Shown piece after piece: positions 1 to 64,000 of a stretch of 64,000 nt of DNA (its first letter is position 1; each line of letters opens with the position of its first letter). The notes below the pieces were generated by a model, which worked only from the letters and a program-made list of their open reading frames with translations, was not told where the DNA came from and did no database searches. The stretch comes from Kineococcus rhizosphaerae. GTDB lineage: Bacteria > Actinomycetota > Actinomycetes > Actinomycetales > Kineococcaceae. A program made the position numbers and the translations under genes. The stretch spans positions 1-64,000 of the forward strand of contig NZ_PVZF01000004.1 of NCBI RefSeq assembly GCF_003002055.1, read 5' to 3'.

Positions 1-79
1 TTCAGCACTGGACCCGGCTCCGCAACCAGCAGCATCGACCCGTCACCTTCACCTGGCAACGCCCCGGGGCACCAACTTC

Positions 80-187
80 AGCCGCAGATCACTAGGGGTC
101 GACGTCCTGCAGGGGTACCACTTCGCCCACCCGGTCCCGGCGGTCGAGGTGTTCGCCCCCGCGGCGACGGCTCCCGTCCCCGCCTGA
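80..187 (+). pseudogene. C-terminal remnant of an EAL-domain (c-di-GMP phosphodiesterase) gene
   Basis: This frame is open from the window edge to a TGA at 185-187. Its last 30 residues read LGVDVLQGYHFAHPVPAVEV and onward, matching the end of EAL domains, where a conserved LQGY...RP motif closes the barrel. The preceding residues do not look like an EAL domain. A second frame covering bases 3-95 ends in TAG and encodes a Trp/Arg-rich tail (QHWTRLRNQQ...). The sequence therefore looks like a junction, with the EAL gene body replaced by other DNA. The source of the left-hand sequence is unknown; a mobile-element end is possible. The EAL identity is inferred from a short motif only. Confidence 0.5.
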
Positions 188-281
188 GCGCCTCCGGGGT
201 GGCCTGCGCGGTCGGCACCGGGTACCGGATCGTGACCCGGATCCCCTCAGGAAGACCCGCTCGACAGCCGATTGCTAGAAG

Positions 282-2387
282 GTGACGGACACGACGCTCC
301 CCTCCGTCGGCGAGTCCAGCAGGTGGCTCGCCGAGTACGGCCTGCCCGAGGGCGCTCCCGCCGAGCAGCTGCGGGCGGTCACCCGGGTGGCGGCCACCGT
401 GACCGGAGCGGCCTCGGCCGTGGTCAACCTGCTCGACGACTGCTTCCAGCACCAGGTGGGTGAGGTCGGCTTCAGCGGCGGACGGTCCCCGGTGTCGGAC
501 TCCATGTGCGCCGTGTCCCTGCGGGACGAGCGGCTGCGGTACCTGCCCGACGCCCGTCTGGAGCCGGCCTTCGCCCGCAACCCCTGGGTCGACGGCCGGC
601 TGGCCAGCGTCGGCCTCTACGCCTCCGCCCCGCTGGTCCTGCCCGACGGGCGGGTGCTGGGCTCCCTGTGCGTCTTCTCCGAGGAGGCCGGGACCCTCGG
701 CCCCGCCCAGCTCGACGCCCTGCGCGACCTGGCCGCGCAGGCGGTGGCGCTGTTCGAGCACGCCCGGCTGGCGCGCGAACGGACCGAGCAGGCCGTCCGC
801 TACCGGCAGGCGCGGGACGAGGCCGAGCGGCGGGGTGCGCTGACGGCCGCCGTGACCGAGACCCTCGACGCCGGCGTCGTCGCCTGCGACGCCGACGGGC
901 ACCTCACGCTGTTCAACCCCGCGGCGCGCGCGTTCCACGGCCTGCTGGAGGACCCCACCGTCGCGACCGCCGACTGGGCCGGGACGTACTCGCTGTTCCA
1001 CGAGGACGGCACGACGCCGCTGGCCGAGCAGGAGATCCCCCTCTTCCGCGCCCTGGTGGACGGCGCCGTGCACGACCAGACCATCGTGATCGCCCCCGCC
1101 CACCGCGAGCCGCTCACCGTGCGCTGCGACGGGCGGGCCATGCGCGACTCCGCCGGGCGGCTGCTCGGGGCGGTCGTGGCGATGACCGACGTCACCCAGG
1201 CCCGGGCCCAGGCGCGGGCGCTGGCCGAGGCGCGTGACGAGGCCCTGGCCGCCACCCGGGCCAAGACCGCGTTCCTGGCCGCGGCCAGCCACGAGATCCG
1301 GACCCCGCTGAACGGGGTGCTGGGGATGCTGGAGGTGCTCTCCCTGGAGTCCCTCACCGAGCGCCAGCACGGGCACGTGCAGGTGGCCCGCGACGCCGGC
1401 AACGCCCTCCTGGCCCTGCTCAACGACGTCCTGGACCTGTCCAAGGCCGAGACGGCCGCCGTCGTCCTGGCCGAGGAGGACTTCCGGCCCGGCGACGTCG
1501 CCGACGACGTCGTCACCGCCCTGGGCCCGATCGCCCGGCGCAAGGGCCTGGAGCTGCAGGTGCGCACCGGCGCGGCCGAGACCCTGGTGGGCGATCCGCG
1601 CCGCCTGCGGCAGGTGCTGATGAACCTCGTCGGCAACGCGATCAAGTTCACCGACCACGGCCGGGTGAGCCTCGACGTCAGCGGCACCCCCGCCGGGGCG
1701 GGCACCACCCTGCGCCTGGCCGTGGCCGACACCGGGGCGGGGATGAGCGCCGAGGAGCAGGACCGGCTCTTCGAGCCCTTCACCCAGGGCAGCGCCGGCG
1801 AGCGGCACGGCGGCACCGGGCTGGGCCTGGCCCTGAGCCGGCAGATCGTCGAGCTGATGGGGGGCCGCATCGAGGTGGACAGCCACCCCGGTCGCGGGTC
1901 CACGTTCACCGTCGTCGTCGACCTGCCCCGGGCCGTCCCGTCGTCCGCGGCCCCGGCGGTCGCGGACGACGACACCCGGAGCCTGCCCGCGCCCGGCGGG
2001 CCCGTCACCGGCTCCCGCCCCCGGGTGCTGATCGCGGACGACAACGACATCAACCTCATGGTCGCGGGAGGCCTGTTCGGCGCCGAGGGCGCGGACGTGA
2101 CGACCGTCGGCGACGGCGACGCGGCCGTGCGCGCCGCCGCCGACGGCGCCTTCGACCTCGTCCTGCTCGACCTGCAGATGCCGGGGACGTCCGGGCTGGG
2201 AGCGGTGGCCGCGATCCGCGCGCTGCCGGGCCGCGCCGGCCGCGGCCGCGTCCTGGCCCTCACCGGTGACACGCTCGAGACCACGGCGGCCGCCTGCCGG
2301 GCGGCGGGCATGGACGGGGTGCTGGTGAAACCGGTCCGCGGGGCCGACGTGCGGCGGGTGCTCGCCGAACTGGACCGCGAGGGCTGA
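282..2387 (+). CDS. Soluble hybrid sensor histidine kinase (GAF-PAS-HisKA-HATPase-REC)
   Basis: A cytoplasmic two-component hybrid kinase of 701 residues with no membrane segment. A GAF-like sensor domain covers about residues 15-165 and a PAS-like domain about 185-305. The HisKA dimerisation helix carries the phospho-accepting His337 in ASHEIRTPLNG. The ATPase domain spans about 425-550, with the N box NLVGNAIKF and G boxes DTGAGM and GGTGLGL. The C-terminal receiver spans about 580-700, with DD at 587-588, acceptor Asp630 in LLDLQMP, Thr661 and Lys683. The start is GTG at 282. No output regulator is adjacent; the partner is unknown. It lies between the EAL fragment and the repeat-rich island. 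Confidence 0.9.
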   Translation: MTDTTLPSVGESSRWLAEYGLPEGAPAEQLRAVTRVAATVTGAASAVVNLLDDCFQHQVGEVGFSGGRSPVSDSMCAVSLRDERLRYLPDARLEPAFARNPWVDGRLASVGLYASAPLVLPDGRVLGSLCVFSEEAGTLGPAQLDALRDLAAQAVALFEHARLARERTEQAVRYRQARDEAERRGALTAAVTETLDAGVVACDADGHLTLFNPAARAFHGLLEDPTVATADWAGTYSLFHEDGTTPLAEQEIPLFRALVDGAVHDQTIVIAPAHREPLTVRCDGRAMRDSAGRLLGAVVAMTDVTQARAQARALAEARDEALAATRAKTAFLAAASHEIRTPLNGVLGMLEVLSLESLTERQHGHVQVARDAGNALLALLNDVLDLSKAETAAVVLAEEDFRPGDVADDVVTALGPIARRKGLELQVRTGAAETLVGDPRRLRQVLMNLVGNAIKFTDHGRVSLDVSGTPAGAGTTLRLAVADTGAGMSAEEQDRLFEPFTQGSAGERHGGTGLGLALSRQIVELMGGRIEVDSHPGRGSTFTVVVDLPRAVPSSAAPAVADDDTRSLPAPGGPVTGSRPRVLIADDNDINLMVAGGLFGAEGADVTTVGDGDAAVRAAADGAFDLVLLDLQMPGTSGLGAVAAIRALPGRAGRGRVLALTGDTLETTAAACRAAGMDGVLVKPVRGADVRRVLAELDREG

Positions 2388-2470
2388 GACCGGCCCGCCG
2401 CGAGCGGTCCACCGGCGGGTCGCCCGCGGTGGGCCGAGGGCTGTCCTGCGGATCGTGAGGGGTGCCTGAC

Positions 2471-2497
2471 ACGTCCGGTCATGTCGATGGCCGAGCG
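2471..2497 (+). repeat. Island repeat, degenerate copy
   Basis: Reads ACGTCCGGTCATGTCG and continues GATGGCCGAGCGC. It shares the GTC(A/C)CGGTCAT core of the island repeat family but has lost the CCCGCG block. It lies just after the histidine kinase and overlaps the ATG codons at 2481 and 2487, so these are poor candidates for a true start. Confidence 0.5.
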
Positions 2498-2552
2498 CTT
2501 GAGTCATGTCGTAAGGCCCCGTCCGGTCGTCGCTTCCTGCGATGGTGAGCTT

Positions 2553-2768
2553 GTGGAAGATGACGCTGCGCAGGCTCCTCGGACAGTCCGAGGATGGGTC
2601 GCCTTAGGAACCAGCAACCTCTTCGGCTACATCGTGACCGTACTGGTACTGCGCATCTGGGTGCCGTGGTCGGATGCGTTTCTATGGGCCCTCGTAGGCA
2701 TCGGAAGCGTGATGGGTGCAGCCACCTTCAACTACATCGACCGTCGCCGTCGACGGCGTGCGAACTGA
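2553..2768 (+). CDS. Small two-helix membrane protein
   Basis: A 71-residue protein of unknown function. After an acidic, polar N-terminus (VEDDAAQAPRT) there are two hydrophobic helices, roughly residues 20-38 (LFGYIVTVLVLRIWV) and 42-60 (FLWALVGIGSVMGAATF), then a very basic RRRRRR tail that should stay in the cytoplasm. I chose GTG 2553 because the in-frame ATG at 2481 lies inside a degenerate island repeat. The longer form would be 95 residues. It is one of several tiny membrane proteins scattered between repeats. No family recognised. Confidence 0.5.
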   Translation: MEDDAAQAPRTVRGWVALGTSNLFGYIVTVLVLRIWVPWSDAFLWALVGIGSVMGAATFNYIDRRRRRRAN

Positions 2769-2796
2769 GCTGAGGCCTGCAGCTAGCAGCGGACGG

Positions 2797-2825
2797 AACG
2801 TTCGGTCATGGCGTGGTGCGTGCGA
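2797..2825 (+). repeat. Island repeat, degenerate copy
   Basis: Reads GAACGTTCGGTCATGGCGTGGTGCGTGCG, with TCATGGCG where full copies have TCATCCCGCG. The trailing GTGCGTGCG matches the GTGCGCGC arm of full copies. It separates the two small membrane protein genes. Confidence 0.55.
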
Positions 2826-2887
2826 TGTGGACGTCAGACGACCCGGGCGGTCCTTGCAGTAGGACAGCGCGCCAGTGACCATGGATC

Positions 2888-3100
2888 ATGCGATCGACGA
2901 TGCGGGAGCTGGGGACAGAGTTGGCGTTCAGCCTGATCCTGGTTCTCATCGCGGAAGCGGTGATCCGTCTGCTCGGATGGGACCGCTTCTGGACCCTCGT
3001 CGTGGTCTTCACCATCGGACACGGCACCAGAGCAGGACTGACACGTCGACGGCGCGCGATCCTTGCCCGCGAAGACGAGAGTCGATCCGTGCTGCGTTAG
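2888..3100 (+). CDS. Small membrane protein, unknown function
   Basis: A 70-residue product with one long or two short hydrophobic segments: AFSLILVLIAEAVIRLL at about 13-29 and WTLVVVFTIGHG at about 35-46. A basic RRRRAIL stretch and polar tail follow. The start at 2888 (ATG) is plausible; ATG 2900 (MRELGTEL) is equally possible and would shorten it by four residues. No recognised family. The general plan resembles the neighbouring 2553-2768 product, but I see no clear sequence similarity. Coding status rests on the hydrophobicity pattern and lack of competing frames. Confidence 0.45.
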   Translation: MRSTMRELGTELAFSLILVLIAEAVIRLLGWDRFWTLVVVFTIGHGTRAGLTRRRRAILAREDESRSVLR

Positions 3101-3194
3101 CCGCAGCGTCGCGCATACCCCGCGTGGTTGGCGGAGTGGGCCTACGACCGCCCGATCGGTCAGATCACCGACGCGGCCTCGGTGCACCACGCGC

Positions 3195-3226
3195 GACGTC
3201 ACGGTCATCCCGCGATACGGGCGGTC
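3195..3226 (+). repeat. Island repeat, full copy
   Basis: Begins GACGTCACGGTCATCCCGCG, with the exact 12-base core GGTCATCCCGCG at 3203-3214, and continues ATACGGGCGGTC. A second-type copy (GACGTCGCGGTCCTG) follows 46 bases later. Confidence 0.85.
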
Positions 3227-3240
3227 CCGACCGGCCTAGC

Positions 3241-3291
3241 GACGTCGCGGTCCTGTAGAGGAGCGGGACGCTCGGTCATGGCGATCTGCGC
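3241..3291 (+). repeat. Island repeat, B-type copy followed by a degenerate copy
   Basis: GACGTCGCGGTCCTGTAG at 3241-3258 aligns directly to the full repeat but lacks CCCGCG. A second degenerate unit, GGGACGCTCGGTCATGGCG, ends near 3291. Together with the copy at 3195 this makes a tandem cluster just before the nucleotidyltransferase gene. Confidence 0.6.
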
Positions 3292-3373
3292 GAAATCCAC
3301 CTGCAGACGTCGGAGTCGGCGTGACAGCCTCAACCAACTCCGGCCGGCAGGATGAAGCAACCAGGAGGGGTGC

Positions 3374-4162
3374 ATGGACCTGCAACTGCCAGACCACCTC
3401 ACCGACGACCACCGACGGCTCATCGCCGACCTGGCCGAGCGCAACGACACCGAGCACGGCGACGGTCTGCTCGGTCTGGTCCTTTCCGGCTCCGCCGGCC
3501 GGGGCGTGGCCACCGACCGCTCCGACCTCGACGTCTACGTCGTCCTCAGCGACGACGCAGCCCAGCGCCGGTCGGCCACCCGTTCCACCACCATCGACGA
3601 GCTGCCGGTGACCTTGACCGACCTGGAACAGGTACCTGCCTTCGGGTCAGGAGGATGGTGGTTCCGCTGGTCCTTCGCTTGGGCCCCGACGCTGCTGGAC
3701 CGCACCGATGGCCGCATCCCCGCCGCCCTGCACCGCCAGGCCACCTTGACCCCTGATGAGGTTGAGGCCGTCCTGATGGAGCACAGCCGCCTGGACGGCT
3801 GGCTCAACTACGTCTATCGGGCGTTGAAGTCCGACCGTGACGGTCGCCGGCTGGAGTGCCGCCTGGATGCGGCGGAGTCGATGCCGTGGCTGCTCGACGT
3901 GATCTTCGCCCTCGCCGGACGGGTGCGGCCGTACCACAAGTACCTGCCGTGGGAGCTGCGCGAGCACCCGCTGCCGGACTGGCCCGCCGACGTGCTGCTG
4001 CCCTTGCTGCAACGGACCCTGGACGGCGATCCTGCCGCGCTGCGGGAGACCTTCGTGCGCGTCGAAGCCGGGTGCGCGGCCCACGACGCAGCCAGGGGCG
4101 ATCAACTCACGCGGGAGATCATCGACGGCTGGGGCGACGGGCTCTTACTGATGCGGCCCTGA
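3374..4162 (+). CDS. Nucleotidyltransferase-fold protein
   Basis: A 262-residue protein. The catalytic signature of the pol-beta-like nucleotidyltransferase superfamily is near the N-terminus: SGSAGRGVATDRSDLDVYVV, at about residues 36-55. It contains the GS motif and the paired Asp of DLD that bind metal. The remainder (about 90-262) is helical, with Trp/Tyr-rich segments such as LDGWLNYVYRALKSDRDG, resembling substrate-binding regions of aminoglycoside-type transferases. The substrate is unknown. A strong AGGAGG ribosome-binding site at 3362-3367 fixes the ATG start. It could modify a small molecule or act as an antitoxin-like transferase. Confidence 0.75.
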   Translation: MDLQLPDHLTDDHRRLIADLAERNDTEHGDGLLGLVLSGSAGRGVATDRSDLDVYVVLSDDAAQRRSATRSTTIDELPVTLTDLEQVPAFGSGGWWFRWSFAWAPTLLDRTDGRIPAALHRQATLTPDEVEAVLMEHSRLDGWLNYVYRALKSDRDGRRLECRLDAAESMPWLLDVIFALAGRVRPYHKYLPWELREHPLPDWPADVLLPLLQRTLDGDPAALRETFVRVEAGCAAHDAARGDQLTREIIDGWGDGLLLMRP

Positions 4163-4190
4163 CGACCGCCTGCTCCCCTAGGCCGGAGCA

Positions 4191-4218
4191 CACCGCGCGG
4201 TCATCCCGCGGTGCGGGG
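4191..4218 (+). repeat. Island repeat, full copy
   Basis: Exact core GGTCATCCCGCG at 4199-4210, preceded by CACCGCGC and followed by GTGCGGGG. It lies between the convergent nucleotidyltransferase (+) and GrpB-like (-) genes. Confidence 0.85.
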
Positions 4219-4222
4219 CAAG

Positions 4223-4759
4223 TCAGGCCAAAGGTCGCCACTGCCAGGCGCGCTCGATCATGGCGCCGACGAAGGGCGGCTTGGCGTCGACGTAGCGGTC
4301 TCGCTCGTGGGCGTGCTCGACGGCGAGGTCCTGCTTGAACGTGGCGTAGCGCAGTGCCTCGTCCGGGTGGGCCCGCAAGTAGTCGCGGAAGACGAGGTAC
4401 CGGGCCACCAAGGGCGAGGAGGCCGCCACGACGTGCAGGTGGTGGGTCCGCTTACCTGCCCGCAGACGGTGGAAGAACAGGTGCTGCGGGTCGTCCGCGA
4501 AGGACTCCGGGACATGCAGGTAGCCGATCCCGCAGAAGGCGGGGACTGCGGTGTGTAGTTGCTCATCGGATACGACGGTCAGCAGGTCGATGGTGGGCTT
4601 GGCCGGGAGGCCGGGGACGGCCGTCGAGCCGATGTGCTCGACGGCTTCCAGCGACGGGAGGGCGGCCAGAATCCGTGCCCGCTCGTTGGCGAATGCCTGC
4701 GGCCAGGACTCGTCGTAGGCGATGACCTCGACAGTGGCGTCCGGGCGTTCTTCGAGCAT
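4223..4759 (-). CDS. GrpB/UPF0157 family nucleotidyltransferase-like protein
   Basis: A 178-residue protein of the GrpB family, which is related to nucleotidyltransferases. It shows the family signature VEVIAYDESWPQAFANER near the N-terminus, then HIGSTAVPGLPAKPTIDL, where the GST and the later Asp form the nucleotidyltransferase-type site. Next comes RTHHLHVV, and the segment YLVFRDYLRAHPDEALRYATFK is typical of the C-terminal half. The start at 4759 (ATG) is preferred because GGAG lies eight bases upstream; a GTG at 4819 would add 20 residues but has no ribosome-binding site and borders a repeat. The physiological substrate of the family is not established. Confidence 0.88.
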   Translation of the reverse strand: MLEERPDATVEVIAYDESWPQAFANERARILAALPSLEAVEHIGSTAVPGLPAKPTIDLLTVVSDEQLHTAVPAFCGIGYLHVPESFADDPQHLFFHRLRAGKRTHHLHVVAASSPLVARYLVFRDYLRAHPDEALRYATFKQDLAVEHAHERDRYVDAKPPFVGAMIERAWQWRPLA

Positions 4760-4830
4760 CAGCGTGGTCTCCGTCTCGTTGCGGCGACTCTCGAACGTAC
4801 CCCGTGCCGTCGTCTCCACCTGCCGACCAA

Positions 4831-4936
4831 GCGCACGGTCATCCGCGACGGCGCGACGTCACGGTCATCCCGCGGTGCGCGCGGTCATCTCGCGAGCCAG
4901 GACGTCGTCGACCTCGCGGTCGTGCCGATGAGCAGG
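4831..4936 (+). repeat. Island repeat cluster (three units)
   Basis: Unit one (4831-4848) reads GCGCACGGTCATCCGCGACG, with one C deleted from the core. Unit two (4855-4898) is a full GACGTCACGGTCATCCCGCG followed by GTGCGCGCGGTCATCTCGCG, a partial internal duplication. Unit three (about 4910-4936) is a B-type copy, GACCTCGCGGTCGTGCCGAT. The cluster lies between the two minus-strand genes. Confidence 0.85.
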
Positions 4937-4961
4937 ACACCGACCAAGCGGGGTGAGGACA

Positions 4962-5555
4962 TCAGCTGGCCGCGGTCAGCGGCTCCCAACGGGCCGCGCC
5001 AGCAGCCACGTCGATCACGACCCGACCGAGCGGCTGCGTCGCTGCCTCCACCACGAAGTCCGGTCCACCACGACCGGCATCCGCACCCGGACGCCGGTCC
5101 AGGTACGGAGTGAGGGTGAAGACCACCTCACGCGCACCACTGGGCAACGGGTACGGCCCGTAGCTGCCCCGGGAGTACGGCTGCCCCGGCTCACCGGTGA
5201 TGCTGCCGCCACCGATGTTCCCCGCCTCCTGGACCTCCCGCGGCAGGGGCGGGTTGACCTCGTACTCCACGTCGGCGACCGGGCTGATGAACCACTGACC
5301 GGCGTCGGGATCGTCCTCGTGGACCGCCGGGGCGATCTCGTAGTCCAGCGACACCATCTGCCAAGGCCCACCTGCTTGCTCAGGTAGCCGGTTGCCTGCG
5401 GCGTCGGGCCAGTGGCCTTCGTCGCGCAGGCCCCGTAGGTGCAGGTGACGACCCGGGACGACCTCACCGCAGTCCACGTCGAAGGCCACCAGCAGCGTGC
5501 CCTGCTCGTTATCGCTCATGTCGTGAGCGTCGTGGATCGCCGCGACCGGGCGCAT
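4962..5555 (-). CDS. Hypothetical protein
   Basis: A 197-residue soluble protein of no recognised family, with no signal peptide. It is rich in Pro, Gly and acidic residues and has beta-rich stretches (TLLVAFDVDCGEVVPGRHLHL near the N-terminus, REVVFTLTPYLDRRPGAD and VVIDVAAGAARWEPL near the C-terminus), suggesting an all-beta domain. ATG 5555 is chosen because AGGGGG precedes it by seven bases; an upstream start at 5576 would add seven residues. Flanked on both sides by island repeats. Function unknown. Confidence 0.6.
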   Translation of the reverse strand: MRPVAAIHDAHDMSDNEQGTLLVAFDVDCGEVVPGRHLHLRGLRDEGHWPDAAGNRLPEQAGGPWQMVSLDYEIAPAVHEDDPDAGQWFISPVADVEYEVNPPLPREVQEAGNIGGGSITGEPGQPYSRGSYGPYPLPSGAREVVFTLTPYLDRRPGADAGRGGPDFVVEAATQPLGRVVIDVAAGAARWEPLTAAS

Positions 5556-5596
5556 CAGGGAACCCCCTGAGCGCACCCCGGGATCAAGGTCCCCAA

Positions 5597-5632
5597 CCGC
5601 ACGGTCATCCCGCGGCGCGCGCGTGGTCCGAC
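5597..5632 (+). repeat. Island repeat, full copy
   Basis: CCGCACGGTCATCCCGCG with the exact core at 5603-5614, followed by GCGCGCGCGTGG. It lies in the gap between divergently oriented hypothetical genes. Confidence 0.85.
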
Positions 5633-5682
5633 CGGGCGGCGCCTTGAGTGCGGGCTAGTCTCACTCCCGCACACTGGTGGGC

Positions 5683-6036
5683 ATGCAGGACTGGGGCGGC
5701 TACTCGCTCAAAGACGGAGAGCCGGACTACACCCCGGACGATCAGTTCTGGGACGGCACACGCGTGTACTCCCTAACCCACGACGACGTCCGCAAGCGAC
5801 AGGGCCGACTGCTCCACGAAGCCGAGGTCATGGTCCTGAACCTCCTCGACTGCACTCCCCACAGTCCCCGACTGGGCTCCAAGCACCTGCTCACCCAGTC
5901 CCAACGTCGCCAGATCGCCGAGGCCGGAACGGTGCGCTTCGTCGAACCGGAAGGATGCCTGCAGCGCTGGCAGAGCAGCGACGGCACAGTGCTGGCGCTG
6001 CTGGTCGGCGAGGTCCGCAGCCCCCGCCTGCACTGA
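5683..6036 (+). CDS. Hypothetical protein, paralogue of the 14384-14737 product
   Basis: A 117-residue soluble protein. Side by side with the product at 14384-14737 it is roughly 60 percent identical over the full length by eye. Shared blocks include GEP-YT-DD-FWDGTR, VMV-NLLDC-P, GSK, AG-VRFV, LQRW-S-DGTVLALL and RSPR. The start is ATG 5683, matching the paralogue, rather than GTG 5677. The conserved Trp, Tyr, Asp and Cys residues suggest a real folded domain, but I recognise no family. Two divergent copies at opposite ends of the repeat island suggest ancient duplication or repeated import. Confidence 0.75.
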   Translation: MQDWGGYSLKDGEPDYTPDDQFWDGTRVYSLTHDDVRKRQGRLLHEAEVMVLNLLDCTPHSPRLGSKHLLTQSQRRQIAEAGTVRFVEPEGCLQRWQSSDGTVLALLVGEVRSPRLH

Positions 6037-6072
6037 CTCCAGCCACCCCATACAGGCGGGGCCAACAGTCAC

Positions 6073-6132
6073 GACGTCACGGTCATCCCGCGGTGCGCGC
6101 TCGACGACCCCACGGCCTCGCCGAAGTGCGGG
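6073..6132 (+). repeat. Island repeat, full copy plus B-type copy
   Basis: GACGTCACGGTCATCCCGCG with the exact core at 6081-6092 and a GTGCGCGC tail, then a degenerate unit (GACCCCACGGCCTCGCCGAA and GTGCGGG) starting 33 bases later. It lies between the 117-residue paralogue and the DUF4304 gene. Confidence 0.8.
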
Positions 6133-6160
6133 TGATCAAGGTGCTGGACCAGAACGCCGC

Positions 6161-6703
6161 TCATGTCCGGGACGGCGCCGTCCAACTCCAGACCGGCGGC
6201 GCTGGGACCGGCTGCCCATCCAGACGGGCCTGCAACTGCGGCAGCACCACTTCGGCAACGATGTCGATCACCTCCGCAGCGACAGCATCGACACCCACGA
6301 CCTCGCCGCCATCAACAGCGCTGCCGCCGCCGGCGCCCCCTCCCTCCCCGTCGTCGCAGGCCTGCACGAGCCACCAGTGGTCGTGTCCGTCGGCGACCAG
6401 GGAGCCGACCCGCTGCCACCACCCCACCCCCGGAGTGTGCGCGTTGGCGTTGGGCGCATCGCCAATCCACGGTTGCACCACCTGCGCAGCCGCCCACTCC
6501 TGGGCACTGGTGAAGGAGACGTTGAGCGTGAAGGCGCAGCGTTGCGCGGTGTTCCACTTGTCGCGCTGGACCCCGATCAAGGCGTAGTGACCGGCGTCAT
6601 TGGGGAGTCGGAAAGCGTTGCCGGATCCGCGCAGGCCCATCCGCCGCCAGGCCGGGGCTACGTGCGCCTTCATCAGGTGCGCGAACAACGCTTGTGCATC
6701 CAC
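6161..6703 (-). CDS. DUF4304 family protein
   Basis: A 180-residue protein. The N-terminal two thirds fit the DUF4304 pattern: an opening helix MDAQALFAHLMKAHVAPAWR, then MGLRGSGNAFRL, then LIGVQRDKWNTAQRCAFTLN, with the aromatic/Asn residues typical of the family. The middle holds a Gly-rich linker (DDGEGGGAGGGSAVDGGE) at about residues 116-133. The C-terminal part (VIDIVAEVVLPQLQARLDG) is an amphipathic helix also common in the family. The biochemical function of DUF4304 is unknown. Flanked by repeats. Confidence 0.75.
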   Translation of the reverse strand: MDAQALFAHLMKAHVAPAWRRMGLRGSGNAFRLPNDAGHYALIGVQRDKWNTAQRCAFTLNVSFTSAQEWAAAQVVQPWIGDAPNANAHTPGVGWWQRVGSLVADGHDHWWLVQACDDGEGGGAGGGSAVDGGEVVGVDAVAAEVIDIVAEVVLPQLQARLDGQPVPAPPVWSWTAPSRT

Positions 6704-6820
6704 CGAGCCATCATCTGATCATCGATTAGGCCCAGCAGGGCTTTTGCGCTCATCGAAGATCCAGGACGCGGCTGGCCACCTGCCTTCACTACCCGGTCGC
6801 CGTCCACCGGGTGCCTCCGC

Positions 6821-6874
6821 GACATCGCGGTCACGGCGCCCGCAGGCAACGTCACGGTCATGCCGCGGGCCGCG
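6821..6874 (+). repeat. Island repeat, two degenerate units
   Basis: GACATCGCGGTCACGGCGCC at 6821-6840 (B-type) is followed by AACGTCACGGTCATGCCGCG at 6848-6867, one mismatch from the core. It lies between DUF4304 and the next plus-strand gene. Confidence 0.7.
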
Positions 6875-6952
6875 TGATGCGGCTTCCCGAGCTGGGACCC
6901 TTTTCGGTGACGGTCGGGGCAGGCCGTCCCCACCTTGGACGGAGAGCGAGCA

Positions 6953-7267
6953 GTGTCCAACTGGTCCTGGATTGAGTACCTAGACCGTCTATCAGACGGC
7001 GCCGTCGAGTACACCTACGACGGCTGGGCCAAGGCCAAGGACATGAAGGCGGCCGAGCATCACCAGCTCGTCGAGCTCGAAGAGGAGCACGCCGAACGGG
7101 ACGTCCACGTGACCGACCGACTGGACGACCTCATCGACGCCCGCGTCTTCCAGTACGGGGCCGACGAGCCCGTCGATCCTGCCAACGGCGCCAGCGGCAT
7201 CATCCACCGGTACATCCCGATGACGGGTGACGAGCCGCCCGTCGTGCTCATCAGCTGGAGGTGCTGA
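6953..7267 (+). CDS. Hypothetical protein
   Basis: A 104-residue soluble acidic protein of no recognised family. It begins MSNWSWIEYLDRLSDGAVEY, continues through a charged helical stretch rich in Glu, Asp and His (LVELEEEHAERDVHVTDRL) and ends PPVVLISWRC. GTG 6953 is preferred, with GGAG nine bases upstream; the upstream ATG at 6935 falls before that site. A full repeat follows directly after its stop. Confidence 0.6.
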   Translation: MSNWSWIEYLDRLSDGAVEYTYDGWAKAKDMKAAEHHQLVELEEEHAERDVHVTDRLDDLIDARVFQYGADEPVDPANGASGIIHRYIPMTGDEPPVVLISWRC

Positions 7268-7278
7268 AGGACGTCTAC

Positions 7279-7338
7279 AGACGTCACGGTCATCCCGCGG
7301 TGCGCGCGAAGCGCACGGTCATCCCGCGCTCAGTGCGC
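7279..7338 (+). repeat. Island repeat, two full copies in tandem
   Basis: Exact cores at 7288-7299 and 7317-7328. The second unit is a clean dyad: GCGCAC at 7311-7316 pairs with GTGCGC at 7333-7338. Its right arm contains the stop codon (7330-7332) and last codons of the minus-strand DUF2283 gene, so the repeat supplies coding sequence. Confidence 0.9.
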
Positions 7339-7569
7339 TTCCTCCGGTCGGTCAATGCGGCGCAGCGTCCGGATCAACGCGGGGTCCAAAGCAGCCGTCG
7401 CGCCCAGCACCTCAACTCCCAGCAGACGCCCGGCGGCGCTGAAGTCGAGAATCACCTCGTACTCCTTCGACCCGGTGTCCACGATGACTTGCTCCCAGGC
7501 CAGGTCGGTGCAGTCACCCCGAAGGTTGATGTAGGCCGCGTCAACCTCCGCGTCCCAGGTGCCGTCCAT
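7330..7569 (-). CDS. DUF2283 family protein
   Basis: A 79-residue protein matching the short DUF2283 family. The N-terminal AEVDAAYINLRGD corresponds to the family's D-x-AYI-L motif, and EVILDFSAAGRLLGVEVLGA to the core strand-turn-strand (V-D-d-G-ligiEil-a). Members are compact beta proteins of unknown role. The last codons and stop lie inside an island repeat, so the C-terminal Glu-Glu-Ala-His is repeat-derived. Confidence 0.8.
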   Translation of the reverse strand: MDGTWDAEVDAAYINLRGDCTDLAWEQVIVDTGSKEYEVILDFSAAGRLLGVEVLGATAALDPALIRTLRRIDRPEEAH

Positions 7570-7591
7570 GGCCCTAGCTTGCCGCCACCGA

Positions 7592-7620
7592 CCTTCCGGT
7601 CATCCCGCGCACCGCGCCAC
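7592..7620 (+). repeat. Island repeat, full copy
   Basis: CCTTCCGGTCATCCCGCG with the exact core at 7598-7609, followed by CACCGCGCC. It lies immediately upstream of the DUF2283 start (minus strand). Confidence 0.8.
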
Positions 7621-7702
7621 CGCGGGCAGAGACAGCACCGCTGGGTCGTCCTAGGTATCTCTTCCAGCACGGGGCCCTCACCAGTCGGTAGGCCGCGCTG
7701 CC

Positions 7703-7801
7703 TCAGCCCCCGCTTGTCACGATGGCGTAGATCCCAAAGGCCCACAGCCCCACAAACGCGGGGATGGCGACCTTCAACAGGACACGTCCTCGACGAGACA
7801 C
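7703..7801 (-). CDS. 32-residue single-helix membrane peptide
   Basis: A very short gene with a textbook ribosome-binding site: AGGAGG lies five bases before the GTG start at 7801. The product is MSRRGRVLLKVAIPAFVGLW followed by AFGIYAIVTSGG: a basic N-terminus, one hydrophobic helix of about 20 residues, and a short polar tail. This is the plan of a small membrane-spanning peptide, possibly a regulatory peptide or a type I toxin-like product. No homologue is recognised; the call rests on the ribosome-binding site and helix alone. Confidence 0.5.
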   Translation of the reverse strand: MSRRGRVLLKVAIPAFVGLWAFGIYAIVTSGG

Positions 7802-7895
7802 TGACGCCTCCTGCTCATCACCTCAATGATTCAGCTTGACCTGTCCATCCTGCCTAGACCTCCCGCCATCTCACGCGCGATCAGCCAATCTGCAT

Positions 7896-7999
7896 GACGT
7901 CGCGGTCATACCGCGGTGCGCAGGCGCACGGTCATCCCGCGATGTGTGTGATCAGCAGCAGCTGGCGACTTCGCGGTCTTGCCGAGTTGCGCGATGTCC
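7896..7999 (+). repeat. Island repeat cluster (three units)
   Basis: GACGTCGCGGTCATACCGCG (7896-7915), then GCGCACGGTCATCCCGCG with the exact core at 7930-7941, then the B-type GACTTCGCGGTCTTGCCGAG from about 7967. The last unit covers the ATG at 7979, arguing against that codon as a gene start. Confidence 0.85.
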
Positions 8000-8050
8000 A
8001 GCCAGCCCGTGGGCCGAACCGACAGAAGGTCTGGACCGTACGTTGAAGGG

Positions 8051-8230
8051 GTGTTCAGTCCTTGGGGCAACCTCGTCCTGATCGCCGTCACGGTGGGTCT
8101 GATGGCTTTCTGGGTCCGTGATGCTCGACGTCGGCAACGGCGTGGCGAGAAGGGCTGGACCGCCGCCCACAAACTGGGTATCGCCGCGATGGTGCTGCTC
8201 GTGCTGAGCCAAGCCCTCTTGCTGATCTGA
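8051..8230 (+). CDS. Small two-helix membrane protein
   Basis: A 59-residue product from GTG 8051. Helix one is WGNLVLIAVTVGLMAFWV (about 5-22). A strongly basic loop follows (RDARRRQRRGEKGW), and helix two is LGIAAMVLLVLSQALLLI at the very C-terminus. GAAGGG sits directly before the start. The upstream ATG (7979) would add 24 residues but lies in a repeat. The TGA stop at 8228-8230 is shared with the first base pairs of the next repeat (TGACGTCACGG). No family recognised. Confidence 0.55.
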   Translation: MFSPWGNLVLIAVTVGLMAFWVRDARRRQRRGEKGWTAAHKLGIAAMVLLVLSQALLLI

Positions 8231-8298
8231 CGTCACGGTCATCCCGCGATCCGAGCGGTCGCGGCTGCCGATGATCTCGCGATCTTGTCGATGTCCGG
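8229..8298 (+). repeat. Island repeat, full copy plus B-type copy
   Basis: GACGTCACGGTCATCCCGCG with the exact core at 8237-8248, then GATCTCGCGATCTTGTCGAT starting 45 bases downstream. The spacing matches the 46-base pair at 3195/3241. Confidence 0.85.
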
Positions 8299-8339
8299 AT
8301 GAAAGCCGAGCACGACGATCACCCGCACATCGCCGATGA

Positions 8340-8525
8340 GCGGTCGAAGCCGCCCGGGCCGGGGAGGCCGGGCGGGGGTTCGCGGTGGTGGCTGGGCAGG
8401 TGAAGGAGTTGGCGATGCTGGCGGCGCGGGCGATGGAGGAGATCACCTCCCGGGCGGCGGCGACGCAGTCCGACGCGGTGGCCGCGACCGCGGCGATCTC
8501 GCAGCTCTCCGAGGTCACTGCCATA
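8340..8525 (+). pseudogene. Fragment of a methyl-accepting chemotaxis protein signalling domain
   Basis: After an in-frame stop ending at 8339 this frame reads EAARAGEAGRGFAVVAGQVK and continues ELAMLAARAMEEITSRAAAT, the highly conserved hairpin-tip region of chemoreceptor signalling domains. Similarity stops after SQLSEVT, and neither the sensor and membrane regions nor the C-terminal bundle are present. It has no start codon or ribosome-binding site. It is a broken remnant inside the repeat island; no other chemotaxis gene is in the window. Confidence 0.8.
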
Positions 8526-8590
8526 CACCCAGGGCCCGGCAAGTACCCGACCGGACTCCTGATCGCTCACGGGGACGTTGATCGCTGCGT

Positions 8591-9274
8591 TCAGCGCAGG
8601 AAGCGCTCCGAGACCGCCAGCATGGTGACGGCGTGACCGGCCCGGTCGAGGAGTTCCGCGAAGGCGGCCCGGTCGGCGTCCACGCCGTCCTGGAACGCCG
8701 TCAGGGTCGGCCACCACAGCTGACGGACGCCGAGGAACGGGGCGCCGTCGCTGTGCACCTGCGCGCTCGGCCGGTTCACCGCATGGCGCAGCGCACCGAT
8801 CCGCAAGCCCAGCTCGGCGTCGTCTGCGCCGGTCCAGTCGGGGTTGCCGTCCTGGTGCACGAACTGCAGGAGGTGGATGCTCGTCGGCCGTTCCAGCACG
8901 TCCCACTGCCGATCAGCTGGGGTGAGGGCTCCGATAGCGGGCCGGGAGACGATCACTTCCTCTTCGGTGATGAAGAAGATGACCCTCGACAGGTCTTGGA
9001 ACAGCGGCTCGTCGGGGCGGATGGTATCGACGAACAGGGGCTCGTCGACCAGCGTGGCGGCGTCGGCCGCGGAGTCGAACGAGGGCATGGCGACCCCGTC
9101 GTACTCGTCCTGGCCCGGGCCGAGGCGGTCGGTGTCGAACTGGTGCGCCTGGACGTAGGTGAGCATGCCCGGGATCTGGCGACCCAAGGTGCCGTGCGGG
9201 TGGCGCCAGTGGTCGTGGAAGCGCTGGCGGTCGATGTCGGGGCGACGGGGGATGAGGGAGAAGAAGCGGATCAC
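8591..9274 (-). CDS. EthD-domain-like protein
   Basis: A 227-residue cytoplasmic protein with two ferredoxin-like (dimeric alpha-beta barrel) halves. The first is an EthD-type domain (VIRFFSLIPRRPDIDRQRFH, DHWRHPHG, with the conserved F-x-DHW-x-HG pattern). The second repeats the theme (LHLLQFVHQ to AFAELLDRAGHAVTMLAVSE). EthD proteins act in small-molecule catabolism, often as accessory or cyclising factors. GTG 9274 is chosen, with AGGA six bases upstream. It lies downstream of the SDR gene on the same strand, so the two probably form an operon divergent from the MerR regulator. Confidence 0.72.
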   Translation of the reverse strand: MIRFFSLIPRRPDIDRQRFHDHWRHPHGTLGRQIPGMLTYVQAHQFDTDRLGPGQDEYDGVAMPSFDSAADAATLVDEPLFVDTIRPDEPLFQDLSRVIFFITEEEVIVSRPAIGALTPADRQWDVLERPTSIHLLQFVHQDGNPDWTGADDAELGLRIGALRHAVNRPSAQVHSDGAPFLGVRQLWWPTLTAFQDGVDADRAAFAELLDRAGHAVTMLAVSERFLR

Positions 9275-9443
9275 GAAATGTCCTCGGTCGGGTTGATCGG
9301 ACAGATGCTGGGCAGCGTCAGGGCGGGCGGGGTCCGCTTGTGGGCGCGGTGGTGCATGCACCAGCCGAAGGCTGGGTGGATGACGTCCGGCGCGCCGTAG
9401 TCCGGTGGAGCCGTCCAGCCGGGGCTGTTGTCGCGCGGGGCAG

Positions 9444-10136
9444 TTAGAGGCTCAGGGTCGTCGGAGGGCCGGACAGTGCGGCCTTGGCGCGGCGGGCGAA
9501 GTCGTCGGCCACGACCTCGATCTCCCCAGCCGCCAGGCCGTCGAGCACGGTGGTCACGAACTCTCGAGCGCTGATCTTGGGGAAGTCCCATCCCGCGCTC
9601 ATGTCGGTGTCGACCAGGCCCACGTGGGCGCCTAGGACTTGGGTGCCCTGCTCGGCGAGCTCGACCCGGAAGGCATTGTTGAGGTTCCAGGCGGCGGCCT
9701 TGCTCACCGAGTAGGCGGCGTTGCCGGGCACCGCGTACCAGGAGGCGGCGGACAGCACCGTGACGATGGCGCCGCCCCCGTTGCGGCCCAGCGCCGGGGC
9801 GAGAGCGCGGGTCACCTGGAGCATGCCGAAGACGTTGGTCTCGACGTCCTGCCGGATGGTGTCGAGGTCTCCGGTGAGCACCGGCGTCACCGTGGCGATA
9901 CCGGCGTTGTTGATCAGCAGGTCGACATCGGGAGCCGCCTGGACCGCGGCCTGGATGCTGGCGGCATCGGTGACGTCCAACGCGAGCGGTACGGCTGCCT
10001 CGACGTCGACAGAGTGGGGATTGCGGGCGGTGGCGTAGACCCGGCGGGCACCGCGGTCCAGCAACTGGCGGGTGAACTCCCGGCCCAGGCCACGGTTGGC
10101 GCCAGTGACGAGTGCAGTGGCGTTTTCGATCTCCAT
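9444..10136 (-). CDS. Short-chain dehydrogenase/reductase
   Basis: A 230-residue classical SDR. It has the NAD(P)-binding glycine motif TGANRGLG near residue 10, the NNAG motif, a catalytic Ser in VLSAASWYAV, and the Tyr/Lys pair of AYSVSKAA. The start ATG 10136 gives the typical N-terminus MEIENATALVTGANRGLGRE. The gene is transcribed away from the MerR regulator at 10213, with a 76-base gap holding two inverted repeats, and is followed by the EthD gene. Its substrate is unknown; MerR control suggests induction by a reactive compound. Confidence 0.9.
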   Translation of the reverse strand: MEIENATALVTGANRGLGREFTRQLLDRGARRVYATARNPHSVDVEAAVPLALDVTDAASIQAAVQAAPDVDLLINNAGIATVTPVLTGDLDTIRQDVETNVFGMLQVTRALAPALGRNGGGAIVTVLSAASWYAVPGNAAYSVSKAAAWNLNNAFRVELAEQGTQVLGAHVGLVDTDMSAGWDFPKISAREFVTTVLDGLAAGEIEVVADDFARRAKAALSGPPTTLSL

Positions 10137-10212
10137 GGCACGAACGTAGGATCTGACACACATGTCAATTTCAACTGCCGCACGTGAGACGTGCGTCACG
10201 AAGGCGGTGGGT
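10137..10212. promoter_or_regulatory. Divergent promoter with two perfect inverted repeats
   Basis: The gap between the SDR and MerR genes contains TGACA-CACA-TGTCA (10154-10167) and GCACGT-GAG-ACGTGC (10180-10194), both perfect dyads. On the minus strand the first dyad overlaps a TTGACA -35-like box (TTGACA at the 3' edge of the dyad), a fitting place for a MerR-family operator controlling the SDR. The second dyad may be an autoregulatory site. Promoter assignment is inference. Confidence 0.55.
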
Positions 10213-10566
10213 ATGCGGATCGGCGAACTGTCTCGGCTGACCGGGGTGAGCCCCAGGTCGCTGCGCTGGTACGGCGAGCAGTCGCTGCTGAGCGAAACGC
10301 GCACCAGTGGGGGGCACCGGGAGTACGACGAGGACGCGGTGGAGCGGGTCCGAACCATCCAGGTGCTGTTCGCCGCCGGCGTCCCCGCCCGGCACATGGC
10401 GGGGATGCTGCCATGCATCTACACCGGGACGACATGCCCCGCCACGCTCGAGCGGCTGGAGGAGGAGCGGATCCGGCTGCGGGCGCAGGCCGCAGGGCTC
10501 GCCGCCACCCTCGAGCGCCTCGATGAGGTGGTCGTGCAGGCACGCGCCCTGCTCACAACGGTCTGA
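10213..10566 (+). CDS. MerR family transcriptional regulator
   Basis: A 117-residue regulator. The N-terminal winged helix-turn-helix is classical: MRIGELSRLTGVSPRSLRWY, then a GGHREYDEDAVERVRTIQVL segment. A coiled-coil dimerisation helix (LERLEEERIRLRAQAAGLAATLERL) fills the C-terminus. ATG 10213 is chosen as the start because the domain begins there; an upstream ATG at 10162 overlaps the TGACA dyad. One Cys pair occurs (MLPCIYTGTTCP), which could sense redox or metals, but it is not a known site. It is likely to control the divergent SDR-EthD genes. Confidence 0.88.
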   Translation: MRIGELSRLTGVSPRSLRWYGEQSLLSETRTSGGHREYDEDAVERVRTIQVLFAAGVPARHMAGMLPCIYTGTTCPATLERLEEERIRLRAQAAGLAATLERLDEVVVQARALLTTV

Positions 10567-11026
10567 GGCCCGGAGCCGCAACCGTCCATCGTGTCGTCGA
10601 CGGGGATGCGGCTGTGCACAGTCCCGCTGGTCATCGCCGTGAGCGCGGTTAGCAGACCGGCGCGATCACCCTCCTGCTCCTGCTGGATGAGACCCCCCGC
10701 GCCAGCTGCAGGATCAGCCACTCCAGGCCAGTCGAACGCGTTTTACGGTTCCTGGTTTCACTATGGCTTCGCCGGGGTACCTCAAACCTGCGGAAGCCAC
10801 AGCTCAAGCCACGGCTCAAGCTGCGGCGTCCGTAGGCTGGTCCGCTCAAACAGAGAGGTGGACTGGCTGCACATCGCGATGGGGCGGCTGGGGCACACCC
10901 TCAAGGGGTGCGGTCAAGGTCCCCCGTCGCAGGAGCTTGCCCGTCTTACGCCGGTAGCGGGTGGCGCGACCTCCCCTCCACCGGGTCCTTGCTCACTTTC
11001 GGGACCCTGTCCGCCGTCGGCGCTGA
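10567..11026. other. Gene-free stretch
   Basis: About 460 bases between the MerR gene and the MmyB-like fragment. I find no convincing gene, no repeat of the island family and no RNA gene. It holds a short direct repeat (AGCTCAAGCC / GGCTCAAGC near 10800) and a 5-base stem (CACCC-TCAAG-GGGTG near 10900). The base composition is less GC-biased than the neighbouring genes, as expected for decayed or imported DNA. Confidence 0.4.
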
Positions 11027-11367
11027 TCAGCGTTGCCCGCTGTCGGTACCGACCAGCACTGCTCGCAGCCGCTGCTCATCGACGCTGCCCACCGCCGCGG
11101 AGAAGACGGCGATGTGCAGGTCCGAGTCGCGCGTGGACAACACATCGATGTCGAGACTGACCTGCCCCTAGGGGCGTCGACGACAACGACTCCCCCACCC
11201 ACCTGCCCCACAACAGCAGGACCGCCCCACAAGCGCGCGAACCGATCGCTCACCCAGCTCAGCTGCTCGATCATCGACGCCAAGTCCACATCGTGCGGAT
11301 AGCGCGTCAGCGCCCGTTTGAGGTCTGCGACCAAGAACGCGTCGCTGTAGTCGAAGCGCACGGTCAT
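11027..11367 (-). pseudogene. Frameshifted fragment of an MmyB-type (XRE regulator C-terminal) domain
   Basis: Frame one starts at the repeat and reads DLKRALTRYPHDVDLASMIE then QLSWVSDRFARLWGG, matching the ligand-binding domain found after the helix-turn-helix in XRE/MmyB regulators (pattern L...HPDD..L..LV.ELS..S..F..LW). Similarity then jumps to another frame, VSLDIDVLSTRDSDLHIAVF, ending at a TGA at 11027-11029. The helix-turn-helix domain is missing, and the first codons (ATGACCGTGCGC) are the island repeat itself. This looks like a gene truncated at the repeat and then frameshifted. A sequencing error at the frameshift is possible. Confidence 0.6.
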
Positions 11368-11380
11368 CCCGCGGACCGGC
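11356..11380 (+). repeat. Island repeat, full copy
   Basis: GCGCACGGTCATCCCGCG with the exact core at 11362-11373. It overlaps the apparent start of the truncated MmyB-like gene on the minus strand. Confidence 0.85.
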
Positions 11381-11422
11381 GACTGTCACTCCCGCCAAAG
11401 TCGCGTCAAAGAGCGACGCGGT

Positions 11423-11484
11423 GCCGCGCATGGTCATCCCCCCGCCCGCGCGCTCACCCCGCCGATCTCGCGCATCTGACGATG
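11423..11484 (+). repeat. Island repeat, two degenerate units
   Basis: GCGCATGGTCATCCCCCCGC (about 11426-11445) has lost CGCG. It is followed by a B-type unit, GATCTCGCGCATCTGACGAT, from about 11463. Confidence 0.55.
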
Positions 11485-11602
11485 GCCGCGCAGTACGCGC
11501 TGCCATCGCCGAGCCGTTGTCGTAGGCGAGCGGATGAGCAGCGGAAGAGCGAGCGAACCAGCGGAGCGCGACCTCGACACCGACACCCTGACCGAAGACT
11601 CG

Positions 11603-11947
11603 TCAACCGGCGGACTCGTCCAGCAGTCGCAGCGTGTGAGCCGCCTCCTCACGGGCGCGACGCAGTGCGGGGTCGTCCAGCAGCTGCTCCACAGGCGCAC
11701 GTTGATCGATCGCAGCAGTGATCGAATCCAGGCGTCGCAAGCTGGCGGCCAGGTCGTCGTCAGAACCGACGTCGCCTTTGTCCAATGCGTACGTGAGCCC
11801 GCTGTCGTCGAAGATGGAACACAAGCACTCCTCCAGCGACGACATGACGTCATCGCCACCTGAGTTGGTCCACACCCGACGTTGGAAGGCTTCATCGCTG
11901 AGTTCAAGCAGTCCCTCTCGGAGCACTTCGATGTTCACTCTCAGCAT
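11603..11947 (-). CDS. Hypothetical acidic protein
   Basis: A 114-residue acidic protein, mostly helical: MLRVNIEVLREGLLELSDEA, then FQRRVWTNSGGDDVMSSLEE, and near the C-terminus LLDDPALRRAREEAAHTLRL. The pattern, opening with VNIEVLREGLLELSDE-x-FQRRVW, is one I associate with uncharacterised actinobacterial proteins of similar length; this is from memory and not verified. ATG 11947 is chosen; the longer frame back to 12052 would begin in a repeat. Function unknown. Confidence 0.6.
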   Translation of the reverse strand: MLRVNIEVLREGLLELSDEAFQRRVWTNSGGDDVMSSLEECLCSIFDDSGLTYALDKGDVGSDDDLAASLRRLDSITAAIDQRAPVEQLLDDPALRRAREEAAHTLRLLDESAG

Positions 11948-12031
11948 GGACTCACAGTGCCGTGTGTCTGTGGCGGTCGCTCGAGAACGGAGATCCAGCT
12001 CGGCACAGTGCGCGATAGCACTGACCGGCCG

Positions 12032-12068
12032 AAACGTCCGGTCATCCCGCACTCAGTGCGCGATCGCG
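12032..12068 (+). repeat. Island repeat, near-full copy
   Basis: AACGTCCGGTCATCCCGCAC, one mismatch in the 12-base core (12040-12051), followed by TCAGTGCGCGATCGCG. The CTCAGTGCGC arm matches the copy at 7317. Confidence 0.8.
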
Positions 12069-12168
12069 CTCCGTACGTCCCGACGTGCCGAGAAGCGGCC
12101 GCAGTTGCAGCCTCGAGGGGCACCCTTGCCAGGTGAGGCAAGAGCCAGGACCGAGGGACACGCGGCTG

Positions 12169-12330
12169 ATGCTGCTCGCCCTGGTGCCCGTCGTGGGGGC
12201 GGTCGTCCTGATGTTCTTGACCCACGGCGATCCGACAGGCTGGCGAACGGTGGTCCTCTGCCTGCTGGCGGTGGCAGCGGTAGGAGTGCTCCTGGTCGAC
12301 GACTTCCGGCGACGCCCGGAGCAGGGCTGA
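12169..12330 (+). CDS. Tiny two-helix membrane protein
   Basis: A 53-residue product from ATG 12169, or 65 residues from GTG 12133. The hydrophobic segments are MLLALVPVVGAVVLMFL and WRTVVLCLLAVAAVGVLLV, separated by THGDPTG; the tail DDFRRRPEQG is charged. GAGGGA lies about ten bases before ATG 12169. Same general design as the products at 2553 and 8051, without obvious identity. Unknown function. Confidence 0.45.
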   Translation: MLLALVPVVGAVVLMFLTHGDPTGWRTVVLCLLAVAAVGVLLVDDFRRRPEQG

Positions 12331-12355
12331 ACCGCACCGGCCACCACCGCGCGTC

Positions 12356-12390
12356 ACGTGCATCCGGTCATCCCGCGATCCGGGCCGTCG
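12356..12390 (+). repeat. Island repeat, full copy
   Basis: CGTGCATCCGGTCATCCCGCG with the exact core at 12366-12377, followed by ATCCGGGCCGTC. It separates the tiny membrane protein (+) from the P-loop protein (-). Confidence 0.8.
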
Positions 12391-12429
12391 TGAGCAGTCA
12401 GTGGTGCCCTCCCCTCGAGGTGAGCACGT

Positions 12430-12984
12430 TCACGGCCGGGACAGACCGCACCAGCCGGAGAAGCCGATGACGTCGGCGGCCACCTCGACGACGCTGCGCC
12501 CGTCGGTGTGGACGCGGTAGGTGCCGGCGGGTGCCCGCTGTTCAAGCAGGGTGGCCATGCTCCGGCTGCGCTCGAGGTGGGCCTGCAGCCCGGAGCCGAC
12601 CTCGCGAACACCGAGGCGGGTGCGGGTCGTCTCGTCGCTGGCGGTGAGCAGGACACCTGTCACCTCCGCCCGGCCGCCGACGGCGCGGACGATGAGGTCG
12701 GGTTCGAGGACGCTGACGGTGTTGACGTAGACGAGGCGGTGGTGGCCGCTGGCGGCGTAGTTCGCCCACAGTGCGGCGAGGTTGGCTTCGGTGAGTCGAG
12801 TGCCGGCCGGGTCGTCGTCGGCTTTGGGGTAGGCGGCGTCGAGGTTGTCCCCTTCGACGTGACAGTGCGCGATGCCCAGGGTCTGCAGCTGAGCGGAGAC
12901 CTCGTAGGCGGTGCTGGTCTTGCCCACACCTGCCCGGCCACCGATGAGCAGCACCTGCACTGCCTCGCCGTTCGCTTCCGCCAC
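12430..12984 (-). CDS. P-loop kinase-like ATPase
   Basis: A 184-residue P-loop NTPase. The Walker A motif GGRAGVGKTS lies at about residues 15-24, after the strand VQVLLI. A conserved acidic/aromatic segment CHVEGDNLDAAYPKADDD resembles the DNLD-type substrate site of small-molecule kinases (gluconate and adenylylsulfate kinase-like). The Arg-containing segment LTASDETTRTRLGVREVGSG may form the lid. The GTG start is at 12984. It probably phosphorylates a small molecule; the substrate cannot be told. Confidence 0.7.
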   Translation of the reverse strand: MAEANGEAVQVLLIGGRAGVGKTSTAYEVSAQLQTLGIAHCHVEGDNLDAAYPKADDDPAGTRLTEANLAALWANYAASGHHRLVYVNTVSVLEPDLIVRAVGGRAEVTGVLLTASDETTRTRLGVREVGSGLQAHLERSRSMATLLEQRAPAGTYRVHTDGRSVVEVAADVIGFSGWCGLSRP

Positions 12985-13034
12985 GACGCACAGTCGGCCA
13001 TGGACTGCTGGCGCTGTCCACCACTCCCTGCGGC

Positions 13035-13061
13035 GAGGACTTCACGGTCATCCCGTGAACC
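13035..13061 (+). repeat. Island repeat, near-full copy
   Basis: GAGGACTTCACGGTCATCCC followed by GTGAACC, one mismatch in the 12-base core at 13046-13057. It lies just upstream of the alpha/beta hydrolase gene. Confidence 0.75.
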
Positions 13062-13108
13062 AGGACGTTGAAGGAGTGCGGCAGGTGAGTCCCTGCCAGG
13101 GTGCGAGC

Positions 13109-14077
13109 ATGACGCGGCGGCCCCTCAACCCCCTCTTCTGGACCCTGGCCCAGATCGGCTCCCGGGTACGCTCCTCAGCTCCTGCCGGGGTGGAAGACCC
13201 ACCCCTGCAGCTACCGGACCCCACGACGCTGCGCGTACCGACCCGCCACGGCGACGTCGATGTGCTGGTCCAACGCCCGGCCCAGCCTCAGAGCTGGACG
13301 TCGAAGCACCCGCCGGTCGTCGTGCACCTGCACGGCGGTGGGTTCGTCAACCGCAACCCCGCCCAAGACCGCCACATCGCCCGACACCTGGCCGCCCACC
13401 TGGGCGCCGTCGTACTCCTGCCGGACTACGACACCGCCCCCACCGTGCACTACCCCGTCGCCGAGGAAGAAGCCGTCGACGTCGTCGACTGGGCCACGGC
13501 CGCAGGCGAGGAGCACGGCTGGGACGGGCAGCGTCTGGTCCTGTCCGGGGTCAGCGCCGGCGCCAAGCTGAGCCTCAACACCTGCCAGCAACTGCACCAG
13601 GCCGGACGACCACGTCCACTGGCCGCCGTCCTGGTCGTACCGGTGACCGACGCGGTGCGCACCGACCGGACCTCACCCACTGCGCGCCCAGCGATCAGCC
13701 CCCTGGTCCAGCGCTTCGTCGGCTGGGCCTACTTCCCCGACACCGCACGACGGCGCGAACCCCTGGCCTCACCGCGACTGGATCCCTCCCTGAGCGAGGC
13801 CATGCCCCCCACCTTGGTGCTCACCGCCGAACACGACACCTTGGCCACCGAAGGAGGCGAACTGGCCGACGTGCTGCGCGCCGGCGACGTCGAGGTGGTC
13901 CACCACCAGTACCCCGGCGTCGACCACGGCTTCATCGGCGACGACACAGCGTTGGCGACGGTCCGCGATGCCTTGGAACGGATGGTCACGTTCTTTCGGC
14001 CCCACCTGGGCGAGCCGGACGCCGGCGAGAACACCACGACCAGGCAGACACCGCCCGCTGCCGCCAGCGACAGCTGA
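13109..14077 (+). CDS. Alpha/beta hydrolase (HSL/fold-3 esterase family)
   Basis: A 322-residue esterase of the hormone-sensitive-lipase group. The oxyanion-hole motif HGGGF lies at about residue 74, the nucleophile serine in SGVSAGAKL (GxSxG form GVSAG, where most relatives have GDSAG), the acid in LTAEHDTL and the catalytic His in GVDHGFI. The C-terminal 25 residues (GENTTTRQTPPAAASDS) are a disordered Thr/Pro-rich tail. The start is ATG 13109. It probably hydrolyses short-chain esters in the cytoplasm; no signal peptide is seen. Confidence 0.85.
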   Translation: MTRRPLNPLFWTLAQIGSRVRSSAPAGVEDPPLQLPDPTTLRVPTRHGDVDVLVQRPAQPQSWTSKHPPVVVHLHGGGFVNRNPAQDRHIARHLAAHLGAVVLLPDYDTAPTVHYPVAEEEAVDVVDWATAAGEEHGWDGQRLVLSGVSAGAKLSLNTCQQLHQAGRPRPLAAVLVVPVTDAVRTDRTSPTARPAISPLVQRFVGWAYFPDTARRREPLASPRLDPSLSEAMPPTLVLTAEHDTLATEGGELADVLRAGDVEVVHHQYPGVDHGFIGDDTALATVRDALERMVTFFRPHLGEPDAGENTTTRQTPPAAASDS

Positions 14078-14383
14078 GCAGGAGCCCGTTCTGGCTCGAC
14101 CCCAAACCAGTCCTCTCGGGACAGGTCAGCCACAGCCCGACAGTGATCACCAAGGGCGACGTCACGCTCACGGCGATGTCGTGGTGTCGACCCGTTCGCC
14201 CCTCGAGCACCGTCAGCCGTCGCGCTGTGCAGGAACTCTGCACAGCTCGTCCGATGGCACAGTCATCCCGCTGGTCGCGTGCGTGGGGTCGTGCCGCCGG
14301 CCCGATGCCGAGAGCGACCTCGGATCACCCGCTCGGTCGGAAGTCGCTGGCGGGGCTGAGGAACCACAGGACATGCTGCTGCG
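14078..14383. other. Gene-free stretch at the right edge of the island
   Basis: About 306 bases between the hydrolase and the paralogue gene. It contains two degenerate island repeats, GACGTCACGCTCACGGCGAT from 14158 and GGCACAGTCATCCCGCTGGT at 14256-14275. I see no coding frame I can support and no RNA gene. To the right of this stretch no further repeats occur. Confidence 0.5.
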
Positions 14384-14737
14384 GTGAAGGACTGGAGCGG
14401 GTACCCCCTGCAGCCGGGGGAACCGGAGTACACCGACGACGACCGCTTCTGGGACGGCACCCGCGCCTACCACCTGACCAGCGACCGGCTGTGGAAGCGC
14501 GAGAGCGACCTGCTCGGCGCCGCCGACGTCATGGTCTTCAACCTCCTCGACTGCAGCCCCAACCCCCGCGTGGGGTCCAAGCGCGTGGCCACCGACGCCG
14601 AGCGGCGCAAGATCGTCACAGCCGGTCTGGTCCGCTTCGTGGACGACGAGGGCGGGTTGCAGCGCTGGGAGAGCGAGGACGGCACGGTGCTCGCCCTGCT
14701 CATCGGCGAGCTGCGCAGTCCACGCATCCCCTTCTAG
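14384..14737 (+). CDS. Hypothetical protein, paralogue of the 5683-6036 product
   Basis: A 117-residue protein from GTG 14384 (MKDWSGYPLQPGEPEYTDDD). It shares the FWDGTR, NLLDC, GSK, VRFV, LQRW and DGTVLALL blocks with the product at 5683-6036, about 60 percent identical by eye. No known family, no membrane segment. Differences are spread evenly along the length, so the duplication is old or the two were acquired separately. It is the last gene before the core-like region begins. Confidence 0.75.
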   Translation: MKDWSGYPLQPGEPEYTDDDRFWDGTRAYHLTSDRLWKRESDLLGAADVMVFNLLDCSPNPRVGSKRVATDAERRKIVTAGLVRFVDDEGGLQRWESEDGTVLALLIGELRSPRIPF

Positions 14738-14803
14738 CACCAGCGCTCCGTCGCCACCCGCAGCCGACGATCCGCAGGGCAGGCCCTCGGCGCGGCCGGA
14801 CCC

Positions 14804-17590
<2,787 letters not shown>

Positions 17591-17792
17591 CGACGCGCGC
17601 ACGGTGCGGGGACGGCCCGAGCGGCGGGCCTTCGAGCGGAGTGCCGACCAGTGGAGCACCGACCAGCGGCTGCGCGTCATGCAGGTCGTGTCGGCCGTCG
17701 TCCGCACCGCCTTGAGCACGAGGCGCTTCAGGTGGGGACCGCTCCGGCCGATCGACAGAACCGGAACCGGTACCCCCAACGATCGGAGCGCC

Positions 17793-18170
17793 ATGACCCA
17801 CGTCCTCGTCGTCGACGACGACCCCGTCATCGCCGACCTCGTCGCCTTCCGGCTGGGCCGACTCGGTTTCACCGTCTCGGTCGAGACCGACGGCCAGGCC
17901 GGCCTGGCCGCGGCCCGGCAGCTGCGCCCCGACCTCGTGGTCCTGGACTGGATGATGCCGCGGATGAACGGGCTGGAGGTGTGCGCGGCGCTGCGGGCCG
18001 ACCCCGACGAGCGGCTGGCCCGCACCCCCGTGCTGCTGCTCACGTCCAAGGCGCAGGAGCCCGACCTCGAACGCGGTTTCGCCGCGGGCGCGACCGACTA
18101 CGTCGTCAAGCCCTTCAGCCCCCGCGAGCTCACCACCCGGGTCACCGCCGTGCTGCGCGTCTCGGCGTGA
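17793..18170 (+). CDS. Stand-alone response regulator receiver
   Basis: A 125-residue single-domain receiver with no output domain. It has the acidic cluster VVDDDP at residues 6-11, acceptor Asp52 in VLDWMMPRMNG, a Thr/Ser switch in LLLTSKAQ and Lys in YVVKPFSP. GGAG eight bases or fewer upstream sets the ATG at 17793. It overlaps the next gene by four bases (GTGA), so the two are coupled. Such domains relay phosphate or act by protein contact. The divergent hybrid kinase with an HPt domain is the obvious donor. Confidence 0.92.
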   Translation: MTHVLVVDDDPVIADLVAFRLGRLGFTVSVETDGQAGLAAARQLRPDLVVLDWMMPRMNGLEVCAALRADPDERLARTPVLLLTSKAQEPDLERGFAAGATDYVVKPFSPRELTTRVTAVLRVSA

Positions 18171-19270
18171 GCCGGTTCGCCGCGGGCGTCCTCGTCCTCT
18201 CGGGCGTCCTGGCCTCCCTGGTGGTCGTGCTGGCGGTCGTCACGGCCGCCGCCCACGTCCTGCGCGCGCGGCACGCGGCGCGCACCGCCCGGCGCCGGGC
18301 GGAACTGGTCCCCCTCGTGCACGCCCTGCTGGACGGTGACGACGACCCCGCCGACGACGCCCACGCCGGGTCCTCCTCGCCCGGTGCCGCGGACACCGAC
18401 CCGCTGCTCGACGACCTGGTGCTGGAACTGCTGCCCCGGCTGCGCGGCGCGGACCAGAAGGCCCTGCAGGACGTCCTCACCGCCCGGGGCGTGGTGGGGC
18501 GGGCCGCCGCCCAGCTCACCAGCCGCGAGGCCTGGCGGCGCGGGCGCGCCGCCGAGCTGCTCGGCAACACCGGCAGCAGCCTGTACGTCCCGCGCCTGGT
18601 GGCGCTGCTGGCCGACCCGGTCGCCGAGGTGCGCAACGCCGCCGCCCGCGCCCTGGGACGCATCGGGGACACCGCCGCCGTGACGCCGCTGCTCACCGGG
18701 TTGCAGCGCCGGCCGGGTCTGCCCCCCGGCATCGTCGGCATGGCGCTGCTCGACCTGGGCACCCCCGCCCTGCCGTTCCTGCGCGAGGCGGTCCGGGGCC
18801 CCGCGGTCCCGGTCCGCGCCCTGGCGATCGACCTGCTGGGTCACCACAACGACACCGGCGCCCTCGACGTCCTCCTGCCGGTGCTCGCCGCCGAGGCGGA
18901 CCCTGCCGCCCTGCGCCTCAGCGCCGCGACCGCCCTGGGCCGCATCGGCTCCCCGCGGGCCACCACCGCCCTCGTCGCGGTGCTGACCTCCTCGGGCCCG
19001 TTCGACCTGCGGGTCGCAGCGGCCGAGGCGCTGGGCCGCATCGCCGACCCCGCGGCCTGCGACGCGCTGCTCGTCGGCATGTACGCCCGTCAACCGGCCC
19101 TGGCGGTGGCCTGCGCCGAGGCGCTGGCCCGCGTGGGCGGCGCGGGACGGACCCAGCTGAGCGCGCACGCGACGGCTCTGGGCCCGGCCGGTGCCGCGGC
19201 CCGCGCGGCGCTCGACACCCTCACCGTCCGCGCTCCCCGGCGCCCCCGCGCGGCGCGGGTCGCGCTGTGA
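18167..19270 (+). CDS. Membrane-anchored HEAT-repeat protein
   Basis: A 367-residue protein from GTG 18167. A single N-terminal helix (GVLVLSGVLASLVVVLAVVT) is followed by a basic stretch and an acidic linker. HEAT/PBS-lyase-type repeats fill about residues 120-340; recurring elements include VRNAAARALGRIGD, LRLSAATALGRIGS and LRVAAAEALGRIAD. HEAT arrays bind other proteins. It overlaps the receiver gene upstream and the glycosyltransferase gene downstream by four bases each, so it is probably an adaptor between the receiver and the membrane glycosyltransferase. Confidence 0.88.
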   Translation: MSRFAAGVLVLSGVLASLVVVLAVVTAAAHVLRARHAARTARRRAELVPLVHALLDGDDDPADDAHAGSSSPGAADTDPLLDDLVLELLPRLRGADQKALQDVLTARGVVGRAAAQLTSREAWRRGRAAELLGNTGSSLYVPRLVALLADPVAEVRNAAARALGRIGDTAAVTPLLTGLQRRPGLPPGIVGMALLDLGTPALPFLREAVRGPAVPVRALAIDLLGHHNDTGALDVLLPVLAAEADPAALRLSAATALGRIGSPRATTALVAVLTSSGPFDLRVAAAEALGRIADPAACDALLVGMYARQPALAVACAEALARVGGAGRTQLSAHATALGPAGAAARAALDTLTVRAPRRPRAARVAL

Positions 19271-20751
19271 GCGGCGTGGTCGCCGACGTCCTCGGCGCCC
19301 TGAACTGGACGGTGCTCGGCTACGTCGTGGTCCTGGACGCCGTCGTGCTGCTGCTCGTGGTCGCCGCCGCGCGCCGCGTCCTGGCCCACCGCCGCTGGAG
19401 CGGCACCGAGGGGCACGACCAGCTCTTCGCCAGCCCCCTGACCCCGGCCGTCTCGGTGCTCGTCACCGCGCACGACGAGGAGGCCCGCGTGCTGGACACG
19501 CTGGCGGCCGCCCTCGCCCAGCGCTACCCCGCCTTCGAGGTCGTGCTCGTCGACGACGGCAGCACCGACGGCACGTTCGACCTGGTCGCACGGACCTACG
19601 GCCTGGTGCCGGTGACGGCCCGGTGGAGCGCGGACCTGCCCGTCGAGGGCGAGGTCCTGTCGGTGCACCGGGCGACGACGGGCGACCCGCTGACCGTCGT
19701 CCGCAAGGTCGGCGTCGGCCGGCCCGCCGACGCCGTCAACGCGGCGCTGAACCTGGCCCGCCACCGGCTGGTCTGCACCCTGGACGCCGGCGCGGTCCTG
19801 GAACCGGACGCGCTGCTGACGGTGGTCCGGCCGTTCGTCGAGGACCCGCTCGACGTGGTCGCCGCCGGTGGGGTCGTCCGCACGCTCAACGGCTCCCGCC
19901 TCGAGCGGGGGTCGGTGCTGGAGCCGGGGCTGCCGAAGCGCTGGCTGGCGCGCGTCCAGGTCCTGGAGCAGCTGCGCTCGGCCCTGCTCAGCCGGGCCGG
20001 CCGGACGGGTGCGCACGCCCTGCTGGCCGACTCCGGCGCGTTCGGCCTCTTCCGCCGCGACCTGCTGCTGGAGCTGGGCGGCGTGGACCCGCGCTCGGCG
20101 ACCGGGACCGCCGACCTCGTGGTCGCCCTGCACGGGCTGCTGCGTCGCACGGGCCGGCCCCACCGGATGGTCTTCGTCCCCGAGCCCGTCTGCTGGACGA
20201 CGGTGCCCGAGACGTGGGAGGGGCTGGGCCGTCGGCACCGGCGCCGGTCCCAGGGTCTGGGGCAGCTGCTGTGGAAGCACCGGCGGATGATCGCCAACCC
20301 GCGCTACGGCGCCGTCGGGGTGCTCACCCTGCCCGCCCTGGTGCTGCTCGAGGTGCTCGGGCCGGCGGTGGAGGTCCTCGGGCTGGTGTCGGTGGCCGTG
20401 GCCGCCGCGACCGGCGCGCTGGACCGCGACCTCGCCGTGGTGCTGGCCGGGTTCGCGCTGCTGGTGGGGATCTCGCTGTCCACCACCGTCGTCGCGGTGG
20501 AGGAGTTCACCTCCCCCCGGCGCTCCGGACGCCGGGACCTGCCGGCCCTCCTGGTCGCCGGGCTGCTGCGCAACGTCGGCTTCCGCCAGGTGCACGCCTG
20601 GTACCGGTTCCAGGGCCTGCTGCTGGCCCTGACCCGTCGCGACGGGCGTGCGGAGCGACGGGGTCTGCGGGCCGAACCCCCGCGGCCGGTGGGCGCGGGG
20701 ACCGTGCACGGCGGCCACCCGTCGTCGCGTCCGGCGCCCCGCAGGACCTGA
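19267..20751 (+). CDS. Family 2 membrane glycosyltransferase
   Basis: A 494-residue GT-A fold processive-type glycosyltransferase. After an N-terminal helix (YVVVLDAVVLLLVVAAA) come VSVLVTAHDEE, the nucleotide-sugar motif VLVDDGSTDGT at about residues 94-104, a DAGA (DxD-like) element in LVCTLDAGAVLEPD, and a C-terminal acceptor region (RRHRRRSQGLGQLLWKHRRM) resembling the Q-x-x-RW area. Two to three membrane helices follow (LTLPALVLLEVLG; LDRDLAVVLAGFALLVGI). It is likely to make or modify an exopolysaccharide. GTG 19267 overlaps the HEAT gene stop. Confidence 0.87.
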   Translation: MSGVVADVLGALNWTVLGYVVVLDAVVLLLVVAAARRVLAHRRWSGTEGHDQLFASPLTPAVSVLVTAHDEEARVLDTLAAALAQRYPAFEVVLVDDGSTDGTFDLVARTYGLVPVTARWSADLPVEGEVLSVHRATTGDPLTVVRKVGVGRPADAVNAALNLARHRLVCTLDAGAVLEPDALLTVVRPFVEDPLDVVAAGGVVRTLNGSRLERGSVLEPGLPKRWLARVQVLEQLRSALLSRAGRTGAHALLADSGAFGLFRRDLLLELGGVDPRSATGTADLVVALHGLLRRTGRPHRMVFVPEPVCWTTVPETWEGLGRRHRRRSQGLGQLLWKHRRMIANPRYGAVGVLTLPALVLLEVLGPAVEVLGLVSVAVAAATGALDRDLAVVLAGFALLVGISLSTTVVAVEEFTSPRRSGRRDLPALLVAGLLRNVGFRQVHAWYRFQGLLLALTRRDGRAERRGLRAEPPRPVGAGTVHGGHPSSRPAPRRT

Positions 20752-20767
20752 GCGGGCGTCCCCCGGG

Positions 20768-21700
20768 TCAGGGCACGAGGACGACCTTGCCGCCCGCGTG
20801 CCCGTCCCGGACGAACTCCAGCGCCTCGCGCACCTGCGCCAGCGGGTACGTCCGCGCCACGGGCAGCGTCAGCTCCCCGCGACCGAGCAGGTCCAGCAGC
20901 CCGGAGCGCGCCCGGGCCCGGTACTCCGTGCCGGGGTCGGCGCCCGGGCCGCTGCCGACGAGGCGGATCCCGTCCCCGCCGCGGGCGAAGGCGGCGGCGC
21001 TGACGAGGTCGGCGGGGGCGGGCAGCAGGGCGAGGGACACGTCGACGGCCTCGTCCGTGCCGACCGTGTCGAGGGCGACGTCGACCCCCTGCGGCGCGGC
21101 GGCCCGGACCCGCTCGAGCAACCCCTCGCCGTAGGCGACGGGCACGATCCCGAGCCTGCGCAGGGCGTCGTGCCGGTGCTCGGCGGCGGTGCCGACGACG
21201 ATCGCCCCCGTCCGCAGCGCGAGCTGGGCCGCCACCAGGCCGACCGATCCCGCGACGCCGTGCACCAGGACGGTCTGCCCCTCGTGGACGTCGGCGAGGT
21301 GCACGAGGTGAGCGGCCGTGGCGCCGACGAGCAGCAGACCGGCGGACTGCTCGAAGGAGGCGCCCGCGGGTTTGGGCAGCACCGCCTCCGCCGGGACGGT
21401 GACCGCCGAGGCGTACGCACCCCGCACCGGGTAGGCCACGACCTCGTCGCCGACGGCGAACCCCGCGCCCTGACCCACGGCCGAGACGACGCCGGACAGC
21501 TCCGACCCGACGGGCAGCGGCAGCCGCGACCCGTCCCGGCCGAAGTTCCCGGCGACGACCTTCCAGTCGACGGGGTTCACGCCGATCGCCCGGACGTCGA
21601 CGCTCACCTCCCCCGGACCGGGGGGCGCGACCTCGCGGTCCACGAGTTCGAGGACCTCCGGTCCTCCGAAGGCGGTGGCGAGGACGACGCGAGCGCTCAC
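20768..21700 (-). CDS. MDR-superfamily NADP-dependent oxidoreductase (quinone reductase-like)
   Basis: A 310-residue medium-chain dehydrogenase/reductase without the zinc ligands of alcohol dehydrogenases. The N-terminus VVLATAFGGPEVLELVDREV and the segment RAIGVNPVDWKVVAGNF are characteristic of the quinone oxidoreductase branch. The nucleotide motif VLVHGVAGSVGLVAAQLA lies mid-protein and GHAGGKVVLV closes the fold. GTG 21700. It is convergent with the glycosyltransferase gene (16-base gap). A stand-alone redox enzyme; substrate unknown. Confidence 0.88.
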   Translation of the reverse strand: MSARVVLATAFGGPEVLELVDREVAPPGPGEVSVDVRAIGVNPVDWKVVAGNFGRDGSRLPLPVGSELSGVVSAVGQGAGFAVGDEVVAYPVRGAYASAVTVPAEAVLPKPAGASFEQSAGLLLVGATAAHLVHLADVHEGQTVLVHGVAGSVGLVAAQLALRTGAIVVGTAAEHRHDALRRLGIVPVAYGEGLLERVRAAAPQGVDVALDTVGTDEAVDVSLALLPAPADLVSAAAFARGGDGIRLVGSGPGADPGTEYRARARSGLLDLLGRGELTLPVARTYPLAQVREALEFVRDGHAGGKVVLVP

Positions 21701-21771
21701 GCAGGGCGCAAGCCGGGCCGGGCCCCCGGCATTCCCCCGCCCTCCCGGGGGGCAGGACGCGCCGGGAGGTC

Positions 21772-22239
21772 TCAGCGCCGGCCCCCGGCGGACTCGGCGA
21801 CCTGCTTGACGTGCGCCGCGCGCCGTCGCAGCAGGCGCCGCAGGTAGGGCGCCAGGACCAGGTGCGCGACGACCGCGCCGAGCGGCCCGGCGGGGGCGGT
21901 GACGCTCATCCGGTCGGTCATCCGGGTCCCCCCGGGCAGGGCCGCGAACAGGTGCTCGTGGTGCAGGCTGCGGAACGGGCCGCGGGTCTGCTCGTCGACG
22001 AAGCGGTGCGGCCGGTCGTACGCGGTGACGCGGCTGGTCATGCGCCACGGCAGGCCGAGGTGGCGGGCGTGGAAGGTGACCTCGTCCCCGAGCTGCAGGC
22101 GGCGCCGGCCGCTGCCGGTGGTGGCGCGTTCGCCGCTGCCGCGCAGGGAGGCGGTGTGCATGTCGACGTCGAGCTCCAGGTCGAAGACCACGCCGGGGTC
22201 GGCGGCGACGTCGGTCACCACCTCGATGAGCACGCTCAC
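21772..22239 (-). CDS. SRPBCC (START-like) family protein
   Basis: A 155-residue helix-grip protein. Residues VLIEVVTDVAADPGVVFDLE open the fold; LPWRMTSRVTAYDRPHRFVD and the C-terminal helix AVVAHLVLAPYLRRLLRRRA complete it. SRPBCC cavities bind hydrophobic ligands. GTG 22239 overlaps the VWA gene stop by four bases. This is the last gene of the six-gene coupled operon, so it may have an accessory role for that system rather than acting alone. Confidence 0.82.
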   Translation of the reverse strand: MSVLIEVVTDVAADPGVVFDLELDVDMHTASLRGSGERATTGSGRRRLQLGDEVTFHARHLGLPWRMTSRVTAYDRPHRFVDEQTRGPFRSLHHEHLFAALPGGTRMTDRMSVTAPAGPLGAVVAHLVLAPYLRRLLRRRAAHVKQVAESAGGRR

Positions 22240-23384
22240 CGGGGCCGGCCCAGGTCGCGTTCGGCCCAGGCCCCGACGTCCCCGCCCTCCAGGGCGACGG
22301 CGAGCAGGTCGGGGAACGCGTCGGGCGTGCAGGCGAACGCGGGGACCCCGAGCTCGGCCAGGGCCGCCGCGTTCGCGGCGTCGTAGGCGGGCGCGCCGGA
22401 GTCGGACAGGGCCAGCAGCACCACGACCTGCACCCCCGCCGCGACGAGGGACCCGACGCGGCGCAGCATCTCCTCCTGCACCCCGCCCTCGTAGAGGTCG
22501 CTGATGAGCACGAACGTCGTGTCGGCCGGCCGGGTCACGAGGGACTGCCCGTAGGCGATGGCCCGGTTGATGTCGGTGCCGCCGCCGAGCTGGGTCCCGA
22601 ACAGCACGTCGACGGGGTCGGCGAGCTGGTCGGTGAGGTCGACGACGGCGGTGTCGAACACGACCATCGACGTCTTCAGCGTCGACAGCGACGCCAGGAC
22701 CGCCCCGAACACCCCCGCGTGCACGACGGACTCGGCCATCGACCCGGACTGGTCGACGAGCAGGACGACGTCGCGGGCGACGCTGCGCTGGCGGCGGGCG
22801 TACCCGACGAGGCGTTCGGGCACGACCGTGCGGTGCTCGGGCAGGTAGTGGGCGAGGTTCGCGGCGATGGTCCGCCCGAGGTCGACGTCGCGGGGCCGGG
22901 GCCGGCGGGTGCGGTTGGCCCGGTCCAGGGCCCCTGCGACGGCGGTGCGGGTGCGTTGCGCGACACGGCGTTCGATCTCCTCGACGACGGTGCGCACGAC
23001 CTGGCGCGCCGTGGCCCGCACCTCCGTCGGCATGACGTCGCGCAGGCTCAGGAGGGTGCCGACGAGGTGGACGTCCGGTTCGACGGCCCGCAGGAGCTCG
23101 GGTTCGAGCAGCAACCGCTGCAGCCCGAGCCGGTCGACGGCGTCGCGCTGCACGACCTGGACGACCGACGTCGGGAAGTACGTGCGGATGTCGCCGAGCC
23201 AGCGCGCGACCCGCGGGGCCGAACCGCCCAGCCCGGCACCGCGCGGGCCGGAGCCGGCGTCGTACAGCTCCCCGAGGGCGCGGTCGACCGTGCGGTCCTC
23301 GCCCGCGAGGTCGGCCCCCGCGCCGAGCCCCTCGCCCCCGGCCTCGCCCAGCACCAGCCGCCAGCGGCGGGACCGCTCGGTCAC
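22236..23384 (-). CDS. VWA-domain protein of the MoxR-VWA operon
   Basis: A 382-residue protein. The C-terminal von Willebrand A domain (about residues 190-370) has a complete metal site: DQSGSMAES supplies D-x-S-x-S, GGGTDINRA the Thr, and LISDLYEGG the Asp. The N-terminal 180 residues are helical and charged, with an RTRRPRPRDVDLGRTIAANL segment just before the domain. VWA proteins act as substrate adaptors for MoxR-type AAA+ ATPases, and the MoxR gene is two genes upstream. GTG 23384 overlaps the preceding stop by four bases. Confidence 0.9.
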   Translation of the reverse strand: MTERSRRWRLVLGEAGGEGLGAGADLAGEDRTVDRALGELYDAGSGPRGAGLGGSAPRVARWLGDIRTYFPTSVVQVVQRDAVDRLGLQRLLLEPELLRAVEPDVHLVGTLLSLRDVMPTEVRATARQVVRTVVEEIERRVAQRTRTAVAGALDRANRTRRPRPRDVDLGRTIAANLAHYLPEHRTVVPERLVGYARRQRSVARDVVLLVDQSGSMAESVVHAGVFGAVLASLSTLKTSMVVFDTAVVDLTDQLADPVDVLFGTQLGGGTDINRAIAYGQSLVTRPADTTFVLISDLYEGGVQEEMLRRVGSLVAAGVQVVVLLALSDSGAPAYDAANAAALAELGVPAFACTPDAFPDLLAVALEGGDVGAWAERDLGRPR

Positions 23385-25582
23385 GACGCGCTCCCCAGGA
23401 ACCGGGCGACGGCGCGCACCGCGGCCTGCGCGGCCGCGGAGGACAGGTCGACGTCCACCGCCGCGCGCGGCGAGGCGTCGCGGGACAGGGCGGCCCCGAT
23501 CTGCCGCCGCTCCCCCACGGCGAACGTCGAGAACGTCCGGCGGACCAGCGGCAGCACCGCGAGGAACTCCTCGTCCGCCAGCGCCGTGAGCCAGCCGTCG
23601 AGCAGGTCCAGCAGGTCGCGGTCGTGGACGAGCAGCACCCCGCCGCCGGACAGGAAACCCTCCACCCACGGCGCCACCTGCGCCGGTGGCCGCGACAGCG
23701 CCCGGGACAGCCGGCGCGACGTCTCCCCGGCCGCCAGGGCTCCCGCGTCCTGCAGCAGCCGCACGATCCGCCCCGCCAGCAGCGGGTGCAGGTCGGGGCG
23801 GTCGAGGAGGGCGGCGAGCGCCGTGCGCCACCGGGTGAGGAGGTCGGCGTCGGCGAGCAGGTCGACGGCGTCGTCGACGGCGTCGACGCGCCGCTGCACC
23901 GCGGCCGCGGCGTCGTCGTCCAGGGAGTTCGTGGCCGGTCCCAGGCCGGTGCACACCCGGACGAGCAGGGCGGTCGTGACCGGTTGCAGCGCAGCGGCTC
24001 CCGTCCCGCGGACGTCGCCGTAGCGCAGGGCACGGACCAGCGGGGGGACGGCGTCCATGAGGTGGGCGAGGTCGTGGTCGTGGGCGGCGCGCTCGTCGAG
24101 GGCCGCGAGCACCTGCGGCAGCGCGGCGGGCAGGTCGGCGCGCAGGCAGTCCTCGACGGCGGCGGTGACGGCGGGCAGGTCCCCGTCGACGGCGCGGGCG
24201 ACGACCCGGGTGGTGGCGGCGCCGGCGACGGTCGTGCCCCAGCGGGACGCGGTGACGAGGTCGACGGCGAGCTCGGGACGCCACTGCAGCGCCCAGGGTT
24301 CGCGGAAGGTCCCCGTCGAGCGGACCGCCGGGGTGGCGGGGGTCCCCCAGTCGATCCCGAGCAGCCGCAGCCGGTGCAGCAGCACCGACCGGGCGCGGCC
24401 GCTGTCCTCGCGCAGGTCGAGGTCGAGCTCGCGCACGGCCGCGTCGGGCTTGAGCCGCACCGCCTTCTGCTGCAGGCGCAGGTCGGCCTCCAGCGGCATC
24501 GTCGGCGCGGAGGCGGGGACCTCGCCGAGCAGTTCGCCGACGACGAGCCGGCGGGTCACGACGCCGAGCAGGGTCTCGTTGCCCTCGCAGAGGACGGCGG
24601 CGGTCGCCTCGGTGACCTCGGCGAGCCCGGCCAGCGGGCGCCCGCGCAGCACGGCGAGGGTCTCGGCGAGCCGGACGGCCTCGATGACCGAGGCGCTGGA
24701 GACGGGCAGGTCCTCCTCGCGCAGGACCCGGGCGACGGCGGTGAGCCAGCGCACGACCGGGGCGTCGGGGGCGGCGAAGAGGTGGTGGTACCAGCCGGGG
24801 CTCGTGATGCCGGCGCCGTACCCGGAGGCGGCGGCGAGCCGGCCGTGCGTCCACGGCACCCACGTCAGGGCGACCTTGACCTTCGCGGCGCCCCTGAGCA
24901 CGGCGGTGTCCTCGGCCACCTTCGGCAGCGGCGCGGTGAGCGCGGGGGCGTGCCAGGCGCCGCACACGACGGCGACCCGCTCGTGCTCCTTGACGGCCCG
25001 GCGCAGGACCTGGCGCATGTGGGCCTCGCGGCGGCGCTCGTGGTCGGTCTCAGCCTCGGGTCCGGTGTCCTCGCGCAGCGCCCCCATGGCCTCGGTGAGC
25101 CCGTCGAAGACGTCGTCGCCCGCGGGGGACGTCGGCCGGTTCTCGACGAGGTCCTCCCACCAGCGTTCGGGGTCGTCGTACCCGGCGGTCGCGGCGAGGG
25201 TCCCGATCGGGTCGAGGCGGGCGCCGCGCAGGGGTTCGTCCTCGTCGGTGCGGGTCAGCAGCTGCGCGGCGGGCAGGTCGCAGAACCGCACGGGAACCCC
25301 CCGCTCGCACGCCCAGGTCATCGCCTGCCACTCGGGGGAGAACACCGCGAACGGCCAGAAGACGGCGCGGTCGGGGGCGTCGACCGGGTGCGCGAGCAGC
25401 GCGACGGGCGGCTGCATGTCCGCCGCCCCGACGAACTCGACCAGCGCGTCGGCGTCGGCCGGTCCCTCGACGAGGACGACCCCCGGGTCGAACTCCTCCA
25501 GCGCCGCCCGCACCGACCGGGCCGAGCCGGGCCCGTGGTGGCGGACCCCGAGGACCCGCACGGTGGGGACCCGGACCGTCAC
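23381..25582 (-). CDS. DUF5682 family protein
   Basis: A 733-residue cytoplasmic protein. The N-terminus is diagnostic: VRVLGVRHHGPGSARSVRAA then FDPGVVLVEGPADADALVEF, followed by ALLAHPVD and FSPEWQAMTWA. The HH, the Glu of LVEGPAD and the later VVCGAWHAPAL recall the conserved acid/His pattern of TraB/EreA/ChaN-type hydrolases; this resemblance is my inference. The rest is helical. It overlaps the MoxR gene (GTGA at 25579-25582) and the VWA gene. The biochemical role of DUF5682 is unknown; it is the largest member of the operon. Confidence 0.85.
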   Translation of the reverse strand: MTVRVPTVRVLGVRHHGPGSARSVRAALEEFDPGVVLVEGPADADALVEFVGAADMQPPVALLAHPVDAPDRAVFWPFAVFSPEWQAMTWACERGVPVRFCDLPAAQLLTRTDEDEPLRGARLDPIGTLAATAGYDDPERWWEDLVENRPTSPAGDDVFDGLTEAMGALREDTGPEAETDHERRREAHMRQVLRRAVKEHERVAVVCGAWHAPALTAPLPKVAEDTAVLRGAAKVKVALTWVPWTHGRLAAASGYGAGITSPGWYHHLFAAPDAPVVRWLTAVARVLREEDLPVSSASVIEAVRLAETLAVLRGRPLAGLAEVTEATAAVLCEGNETLLGVVTRRLVVGELLGEVPASAPTMPLEADLRLQQKAVRLKPDAAVRELDLDLREDSGRARSVLLHRLRLLGIDWGTPATPAVRSTGTFREPWALQWRPELAVDLVTASRWGTTVAGAATTRVVARAVDGDLPAVTAAVEDCLRADLPAALPQVLAALDERAAHDHDLAHLMDAVPPLVRALRYGDVRGTGAAALQPVTTALLVRVCTGLGPATNSLDDDAAAAVQRRVDAVDDAVDLLADADLLTRWRTALAALLDRPDLHPLLAGRIVRLLQDAGALAAGETSRRLSRALSRPPAQVAPWVEGFLSGGGVLLVHDRDLLDLLDGWLTALADEEFLAVLPLVRRTFSTFAVGERRQIGAALSRDASPRAAVDVDLSSAAAQAAVRAVARFLGSAS

Positions 25583-26661
25583 CCGGTGACCTCGCGGCAG
25601 GCGCGGTAGAACTCCGCCCAGCCGTCGCGCTCGCGCACGACGGCCTCGAGGTACTCCGTCCACGCCACCCGGTCGGACACGGGGTCGCGCACGACGGCCC
25701 CGACGATGCCCGCGGCGACGTCGGCCGGGCGCAGCACGCCGTCGCCGAAGTGCGCGGCGAGGGCGATCCCGGCGGTGACGACGCTGATCGCCTCGGCGGT
25801 GGACAGCGTCGCGGTCGGGGACTTCAGGCTCGTGCGGCCGTCGGTGGTCGTCCCGGAGCGCAGTTCCCGGAACACCGTGACGACCCGGCGGATCTCCTCC
25901 AGCGCCGCGGGCAGTTCGGGCAGGTCCAGGGAGCGGCCGAGCTGGGTGACCCGGCGGGCCACGATCCCGACCTCCTCCTCGGCGTCGGCGGGCAGGGGCA
26001 GGACGACGGTGTTGAACCGGCGGCGCAGGGCGCTGGACAGGTCGTTGACGCCGCGGTCGCGGTCGTTCGCGGTGGCGATGACGGTGAACCCCTTCTGCGC
26101 CTGGACCTCGGAGGCGAGTTCGGGGATCGGCAGGGTCTTCTCGGACAGGACGGTGATGAGCGCGTCCTGCACGTCGGCGGGGATGCGGGTGAGTTCCTCG
26201 ACGCGGGCGACGCGGCCCTCCCGCATGGCCGTCATGACCGGGGAGGGCACCAGGGCCGCGGGCGTGGGGCCCTCGGCGAGCAACCGCGCGTAGTTCCAGC
26301 CGTACCGGATGGCCTCCTCGGCCGTCCCCGACGTCCCCTGCACGAGCAGCGTCGAGTCGCCGCTGACGGCGGCCGCGAGGTGCTCACCGACCCACGTCTT
26401 CGCCGTCCCGGGGACCCCGAGCAGCAGCAGCGCGCGGTCGGTCGCGAGGGTGGCGACGGCGACCTCGACGAGCCGGCGCGGCCCGACGTACTTGGGGGTG
26501 ACGACCGTCCCGTCGGGCAGTTCCCCGCCCAGCAGGTACGTGACCACCGCCCACGGCGACAGCTTCCAGTTCGGCGGTCGCTGCCGGTCGTCGGCGCGCG
26601 CGAGCGCGGCGAGCTCGTCGGCGAACTGCTGTTCGGCGTGCGGGCGGAGCAGGTCGGTCAC
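25579..26661 (-). CDS. MoxR-family AAA+ ATPase
   Basis: A 360-residue AAA+ ATPase. It has Walker A LGVPGTAKTWVGE at about residue 80, a Walker B-type strand VARVEELTRIP in which Glu-Glu replaces the usual Asp-Glu, LSEKTLPIPEL, the sensor 1 region FTVIATANDRDRGVNDLS and an arginine-finger-like ALRRRFN. MoxR ATPases remodel or insert cofactors into partner proteins together with VWA proteins. It overlaps its neighbours by four bases on both sides. The Glu-for-Asp change may slow hydrolysis or be normal for this subfamily. Confidence 0.9.
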   Translation of the reverse strand: MTDLLRPHAEQQFADELAALARADDRQRPPNWKLSPWAVVTYLLGGELPDGTVVTPKYVGPRRLVEVAVATLATDRALLLLGVPGTAKTWVGEHLAAAVSGDSTLLVQGTSGTAEEAIRYGWNYARLLAEGPTPAALVPSPVMTAMREGRVARVEELTRIPADVQDALITVLSEKTLPIPELASEVQAQKGFTVIATANDRDRGVNDLSSALRRRFNTVVLPLPADAEEEVGIVARRVTQLGRSLDLPELPAALEEIRRVVTVFRELRSGTTTDGRTSLKSPTATLSTAEAISVVTAGIALAAHFGDGVLRPADVAAGIVGAVVRDPVSDRVAWTEYLEAVVRERDGWAEFYRACREVTG

Positions 26662-28148
26662 GGGGCCTCCAACGGCAGCGACAGGGCGTGGTGGAACTCG
26701 CGGCGGACGGTCAGGACCTCCAGGGCCCGGACCGCGAACGCGCGGGCTGCGTCGGTCAGCGCGGGCTGCAGCGCGAAGGCCTCCAGCGCCGCGGACTGCG
26801 CCGGCGGCAGCCGGTGCCCGAGCAGGTCGAGGCGCTCGCGGACCCGCACCCCGGCGGAGGCGGGCCAGCTGCGGCGCACGGTGTCCGCGAGCGCCGCCGT
26901 CCCCAGTTCCGGGGTCCAGGGCGCGGGGCAGTCGCGCAGCAGCGCCGTGGCGGCCGCGGCGTCGGGGGTCCCGCGGACGAGCAGGTCCGCGACGAGCCGG
27001 GCGCGGGTGGCGGGGTCGAGGACGGCGAGGAGTTCGGCCCGCACGTGCTCGGAGGCCGTGGGGACGAGGGCGCGCGCCCACGCCGGGTCCGCCTGGCGCA
27101 CCGCGGCCTCGGCCCAGGCCTCGCGCAGCACGGGGGCCCAGCCGCCGTCGACCGGGACGGCGAGGACGTCGGCGGCGGACCCTGCGACGAGCGCGGTCCA
27201 GTGCCCCAGCGGGGTGGCGGCCACGACCTGCCGCAGCCAGTGCGCCCGGACGCCTTCGCTGCGCGGTTCCACCCCCGGCGCGACCCCGGCCTCGACGACG
27301 TCGCGGCGCGCGGCCTCGTCGAGGCCGGCGGGCGGTTCGACGTGGAAACCCGCCGGGCCGTGCTGGACGCAGGCCTGCGCGCGCTGCGCCGTGCGGTGGG
27401 CGAACGCGGAGGCGGGCAGCCGGGCCAGCAGCGCCGCGGCCCTGTCGCGGGTGGCGCGGCGGCGGTCGGCGAGGGCGGGTTCGAGCAGGTCCTCGTCCTC
27501 GGGCCCCAGCCCCACCGCGAGTTCGGCGACGAACTGCTCGCGCTCCTCGCCGGTGAACCCGGACCAGCTGCCGCGCAACAGGTCGCGCGAGGCGGCCGGG
27601 TCCTCGCGCCGCAGCGCGCGCAGGAGGTCGACCCGGTCTCGCGTCGACCCGAACTCCCAGCCGCCGTCCCCGGTCGCCACCCGCGCGGCCTGCGGGCGCC
27701 AGTCCTCGCGCTGCGCGGCCAGCCAGCGGCCCCGGTTCCCGAGCACCCCGGCGGCGGCGTCGGCGACGGCGCGGTTCGTCGCGCCGACGTCGAGCAGGGC
27801 GGGCAGCGCCTCGGGGGCCACGACCCGCCCGGCGCGGGCGGCGACGTCGAGGAACTCCAGCAGCAGCGGGGAGTCCTTCGTGCGCAGCAGGTCGGCGAGG
27901 ACCGCGGTGGCGACCGGCCCGGTCACCGGGGCCCGGTCGGGCGCGGCGGGCTCGGGCGCCGCGACCGGGTCCCCCAGGGGGTCGCGGACGCGGCGGGCGA
28001 CGGCGAGCAGCGCCGCGGCGTCCAGGAGCCGGGCGGGGTCCTGCCCCGCCGGGACCAGCGGGCGCAGGGACCCCGGCAGCAGGGTGTCGTCGAAGGGGCG
28101 CCGGGCGGTCCCGAGCAGCGCGGTGGTCACGAGGTCGTCCCAGCTCAC
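26658..28148 (-). CDS. DUF5691 family protein
   Basis: A 496-residue, almost entirely alpha-helical protein. Its start is characteristic of the family: VSWDDLVTTALLGTARRPFD. Ala/Leu/Arg-rich helices follow, resembling HEAT-type repeats, for example LLALLDVGATNRAVADAA-like and LRREDPAASRDLLRGSWSG segments. No catalytic motif is seen. DUF5691 genes occur with SWIM, MoxR and VWA genes; here it sits between SWIM and MoxR with four-base overlaps at both ends. A scaffold or substrate-recognition role is likely but unproven. Confidence 0.85.
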   Translation of the reverse strand: MSWDDLVTTALLGTARRPFDDTLLPGSLRPLVPAGQDPARLLDAAALLAVARRVRDPLGDPVAAPEPAAPDRAPVTGPVATAVLADLLRTKDSPLLLEFLDVAARAGRVVAPEALPALLDVGATNRAVADAAAGVLGNRGRWLAAQREDWRPQAARVATGDGGWEFGSTRDRVDLLRALRREDPAASRDLLRGSWSGFTGEEREQFVAELAVGLGPEDEDLLEPALADRRRATRDRAAALLARLPASAFAHRTAQRAQACVQHGPAGFHVEPPAGLDEAARRDVVEAGVAPGVEPRSEGVRAHWLRQVVAATPLGHWTALVAGSAADVLAVPVDGGWAPVLREAWAEAAVRQADPAWARALVPTASEHVRAELLAVLDPATRARLVADLLVRGTPDAAAATALLRDCPAPWTPELGTAALADTVRRSWPASAGVRVRERLDLLGHRLPPAQSAALEAFALQPALTDAARAFAVRALEVLTVRREFHHALSLPLEAP

Positions 28149-29479
28149 AGCGTCACCCACCGCCGGTCGCCGGGCCCGCCCCCCAGGACGCCCGTGGGCC
28201 GCAGGCCCCGGTCGCCGAGTTCCCCGGCGACGGTGACGGGGTGCCCCCCGGAGACGGCGAGCAACCGCCACACGTCCGCCCCGCCGACGTCGACGGGCAG
28301 GGTCCCGTCCGGACCCGTCAGCGCGAACCCCGGCCCGGCGGCGGCGGGGACGGCGACGGGCACGAGCCCGGAGACGACGACGGGCCAGTGCCGGGTCCAC
28401 GGGTCGAGGCTCACGGCGCGCTGGAACTCCCCGACGGCGTCGCGGGCGGAGCCGGGGGCGAGGTCGGTCAGGGCGACGGGGGCGGCGTACCGGGTCCCGA
28501 CGACCGCCCGCAGCTCGGGGGTGCCGGGGTGGAAGTGCAGGTCGGCGTCGACGACCGTGCCGGCGGGCAGGGAGGTGTCGGGCGACTGACCGCTCGGGGT
28601 GAACGTGAGCACGAGCGCGGCGTGCCCGGTCCGCCTGCCGCGCAACCAGACCCGTCGCGCGGTGAGGTTGTCGGCGACGACGTCGCGGACCCCCGTGACG
28701 GCCCAGTGGTCGCGCAGGGGTTCGCTGGCCAGGACGTCCTCGGCCCGGACGGGGTACCCGACGTGGGCGCGCACGACGGCGGCCTCGTCCTCGGTGAGGT
28801 CCTCGAGCCGGGCGTGCGCGGCGACGAGCAGGCGCAGCAGGGCGAGGTCGGTGAGCAGCCGCCCGGTCCAGCCCTCCCCCGAGACGACGGCGCGCGGCAG
28901 CCGCCGCAGGGCGGACGCGACCCCGGGGGCCTGCGCGTCGACCATCCGGGCGGCCGTCGCCGCCCCGTAGGCGTACCCGGCCTGCGCGGCCCCGGCCAGC
29001 CCGGTGCGGACCTGGTCGGTGAGCCAGACGTCGAGCTCACCCAGCCCGGTACCGACGCGCTCGGCGCGCCGTTCGGAGCGCTTCGCCGCGGCGGCCGGGT
29101 CGGGGGTCCGCTCGGCCGGGGCCGGGGTCTCCTTCTTCGCAGCCCGGCCCTCGAGCCACGTCGTCGTGAAGTCGGCCCGCTCGGCGACCGGGACGTCCCC
29201 GGCCGACCAGCGCAGCAGCAGCGCGAGCGCGTGCTTGCACGGGAACTTCCGCGAGGGGCACGAGCACTTGTACGCCGGGCCCGTCAGGTCCACCACCGTC
29301 TGGTACGGGGTCTTCCCGCTGCCCGCGCACAACCCCCAGACGGCACCGTCGTCGCAGCCGTCGGCGGAGACGGACCCGACCAGCTTGGCGGCGGCGCTCA
29401 CCGACCCGGCGTCGGGCGCCAGGGCCAGCACGGCGTCTCGGGTCCACACACCGACGACTCTACGGACCGCCTCCGACAC
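28145..29479 (-). CDS. SWIM zinc-finger protein, first gene of the MoxR-VWA operon
   Basis: A 444-residue protein. The SWIM motif CSCPSRKFPCKHALALLL (C-x-C-x6-C-x-H) lies at about residues 71-88, after WTRDAVLALAPDAGSVSAAA, a typical N-terminus. Residues 115-145 are a charged Lys/Arg/Ala linker, and the C-terminal 290 residues form a mixed domain of unknown fold. SWIM fingers bind DNA or protein. The annotated start is GTG 29479; GTG 29449 is an alternative nearer the domain. It is the promoter-proximal gene of the operon and lies just after the guaA terminator. Confidence 0.85.
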   Translation of the reverse strand: MSEAVRRVVGVWTRDAVLALAPDAGSVSAAAKLVGSVSADGCDDGAVWGLCAGSGKTPYQTVVDLTGPAYKCSCPSRKFPCKHALALLLRWSAGDVPVAERADFTTTWLEGRAAKKETPAPAERTPDPAAAAKRSERRAERVGTGLGELDVWLTDQVRTGLAGAAQAGYAYGAATAARMVDAQAPGVASALRRLPRAVVSGEGWTGRLLTDLALLRLLVAAHARLEDLTEDEAAVVRAHVGYPVRAEDVLASEPLRDHWAVTGVRDVVADNLTARRVWLRGRRTGHAALVLTFTPSGQSPDTSLPAGTVVDADLHFHPGTPELRAVVGTRYAAPVALTDLAPGSARDAVGEFQRAVSLDPWTRHWPVVVSGLVPVAVPAAAGPGFALTGPDGTLPVDVGGADVWRLLAVSGGHPVTVAGELGDRGLRPTGVLGGGPGDRRWVTL

Positions 29480-29495
29480 CGGTCCCCGGCACGAG

Positions 29496-29530
29496 GACGC
29501 CCCCGCCGGAACGGGTCCGGCGGGGGCGTC
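29496..29530. terminator. Strong hairpin terminator after guaA
   Basis: A perfect 15-base stem, GACGCCCCCGCCGGA with TCCGGCGGGGGCGTC, around a 5-base ACGGG loop. It lies between the guaA stop (29564, minus strand) and the SWIM gene start (29479). It lacks a T-run, as is usual in this group, and isolates guaA from the downstream operon. Confidence 0.8.
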
Positions 29531-29563
29531 GACGTCATCGTCGTGGGGGGCGGCGGGAGCCGG

Positions 29564-31186
<1,623 letters not shown>

Positions 31187-31198
31187 GCACCAAGGGTA
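31187..31198 (-). promoter_or_regulatory. Leaderless -10 element of guaA
   Basis: TACCCT (31198 to 31193 on the minus strand) ends six bases before the GTG of guaA, the spacing expected when transcription starts at the first base of the start codon. No ribosome-binding site is present. Confidence 0.6.
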
Positions 31199-31260
31199 GC
31201 CGCCGCGCGCGGGCCCCCGGTAAACCACGTGGAACCGGGACCGGAATGCGATTACCGTCG

Positions 31261-33012
31261 GTGCACGTGCGCTCCCTGCCCCTGAGCGACCCCGGCACCC
31301 CCGACGTCACCTCCCCCACCCGGTTCCTGCTGCGCACGGCGGCGCAGCAGTGGCGACCGATGGTGGCCGGAGCCCTCGTCGGCACCGTGTGGTTGCTGTC
31401 CCAGGCCGTCCTGCCCGCAGCGATCGGCGAGGCCGTCGACCTCGGCGTCGTCGACGGCGACGCCCGCGCGCTGACCCGCTGGTCGCTGATCGTGCTGGGG
31501 CTGGCCGTGGTCACCGCCTGGGCCGCGATCGTGCGGCACCGCTTCGGCGTCACGAACTGGCTCACCGCGTGCTTCCGCACCCTGCAGCAGGTGGGCCGGC
31601 ACACCTCCCGCGCGGGAACGGCGCTGACGGCGAAGCTGCCCCAGGGCGAGGTGCTCGCCTCCATCGCCTCCGACGGGCCCCGCCTCGCCGACGCGTTCGA
31701 CGTCACCCAGCGCGCCGTGGCCTCCGTGGCCGCCGTGGTCGTCGTCGCCGTCCTCGTGCTGCGCACCTCGGTGCCCATCGGCCTCGTCATCCTCATCGGC
31801 GTCCCCGTCGTCATGGCGATGCTGCTGCTCGTCCTGCGCCCGCTGCAGGAGCGCCAGCGCCTGCACCGCAAGCTGTCCGGCGAGCTGACCTCCATCGGCA
31901 CCGACACCGTGCGGGGCCTGCGGATCCTGCGCGGCATCGGCGGCGAGGAGGTGTTCCTGGGCCGCTACCGGGCCAAGAGCCAGCAGGTGCGGGCCGCGGG
32001 CGTGCGCGTCGCGGTGTGGGAGTCGGCGCTGGAGGCGCTGCAGATCCTCGTCCCCGGCCTGCTCGTGGCCGCCCTCGTGTGGGCCGGCGCCCGCGCCACC
32101 GCCCGCGGGGACATCACCCCCGGCGACCTCGTCGCGCTCTACGGCTACGCCGCGTTCCTCACCTCGCCCCTGCGGATGCTCGTGGAGGCCGCCGACAAGT
32201 ACGTGCGCGCGCTCGTCGCCGCCCGCCGGCTCATCACCCTGCTCGAGGTCCCGCCCGCCGTCACCGACGACGGGACCGCCACGACGCCCGGCGGCGCGCT
32301 GGCCGACCCCGACTCCGGGGTCGTCGCGGACGCCGGCGACCTCACCGCGATCGTCTGCGACCCGCCCGAGGACGCGGCCGTCCTGGCCCGCCGGCTCGCC
32401 CGGTTCGACGACGACACCCGCGCCACCTTCGGCGGGGTCCGGTTGCGGGACCTGCCCGTGCACGAGGTCCGCACCCGCGTCCTGCTCGCCGAGGACGACG
32501 CCCAGCTGTTCAGCGGCACCGTCCGCGAGCAGGTCGACCCCGAGCACCGCCACACCGACGACGAGGTCCTCGCCGCGATGGAGGTCGCCGACGCGCTCGA
32601 CATCCTCGACCTCGTCGACGGCGGGCTGGCCGGCACCGTCACCGAACGCGGGCGCTCGCTGTCCGGCGGGCAGCGGCAGCGGCTCGCCCTGGCCCGCGTC
32701 CTGACCCGCGGACCGGAGGCCCTCGTGCTCGTCGAACCCACCAGCGCCGTCGACGCGCACACCGAGGCGCGGATCACGGGCCGGCTGCGGGCGCAGCGCG
32801 CGGGCCGCACCACGGTCGTCGCCACGGCCAGCCCCCTCGTCCTGCCGCAGGTCGACCAGGTCTGCTGGGTGCGCGACGGGCACGTCGTCGCACGCGGCCG
32901 GCACGCCGACCTGCTCGCCCACGACGCGGGGTACCGGCGGTTCGTCACCCGCGACGCGGCGGCGGAGCTGCCCGCGCCCCGCGCAGAACTCTCGAAGGGA
33001 GCCGCGCAGTGA
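31261..33012 (+). CDS. ABC exporter half-transporter with degenerate ATP-binding motifs
   Basis: About 583 residues: an N-terminal six-helix exporter domain (about 20-310) and a C-terminal nucleotide-binding domain. The Walker A position is not GxxGxGKS but [13 protein letters not shown], and Walker B ends [11 protein letters not shown] without the catalytic Asp-Glu pair. The signature [15 protein letters not shown] is intact. It must therefore work as a heterodimer with the next gene, which has the reverse pattern. The start is uncertain (ATG 31246, GTG 31261 or GTG 31267); GTG 31261 is shown. Cargo unknown; these pairs often export peptides, drugs or lipids. Confidence 0.88.
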
Positions 33013-33127
33013 GCGACGAGCGGCGCGACGGCGCCTGGACGCAGGGAACGCGCCGACGGAGTCGCCGCGCGGTCCCGGAGGAAGGCGCCGTCACCGGCGC
33101 CGCGACGGAGCGAACAGGAGGAGCAGC

Positions 33128-34897
33128 GTGAGCGCCAAGACCCTCCCCGTCGCCGACCGGGCCCAGGTCCTGCTCGACGTGCGGCGCCTGCTGGTCCAGC
33201 ACCGCGGCCCCGGGCTGCGGATGCTCGGGCTGCACGCCCTCGCCGCGCTGGCCGGGCTGACCGGCCCGTTCCTGCTCGGCAAGCTCGTCGACGACGTCGT
33301 CTCCACCGTCCGCGGCGGGTCGACGTTCGCGCAGGCCGCGCACCGCATCGACGTCTACGTGGCGGTCCTCGTCGCGGCCGTCGTGGTCCAGGCCGTCCTC
33401 GCGCGGCTGGCCCGCCAGCGCTCCCTCACGCTGGCCGAGGGGGTCTTCGCGCAGTTGCGCGAGGAGTTCCTGACCCGGGCCACGGCGCTGCCGCTGTCCG
33501 TCGTCGAGCAGGCCGGCACCGGCGACCTCGTCTCGCGGACGACGAACGACGTCGACGCCCTGAGCTACACCGTGCGCTACGGCGCGCCGGCGATCCTCGT
33601 CGCGTTCGTGACGTCGGTCCTGACCGTCGTCGCGGCGGTGTTCTCCGGTCCGCTCGTCGCCCTCGCGATCCTGGCCGGGGTGCCGGGGCTGTTCCTCGCG
33701 ACGCGGTGGTACCTGCGCCGGGCCCCGCAGGGGTACGCGGCCGAACGCGCCGAGTGGGGCCGGATCTCCACGACGCTGGGCGAGAACGTCGAGAACGTCC
33801 GCACGGTCGAGGCCCTGGGCCTGGCCGAGCACCGGATCGGGCTCGTCGACGGGGTCATCGGGGCGACGGTGCGGCGCGAGCGGTACACGTTGTCGCTGCG
33901 CACCGTGTGGTTCCCCAGCATCGAGATGTCGTACCTGCTGCCCGTGGTCGTCGCGCTGCTGTGGGGCGGGTTCCTCGTCCGGCACGACCTGCAGACGGTC
34001 GGTCAGGTCACGACGGTCGTGCTGTACCTGCGCCAGCTCGTCGGCCCGGTCAACGAACTGCTCGCCTGGTGGGACGAGCTGCAGGTGGGACAGGCCTCCT
34101 TCGCGCGCGTCGTGGGCCTGTCGGCCGTGGAACCGGACCGGGTCGCCCTCGACGACGAACCGGTCTCCGACGAGATCCACGCCGACCGCGTGGGGTTCTC
34201 CTACACCCCCGGACGCCCTGTGCTGCACGGGGTCTCGCTGGAGCTCGAACCCGGTGAGCGGCTGGCGATCGTCGGCCCGACCGGCGCCGGGAAGTCGACG
34301 CTGGGCCGGTTGCTGGCCGGCATCGCCCCGCCCACCGACGGGTCCGTGCAGGTCGGCGGGGCCGAGGTGACGGGGCTGCCGCTGGACGAGCTGCGCTCGC
34401 GCATCGCCCTCGTGACCCAGGAGCGGCACGTGTTCGCGGCTTCCCTGCGGGACAACGTCGCGCTCGCGGCGCCGGGGTCCTCCGACGAGCAGGTGCTCGC
34501 CGCCCTCGACGCGGTCGACGCCCGCGGCTGGGTGTCGGCCCTGCCCGGGGGGCTGGACACGGGGGTCGGGGAGAACGGGGTGCCGCTGTCGGCGGCGCAG
34601 GCGCAGCAGGTGGCCCTGGCCCGCCTCGTGCTGGCCGACCCGCACACCCTCGTCCTGGACGAGGCGACGTCGCTGCTGGACCCGAACGCGGCCCGGCACC
34701 TGGAACGCTCGCTCGCCGCGGTCCTGGCGGGGCGCACGACGGTGGCGATCGCCCACCGCCTGCACACCGCCCACGACGCCGACCGGATCGCCGTCGTCGA
34801 GGGCGGGCGGATCACCGAGCTCGGCACGCACCACGAGCTCGTCGAGGCGGACGGCTCGTACGCGGGGCTGTGGCGGTCCTGGCACGGGGAGGCCTGA
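33128..34897 (+). CDS. ABC exporter half-transporter with intact Walker motifs
   Basis: A 589-residue ABC exporter. The membrane domain spans about residues 25-320. The nucleotide-binding domain has Walker A GPTGAGKSTLGRLLAG, Q-loop VTQERHVF, Walker B LVLDEATSLLDP and H-loop IAHRLHT. The signature is degenerate: LSAAQAQQVALARLV instead of LSGGQ. Paired with the upstream subunit it would give one complete ATP site (its Walker motifs with the partner's LSGGQ) and one dead site. GTG 33128 follows a GGAGGA ribosome-binding site. Confidence 0.92.
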   Translation: MSAKTLPVADRAQVLLDVRRLLVQHRGPGLRMLGLHALAALAGLTGPFLLGKLVDDVVSTVRGGSTFAQAAHRIDVYVAVLVAAVVVQAVLARLARQRSLTLAEGVFAQLREEFLTRATALPLSVVEQAGTGDLVSRTTNDVDALSYTVRYGAPAILVAFVTSVLTVVAAVFSGPLVALAILAGVPGLFLATRWYLRRAPQGYAAERAEWGRISTTLGENVENVRTVEALGLAEHRIGLVDGVIGATVRRERYTLSLRTVWFPSIEMSYLLPVVVALLWGGFLVRHDLQTVGQVTTVVLYLRQLVGPVNELLAWWDELQVGQASFARVVGLSAVEPDRVALDDEPVSDEIHADRVGFSYTPGRPVLHGVSLELEPGERLAIVGPTGAGKSTLGRLLAGIAPPTDGSVQVGGAEVTGLPLDELRSRIALVTQERHVFAASLRDNVALAAPGSSDEQVLAALDAVDARGWVSALPGGLDTGVGENGVPLSAAQAQQVALARLVLADPHTLVLDEATSLLDPNAARHLERSLAAVLAGRTTVAIAHRLHTAHDADRIAVVEGGRITELGTHHELVEADGSYAGLWRSWHGEA

Positions 34898-34914
34898 GCC
34901 GCTCCCGGCCCCCT

Positions 34915-34939
34915 CACCCCCGCGCCGGGGGCGGGGGTG
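34915..34939 (+). terminator. Hairpin terminator after the ABC exporter genes
   Basis: A 9-base stem, CACCCCCGC with GCGGGGGTG, around a 7-base loop, 18 bases after the exporter stop. No T-run. It separates the exporter genes from the MFS gene. Confidence 0.6.
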
Positions 34940-35038
34940 CGGACAGCCCCGCGAGTCGCTTACCGTAGGAGGAGTTCACTCTCAGGGCTCCGGGGCGTCA
35001 GTGGCGGGGAGGCGCACCCACGACGCTGGAGCCTACCC

Positions 35039-36229
35039 GTGAGCACCACCACCCCCACCCTCCTGTCGCGCTACGCGCGGCTGCCGCACCTCGCCGGTCG
35101 CGCCTACCTGCCCGTGACCGGGCTGGGCCGGCTGCCCATCACGATGGTCCCCCTCGCGGTCCTGGGTCTGGTGACGTCCTCCAGCGGGTCCGTCGCGGTC
35201 GGCGGCCTGGCGAGCGCCGCCGCGGCCGTCGGTGAGGCGGTCGGGGTCCCCGTCGTGGGCTGGTTCGCGGACCGCCGCGGGCAGCGGAACGTCCTGCTCA
35301 CGGTCGTCGCCCTGCACCTGCTGGCCCTCGCCGGGCTCTTCACCGCGCTGGCGGGCGCCGGGACCCCGACCGTGCTCGCGGCGGCCGCCGGGGTCGGGTT
35401 CACGCTGCCGTCGGTCAGCGGGTTCTCCCGCGCCCGCTGGCTGCGGATGGCGGAGGACCCGCACGACGTGGCGACGGCCTTCGCGGCCGAGGGCACGATC
35501 GACGAGGCGACGTTCATCCTCGGCCCGGCCCTCGTCGGGATCGTCGGGGTGCTGGGGGACCCGGCGGCGGCGCTGCTGACGTCGGCGGGGCTCACGACGG
35601 TCTTCGTCACGGCGTTCGCCTGCCACCGCACCCACCGGCGCACCGCTCCCCTGCCCCGCACGGGCCGCGCGGCGGCGGGCCGGGTGCCGTGGGCCGTCGC
35701 GGTCCCGGTGCTCGCGATGCTGTGCATGGGCACGGTCTTCGGGGCGACCCAGACGGGGGTGACGGCCGCGGCCGAGGCGATCGGGTCGGCGTCCCTGGGT
35801 TCCCTGGTCTACGCGCTGTCGGCGGTGGGTTCGACCGCGACGACGCTGTGCCTGGTCCTGCTGCCGGACCGCTTCACGTTGCGGGCGCGGTGGGCCGTGT
35901 GCGGGGCCGGGCTCGCCCTGGGCGCCGTCCTCATGGCGGCGACCGCGCAGCGCCTCGGGACGCTGGCCGCGGCGGTGCTGCTGCTCGGGTTGTTCGTCGG
36001 GCCGGCGCTGGTGACGGTGAACACCGTCGCGGCGCGGCTGGCCCCGGCCGGCCGGGGCGCGTTCCTCATGGCCCTGCTGAACTCCGGGGTCGTGCTGGGC
36101 GTCGCCACGGGCGCCTCGGCGGGCGGGGCGCTGGCCGAGCACGCCGGGCCGGCGTGGGGTTTCGCCGTCGTCGGGGTGGCCGGGGCGCTGCTCGCCGCGA
36201 CCGCCCTGGTGGCGCCCGTCAGGCGGTGA
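35039..36229 (+). CDS. MFS transporter
   Basis: A 396-residue major facilitator protein with twelve hydrophobic segments. The loop 2-3 motif appears as GWFADRRGQRNVLLTVVAL, the classic G-x-x-x-D-R-x-G-x-R signature, and a related loop is less conserved in the second half. The start is GTG 35039, with GGAG seven bases upstream. Substrate unknown; efflux is likely for this small 12-helix class. The 3' end overlaps the convergent SDR gene by 11 bases. Confidence 0.87.
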   Translation: MSTTTPTLLSRYARLPHLAGRAYLPVTGLGRLPITMVPLAVLGLVTSSSGSVAVGGLASAAAAVGEAVGVPVVGWFADRRGQRNVLLTVVALHLLALAGLFTALAGAGTPTVLAAAAGVGFTLPSVSGFSRARWLRMAEDPHDVATAFAAEGTIDEATFILGPALVGIVGVLGDPAAALLTSAGLTTVFVTAFACHRTHRRTAPLPRTGRAAAGRVPWAVAVPVLAMLCMGTVFGATQTGVTAAAEAIGSASLGSLVYALSAVGSTATTLCLVLLPDRFTLRARWAVCGAGLALGAVLMAATAQRLGTLAAAVLLLGLFVGPALVTVNTVAARLAPAGRGAFLMALLNSGVVLGVATGASAGGALAEHAGPAWGFAVVGVAGALLAATALVAPVRR

Positions 36230-37178
36230 GCCCGCCGAAGTCGACGCCCGTCCACTCGACCGAGCGCGCCCACAACCAGGCCGCGTCGGCGGTGTCGTAG
36301 GCGGAGGGGTGGGCGGGGACCTGGACGGGGAAACCGCGCCACTCCTGCCGGCCGCCGGGGCCGAAGTACTCCCCGCCGGCGACGTCGGGGTCGCTCGCCG
36401 CGCGCAGCAGCGGCCAGGCGCCCTGCGCGGCGGGCTGACCGACCGCGCGCCCGAGCACCCCGGCCAGCGCCTCGCCGAACCGGTTGCCGCCCAGCGGCGT
36501 CATCTTCCACAGGTTCGTGTCGGACAGCCCCGGGTGCGCGGCCGTGGACACGATCGGCGCGCCCGCGGCGTCGGCGCGGCGCTGCAGCTCGAACGCGAAC
36601 AGCAGGTTCGACAGCTTCGACTGCCCGTAGGCCAGCCACTTCTGGTAGCTGCGCTCGGACTGGTAGTTGTCGCGGTCGAGCCGGCCGAACTTGTGGGCGA
36701 CGCTGGCGACGCTCACGACCCGCGCCCCGTCGCCGGCCAGCAGCGCGGGCAGCAGCAGCCCCGTGAAGGCGAAGTGGCCCAGGTGGTTGGTGCCGACCTG
36801 CGTCTCGAACCCGTCCGCGGTCCGGCCGAACGGCGGCACCATGACCCCGGCGTTGTTCACCAGGACGTCGACGCTGGAGCGGCGCTGCAGGACGTCGGCA
36901 GCGGCGCGGCGGACGCTCGCGAGGTCGGCGACGTCCAGGCCGACGAGCTCGGCGCTCGCCTCGCGGCCGGAGTCGGCGACCGCCGCGTTCAGCTGCGCGA
37001 GCGCGGCCCGCCCTCGTTCGGGGTTGCGGCACGCCAGGAGCACGTCGGCGCCGCGGCGGGCGAACTCCGTGGCGACGTGGAACCCCAGCCCGGAGTTGGC
37101 CCCCGTGACCAGGACGGTGCGGCCGGTCTGGTCACCGATCGCGTCGGGGGTCCAGGGCACGGTCGTCGACTGCGGCAC
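36219..37178 (-). CDS. Short-chain dehydrogenase/reductase (protochlorophyllide reductase-like group)
   Basis: A 319-residue SDR of the longer retinol dehydrogenase/protochlorophyllide reductase-like branch. It has cofactor motif TGANSGLGFHVATEFA, NNAGVMVPPF, catalytic Ser in VVSVASVAHKF and Tyr/Lys in YGQSKLSN. The C-terminal STAAHPGLSDTNLWK is typical of the branch. GTG 37178 has GAGAGGA upstream. It lies in the same direction as guaB3 and guaB but probably has an unrelated function. Confidence 0.9.
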   Translation of the reverse strand: MPQSTTVPWTPDAIGDQTGRTVLVTGANSGLGFHVATEFARRGADVLLACRNPERGRAALAQLNAAVADSGREASAELVGLDVADLASVRRAAADVLQRRSSVDVLVNNAGVMVPPFGRTADGFETQVGTNHLGHFAFTGLLLPALLAGDGARVVSVASVAHKFGRLDRDNYQSERSYQKWLAYGQSKLSNLLFAFELQRRADAAGAPIVSTAAHPGLSDTNLWKMTPLGGNRFGEALAGVLGRAVGQPAAQGAWPLLRAASDPDVAGGEYFGPGGRQEWRGFPVQVPAHPSAYDTADAAWLWARSVEWTGVDFGGLTA

Positions 37179-37195
37179 GGGGGTCCTCTCGATCC

Positions 37196-38317
37196 TCAGG
37201 CGGGCTGGTACGGGGAGACGACGACCTCGATGCGCTGGAACTCCTTGAGGTCGGAGTACCCCGTCGTGGCCATCGACCGTCGCAACGCGCCCACGAGGTT
37301 CGTGGTTCCGTCCGCGGCGCGGCCCGGGCCGTTGAGGATCTCGGCCAGCGGGGCGACGGTGCCGACGCGAACGCGTTCACCGCGCGGCAGGACCGCGTGG
37401 TGGGCCTCCGGGCCCCAGTGCCAGCCGCGGCCGGGGGCCTCGGTCGCGCGGGCCAGGGCCGCTCCGAGCATCACGGCGTCGGCCCCGCAGGCGACGGCCT
37501 TGACGATGTCGCCGGACGTGCCGACCCCGCCGTCGGCGATGACGTGCACGTACCGGCCCCCGGACTCGTCCATGTAGTCGCGGCGCGCGGCGGCGACGTC
37601 GGCGACGGCCGAGGCCATGGGGGCGTGGATCCCGAGCGTGGTGCGCGTGGTGGTGGCCGCGCCCCCGCCGAACCCGACGAGGACCCCCGCTGCGCCCGTG
37701 CGCATCAGGTGCAGGGCGGTGGTGTACGTCGCGGCCCCGCCGACGACCACGGGGACGTCGAGCTCGTAGATGAACCGCTTGAGGTTCAGCGGTTCGCTGC
37801 TGCCCGAGACGTGCTCGGCCGAGACCGTGGTGCCGCGGATGACGAACAGGTCCACGCCCGCGTCGACGACGACCTTCCAGAACTCCTGCGTGCGCTGCGG
37901 CGACAGGGAACCCGCGACGGTCACGCCCGCGGCGCGGACCTCGGCGAGGCGGCGGGTGATCAGCTCGGCCTTGACCGGCTCGGCGTAGATCTCCTGCATG
38001 CGCGGGATCGCCACGGCCGGGTCCAGGCTCGCGATCTCGGCCAGCAGGGGCTCCGGGTCCTCGTACCGCGTCCACAGGCCCTCGAGGTCGAGGACGCCGA
38101 GGCCACCGAGCCGGCCCAGCGCGACGGCCGTGGCGGGCGAGGCGACGGAGTCCATCGGCGCGCTCATCACGGGGATGTCGAAGTGGTAGGCGTCGATCTG
38201 CCACGTCGTGGAGACGTCTTCGGGGTCCCGGGTGCGCCGGCTGGGGACGACGGCGATGTCGTCGAAGCTGTAGGCGCGTCGCCCCCGCTTGCCGCGGCCG
38301 ATCTCGATCTCAGACAC
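37196..38317 (-). CDS. guaB3: GuaB3-type IMP dehydrogenase-related protein
   Basis: A 373-residue TIM-barrel protein of the actinobacterial GuaB3 line. It starts EIEIGRGKRGRRAYSFDDIA and has PVMSAPMDSVASP, VGGAATYTTALHLMRTG and VIADGGVGTSGDIVKAVACG for phosphate binding. It lacks the CBS pair of GuaB. At the position of the catalytic Cys the sequence is GGGAATTTRTTLGI, so true IMP dehydrogenase activity is doubtful. Neighbouring guaB and the family record support a role in guanine nucleotide metabolism. GTG 38317 fits a leaderless start. Confidence 0.93.
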   Translation of the reverse strand: MSEIEIGRGKRGRRAYSFDDIAVVPSRRTRDPEDVSTTWQIDAYHFDIPVMSAPMDSVASPATAVALGRLGGLGVLDLEGLWTRYEDPEPLLAEIASLDPAVAIPRMQEIYAEPVKAELITRRLAEVRAAGVTVAGSLSPQRTQEFWKVVVDAGVDLFVIRGTTVSAEHVSGSSEPLNLKRFIYELDVPVVVGGAATYTTALHLMRTGAAGVLVGFGGGAATTTRTTLGIHAPMASAVADVAAARRDYMDESGGRYVHVIADGGVGTSGDIVKAVACGADAVMLGAALARATEAPGRGWHWGPEAHHAVLPRGERVRVGTVAPLAEILNGPGRAADGTTNLVGALRRSMATTGYSDLKEFQRIEVVVSPYQPA

Positions 38318-38329
38318 GGCCTCAGGCTA
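38318..38329 (-). promoter_or_regulatory. Leaderless -10 element of guaB3
   Basis: TAGCCT on the minus strand (38329-38324), six bases before GTG 38317. The intervening GAGGCC could double as a weak ribosome-binding site, but its spacing is too short. Confidence 0.55.
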
Positions 38330-38387
38330 CCTGCTGCGAGCCCGCGCCGAGATCGCGCGAGCCCGCAGCCGGGTCGGTCGCAGCCGG

Positions 38388-41265
<2,878 letters not shown>

Positions 41266-41375
41266 GTCCCCTCCTTCCCGAGCCTGTGCCGAACCGGTCG
41301 TCGTCGTGGGGGTCGCGCCGCTCAGACCCCTCAGGTGCCCGCGCCTGCGGCCCCCGCCCCCGTCGGTGCCCCCGT

Positions 41376-42401
41376 TCACGGCGCCACCTGCAGGGACGTG
41401 TCCGCCAGGGCGGTCTTGCGCAGCTTCTGCATGGCCCGGTGCTGGGCCACCCGGACGGCACCGGCCGTCATGTCCAGGGCCCGGCCCGTCTCCTCGGCCG
41501 ACATCCCGGCCCCCACCCGCAGCGTGATGATCTCGCGCAGCTTGGGCGGCAGGGTGTCCAGCAACCGGCCGACGGTCTCGGCGTCGAACGCGTCGAGCGC
41601 GCGCTGCTCGGGTCCGGGTTCGGCCGTGGCGGCGTCGGGGACGTCGTCGGTGGGGACCGGCGCCCGGTAGGAGGCCCGCTGCGCGTCGGCGACCTTGTTG
41701 GCCGCGATGCGGTAGACGAACGCCTCGAACGGGCGCCCGGTGTCCTTGTAGCGGGGCAGAGCCGTCAACACGGCGATGCAGACCTCCTGTGCCGCGTCCT
41801 CGGCGGCGTGATCAGCTCCGGGCAGTCGCCCGAGCTTGGCTCGGCAGTAACGGTGGACGAGGCGGCGCACCGCTGCCAGGAGGTCGGCGACGGCGCCCTG
41901 CTCACCCGACAGGGCACGTGCCGCCAGTTCCTGGAGCCCCCCGGCATCCGTGCTGTTCATCGCTGCCGACCGACCCGGTGTTACACCCGGCTGCGACCGG
42001 TTCCCCGCCCGGCCCGGGAGGTCGTCCACGGCCTCGCCGACGAGGTCGTCCACGACGTCGCCCACGACGTCGCCCGCGAGGTCGTCGCCGAGGTCGCCCG
42101 CGAGGTCGTCGGCGAGGTCGCCCGCGAGGTCGTCGGCGAGGTCGTCGGCGAGGTCGCCCGCGAGGCCGCCCGCGAGGTCGTCGGCGAGGCCGCCCGCGAG
42201 GTCGTCGGCGAGGTCGGACGGGAGACCGGCGCCACGGACCTCGATCTCGGCCGACCCGGCCGAGAACTCCACCCGGGGGACGTCGGGCGCCACGTCGGAG
42301 CCGACGGCGGACCCGACGTCCCGGCCGACGCCTGCGCGTCTGCTCTCGGCGTCGGGTCGGCCGCCGGCGTTGTCGACCGACTCGTCGCCCCCGGGGCTCA
42401 C
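41376..42401 (-). CDS. sigD: SigD-type ECF sigma factor with acidic repeat N-terminal extension
   Basis: The sigma core (about 194 residues from ATG 41960) has region 2 (AVRRLVHRYCRAKLGRLPGA, EDAAQEVCIAVLTALPRYKD, FEAFVYRIAANKVADAQR) and region 4 (LPPKLREIITLRVGAGMSAE, TAGAVRVAQHRAMQKLRK), matching SigD. The frame extends upstream to GTG 42401, adding 147 residues that include 17 tetrapeptides of the form DLA(G/D). That start is only four bases after the bldM stop, favouring coupled translation of the long form (341 residues). The short form is the usual family length. Either start is possible. Confidence 0.88.
   Translation of the reverse strand: MSPGGDESVDNAGGRPDAESRRAGVGRDVGSAVGSDVAPDVPRVEFSAGSAEIEVRGAGLPSDLADDLAGGLADDLAGGLAGDLADDLADDLAGDLADDLAGDLGDDLAGDVVGDVVDDLVGEAVDDLPGRAGNRSQPGVTPGRSAAMNSTDAGGLQELAARALSGEQGAVADLLAAVRRLVHRYCRAKLGRLPGADHAAEDAAQEVCIAVLTALPRYKDTGRPFEAFVYRIAANKVADAQRASYRAPVPTDDVPDAATAEPGPEQRALDAFDAETVGRLLDTLPPKLREIITLRVGAGMSAEETGRALDMTAGAVRVAQHRAMQKLRKTALADTSLQVAP
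42019..42226 (-). repeat. 12-base tandem repeats encoding DLA(G/D)
   Basis: About 17 imperfect 12-base units of the form GACCTCGC(C/G)G(A/G)C on the minus strand. The unit length is a multiple of three, so the sigma reading frame is kept through every unit. The plus strand frame would also stay open (EVVGEVAR), which explains spurious long frames there. Confidence 0.85.
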
Positions 42402-42405
42402 CTGC

Positions 42406-43020
42406 CTACCGTACGAGACCCCAGCGGAATCCCACAGCCACCGCCTGAGCGCGGTCGGCGGCCTCGAGCTTGCGGAACAGCCGACGCGCGTGCGTCTTGA
42501 CCGTGTCCTCGGACAGGAACAGCTCCCGGCCGATCTCCGCGTTGCTGCGCCCGCGGCTCATGCCGACGAGCACCTGCTGCTCGCGCTCGGTGAGCACGGG
42601 CGCCCTGCCCGTGAGCACCGCACGCGTGCGGTTGCCGCCACGACGACGGCTGACGTCCTGGAGCGCCTGGAGCACCGCCGTGGCGAGCTCCTCGCGCGAG
42701 ACGTCCTTCACCACGTACCCGCGAGCGCCGGCCGCGACCGCACGGGCCACACCGTCGCCGTCCTCGGCCATCGTGGCCATGAGGACGTTCGCCTCCGGGT
42801 GACGGGCGAGCAGCCGACGGGCCGCCTCCACGCCGCCGATGCCGGGCATCCGGACATCCATGATCACCAGCGAGGGCCGTTCGACGGGCCACCTCTGGAG
42901 AGCCTCTTCGCCCGAGCTCGCACCCACGACGCGGGTGACGCCCGGGACGGCGGCCACCATGCGTCGCATGGCCTCACGGGCCAGCGGAAGGTCATCGCAG
43001 ACCAGTACCGTTGCCACCAC
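42406..43020 (-). CDS. bldM: BldM-type orphan response regulator
   Basis: A 204-residue receiver plus LuxR/FixJ helix-turn-helix protein. The receiver runs TVLVCDDLPLAREAMRRMVA with acceptor Asp in LVIMDVRMPGIGGVE. The helix-turn-helix segment GRSNAEIGRELFLSEDTVKT and the C-terminus AVAVGFRWGLVR match Streptomyces BldM almost throughout, as I recall that protein. BldM genes lie next to sigD and guaB in Streptomyces, as here. GTG 43020 has GAAGAGG upstream. In Streptomyces BldM controls aerial development; the role here is unknown. Confidence 0.87.
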   Translation of the reverse strand: MVATVLVCDDLPLAREAMRRMVAAVPGVTRVVGASSGEEALQRWPVERPSLVIMDVRMPGIGGVEAARRLLARHPEANVLMATMAEDGDGVARAVAAGARGYVVKDVSREELATAVLQALQDVSRRRGGNRTRAVLTGRAPVLTEREQQVLVGMSRGRSNAEIGRELFLSEDTVKTHARRLFRKLEAADRAQAVAVGFRWGLVR

Positions 43021-43200
43021 AAACCTCTTCCCTGTGTGGGTGGAGCGTGGCCTTCCGTGGCCTCGCTGAGTCGCACGTCGGGTGCGCCACGAAGAGAAGT
43101 GTCGGCATGCGGACACCATCACCTGAGCGGATGCGCCCAGTTGGTGGCGCGAAGACCGGACGGCGTGCTAAGGGGGTCTAGAAGGACCGGCCCCGGCGGC

Positions 43201-44283
43201 TCACGCGGAGACGGCCTCGGCGCACGCGTCGACGGCTTCGGCGAGCGTGCGGACGCGCAGGACGCCCGGCCGCTCGTCGACCCGCTCGTCCCAGCCCTCG
43301 CCGAGGAGCACGACCAGGGGCGCGGGACGGACCCTCAGCAGGGCGTCGAGGTCGTGGGCGGCGACGGCCGCCTCGGCACGCTCGGCGTGCAGGAGCAGGG
43401 CGGGCGGGCGGACGCGGCGCACGGCGGCGGCGAGCAGGCGGACCGGCACCCCGTCCCCGACGCTGCGGGCCCCCGCGCCGGACCCGGTCAGCGCGGCGGC
43501 GGCGGCGAGCAGGACCGGGGTGCGGTCGCGGTCGTCGGCGGTGCCCGCCCCGGCGAGCAGGACGGAGCGTTCGCCGGTCGCGGTGGGCAGCGCGGACAGC
43601 GCCCGGGCGACGGCGGCGTGCATGGCCGCGTCGCGGGCGGCCGAGGCCGGGCCGAGGACCTCGTCCCAGGCCCGGGCCACGCCGCGGGTGCGGATCTCGT
43701 CGGCGAAGCGGTCGGCGAGGCTGGCCACCGCCCAGTCGGCGGCCTCGTCCGCGACGGCGGGACCGGGGTGCACCTCGGGCCCGGGGCGGGTCTCGGCGTC
43801 CTCGGACTCGTCGGGCCGGGACTCCTCGGTGGCCGGGCCGTCGGCCGCGCCGGCCGGCTCGGGGAGCACGGGCGCGAGCCCGGAGGTGGGCCCGGCGATC
43901 TGCGCGGCGTCGTTGACGGCGGCCTCGATGACGGCCGTGGGGATGGTGGACACGCTCGCGAGGGCGAACCCCCCGTCCGCGACGGCCGTCGTGGCGGCCA
44001 GCTGCGCGGCCTCGGCGGGGGCGACGCCCTCCAGCGTGAGCCGGCGCATCACCACCAGCCGGGCCAGGTCGGAGGAGGAGTAGCGGCGGTGCGCGCCCGC
44101 GGTGTGCTCGGAGGGGCCCAGCCCGTAGCGGCGGTCCCACGTGCGCAGCGTCGCGGGGGCGACCCCGAGGCGGCGCGCCACCGCCGCGACGGTCAGCGTC
44201 ATGCGGGGGGCGGGCGGCGCGGGCACCCGGCCGGCGGCCTGCCCGGCGAGGGACCCGGTGACGTGGCCGGCGGCGGAGGACAT
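43201..44283 (-). CDS. MerR-like DNA-binding protein
   Basis: A 360-residue protein from ATG 44283. The MerR-type helix-turn-helix is near the N-terminus: TVAAVARRLGVAPATLRTWD, RRYGLGPSEHTAGAHRRYSS. An acidic Glu/Pro-rich linker (about residues 140-185) follows. The C-terminal Ala-rich alpha/beta domain (SVLLAGAGTADDRDRTPVLL) resembles a cobalamin-binding fold but lacks the D-x-H-x-x-G motif. It is divergent from whiB3 across a 306-base region full of TTGTTCA-like boxes, which it may bind. Target genes unknown. Confidence 0.75.
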   Translation of the reverse strand: MSSAAGHVTGSLAGQAAGRVPAPPAPRMTLTVAAVARRLGVAPATLRTWDRRYGLGPSEHTAGAHRRYSSSDLARLVVMRRLTLEGVAPAEAAQLAATTAVADGGFALASVSTIPTAVIEAAVNDAAQIAGPTSGLAPVLPEPAGAADGPATEESRPDESEDAETRPGPEVHPGPAVADEAADWAVASLADRFADEIRTRGVARAWDEVLGPASAARDAAMHAAVARALSALPTATGERSVLLAGAGTADDRDRTPVLLAAAAALTGSGAGARSVGDGVPVRLLAAAVRRVRPPALLLHAERAEAAVAAHDLDALLRVRPAPLVVLLGEGWDERVDERPGVLRVRTLAEAVDACAEAVSA

Positions 44284-44589
44284 GCCCCGAGTCTGGCGAA
44301 GGAGGGCCGTTCGCGCCACTCGCCCACCGCGCCGAGGTTGTTCAGGCTTGTCCAGGAGCGGTTCAGCGCTGGTCAGGACGGGCGGGCCGCCGGTCGGGTT
44401 GCGCCGGCACAAATGCTCTGCACGTTGTTCACACCTGGTTCAGCAGGTTGTTCACGCGATCGCGCACCGGGCCGGGGACGTCCCGAGGGGTGATCGTGAA
44501 CAGGTTCGCCCCCGGGGCTTGAACAACTTCTGGCGCGGTTGTACGTTCAGTGTCAGTCAGCAAGATCCCCTCCAGCTCAGGAGCGCACC
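44284..44589. promoter_or_regulatory. Divergent regulatory region between the MerR-like gene and whiB3
   Basis: No gene fits here. The stretch carries TTGTTCA at 44338-44344, 44425-44431 and 44448-44454 (the last two 23 bases apart), TTGAACAA at 44519-44526 and GTGAACAGGTTC near 44496-44507. Related GGTTCAG boxes lie at about 44361 and 44438. Such a density of one 7-base motif in both orientations suggests a multi-site operator, plausibly for the MerR-like protein or WhiB3. This is inference. Confidence 0.6.
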
Positions 44590-44892
44590 ATGGCCGAGAT
44601 CTCCCGCCTCCCCGGACCCGTCGCCGACATCTGGGAGTGGCAGCTCGACGGGTCGTGCCGCGAGGCCGACCCGAACCTCTTCTTCCACCCCGAGGGCGAG
44701 CGCGGCCCCGCCCGCCGCAACCGCGACGCGGCCGCGCAGGCGATCTGCGGCGGCTGCCCCGTGCTCGAGCAGTGCCGCAAGCACGCCCTGAAGGTCCGCG
44801 AGCCCTACGGCGTCTGGGGCGGCCTCACCGAGGACGACCGCGAGGCCATCTACACCTCCGAGCGTCGCCGCGGGCTGCGCGCCGTCAGCTGA
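44590..44892 (+). CDS. whiB3: WhiB3-type iron-sulphur regulator
   Basis: A 100-residue WhiB-family protein binding a 4Fe-4S cluster through Cys23, Cys53, Cys56 and Cys62 (C-x29-C-x2-C-x5-C). The turn motif GVWGGLT follows. The N-terminus LPGPVADIWEWQLDGSC and FFHPEGERGPARRNRD are very close to M. tuberculosis WhiB3 as I recall it. ATG 44590 has GGAG eight bases upstream. In mycobacteria WhiB3 is a redox-responsive regulator of lipid metabolism. Its position near groEL, sigD and guaB also fits that species' order. Confidence 0.9.
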   Translation: MAEISRLPGPVADIWEWQLDGSCREADPNLFFHPEGERGPARRNRDAAAQAICGGCPVLEQCRKHALKVREPYGVWGGLTEDDREAIYTSERRRGLRAVS

Positions 44893-44951
44893 CAGCCCCG
44901 CTCCACCCGCGCGCGGTGTGGTGCGGCGCGCGGACGTGACCAGCGGACGCG

Positions 44952-44985
44952 GAAGGGCCCGGCTCCCCACGGAGCCGGGCCCTTC
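44952..44985. terminator. Bidirectional terminator between whiB3 and groEL
   Basis: A perfect 15-base stem, GAAGGGCCCGGCTCC with GGAGCCGGGCCCTTC, around a CCAC loop, between convergent whiB3 (+) and groEL (-). Confidence 0.85.
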
Positions 44986-45005
44986 GTCGTGCTCAGGCGG
45001 AGAGG

Positions 45006-47007
<2,002 letters not shown>

Positions 47008-47111
47008 TGGTGCGGCCCTCCCCTTCTGCTTCAGCGAACTGGCGTACGGGACGGTCGGTGGGGTGGGGAGCGGACGCACGTCGTCGCGGGTGCCGTTCGG
47101 CCGCTGCCCCG

Positions 47112-47138
47112 TTGGCACTCCCCCGTGGGGAGTGCCAC
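47112..47138. promoter_or_regulatory. CIRCE element 1 (HrcA operator)
   Basis: TTGGCACTC, a nine-base spacer (CCCCGTGGG), then GAGTGCCAC. Two positions differ from the consensus TTAGCACTC-N9-GAGTGCTAA but the dyad is near perfect. It lies about 105 bases upstream of the groES start. Confidence 0.88.
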
Positions 47139-47155
47139 CGACGCTGCGCGAGACG

Positions 47156-47182
47156 TTAGCACTCAGGGCAGGCGAGTGCCAG
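47156..47182. promoter_or_regulatory. CIRCE element 2 (HrcA operator)
   Basis: TTAGCACTC (exact left half), a nine-base spacer (AGGGCAGGC), then GAGTGCCAG. It is 30 bases before the divergent methyltransferase start, so HrcA could also affect that gene. Confidence 0.85.
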
Positions 47183-47212
47183 GTGCGGGGGCCTCCTGGC
47201 AGCATCTACCGG

Positions 47213-48388
47213 GTGAACACCGCGGACGTCGAGGCGCTGCTGTCCCCCGCGGGCCTCGCCCTGCTCGCCGAGCTGGCGGGCACGACCACCGAGGACCCCG
47301 TCGCCCTCGCCGCCCGGCTGCGCCGCGAGGGCCACGACCCGGCGCTCGCGGCCCTGGCCACGACCCAGTCGCGGCTGCGGGCGCGCGCGGCCGCGAAGTT
47401 CGGCCCCCGCGCCGCGTCGCTGCTGTTCACCGCCGCCGGGGCCGAGCAGGCGACGCGCGCCGTGGTGGCCGCCGAGCACGCGCGCCGGTTCGCCGCGGCC
47501 GGGGTGTCCCGGGTCGCCGACCTCGGCTGCGGCGTGGGCGCGGACTCCCTCGCCTTCCTCGACGCGGGGCTGACGGTGCTGCCCGTCGACGCCGACCCGG
47601 TGACCGCCGCGGTGGCGACCCACAACCTCGGGGTGCCGGTGCGCTGCGAGGACGTCACCGCCGGGATCGTCGACGAGCTGTCCGGCGGCGAGGGCGCGTG
47701 GTTCGACCCCGCCCGGCGCACGTCGGGCGGGCGCCGGGTCTTCGACCCCGAGGCGACCTCCCCGCCCCTGTCGTTCGTGCTCACCACCGCGCAGCGGGTC
47801 CCGGCCACGGGCGCCAAGCTCGCGCCGGGCCTGCCCCACGACCTGGTGCCCGTCGGGGCCGAGGCGCAGTGGACGTCGGTCGACGGCGAGGTCGTCGAGT
47901 GCGCGCTGTGGTGCGGGCCGCTCGCGCGGCCGGGCGTGGCCCGCAGCGCCCGCGTCGTCCGGTCGGGTTCCGTCGTCGAGCTCGACTCCCGGGACCTGCC
48001 GGAGGCCACCGTGGGCGAGGTCGGGAGTTTCCTGCACGAACCCGACGGGGCCGTCATCCGCGCCGGGCTCGTCGGGCGGGTGGCCGCCGACCTCGGCGGC
48101 CGGCTCGTCGACGAGACCATCGCCTACGTCACGACGGACTCCGCGGCCTCGTCGGAGTTCGCGCGCTCGTTCCGGGTCCTGGAGGTCATGCCCTTCGGGC
48201 TCAAGGCGCTGCGCTCGAGGTTGCGCGCGCTGGACGTCGGGCCGGTGACGGTGAAGAAGCGCGGCACCGCCGTGGACCCCGACCAGTTGCGCCGGCAGCT
48301 GGCGCTCAAGGGGTCCCGGGCGGCGACGATCGTGCTGACGCGGTTGCGGGGCAGGCAGAGCGTGCTGGTGGTCGAACCCGTCAGCTGA
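47213..48388 (+). CDS. THUMP-like class I SAM-dependent methyltransferase
   Basis: A 391-residue protein. The SAM-binding motif I is [19 protein letters not shown] at about residues 100-118, with the acidic end of strand 2 in [16 protein letters not shown]. The FDPARR segment in place of the usual D/NPPY is characteristic of THUMP-like methyltransferases, as is the C-terminal [20 protein letters not shown]. The RNA or other substrate is unknown. GTG 47213 is divergent from groES, next to the second CIRCE. It occupies the place between rimI and groES where tsaD usually lies. Confidence 0.85.
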
Positions 48389-48821
48389 TGCGCGCCCGCA
48401 GGACCAGGGCGTCGACGTCGTCGGGCTGGTAGTAGCGGGCCCGGCGGGCGATCTGGGAGAAACCCTCGCTGCGGTAGAGGTTCTGCGCGGGTGAGTTGTC
48501 GGCGCGGACCTCCAGCAGCAGGTGCGTGGCCCCCGCCGCCACGGCCTCGGCCCGCAGGGCGCGCAGCAGTCCGCGTCCCGTGCCCCGGCCCTGGTGGTCC
48601 CGCGCGACGCCGATCGTCTGGACGTCCGCGTCGGCGCCGTTGACCATCACGCCCCCGTACCCGACGACCTCCTCGCCCTCGAGGGCGACGAGGAAACTCC
48701 GGTTGGGCTGGGCCAATTCGCCCCAGAACGACTCCACCGACCACGCCGTGGCGCCGAAGAGGTCGCGTTCGAGGGCGTGCACGTCGGCGACGTGCCACCA
48801 GCGCATCTCCTGCAGTTCCAC
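48381..48821 (-). CDS. rimI: Ribosomal protein S18 alanine N-acetyltransferase
   Basis: A 146-residue GNAT. It opens [20 protein letters not shown], has the acetyl-CoA motif [20 protein letters not shown], and later [20 protein letters not shown] and RRARYYQP, the RimI pattern. GTG 48821 has TACCCT six bases upstream, so a leaderless message is likely. The 3' end overlaps the convergent methyltransferase gene by eight bases. In relatives rimI lies beside tsaB and tsaD; here tsaB is 4 kb away. Confidence 0.92.
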
Positions 48822-48833
48822 GGGTCCAGGGTA
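48822..48833 (-). promoter_or_regulatory. Leaderless -10 element of rimI
   Basis: TACCCT (48833 to 48828 on the minus strand) followed by GGACCC and the GTG start. Confidence 0.55.
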
Positions 48834-48969
48834 GGTGCGGCCCGGACCGCTGCCCGCGCAGCGCGCACGTCGGGACCCCACCGGGCGCGTCCCGGGGTCC
48901 GGAGCGTGCGTTGAGCGCGGGGGGTGGACGGGGTACGGTCGGGACGTGGCGCAGAACTCGTTTACCCGC

Positions 48970-48998
48970 CCCCGGCTGCCGAGCAGCCGCGGGGGCGC
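48970..48998 (+). other. GC hairpin in the leader of the PheRS-like gene
   Basis: CCCCCGGCTG can pair with CAGCCGCGGGGG (two-base bulge) around CCGAG, about 80 bases upstream of GTG 49078. It could be a terminator-like or regulatory leader structure. I see no T-box specifier loop or NGGN bulge that would prove tRNA control. Confidence 0.35.
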
Positions 48999-49077
48999 TG
49001 CGGTCTGCCGCGAGCCCTGACGCGGGGCCGCCGGCCGGGGGTGTCGACCACCACCCGACCGACGGGAAGGAAACCCC

Positions 49078-50190
49078 GTGGACCTCTGGCACGCTCTCGA
49101 CCTCCGTGACCTCACGAACCCCGCGCACGGCCCGCACGCCTTGCAACTCCTGCTCGACGACGTCCTCGCGACCCTGGTGGACGCCTGGGGGTGCGACCTC
49201 GACGTCCAGCGCCGCCACCCCGTCGTGGCCGTCGCGGACAACTACGACCACCTCGGGTACGCGCCCGACGCCGTGACCCGCGACGCCCGCTACACGCACT
49301 ACGTGAGCGGGGCGATGATGCTGCGCAGCCACACGAGCGCGGGGGTTCCCCCCGCCCTGCGGGCGCTCGGGGGAACCCCGCCCCGCGACCTCCTGCTGGC
49401 CCTGCCGGGCATGGTGCACCGCCGCGACACCATCGACCGGCTGCACGTCGGGACCCCGCACCAGGTCGACCTGTGGCGGGTCGGCGGGAAACCCCTCCGG
49501 GTCGCGGACCTCGAGGAGTTCGTGGGGCTGCTCGTCGGCGCCGTCCTGCCCGGTGCGGCGTGGCGCACCGTCGCGACCGTCCACCCGTACACCGAGCACG
49601 GCCTGCAGGTCGACGTCGAGACCCCCGACGGGTGGGTGGAACTGGCCGAGTGCGGGCTGGCCGCCCCGCACGTCCTGCGCGCCGCCGGCCTGGACCCCGC
49701 CCGCTGCCACGGCCTGGCCCTGGGGATGGGTCTGGACCGGGCCCTGATGCTGCGCAAGGGGATCGACGACATCCGGGTGCTGCGTTCCGGCGACCGGCGG
49801 GTCAGCGCGCAGCTGCAGGACCTGCTGCCGTTCCGGCCGGTGTCGAAGAACCCGCCCGTCCGCCGCGACCTGTCGATCGTCGTCGACGGACCCACCGACG
49901 CCGAACTCCTCGGCGACGCCGTGCGCACGGCGCTGGGACCCGACGTCGAGGACCTGGAGACCGTCGAGGTGCTGAGCAGCACGGCGCACGACGACCTGCC
50001 GGTCGCGGCCCGGGAACGGCTGGGGATCGCGCCGGGCCAGGTCAACGTCCTCCTGCGCGTCGTGCTGCGCCCGCTGTCCAGGACCCTGACCGACACCGAG
50101 GCCAACGTCCTGCGCGACCGCGTCTACGCCGCCGTCCACCGCGGGTCGCGCGCGCAGTGGGCCCGCCCGGGAGGAGTTCCGCGGGGGTGA
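49078..50190 (+). CDS. Single-chain PheRS-like protein (PheS-type core plus FDX-ACB domain)
   Basis: A 370-residue protein. Residues about 60-255 resemble the class II PheS catalytic core: a motif 2-like YTHYVSGAMMLRSHTSAGVP, then GLQVDVETPDGWVELAECGL and motif 3-like CHGLALGMGLDRALMLRKGI, DDIRVLRSGD. Residues about 275-365 are an FDX-ACB anticodon-binding domain (FRPVSKNPPVRRDLSIVVDG ... NVLLRVVLRPLSRTLTDTEA), normally at the end of PheT. Core plus FDX-ACB in one chain is the plan of mitochondrial PheRS. It might be a paralogue with another job. GTG 49078 has GGAAGGAA upstream. Confidence 0.82.
   Translation: MDLWHALDLRDLTNPAHGPHALQLLLDDVLATLVDAWGCDLDVQRRHPVVAVADNYDHLGYAPDAVTRDARYTHYVSGAMMLRSHTSAGVPPALRALGGTPPRDLLLALPGMVHRRDTIDRLHVGTPHQVDLWRVGGKPLRVADLEEFVGLLVGAVLPGAAWRTVATVHPYTEHGLQVDVETPDGWVELAECGLAAPHVLRAAGLDPARCHGLALGMGLDRALMLRKGIDDIRVLRSGDRRVSAQLQDLLPFRPVSKNPPVRRDLSIVVDGPTDAELLGDAVRTALGPDVEDLETVEVLSSTAHDDLPVAARERLGIAPGQVNVLLRVVLRPLSRTLTDTEANVLRDRVYAAVHRGSRAQWARPGGVPRG
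49342..49379 (+). repeat. Long perfect hairpin inside the PheRS-like coding region
   Basis: GGGGTTCCCCC (49342-49352) pairs with GGGGGAACCCC (49369-49379), and within it CGCCC-TGC-GGGCG forms a second stem. Residues GVPPALRALGGTP are encoded here. It lies in the gene's motif 2 region, so it is an unusual place for an 11-base perfect stem. Confidence 0.7.
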
Positions 50191-50239
50191 GGCCGACGGG
50201 GACGGCGCGCAGCCGCGTCGTCCCCGGACCGCGGCGGGC

Positions 50240-50650
50240 TCAGCCCTGCGCCGCCACGGGGCGCGGGACGGGCGTGATCGTGCGGCGGCTGAGGCGCCAG
50301 GCCCCGCGGTCGCGGCGCAGGACGTCGTCGTGGCCGACCGCCAGGGTCTGACCGTCCGGCATGAGCATCAGCCCCTTCGAGCGGACCGTCGCCCCGTCGT
50401 CCGTCCCGGTGACGACGACGTTGGTCACGAAGTGGGCGAGCGGGGCGCGTCCGGAACGGGCCATCCCCGCGGCCGCCGCGCGGATGCCGTCCCGGCCGCG
50501 GAACACCCCCAGACCGGTGGCGCTCATGTCGTACACCGCGTCGGGGGTGAAGACCTCGTCCAGCTCGTCGAACCGGCCGGCGTCGACGGCGTCGGCGAGG
50601 CGGGCGAGGGTCTCGTGGATCTGCAGGCGGTCGTCGGGGTTCACGGTCAT
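50240..50650 (-). CDS. SnoaL-like (NTF2 fold) protein
   Basis: A 136-residue protein of the SnoaL/NTF2-like cone fold. It starts NPDDRLQIHETLARLADAVD, with the family's FTPDAVYDMSATG, FRGRDGIRAAAAGMA and HFVTNVVVTGTDDGATVRSK segments. GGAG five bases before ATG 50650 fixes the start. It may be an isomerase, cyclase or non-enzymatic binding protein. It lies divergently from the TetR gene across a perfect inverted repeat and is very probably its regulated target. Confidence 0.85.
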   Translation of the reverse strand: MTVNPDDRLQIHETLARLADAVDAGRFDELDEVFTPDAVYDMSATGLGVFRGRDGIRAAAAGMARSGRAPLAHFVTNVVVTGTDDGATVRSKGLMLMPDGQTLAVGHDDVLRRDRGAWRLSRRTITPVPRPVAAQG

Positions 50651-50687
50651 CACCACTCCAGGTCGGGCCGGCGGAGCGTCGGCGGTA

Positions 50688-50709
50688 CTCAGTACCATAC
50701 AGTACTGAG
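50688..50709. promoter_or_regulatory. Likely TetR operator
   Basis: A perfect 8-base inverted repeat, CTCAGTAC with GTACTGAG, around CATACA, in the 102-base gap between the divergent SnoaL-like and TetR genes. Size and position are typical of a TetR-family operator serving both promoters. Confidence 0.75.
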
Positions 50710-50752
50710 ACCCACTTGGTACTTGATTCCGGCCAAGGTAGGCTTCCCCCCC

Positions 50753-51352
50753 GTGGCCCACCCCCCGTCGAACCCCACCTCCCTCGTGGAGCGCAAGCGG
50801 CGCCTCGTCCAGCAGCGCATCGTCGACGCCGCCGACGAACTGTTCGCCGAGAAGGGTTTCGAGAACGTCTCGGTGACCGACATCGCCGCGCGCGCCGACG
50901 TCGGGCGCACCACGTTCTTCCGCTACTTCGGCGACAAGACGGAGGTCGTCTTCGCCCGCGAGCGCGAGGTCCTCGACGCGGTCGCGGAACTCCTGGCCCG
51001 CGGGCCCGGACCCGCCCGCGACGCCACCGAGGCCGTCGAACGGCTGCGCCCCGTGGTGCTCGACGTCTGCGCGCGCGTCACGTCAGACCCCCACGAGCAC
51101 GAGCGCCACGGCCGGCTCCTCGCCCTGCACCCCGAACTGCAGGCGCGGGACGCGCTCAAGGCGCAGCAGATGGCCGACCTGCTCGCCGACGCCCTCGTGC
51201 GCGAGGGCACGGACGAGGCGTCCGCCGTGCTCGCCGCCCAGGTCGCCCTGGCCTGCTACCGGACCGGCCGGCGTCGCGCCGCCACGGCGGGCGCCCTGGT
51301 CGAGGAGACGCGGGCCGCCTTCGAGGCCGCCCTCCGGCTCGGCCGCGCCTGA
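50753..51352 (+). CDS. TetR family transcriptional regulator
   Basis: A 199-residue regulator. The helix-turn-helix is at about residues 25-65: RIVDAADELFAEKGFENVSV, TDIAARADVGRTTFFRYFGD. The C-terminal ligand domain is helical (LRPVVLDVCARVTSDPHEHE, AVLAAQVALACYRTGRRRAA). GTG 50753 is preceded by TAGGCT eight bases upstream, suggesting a leaderless message. It probably represses itself and the divergent SnoaL-like gene through the operator at 50688-50709. The following MFS gene is convergent. Confidence 0.9.
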   Translation: MAHPPSNPTSLVERKRRLVQQRIVDAADELFAEKGFENVSVTDIAARADVGRTTFFRYFGDKTEVVFAREREVLDAVAELLARGPGPARDATEAVERLRPVVLDVCARVTSDPHEHERHGRLLALHPELQARDALKAQQMADLLADALVREGTDEASAVLAAQVALACYRTGRRRAATAGALVEETRAAFEAALRLGRA

Positions 51353-51371
51353 GCCCGATCCGTCCCGGCGT

Positions 51372-52745
51372 TCAGCGGTCCCCGCGGTCGAGGGCGCGTT
51401 CCCCCCGCACGTCGACCAGCAGCTGGTCGGAACTGGTGCGGAACCGCTTGGTGCCCAGCATCATCGCCGCAGCCAGGAACGGCAGGACGCCCAGCGCGGC
51501 GATCCCGAGCGCGTCGGAGTCGGTGGCGCTGGCGATCCCCTCCCGCAGGTTCGGGGCGACGAACCCGCCGAGGTTGCCGAGGGAGTTGATGAGGCCGATG
51601 CCGGCCGCGGCGGCCGGCCCGGTGAGGAAGGCCGTCGGGAAGGACCAGGTGATGGGGCCGATGCTCAGGAACGACGACACCGCGATCGTGATGAAGAGGA
51701 TGCCCAGCAGCGCGAACCCGTTGGCGCCGGCCCACGCGGAACCGAAGACGAAGATCCCGGTGCTGACGAACAGCATCGCGCCCCAGGTGCGGCGACGGGC
51801 CACGGTCACCGCGTTCTTCCCGACGTAGTAGCACGCGAAGATGCCGACGGTCCACGGGATCGCGGCGATCAGCCCGACCTGCCAGCCGACGTCGCGGCCC
51901 ACCAGGCTGGACACCTGGTCCGGCAGGTTGAACGTCACCCCGTACACCGCGATCTGCAGGCAGAAGTAGATGACGGTGAAGTACCAGACCCGCCCGTTGC
52001 GCATGGCCGCCCACACCCCGCTGGGCCCGTCGCTGCGGCGCAGCTCGTCCTCCCCGGCCATCGCCTCGCGCAGGGCCGTCTTCTGCGGCGCGGACAGGAA
52101 CGTCGCCTTCTCCGGGGAGTCCACCAGCAGGAAGATCGCGGCCACGCCGGCGATCACGGCCAGCGCGCCCTCCACGGCGAACATCAGCTGCCACCCGGTG
52201 ACGCCGCCGGCCGAGGCGTTCCCCAGGTCGATGAGGACCCCCGAGAGCGGGGAACCGATGATCTGGGAGAACGGCTGGGCCAGGTAGAAGATGGCGAACA
52301 ACCGCACGCGGTCGCGGTTGGGGAACCACTCCGAGAGGTACATGATGATGCCGGGGAACAACCCGGCCTCGGTGACTCCGAGCAGGAAGCGCAGGGCGAT
52401 GAACGACGTCTCGCCCTGCACGAAGGCGAAGGACGCCGACACCAGGCCCCAGGTGATGGCGATGCGGGCCAGCCACAGCTTGGCGCCGAACCGCTGCAGG
52501 GCGAGGTTGCTGGGGATCTCGAAGATCGCGTAGCCGATGAAGAACACCCCGGCCCCGAACGCGTACGCGGCGGCGGAGATCCCCCGGTCCACCTCCAGGC
52601 CCTCGGTCGCGAACCCCACGTTGGTGCGGTCCAGGAACGCGACCACGTAGAGGATCACGATCATCGGCATCAGGCGCCGGGTCGCGCGGCTGACCGCCGA
52701 GGCAAGCACGGTTCCGGACGGTGCGGCCGGCGTCGTCGCTGGCAT
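51372..52745 (-). CDS. ACS-family MFS transporter (organic anion)
   Basis: A 457-residue transporter with twelve predicted helices. The N-terminus LMPMIVILYVVAFLDRTNVG and the segments GYAIFEIPSNLALQRFGAKL and RFLLGVTEAGLFPGIIMYLS are signatures of the anion:cation symporter family, which takes up compounds such as phthalate, tartrate or glucarate. ATG 52745 is preceded by GAGGAGG six bases upstream. It is convergent with the TetR gene. The substrate is unknown, but a carboxylate is likely. Confidence 0.9.
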   Translation of the reverse strand: MPATTPAAPSGTVLASAVSRATRRLMPMIVILYVVAFLDRTNVGFATEGLEVDRGISAAAYAFGAGVFFIGYAIFEIPSNLALQRFGAKLWLARIAITWGLVSASFAFVQGETSFIALRFLLGVTEAGLFPGIIMYLSEWFPNRDRVRLFAIFYLAQPFSQIIGSPLSGVLIDLGNASAGGVTGWQLMFAVEGALAVIAGVAAIFLLVDSPEKATFLSAPQKTALREAMAGEDELRRSDGPSGVWAAMRNGRVWYFTVIYFCLQIAVYGVTFNLPDQVSSLVGRDVGWQVGLIAAIPWTVGIFACYYVGKNAVTVARRRTWGAMLFVSTGIFVFGSAWAGANGFALLGILFITIAVSSFLSIGPITWSFPTAFLTGPAAAAGIGLINSLGNLGGFVAPNLREGIASATDSDALGIAALGVLPFLAAAMMLGTKRFRTSSDQLLVDVRGERALDRGDR

Positions 52746-52808
52746 GGGGACCTCCTCGTCGAGACTTCCCGTTGTAACGATCGACAGGCTACGCCGAGTC
52801 GTGCTCGG

Positions 52809-53474
52809 TCACGCCGTGACGCGTTTGCGCGCTCCCGGCTCCGTCGCGTCGGGACGGCGCAGGTACAGCGGCTCGGGCGGGAGCAGTTCCCAGGTCCCCC
52901 GCCCGGCGAGGGCGTCCACGACGAGCTGGGCCAGGGCCGCCCCGTCGACGTCGAAGGGTTCGCGCACCCCGCCGAGCAGGTCGGGGTGCAGCCGCGTGCC
53001 CGCGCCCACGACGGGCACGTCGGGGTGCACGTCGGCGGGGGCCACGACGTCGGGACCGGCCGTGCGGCGCACCCCGTGCCCGTCGGCGACGTACCGGGCG
53101 GTGTGGACCTCGCGCCGGCGCGCGTCGGTGGCCACGAGGAACTCCCCGCTCAGCCCGGCGGCGACGGCCTGCGCGGCGATCGCGTCCAGGGAGCAGACCC
53201 CGTGGACCCGCGCGCCCCAGGCCAGCGCGAGCGTGCGGGCCGTCACCAGGCCCACGCGCAGGCCCGTGTACGGGCCCGGTCCGACGCCGACGGCGACGTC
53301 GGTGACGTCGGTGCGCTCGCGCCCGGCCTCGGCCAGCACCGCGGCGACGGTGGGCACGAGGACCTCGTTGTGGCTGCGCGCGGTCCCGGCGCGGGTCGCG
53401 GCGAGGACCCGCTCGCCGTCGTGGAGGGCGACGGCCACGCCGTCGGTCGCGGTGTCCAGGGCGAGCAGCAGCAC
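52809..53474 (-). CDS. tsaB: tRNA t6A biosynthesis protein TsaB
   Basis: A 221-residue ASKHA-fold protein. It starts LLLALDTATDGVAVALHDGE and has SHNEVLVPTVAAVLAEAGRE, VAVGVGPGPYTGLRVGLVTA and LDAIAAQAVAAGLSGEFLVA, all typical of TsaB, the partner that helps TsaD add threonylcarbamoyl to A37 of tRNA. GTG 53474 has TAGACT six bases before it, so a leaderless start. tsaE is two genes upstream, but tsaD is not in the window. A strong hairpin separates it from the hydrolase gene. Confidence 0.95.
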   Translation of the reverse strand: MLLLALDTATDGVAVALHDGERVLAATRAGTARSHNEVLVPTVAAVLAEAGRERTDVTDVAVGVGPGPYTGLRVGLVTARTLALAWGARVHGVCSLDAIAAQAVAAGLSGEFLVATDARRREVHTARYVADGHGVRRTAGPDVVAPADVHPDVPVVGAGTRLHPDLLGGVREPFDVDGAALAQLVVDALAGRGTWELLPPEPLYLRRPDATEPGARKRVTA

Positions 53475-53486
53475 GCGGCGAGTCTA
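53475..53486 (-). promoter_or_regulatory. Leaderless -10 element of tsaB
   Basis: TAGACT (53486 to 53481 on the minus strand) followed by CGCCGC and the GTG start. Confidence 0.6.
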
Positions 53487-53539
53487 GGCGCGCACCCTCC
53501 GGGGACGGCACGTTGTCCGGCGCAGGGCGCCGGCTCCAT

Positions 53540-53566
53540 CCGCGGTCCCGTTCAACGGGACCGCGG
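53540..53566. terminator. Perfect hairpin between the hydrolase and tsaB
   Basis: CCGCGGTCCCG pairs with CGGGACCGCGG around TTCAA, two bases after the hydrolase stop on the minus strand. It likely ends the alr-tsaE-hydrolase transcript before the separate tsaB promoter. Confidence 0.8.
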
Positions 53567-53568
53567 AG

Positions 53569-54351
53569 TCAACGTGCCGGTTCCGACGGGTGGGCCAGGC
53601 GCCGGGCGAAGCGGACGGAGGCGGCGAACACGGCGGGGGCGTCGCGGTCGGACGTCAGCTCGTGGAAGCTGTTGGCGTACACCACCTCCGTGACGTCGTC
53701 GGAGGAGACGCCCGCGAGGACCAGCTTCGACGACAGCGCGGGGACCACGTGGTCGACGCGCGAGCGCAGCAGGAGCAGCGGCTGGTGGACCAGAGCCAGG
53801 TCCTCCCGGGTCCGCCGCCACCCGGAGGACTGCGAGACGAGCGCGCGCAGCGGCGTCCGGTCGTAGGCCAGCACCTCGGCCCCCGGGTCGTTGAGGTCGC
53901 CCGCGATGGCGGGCCAGCCGGGCAGGACCCGGCCCAGGGTCGCGACCACGAGCTCCTTCCACGGCGCGAGGCCGACGGCCGGGTTCGCGAGCACCAGGCC
54001 GTGCACGCGTCCCGGGCGCAGCTCGGCCAGCCGCAGGGCCAGGCACCCGCCCATGGAGATCCCGGCCACGAGCACGACCTCGTTGCCCAGCCGGTCCAGC
54101 GCCGCCCCGGCCGCGCTCAGCCAGTCGTCCCACGTGCTGCGGTCGCAGTCCGCGACCGTCGTCCCGTGCCCGGGCAGCAGCGGGACCTCGACGTCGAACC
54201 CCGCGGCGTGGAACTCCTCGGCCCACCCGGCCACGCTCAGCGGGGTCGCGGTGAAGCCGTGCAGCACGAGGACGCCCGTGCGGGGCCGTCCGGCGTGCCG
54301 CCGGGAGAAGCCCCGCACCCGCTCGTCGGGAGTGCGCTCGGCGAGCGTCAC
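53569..54351 (-). CDS. Alpha/beta hydrolase (carboxylesterase/monoacylglycerol lipase-like)
   Basis: A 260-residue hydrolase. Motifs are VLVLHGFTATPLSVAGWAEE, nucleophile GISMGG, VPLLPGHGTTVADCDRSTWD, an acid in LLLRSRVDHVVP and the catalytic His of ANSFHELTSDRD. This matches the Est30/monoglyceride lipase group rather than haloalkane dehalogenases. GTG 54351 overlaps the tsaE stop by four bases. Linked to tsaE by coupling only; a functional link is not evident. Confidence 0.9.
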   Translation of the reverse strand: MTLAERTPDERVRGFSRRHAGRPRTGVLVLHGFTATPLSVAGWAEEFHAAGFDVEVPLLPGHGTTVADCDRSTWDDWLSAAGAALDRLGNEVVLVAGISMGGCLALRLAELRPGRVHGLVLANPAVGLAPWKELVVATLGRVLPGWPAIAGDLNDPGAEVLAYDRTPLRALVSQSSGWRRTREDLALVHQPLLLLRSRVDHVVPALSSKLVLAGVSSDDVTEVVYANSFHELTSDRDAPAVFAASVRFARRLAHPSEPAR

Positions 54352-54830
54352 GAGAACTCGACCCCGTCCCAGCGCGGTCCGACCCCCCGGACCCGGACGC
54401 GGCGCGGTTCCACCGGCGCGTCCCCCTCGACGTCGACGGCCCCGTGCGGGCGCAGGAGCTCGATCTCCAGCCGCGGCCCGGCGAGGTCCTCGACGAGCCC
54501 GCGGCCCCACTCCACCACCGTGACGGCCTCGTCGGCCGTGGTGTCGAGGTCGAGGTCGTCGACCTCGGCCAGGGACCCGAGGCGGTAGGCGTCCACGTGG
54601 ACGAGGACGGGCCCGCCCACCAGGGAGGGGTGCTCGCGGGCGATGACGAACGTCGGGGACGTCACGGGACCGCGGACCCCGAGGCCGTCGGCCAGGCCGC
54701 GGGTGAACGTCGTCTTGCCGGCGCCGAGGTCGCCCGCGAGGACCACGAGGTCGCCCGCGCGCAGCAACCGGCCGACGCGTTCGCCGAACGCCGCGGTCTC
54801 CTGCGGGGTGGCCAGTTCGAGCTCGGTCAC
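54348..54830 (-). CDS. tsaE: tRNA t6A biosynthesis ATPase TsaE
   Basis: A 160-residue P-loop ATPase. Its N-terminus ELELATPQETAAFGERVGRL precedes Walker A LAGDLGAGKTTFTRGLADGL. GVRGPVTSPTFVIAREH and HVDAYRLGSLAEVDDLDLD are the TsaE signature, and VTVVEWGRGLVEDL closes the fold. It supports TsaB-TsaD. It overlaps both neighbours by four bases (54348-54351 and 54827-54830), part of a tightly coupled run from alr. Confidence 0.97.
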   Translation of the reverse strand: MTELELATPQETAAFGERVGRLLRAGDLVVLAGDLGAGKTTFTRGLADGLGVRGPVTSPTFVIAREHPSLVGGPVLVHVDAYRLGSLAEVDDLDLDTTADEAVTVVEWGRGLVEDLAGPRLEIELLRPHGAVDVEGDAPVEPRRVRVRGVGPRWDGVEFS

Positions 54831-55873
54831 CGGGTCCTCCGTCGGGTGCGGTGCGGCAGGGGCACGACGACCTCGTCGGGCACGTGCCCGGCCTCCGTCC
54901 CCGCCCGCGACAGCAGGCGTTCGAGCCGGGCGGTGACGACGGACGGGTGCTCGAGCATGAGCAGGTGCCCGGCGCCGCGCACGAGGACGTGCTCGGCGCC
55001 CGGGATCGCGTCGGCGATCTCGCGGCCGTGCGCGGCGGGGGTCATGAGGTCGCGCTCGGCGGCCAGGACGAGCACGGGCCGCCCGGACAGCCCCGCGAGC
55101 GCCGCGGTCTCGTCGAGGGTGCCGAAGGCGGGCAGCAGGTCGGCGATGACGTCGACGGGGGTGCCGGCCAGCATCCTGGCGGTGAGCCGGACGAGCTCGG
55201 GGGCGACGGGACCGGCGAAGTTCCAGTGCCGGACGAGGCGCTGCTCGAGCTCGGCGCCCGCGCGCCGGGACCGTTCGAGGACCTCGTAGCGACCCTCGTC
55301 GGTGTTGCGCTGGACGCGTTCGAGGGCGAGTTCGGCCCAGTGCACGAGGTGGTGGCCGAGCAGCGGCAGGCCGTGGTCGACGGCGGCCATCCCCCCGGCG
55401 CTCGTCGCGACGAGGGCCACGGCCTGCAGCCGCGGCAGCAGGTCGGGGCGGCGCGCGGCGAGCTCCATGACGGTCATGCCGCCCAGGGAGTGCCCGACGA
55501 GGACGAACGGGCCGTCGGGGACCACGGCGTCGAGGACCTGCCCGAGGTCGTCGGCGAGACGGGCCACGGTGACGGGCCCGGCGGGGCCGCGCCCGGAGCG
55601 TCCGTGGCCGCGCTGGTCGGGCAGCACGAGCCGGTACCGCCCGCGCAGCGCGAGGCGCTGGAAGTGCCAGGAGTCGGCGGTCAGGGCGTACCCGTGGCAG
55701 AAGACGACCGCGGGACCGCCCGGGCGGTCGGGGGCGTCGACCTCGACGTGCAGCCGGGCGCCGTCGTCGGTGACGACGTCCACGGCCTCGCCCGTCAGCG
55801 GGTGCAGCTCCTCGCGGCGCACGTCGCGGCGCACGTCGCGGGGGTGCCGGCGCACCCGCAGCGCGGGCCTCAC
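54827..55873 (-). CDS. Alpha/beta hydrolase
   Basis: A 348-residue hydrolase with a 45-residue Arg-rich N-terminal extension. The core has VVFCHGYALTADSWHFQRLA (oxyanion His-Gly), VLPDQRGHGRSGRG, nucleophile VLVGHSLGGMTVM and the His of VRGAGHLLMLEHP. It lies between alr and tsaE, where mycobacteria also have an alpha/beta hydrolase. It overlaps the alr stop and the tsaE start by four bases. Substrate unknown; the Arg-rich start may bind nucleic acid or membrane. Confidence 0.9.
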   Translation of the reverse strand: MRPALRVRRHPRDVRRDVRREELHPLTGEAVDVVTDDGARLHVEVDAPDRPGGPAVVFCHGYALTADSWHFQRLALRGRYRLVLPDQRGHGRSGRGPAGPVTVARLADDLGQVLDAVVPDGPFVLVGHSLGGMTVMELAARRPDLLPRLQAVALVATSAGGMAAVDHGLPLLGHHLVHWAELALERVQRNTDEGRYEVLERSRRAGAELEQRLVRHWNFAGPVAPELVRLTARMLAGTPVDVIADLLPAFGTLDETAALAGLSGRPVLVLAAERDLMTPAAHGREIADAIPGAEHVLVRGAGHLLMLEHPSVVTARLERLLSRAGTEAGHVPDEVVVPLPHRTRRRTR

Positions 55874-57051
55874 GCGCCCCGCCCCGCCGCCCGGCCCGTG
55901 TGCACGCGCGGGACGCGGGAGCCGATGCGGGTGACGATCTCCCAGGAGATGGTCCCGGCCGCCGCGGCCCAGTCGTCGGCCGTGGCCTCCCCCGCCTCGC
56001 CCGGGCCGAAGACGACGGCGAGGTCACCGGCCTCGGCGGCGTCGTCGCCGAGGTCGACGACGACCTGGTCCATGCAGACCCGCCCGGCGATGCGCCGCCG
56101 GGCCCCGGCGACGAGGACCTCCCCGGAGCGCCGCCCGTCCCACGACGCGTGCCGGGGCACGCCGTCGCCGTAGCCGACGGGCACGAGCCCGAGCGTGGTG
56201 TCGGCCTGCGCGGTGTACGTCAGGCCGTAGGAGACGCCGGCGCCGGCCGGGACGCGCCGGACGTGGGCCAGCCGCGCCGCGAGCGTCATGGCCGGGCGCA
56301 GCCCGAGCTCGGCGGCCGTGGCCCGTTCGGGGGCGGGGCTGAGCCCGTAGACCGCCAGCCCCGCGCGCACGAGGTCGTAACGGGCCTGCGGGACGAAGAA
56401 CGCCGCGGCGGAGTTCGCGTGGTGGCGCAGGCCGGGGTCGACGCCGTGCTCGCGGGCGGTCCGCAGCGCGGCCTCGAAGGCCTGCAGCTGGGCGGGCACC
56501 GAGGGGTCGCCCGCGACGTCGGCGCTGGCGAAGTGCGCCCAGGTGCCGCGGACGACGACGTCGCCGGCGTCGACGTGCTTGGCGACGGCGTCGAGCAGGG
56601 CGGGCCACTCGGCCGGGGAGGCGCCGCCGCGCGACATGCCGGTGTCGACCTCCAGGTGCACGCGGGCGCACCGGCCGGTCGCGCGGGCCGCCGCGACGAG
56701 GCTCTCCAGGGCCCAGACGGCGGACACCGAGACGTCGATCCCGGCCCGCACGGCGGGGAGGAGGTCGGTCCCGGGGGTGAGGATCCAGGCGAGGACGTCG
56801 GCCTCGACACCGGCCCCGCGCAGGGCGAGGGCCTCGTGGACGTGGGCGACCCCGAGCCAGGTGGCCCCGCCCGCGAGCGCGGCGCGGGCGACGGGGACGA
56901 GCCCGTGGCCGTAGGCGTCGGCCTTGACGACGGCCATGACCGCAGCGGGGCCCACGGCGCGGCGGACGACCTCGACGTTGTGCTCGACGGCGTCGAGGTC
57001 GACCAGGGCCACGGCGGGCAGCCCGGCCGGGACGTCAGGACGTGGGGGCAC
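55870..57051 (-). CDS. alr: Alanine racemase
   Basis: A 393-residue PLP enzyme making D-alanine for peptidoglycan. The PLP lysine is Lys43 in AVVKADAYGHGLVPVA. The second catalytic residue is the Tyr of GAGVSYGLTYTAQADTTLGL; GYGDGVPRHASWDG and VCMDQVVVDLGDDAAEAGD are family blocks. GTG 57051 has TACCGT six bases upstream. The start overlaps the nnrD 3' end by 17 bases. It leads the coupled run alr-hydrolase-tsaE-hydrolase. Confidence 0.97.
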   Translation of the reverse strand: MPPRPDVPAGLPAVALVDLDAVEHNVEVVRRAVGPAAVMAVVKADAYGHGLVPVARAALAGGATWLGVAHVHEALALRGAGVEADVLAWILTPGTDLLPAVRAGIDVSVSAVWALESLVAAARATGRCARVHLEVDTGMSRGGASPAEWPALLDAVAKHVDAGDVVVRGTWAHFASADVAGDPSVPAQLQAFEAALRTAREHGVDPGLRHHANSAAAFFVPQARYDLVRAGLAVYGLSPAPERATAAELGLRPAMTLAARLAHVRRVPAGAGVSYGLTYTAQADTTLGLVPVGYGDGVPRHASWDGRRSGEVLVAGARRRIAGRVCMDQVVVDLGDDAAEAGDLAVVFGPGEAGEATADDWAAAAGTISWEIVTRIGSRVPRVHTGRAAGRGA

Positions 57052-58495
57052 CCTTCGACGGTACCCGTCCCCGCTCGGCCCACCCCGGCAGGGACGTCAG
57101 CGCCGCGGGGACGGCGTCGGCGACGTCGAGGGCGGCGAGAGGCCCACCGGCGGAGGCGAGCGCGGCGGCCCGGCCGTGCAGGACGGCGGCGTCGGCGGCG
57201 ACGACCGCGGGGTCGTCGTGGGGGCGCCCGGCGAGGGCCGCGCCGAGGACCCCGGCCAGGACGTCGCCGGCGCCGGCGGTGGACAGCCAGTCGGTCGCGG
57301 AGGCGGCGGTCAGGACGCGGTCGCCGACGATGGTGGTCACCGACCCCTTGAGCAGCACCGTGGCACCCGTCTCGGCGTGTGCGCGGCGGGCGAAGGTCAG
57401 CGGGTCGGCCTCGACGGCGGACCGCTCGACGCCCAGGAGGCGGGCGAGCTCGCCGGCGTGCGGGGTGAGGACGTGGTGGGGTCCGAGCCCGTCGGGCAGG
57501 TCGTGCAGGGCCCCGGCGTCGACGACGGCGGGTTCGCCGGAGGCCAGGGCGTCACGGATGCGGGCCTGCTGCTCGGGGTCGTCGGGCGAGACGCCCGGGC
57601 CGAGGACCCACGCCTGGACGCGGCCGGGACCCGCGACGGCCTCCGGGCGGCGCTGGCGGACGAGTTCGGTGGGGTGGGCGGGGCCCACGTAGCGGACCAT
57701 CCCGGCGCCGGCGCGGACGGCGGCCTCGACGGCCAGGACGGCGGCGCCGGTGTAGTCGGGCCCGCCGGCGACGACCCCGACGACGCCGCGGGAGTACTTG
57801 TCGTCGGTGGGCGCGGGGCGGCGCCAGCGGGCGGCCACGTCACCGGGCTCGACGCGCTCGACGGCGGGGGCGGGCAGGTCCAGTCCGAGGTCGACGACGA
57901 GGAGCTGCCCGCAGCGCGCCGCGGCGGGCGCGAGCAGGTGCACGGGTTTGGCCGTGCCGAACGTGACGGTGACGTCGGCGGCCATCACCTCGCCGGTCAC
58001 GGCCCCGGTGTCGGCGTCGAGGCCGGAGGGCAGGTCCACGGCCACGACGACGGGGCCGTCGAGGGCCGACAGCCCCTCGACCGCCGGGCGCAGCCCGCCC
58101 CGGCCGCCGATGCCCGCGATCCCGTCGAGCACCAGGTCCGCCGCGGCGCACGTCGACTCGTCCCCCGGGCGCCACGGCCGGGACCGCGCACCGGCGCGCC
58201 GGGCCGCCGCGAGGGCCTCGGTGTGGACCCGCCCGGAGGTCAGCAGCGCCGTGACGGCCGCGCCGCGCCGCGCCAGCCGGGCGGCCGCGAGGAGGGCGTC
58301 GCCGCCGTTGTCGCCGGGGCCGGCGAGGACCACGACCGTCCGCCCGGCGACGCCGCCGGTGGTGTCCCGCAGCAGGTCCGCGCAGACGACGTCGAGGGCC
58401 GCGGCGGCCCGCTGCATGAGCGTGCCGGCCGGCAGCGCCGCCTTCGCGACCTCCTCGGCCGCGCGCACGGTCTCGACGGTGTGGGCGCTGATCAC
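57035..58495 (-). CDS. nnrD: Bifunctional NAD(P)H-hydrate repair enzyme
   Basis: A 486-residue fusion. The N-terminal NAD(P)HX epimerase domain (about 1-205) has VLAGPGDNGGDALLAAARLA and VAVDLPSGLDADTGAV. The C-terminal ADP-dependent dehydratase (about 215-480) has YSRGVVGVVAGGPDYTGAAV, VLTPHAGELARLLG and the ribokinase-like catalytic ATDWLSTAGAGDVLAGVLGA. Together they repair hydrated NAD(P)H. GTG 58495 begins two bases after the acpS stop, and the end overlaps alr, so it belongs to an acpS-nnrD unit, a common order. Confidence 0.97.
   Translation of the reverse strand: MISAHTVETVRAAEEVAKAALPAGTLMQRAAAALDVVCADLLRDTTGGVAGRTVVVLAGPGDNGGDALLAAARLARRGAAVTALLTSGRVHTEALAAARRAGARSRPWRPGDESTCAAADLVLDGIAGIGGRGGLRPAVEGLSALDGPVVVAVDLPSGLDADTGAVTGEVMAADVTVTFGTAKPVHLLAPAAARCGQLLVVDLGLDLPAPAVERVEPGDVAARWRRPAPTDDKYSRGVVGVVAGGPDYTGAAVLAVEAAVRAGAGMVRYVGPAHPTELVRQRRPEAVAGPGRVQAWVLGPGVSPDDPEQQARIRDALASGEPAVVDAGALHDLPDGLGPHHVLTPHAGELARLLGVERSAVEADPLTFARRAHAETGATVLLKGSVTTIVGDRVLTAASATDWLSTAGAGDVLAGVLGAALAGRPHDDPAVVAADAAVLHGRAAALASAGGPLAALDVADAVPAALTSLPGWAERGRVPSKGAPTS
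57052..57063 (-). promoter_or_regulatory. Leaderless -10 element of alr
   Basis: TACCGT (57063 to 57058 on the minus strand) followed by CGAAGG and the GTG start, inside the end of nnrD. Confidence 0.5.
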
Positions 58496-58497
58496 GG

Positions 58498-58851
58498 CTA
58501 CTCGCCCTCGGCGACCACCATGGCGGTGGCGATGCCGGCGTCGTGCGACAGGGACAGGTGGAACGTCGCCACCCCCATGCCCTCGGCGATCTCCCGGGCG
58601 CTGCCCTTGACGACGATCTCGGGGCGGTGGCCGTCCTCGCGCTCGACGACGACGTCGCGCCAGACGAGTCCCACGGGCGCGCCGAGGGACTTGGCCACGG
58701 CCTCCTTGGCCGCGAACCGCGCGGCCAGCGACTCCGGCGGCAGGCCGCGCTCGCCGTCGCCGAAGAGCCGTTCGAGCAGCAGCGGTGTGCGCTCGACCTG
58801 TCGTTTGAAGCGCGCGACGTCGACGACGTCGATGCCGATCCCGATGATCAT
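58498..58851 (-). CDS. acpS: Holo-[acyl-carrier-protein] synthase
   Basis: A 117-residue phosphopantetheinyl transferase of the AcpS type. It starts [20 protein letters not shown], with the metal-binding Asp of GIDVVD and the Glu of [13 protein letters not shown]. The C-terminus [20 protein letters not shown] is characteristic. ATG 58851 has GGAGG nine bases upstream; a longer frame starting at 58902 is unlikely. It activates acyl carrier protein for fatty-acid synthesis. Directly upstream of nnrD. Confidence 0.97.
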
Positions 58852-58914
58852 CCGTGCATCCCTCCACGCCTGTTCACGGGGGCTCCCGTCCGCCGGCGTC
58901 ACCGTCCCACGAGG

Positions 58915-58947
58915 GCCCGCGACGCCCGACGGCGGGGGGTCGCGGGC
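58915..58947 (-). terminator. Hairpin after glmS
   Basis: GCCCGCGAC pairs with GTCGCGGGC around a 15-base loop, immediately after the glmS stop codon on the minus strand and before acpS. Confidence 0.6.
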
Positions 58948-60792
58948 TCACTCCACGGTGACGGACTTCGCGAGGTTGCGGGGCTGGTCGACGTCGAGGC
59001 CCTTGGCCGTGGCGAGCTCGCACGCGAACACCTGCAGCGGCACGACGGCCAGCAGCGGGGACAGCAGGGTCGAGGTCCGCGGGATGCGGATGACGACGTC
59101 GGCGAAGGGTTCCACCGCGGTGTCGCCCTGCTCGGCGATGACGAGGGTCCGGGCACCGCGGGCGCGGACCTCCTGGATGTTCGAGACGACCTTGGAGTGC
59201 AGCGAGTCGCGCCCGCGCGGGCTGGGCACGACCACGAAGACGGGCTGGCCGGGTTCGACGAGCGCGATGGGGCCGTGCTTGAGCTCCCCGGCCGCGAAAC
59301 CCTCGGCGTGGATGTAGGCGAGTTCCTTCAGCTTCAGCGCCCCCTCCATCGCGACGGGGTAGCCGACGTGCCGGCCCAGGAACAGCACCGAGCGGGTGTC
59401 GGCCATGTACCGGGCGATCTCGCGGACCTGCTCGAGGCCGTCGAGGACCTGCCGGACCTGCCCGGGGATCTCGTGCAGCTGCGCGAGGACCTCGGCCACC
59501 TCGTCGGCGAACTTGTTGCCGCGCAGCTGGGCCAGGAACAGCCCGAGCAGGTAGCAGGCGGTGATCTGGGCGAGGAACGCCTTGGTCGAGGCGACCGCGA
59601 TCTCCGGCCCGGCGTGGGTGTAGAGCACCGCGTCGGACTCGCGCGGGATCGTCGAGCCGTTGGTGTTGCAGATCGCCAGGACCTTCGCGCCCTGCTCACG
59701 GGCGTGCCGGACGGCCATGATCGTGTCCATCGTCTCCCCCGACTGGGAGATCGCGACGACGAGCGTGCGCTCGGAGACGACGGGGTCGCGGTAGCGGAAC
59801 TCGTGGGCGAGCTCGACCTCGACGGGGACCCGGCACCAGTGCTCGATGGCGTACTTGGCGACCTGCCCGGCGTACGCGGCCGTCCCGCACGCGACGACGA
59901 CGATCTTGTCGATGCTGCGCAGCTCGGCCTCGCCGATCTTCATCTCGTCCAGCTGCAACCGCCCGCCCGCGTCGACGCGGCCCAGCAGGGTGTCGGCGAT
60001 GGCCTGCGGCTGGTCGTGGATCTCCTTGGCCATGAAGGACGGGTACCCGCCCTTCTCGGCGGCCGCGGCGTCCCAGTCGACGTGGAAGCGGCGGCCCTCG
60101 ACGGGGGCGCCGTCGAAGCCGATGACGGCCACCGACGTCGGGGTGATGGTGACGATCTGGTCCTGGCCCAGTTCGAGGGCCTCGCGGGTGGAGGCGATGA
60201 ACGCGGCGACGTCGGAGCCGAGGTAGTTCGCGCCCTCGCCCAGGCCCACGACGAGCGGGGAGTTGCGCCGGGCGCCGACGATCGTGTCGGGGGCGTCGGC
60301 GTGCACGGCCAGCAGCGTGAAGGCGCCCTCCAGGCGCAGGCAGACGGCGCGCATGGCCTCGGTCAGGTCACCCGCGTACGCGCGGGCCAGCAGGTGCGCG
60401 ACGACCTCGGTGTCGGTCTCGCTGGCGAACTCGACCCCGGCGGCGAGCAGCTCGGCGCGCAGCGTCGCGAAGTTCTCGACGATCCCGTTGTGGATGACGG
60501 CGAGCTCGCCGCCGACCCCGACGTGCGGGTGCGCGTTGGCGTCCGTCGGCCCCCCGTGGGTGGCCCACCGGGTGTGGCCGATGGCCGTGGCCGCCTGCGG
60601 CAGCGGGTCGGCGTCCAGGACCTCGACGAGGTTGGCGAGCTTGCCGGCCTTCTTGCGGGTGTCCACCCCGTCGGGCGTGACGACGGCGATGCCCGCCGAG
60701 TCGTACCCCCGGTACTCCAGTCGCCGCAGCCCCTCCAGCACCACGTCAGTGCCCAGCTGGGCGGTCCCCACGTACCCGACGATTCCGCACAT
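58948..60792 (-). CDS. glmS: Glutamine-fructose-6-phosphate aminotransferase
   Basis: A 614-residue enzyme making glucosamine-6-phosphate for cell-wall UDP-GlcNAc. The N-terminal amidotransferase has nucleophile Cys2 (MCGIVGYVG), [11 protein letters not shown] and [11 protein letters not shown]. Two SIS domains follow with [36 protein letters not shown] and SKAFLAQ-like [20 protein letters not shown]. The C-terminus is [12 protein letters not shown] 60792 has TACCCT seven bases upstream. The product feeds GlmM, which is encoded 2 kb away. I see no glmS ribozyme. Confidence 0.98.
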
Positions 60793-60805
60793 GCTGTCGA
60801 GGGTA
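60793..60805 (-). promoter_or_regulatory. Leaderless -10 element of glmS
   Basis: TACCCT on the minus strand, seven bases (CGACAGC) before ATG 60792. Confidence 0.6.
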
Positions 60806-60853
60806 CGGTCCGCGGCCCGGCTCTCCGGTCACCTCGCGGTCCCCGTCACCCGG

Positions 60854-60866
60854 TAGCCTCTCGCCG
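60854..60866 (+). promoter_or_regulatory. Leaderless -10 element of coaA
   Basis: TAGCCT (60854-60859) seven bases before GTG 60867. It faces away from the glmS promoter across a 50-base gap. Confidence 0.6.
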
Positions 60867-61856
60867 GTGAGCTCGGGCACGACCACCACCCCCCCGTCCG
60901 CGGCGACGGTGGGGCCGGCGCACACCCCCACCCCCTACGTGGTGCTCGACCGGGCGCACTGGAGCGCGCTGCGGGCCAACACCCCCCTGACCCTGACGGC
61001 CGAGGACGTCGCCCGCCTGCGGGGCCTGGGCGACCGCGTCGACCTGCGCGAGGTCGAGGAGGTCTACCTGCCCCTGTCGCGGCTGCTGACCCTCTACGAC
61101 CGCTCCGCCGGGTCGCTGCACGCCGCGACGTCGACGTTCCTCGGGGAGTCGGTGCAGCGCACCCCGTTCGTCATCGGCATCGCCGGGTCGGTGGCCGTGG
61201 GCAAGTCCACGACGGCGCGCGTGCTGCGCGAGCTGCTCTCGCACTGGCCCGAGACCCCGCGCGTCGAACTCGTCACCACCGACGGCTTCCTGCTGCCGAA
61301 CGCCGAGCTGGAACGACGCGGCATCCTGCACCGCAAGGGTTTCCCGGAGAGCTACGACCGCCGTGCGCTGCTGCGGTTCCTCGCGGCCGTGAAGTCCGGG
61401 GCTCCCGAGGTCCACGCCCCGGTCTACTCCCACCTCGTCTACGACATCGTGCCGGACGAGCACGTCCGCGTGAGCCGGCCGGACGTGCTCATCGTCGAGG
61501 GGCTCAACGTGCTGCAGCCCGCGCGGGTGCGCGCCGACGGCACCCAGGGCGTCGCCGTCAGCGACTACTTCGACTTCTCCCTGTACGTCGACGCGCGCAG
61601 CGAGGACGTGCGGAGCTGGTACGTCGACCGGTTCCTCGAACTGCGCCGCACCGCGTTCTCCAAGCCGCAGTCCTACTTCCACCGGTACGCCGCCCTCACC
61701 GACGACGAGGCCGTGGCCCGCGCGCGGCGCATCTGGAACGACATCAACGGCCCCAACCTCGCCGAGAACGTCCTGCCGACGCGGGGACGGGCGACGTGCG
61801 TCCTGCAGAAGGGCGCTGACCACTCGGTGCGTCAGGTGCGACTGCGCAAGGTCTGA
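60867..61856 (+). CDS. coaA: Type I pantothenate kinase
   Basis: A 329-residue kinase for the first step of coenzyme A synthesis. The P-loop is [20 protein letters not shown] at about residues 108-127. [39 protein letters not shown] and [20 protein letters not shown] are type I hallmarks, and the last helix includes [23 protein letters not shown] 60867 fits a leaderless start. The last 25 bases overlap the convergent GNAT gene. Confidence 0.97.
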
Positions 61857-62905
61857 TCCGGCAGCGTCCGGCGGACCGCCGCGAGCGGTGCCTCGAGCTC
61901 CTCGATGAACTCGTCGAGCACGAAACCCATGGCCTCGTTGACGGCCACCATCGGCGCGTTCGACACCGCGTTCCACGTCGAGACCCGTTGCGCGGCGGGG
62001 TGGTCGGCGACCGCCCGGCGCAGGCACTCCAGTTTCACGAGCGTTCCCAGCCGGTGCCCGCGGTGCTCCGCGACGACGAGGGTGTCCAGCTGGATCAGCC
62101 GCTCGGGCTCGTCGTCGGAGACGACGAGCACCGTGTACGCCACGAGCTGCCCACCACCGTCGGCGGCCACCGCGACCCACTGGCGGCGGCCCTGCGCGGC
62201 CCGCTCGGCCTCGACCTCGCGGACGCGGGCGCCGTCCCACACCTCCGGTTCGACGGTGAGGTCGTCCCGGGGCACGTCGGTGCTCATGCGGGCGTTCAGC
62301 CGCGCCAGCGCCTCCAGGTCCTCCTCGGGGACCGGTCCCGCCCAGCTGCGGACCGCGTACCCCGCGGCGTGCGCGCGGGCGTCGGACTCCAGGGCGGCCA
62401 GCCTCGTCGGGGGGACCGGCAGCGGCAGCTGCCGGCGCGCCGCCAGCTGGCCCCGGATGAACCCCCGGCGGCGCGCGGCGACCGACCCCGGCCAGCGGGT
62501 CTCGTCCACGGCCGCCGGCCGGTCGACGCTGACGCGCACCGACGTGCGCCCCGCCGCCGCGACCACGTCCAGCGCGTGCGAGAGCAGGGCCGTGCCGACG
62601 CCGCGGCGCCGGTGGGCGGGGTGCACGACGACGTTCACCCACGCGACGTGGGTGTTGTCCCGCAGGTAGAGCTCGACCTCGGCGACCGCGACGGGTTCGC
62701 CGTGCTCCAGGGCCAGGACGTGGTGCCTGAGCTGCTCGGTGCTGCCCCGCTCCAGCGCCGCCCGCAGCTCACCCCGCCGCCACGTCGAGGGGTCGTCCCG
62801 GCCGACCGCCTCGCCCGCGGCGAGGACGTCGTACCAGGGGTCGAACCACCGCCGCGCCCAGTCGCGGCGGTCGGGTGCGGCGTTGGTGGTGCCGGTGAAC
62901 TCCAC
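61832..62905 (-). CDS. Tandem GNAT acetyltransferase
   Basis: A 357-residue protein with two GNAT folds. The first has [20 protein letters not shown], a perfect acetyl-CoA R-R-x-G-x-G/A loop. The second has [20 protein letters not shown] and [20 protein letters not shown], including the N-x-x-M-x-x-V-N-x-x-x-G-F pattern seen in mycothiol synthase-like proteins. It is not MshD itself as far as I can tell. GTG 62905. Substrate unknown. The gene ends inside the coaA 3' end on the opposite strand. Confidence 0.87.
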
Positions 62906-62930
62906 CGGACCAGTCAGGCAGAACCGCCCG

Positions 62931-64000
62931 TCACAGCGCCAGTCGTTTGAGGACGACCCCGGCCAGCCGGTCGGCCACGGCCTGCGCGTGCTCGGTGTGG
63001 GCGGCCTCGACCATGACCCGCACGAGCGGTTCGGTCCCGCTGGGGCGCAGCAGGACCCGGCCGGTCTCGCCCAGCTCGCGCTCGGCGTCGGCGACGGCCG
63101 CCAGGAGGTCCTCGTCGCTGCCCGCGCGGGACTTGTCGACCCCGCGCACGTTGACGAGCACCTGCGGCAGCCGCTCGACGACGCCGGCGAGGTCGGCCAG
63201 GCCGCGGCCCGTCTCGGCCATCCGGGCCAGGAGCTGCAGACCCGTCAGGACGCCGTCGCCCGTGGTCGCGTGCGCTGGCAGGACGACGTGGCCGCTCTGC
63301 TCGCCGCCGATGCTCCAGCGCCCGGCGTTCAGCGCCTCCAGGACGTAGCGGTCCCCGACGCCCGTCTCGACCACCGTCACGCCCTCGCGCTGCATGGCGA
63401 GCTTGAGCCCGAGGTTGCTCATGACGGTGGCGACCAGGGTGTCCTCGACGAGCTGACCGCGCTCACGCAGACCCAGGGCGAGGACGGCCATGATCTGGTC
63501 GCCGTCGACGGTGTCGCCCGCGGCGTCCACCGCCAGGCACCGGTCGGCGTCGCCGTCGTGGGCGATGCCGACGTCGGCGCCGTGCGTCACGACCGCCGCG
63601 CTGACCGGGCCGAGGTGGGTCGACCCGCAGCCGTCGTTGATGTTCAGGCCGTCGGGGGCCGCGTACAGCGTCGTCACCCGGGCGCCCGCCTCCCGCAGGA
63701 CGCGCGGGGAGATCGCGCTGGCCGCGCCGTTGGCGCAGTCGACGACGACGTGCAGGCCCTTCAGCGACCCCGGTCCGCCCGGCAGCGTCGACAGCAGGTG
63801 CTCGACGTAGGTGTCCTGGGCGTCCTGCTCGACGTCCGGCCCGGCGTGCAGCCGCCCGACCCCGGCTCCCGTGGGCCGGCGCGCGTCGCGGGCGCCGAAC
63901 GCGGCCTCGATGCGGTCCTCGACGTCGTCGGGCAGCTTCGTGCCGCCCCGGGCGAAGATCTTCAGCCCGTTGTCCGGCATGGCGTTGTGCGAGGCGGACA
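62931..64000 (-). CDS. glmM: Phosphoglucosamine mutase, N-terminus cut by the window edge
   Basis: The C-terminal about 356 residues of GlmM. The first visible codons give [20 protein letters not shown], with the phosphorylated catalytic Ser before His-Asn. The metal loop is [14 protein letters not shown], the sugar loop GGEQSGHVV and the phosphate loop [16 protein letters not shown]. It converts glucosamine-6-phosphate from GlmS to glucosamine-1-phosphate. About 95-100 residues lie beyond the right edge. It is read in the same direction as the GNAT gene, 26 bases upstream of it. Confidence 0.97.

What the first reader, a model, noticed from the sequence alone, without database searches (positions are those of the whole stretch)
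2471..14283. A one-orientation dispersed repeat family confined to a 12 kb island
The 12-base core GGTCATCCCGCG occurs exactly 12 times (3203, 4199, 4863, 5603, 6081, 7288, 7317, 7598, 7930, 8237, 11362, 12366), and at least 8 degenerate relatives are present. All are on the plus strand, whatever the direction of neighbouring genes, and nearly all lie between genes. I found none in the remaining 50 kb. Fuller copies read GACGTCACGGTCATCCCGCG followed by GTGCGC, and some form a GCGCAC/GTGCGC dyad. A B-type relative (GACNTCGCGGTCNTGCCG) follows a full copy at 45-55 bases in four places. Fixed orientation with mixed gene direction suggests a recombination or insertion signal rather than a terminator.
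Basis: seen in the sequence. Interest (0 to 1): 0.85.

Follow-up and report, generated by a model that had tools for sequence, protein, structure and literature searches.

The report
Non-integron gene-cassette arrays in Kineococcus
The repeats are the joints of a large array of interchangeable gene cassettes in a soil actinomycete, which looks and apparently works like an integron but is built from different joints and, probably, a different enzyme.

Summary
GGTCATCCCGCG is the core of a ~31-bp asymmetric site. A position-weight model finds 20 sites at 2804-14261 of the window (one of them B-type), all plus strand, none inside a predicted gene. The genus is Kineococcus. The island is one of many arrays: 775 sites in 1.31 Mb of chosen loci (reversed control 5), 689 of 696 neighbouring pairs in one orientation. 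Between sites lie mostly single genes (median spacing 594 bp). In 87 pairs of homologous segments with unrelated flanks on both sides (56 families), the inner arms stay with the segment and the outer arms do not. This places the exchange inside GGTCATCCCGC, the signature of conservative site-specific recombination: these are mobile gene cassettes. No IntI passes its cut-off in 11 genomes. Best enzyme candidate: an Xer-like simple tyrosine recombinase that in Kineococcus was seen only beside these sites, with a variant site after its stop codon in 10 of 10 copies whose 3' end is held, two degenerate. It is not found in 5 of 11 genomes, the window's own included, so the enzyme is inferred. Related sites occur in other genera.

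The parts
2794..2824 (+). site, spacer variant TCATGGCG
   Evidence: 12.9 bits
3193..3223 (+). site (exact core 3203)
   Evidence: 38.0 bits; B-like copy at core ~3249 visible
3374..4162 (+). cassette gene, nucleotidyltransferase-like (weak NTP_transf_2, below cut-off)
   Evidence: homologous segment 3273-4162 = L069 4414-5305 at 84%
4189..4219 (+). site (exact core 4199)
   Evidence: 26.3 bits
4223..4819 (-). cassette gene, GrpB family
   Evidence: PF04229 5.5e-47
4853..4883 (+). site (exact core 4863)
   Evidence: 40.7 bits
4873..4903 (+). site (core 4883, GGTCATCTCGC)
   Evidence: 14.6 bits
4910..4928 (+). B-type site, core 4918, 35 nt after core 4883
4962..5555 (-). cassette gene, no Pfam family
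5593..5623 (+). site (exact core 5603)
   Evidence: 34.6 bits
5683..6036 (+). cassette gene, 117 aa, no Pfam family; paralogue of 14384-14737
   Evidence: L097 80% over 5664-6086
6071..6101 (+). site (exact core 6081)
   Evidence: 40.2 bits
6846..6876 (+). site (core 6856, GGTCATGCCGC)
   Evidence: 30.8 bits
6953..7267 (+). cassette gene, 104 aa, no Pfam family
7278..7308 (+). site (exact core 7288), first of a 29-bp tandem pair
   Evidence: 39.2 bits
7307..7337 (+). site (exact core 7317), second of the pair
   Evidence: 32.4 bits
7330..7569 (-). cassette gene, 79 aa, no NCBIfam family
   Evidence: segment 7316-7610 = L085 at 83%
7588..7618 (+). site (exact core 7598)
   Evidence: 28.2 bits
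7894..7924 (+). site (core 7904, GGTCATACCGC), 26-bp tandem pair
   Evidence: 26.6 bits
7920..7950 (+). site (exact core 7930)
   Evidence: 32.8 bits
7967..7985 (+). B-type site, core 7975, 45 nt after core 7930
   Evidence: 16.0 bits
8227..8257 (+). site (exact core 8237)
   Evidence: 36.7 bits
8273..8291 (+). B-type site, core 8281, 44 nt after core 8237
8591..10566 (.). multi-gene stretch in the longest interval (8237-11362): EthD-domain gene, short-chain dehydrogenase, MerR regulator
11352..11382 (+). site (exact core 11362)
   Evidence: 23.4 bits
12030..12060 (+). site (core 12040)
   Evidence: 25.6 bits
12356..12386 (+). site (exact core 12366)
   Evidence: 25.6 bits
12430..12984 (-). 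cassette gene, P-loop kinase-like (weak AAA_18, below cut-off)
   Evidence: segment 12369-13068 = L041 8561-9261 at 88%
13036..13066 (+). site (core 13046, GGTCATCCCGT)
   Evidence: 23.2 bits
13262..14077 (+). cassette gene, hormone-sensitive-lipase-like hydrolase (below family cut-offs)
14251..14281 (+). site (core 14261, AGTCATCCCGC), last of the array
   Evidence: 19.1 bits
14384..14737 (+). last cassette-like gene, paralogue of 5683-6036; no site of 12 bits or more after it in the window
   Evidence: segment 14312-14767 = L085 at 93% and, over 14257-14767, L070 at 85%

Best explanation
The repeats are recombination sites that bound mobile gene cassettes. Each site has a left arm, a nearly invariant asymmetric core (CGGTCATCCCGC) and a right arm; the arms are partly inverted copies of each other, in a layout of about 11-8-11. 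A cassette is the DNA from the core of one site to the core of the next, so it owns the right arm at its start and the left arm at its end. Exchange inside the core excises a cassette, presumably as a circle with one complete site, and inserts it at another site. The asymmetric spacer forces one orientation, so arrays grow head to tail whatever the direction of the gene carried. Shown by sequence: the site family, its uniform orientation within arrays, the cassette structure, cassettes in unrelated contexts, and exchange confined to the core. Inferred: the circle intermediate; the class of enzyme (a tyrosine recombinase); and the particular enzyme, an Xer-like simple tyrosine recombinase (P0001 family) seen in the arrays of six Kineococcus genomes (a remnant in G001, contig-cut pieces in G007), with an attI-like B-type site at its 3' end.
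For: Arm-swap test: 87 homologous pairs with both flanks unrelated. Taking one pair per family (56 families), identity is 0.69 for the upstream right arm and 0.76 for the downstream left arm (random 0.48, 0.52; p<0.001). The two outer arms are at 0.50 and 0.54 (random 0.52, 0.51; p 0.67, 0.12). 15 of 37 within-genome pairs are at least 97% identical, so movement was recent. Homology ends fall at sites (422 of 1624 ends, query and subject counted apart; null 2.2%). Neighbouring sites agree in orientation 689:7, genes in arrays are mixed 281:227, and 5 of 756 sites lie in genes against 1888 of 3780 random points. Cassette G+C is 0.687 (0.682 in G000) against 0.734-0.756 in three G000 stretches. 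Enzyme: the 12 Kineococcus copies or pieces of P0001 each have a site in the same orientation within about 1.2 kb. A B-type site follows the stop codon in 10 of 10 copies whose 3' end is held (two degenerate), with divergence straight after its core; 9 of the 10 match the left-arm pattern that 46 of 1051 array-locus genes match within 40 nt. P0001 aligns with XerD through R, K, HxxR, H and Y (catalytic positions recalled). Relatives in two other families, G146 (69%, a fragment) and G042 (71%), also lie beside same-orientation sites. Spacer types TCATCCCG and TCATGGCG cluster in G001 (24 of 36 neighbours agree, 17.6 expected, p=0.024), as an enzyme needing spacer identity would give.
Against: P0001 is not found at E<=1e-60 in 5 of 11 genus genomes (G000, G003-G006), including G005, whose cassettes moved recently; none of the 8 PF00589 proteins of G000 or the 3 of G005 is of its family. 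Either those arrays are orphaned or another enzyme acts. P0001 could be a hitch-hiking cassette gene. Its copies share descent, so 10 of 10 is not ten independent events, and the left-arm pattern used for the background was written after seeing them. The G042 copy has no B-type site. More distant relatives (43-46%) in G119 and G128 have no such sites near them. The arm dyad is imperfect (per-pair complementarity 0.06-0.95, no shuffled control). The spacer result is weak. No circle or excision product was seen. The weight matrix was trained on part of the loci that it then scored. The structure model of P0001 failed (mean pLDDT 35).
Confidence: 0.8

Rival explanations
1. True integron or CALIN: the sites are divergent attC hairpins recombined as folded single strands by an IntI.
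For: Same architecture: short cassettes, one orientation, an integrase with an adjacent att-like site in some genomes, orphan arrays in others. Site windows fold 1.3-1.8 kcal/mol better than mononucleotide shuffles, mid-cassette windows only 0.1-0.2; one of five window sites folds well (z -3.1).
Against: TIGR02249 reaches its cut-off in 0 of 11 genomes; P0001 scores 54 bits of 265 needed. In 88-nt windows composite and plain sites have mean z -0.35 and -0.23 only. Conservation ends at the ~31-bp site, without a GTTRRRY core (attC consensus recalled). Rfam finds nothing in 2400-14900. [quoted passage not shown]
Confidence: 0.05
2. Same cassette mechanism but run by the host XerC/XerD, like the dif modules of Acinetobacter plasmids; the 11-8-11 sites are dif-like. 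It differs from the best explanation only in the enzyme.
For: A strong Xer-like protein matched in all 11 genomes (three seen by sequence; named XerD from recall). The K. radiotolerans paper lists two XerC/XerD loci, Krad_3139 and Krad_1691 (PMC2587704, passage). The site layout resembles dif (recalled). P0001 itself is Xer-like.
Against: dif modules alternate inversely oriented pdif sites (PMC13141974, passages), whereas here 689 of 696 neighbours are direct. The GC-rich core does not resemble an AT-rich dif (recalled; no dif was located here). I first counted XerC as missing from G005 by PF00589; the paper's two loci make that unsafe, so I withdraw it and raise this rival from 0.15 to 0.18.
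Confidence: 0.18
3. Homologous or illegitimate recombination between dispersed 31-bp repeats, with no dedicated recombinase.
For: Tandem 26-29-bp runs could arise by slippage; several genomes lack P0001.
Against: Near-identical 0.4-1.3-kb cassettes sit between unrelated flanks on both sides with the exchange inside 12 bp, repeatedly; uniform orientation and avoidance of genes are unexplained.
Confidence: 0.07
4. Terminators, replication-polarity signals (KOPS-like) or REP-type elements.
For: Intergenic position, fixed orientation, small hairpins.
Against: Orientation differs between arrays of one chromosome (G009, G005) and ignores gene direction; sites cluster in arrays; arms swap with cassettes. 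Terminator function was not tested.
Confidence: 0.03

Closest known systems
Integrons, sedentary chromosomal integrons and CALINs
   Same: Long one-orientation arrays of short, mostly single-gene cassettes, one site each; accessory functions (APH, GNAT, immunity-like, unknown); integrase-less arrays are common
   Different: No IntI over cut-off; ~31-bp site with exchange inside a nearly invariant 12-bp core and only modest folding; arrays scattered over the chromosome; genes in either direction (281:227)
dif modules (pdif, XerC/XerD) of Acinetobacter plasmids
   Same: Small gene modules bounded by short sites of about 30 bp; Xer-like enzyme class
   Different: pdif sites alternate in orientation and modules come in C/D pairs; here nearly all direct, chromosomal, with up to about 200 exact cores per genome (G009)
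Simple tyrosine recombinases of actinobacterial phages (Brujita-like, IntBrujita subgroup)
   Same: P0001 has a SAM-like and a catalytic domain only; of the listed phage matches the best are Arthrobacter phage integrases at 45.7% (one record in the 60-80% band was not listed)
   Different: Here the gene sits among gene cassettes, not in a phage; membership of IntBrujita itself was not tested

Membership tests
Integron | IntI integrase (TIGR02249 over cut-off) | tested here: not met
   0 of 11 genus genomes; P0001 54 of 265 bits
Integron | attC sites: long imperfect hairpin with R'/R'' boxes | tested here: inconclusive
   modest extra folding, near shuffle level in others; no conserved boxes beyond the ~31-bp site; the dedicated attC covariance model was not available
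Integron | array of directly oriented cassettes, mostly one gene and one site each | tested here: met
Integron | cassettes move by exchange at one defined point of the site | tested here: met
   localised to 12 bp by arm swap
Integron | attI site next to the integrase gene | tested here: inconclusive
   B-type site after the stop codon in 10 of 10 Kineococcus copies with 3' end held (two degenerate), not in G042; insertion at it not shown
dif modules | sites in alternating inverse orientation | tested here: not met
   689 direct, 7 inverse neighbours
dif modules | recombined by host XerC and XerD | not testable with these tools
   needs mutants or purified proteins
Serine-recombinase system | a resolvase or serine integrase in every array-bearing genome | tested here: not met
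   PF00239 in 5 of 11 genomes, not in G000 or G002
Tyrosine recombinase (P0001) | catalytic R, K, HxxR, H, Y | tested here: met
   alignment with XerD 1a0p; PF00589 2e-26

The most novel reading that the evidence does not exclude
A third, separately evolved gene-capture platform beside integrons and dif modules: an arm-less phage-type tyrosine recombinase with its own attI (the B-type site directly after the int stop codon), two spacer-defined site classes, and genome-wide cassette arrays, native to several families of one actinobacterial order, in a phylum in which integrons are almost absent.
Probability: 0.48. Interest if true: 0.93.

Novelty: new variant of a known kind. Interest (0 to 1): 0.86.

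Why it matters
Integrons are the widely known system that stockpiles exchangeable single-gene cassettes in long ordered arrays, and Actinobacteria are reported to lack complete ones (PMC9024848, passages). A second array system on different sites would show that cassette stockpiling evolved more than once. It would explain many accessory genes in Kineococcus, including the radiation-resistant K. radiotolerans, and might give a simple double-strand recombination toolkit. It also makes a clean question testable: does cassette capture need folded single-strand sites, or only a short asymmetric core and an arm-less recombinase?

Tried and rejected
attC-like folding: modest at best. Own-end pairing (left with right arm of the same cassette): 4.33 against 4.29 at random, no signal. 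Replichore polarity: looked likely from the first G005 and G009 positions, then failed in the fuller (still capped at 100) lists, because arrays on one side differ. A conserved 337-aa tyrosine-recombinase homologue with Cys in place of the catalytic Tyr (L105, L108, L109, L118) was considered as the enzyme and rejected: it looks vertically inherited, has a 56% relative in the sister genus G011, and was not found at E<=1e-40 in array-bearing G001 or in G003 and G007. Serine recombinases: not universal. IMG/VR: strict pattern 0 hits; the looser pattern 3 contigs, one site each, two of them inside the same predicted gene, taken as chance. Plasmids: only two Pseudonocardia plasmids with about 40% relatives of P0001. 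Structure prediction of P0001 failed (pLDDT 35), so no fold search was made. Left out: tyrosine recombinases outside G000, G005 and the fetched loci were not classified by sequence; the hits of G173 (2 and 5 against control 0 and 1), G003 (4 and 1 against 0 and 1) and most of G042 (3 and 2 against 1 and 0) were not followed up. At threshold 14 the relaxed matrix found 0 sites in the four G146 loci and 1 in the three G042 loci (control 1 in L197); the G146 sites were seen by pattern only.
Full report
WHAT WAS CHECKED. A logo of 300 sites from the window and 32 loci shows a ~31-bp site: left arm (C)GAC[GTC]TCAC, core GGTCATCCCGC, right arm G-GTGCGCGCG or variants such as TTGTGCGCG, ATCCGGGCG and CTCAGTGCG. 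A weight matrix trained on 276 of these finds 775 sites of 12 bits or more in 1,305,682 bases (window plus 72 loci), against 5 in the same DNA read backwards. The loci were mostly chosen because they hold cores, so this is no genome-wide density. In the window it finds 20 sites from 2804 to 14261, all + (the one at 7975 is B-type).

WHERE IT LIVES. The window is contig C4:1-64000 of a 5.61-Mb genome in 63 contigs. Two named GTDB records carry a strict form of the site; both are Kineococcus, and one, the 32,457-bp contig of K. vitellinus T13, has the length of contig G010:C44. G005 has contigs of 4,761,183 and 12,917 bp, as K. radiotolerans SRS30216 should (PMC2587704, abstract opening in listing). 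All 11 genus genomes searched hold exact cores, 7 to 151 each, against 0-2 for the reversed pattern; some single cores lie in coding frames by chance. The densest stretch listed has 61 cores (CGGTCATCCCGC) in 47 kb (G009:C1:39.2-86.5 kb).

ANATOMY. Neighbouring sites 20-6000 bp apart agree in orientation in 689 cases and disagree in 7. Different arrays of one chromosome may point either way (lists capped at 100). Between sites lie mostly single genes (692 intervals, median 594 bp; 143 of 692 are under 35 bp, 139 of them 26-29-bp tandem units, many GTGCGC-loop-GCGCAC). Genes run with the sites in 281 cases and against in 227; 5 of 756 sites lie inside predicted genes against 1888 of 3780 random points (own gene caller, loci with at least four sites). 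Cassette G+C is 0.687 (0.682 in G000) against 0.734-0.756 in three G000 stretches. Of 90 array proteins from seven loci, the commonest Pfam families were APH (6), GNAT (up to 4), then WapI-like immunity, glyoxalase, sigma-70 and transposases (2 each); 62 families in all, 25 shown. The window's own cassettes carry a nucleotidyltransferase-like protein, GrpB, a kinase-like protein, a hydrolase, an EthD/SDR/MerR group and unknowns.

THE TEST THAT DECIDES. If sites are recombination points, a cassette found in two places should bring its own inner arms but not the outer ones. 90 pairs of homologous whole cassettes (at least 75% identity over more than 80% of length) were found, 87 with unrelated flanks on both sides; these are 126 cassettes in 56 families, 37 pairs within one genome, 15 of those at least 97% identical. 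Identity switches on inside the core at the upstream site and off inside the core at the downstream site. With one pair per family: outer left arm 0.50, inner right arm 0.69, inner left arm 0.76, outer right arm 0.54; random 0.52, 0.48, 0.52, 0.51; p = 0.67, <0.001, <0.001, 0.12. The exchange lies between offsets -1 and +10. Of 1624 homology ends of 200 bp or more, 422 fall at -10..+22 of a core; random placement gives 2.2%. One family among the 56 is a transposable element with at least two tyrosine recombinases in G009 that lies against sites.

HOW IT PROBABLY WORKS. Arms at -9..+1 and 10..20 are partial inverted copies around an asymmetric 8-bp spacer TCATCCCG (618 sites; complementarity 0.95, 0.60, 0.54, 0.52, 0.50, 0.48, 0.48 at seven of 11 pairs, 0.06-0.32 at four; no shuffled control). 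This is the layout of a tyrosine-recombinase core site (recalled). In G001 a second spacer, TCATGGCG, is about as common, and neighbours agree in spacer in 24 of 36 cases (17.6 expected, p = 0.024). Single-strand folding is modest: site windows gain 1.3-1.8 kcal/mol over mononucleotide shuffles against 0.1-0.2 for mid-cassette windows, while 88-nt windows give mean z -0.35 (57 composite) and -0.23 (80 of 555 plain), and five window sites z +0.9, -3.1, -0.8, -1.8, +1.2.

THE ENZYME. No protein passes the IntI cut-off in 11 genomes; serine recombinases are in 5 of 11. One tyrosine recombinase, P0001 (315 aa, L092:6788-7732:-), recurs inside arrays: G002, G007 (pieces cut by contig ends), G008, G009, G010 at E<=1e-60 (5 of 11) and a 65-aa remnant in G001. 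All 12 Kineococcus copies or pieces have a site in the same orientation within about 1.2 kb. After the stop codon 10 of 10 copies whose 3' end is held have a B-type site (about CCGACTTCAC[GT]C[AT]TCTGNCGA; degenerate in L099 and L156), and sequences diverge right after ...CGA; by a left-arm pattern written after seeing them, 9 of these 10 and 46 of 1051 array-locus genes match within 40 nt. That is what an attI would look like. P0001 aligns with XerD through the catalytic residues. Among NCBIfam models the general Xer one scores best (129 bits, below its cut-off of 279). The best listed phage matches are Arthrobacter phage integrases at 45.7% (110 records in all). [quoted passage not shown] The weak point is plain: G000, G003, G004, G005 and G006 have no P0001 at that threshold, though G005 cassettes moved recently; and relatives at 43-46% in G119 and G128 have no such sites nearby.

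B-TYPE SITES. 51 were found by a fixed pattern, 49 on the array strand; 36 of 51 lie 35-47 nt after a full core, nearly all at 35 or 45-47. A looser pattern over 775 sites, which counts one base later, gives 10 at 36 and 42 at 46-48. The two classes differ by about one helical turn. Meaning unknown; candidates are a second spacer class, an accessory binding site, or scars of the integrase end.

BEYOND THE GENUS. With spacer left open, in loci chosen for a pattern match, G006 (same genus) has 26 sites in three loci, uniform within each; the sister genus G011 has 20 in eight loci, all +; G015 of another family has 5 in one locus, all minus; controls 0. G146, of another family, has four same-strand sites around its P0001-like fragment. 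Of 18 genomes tried by pattern, most others were near control level; G173 was not followed up.

LITERATURE. Nine searches of the held open-access library showed no title or abstract opening describing cassette arrays of this kind in Kineococcus or Actinobacteria. The K. radiotolerans genome paper has no occurrence of repeat, integron or cassette (word search of its main text). Subscription papers and preprints were mostly not searchable.

Noticed in passing
L109 5489-6502 (G000), L105, L108, L118: A conserved tyrosine-recombinase homologue, in a similar gene neighbourhood in the four genomes seen, has Cys where relatives have the catalytic Tyr (LAACVRE against LTQYVRE); function unknown.
   Followed up: partly
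51 positions, e.g. window 4918, 7975, 8281: B-type sites lie mostly at 35 or 45-47 nt after full sites, about one helical turn apart.
   Followed up: partly
L045 11783-12323 (G001): A run of 21 site copies at 27-bp period with the TCATGGCG spacer, in effect cassettes without genes.
   Followed up: no
L036 2559-5142, L065 9450-12002, L071 6426-8991, L075 12801-15366 (G009): A transposable element with at least two tyrosine recombinases, in near-identical copies, lies directly against cassette sites.
   Followed up: no
L034 7590-8876 and relatives in G009 and G004: A class II aminoacyl-tRNA synthetase gene (about 429 aa) is carried in cassettes.
   Followed up: no
16 array positions in G001, G002, G004, G005, G009: A sigma-70-type (by eye ECF) gene family is, with 16 members inside arrays, as common there as the tyrosine recombinases.
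   Followed up: no
G005:C2: 96 of the 100 listed cores (103 in all) lie within about 0.62 Mb of a contig end; the genome paper calls this chromosome linear, so arrays may be subterminal.
   Followed up: no
L099 and L160, upstream of the integrase; L092, L098, L035, L052: By eye, a similar gene (DVQELLxAPRLxPYxQATGGDL...) lies before the integrase in G008 and G001; a VFVDETK-type gene accompanies it in G002, G008 and G009 and occurs without it in G004.
   Followed up: no
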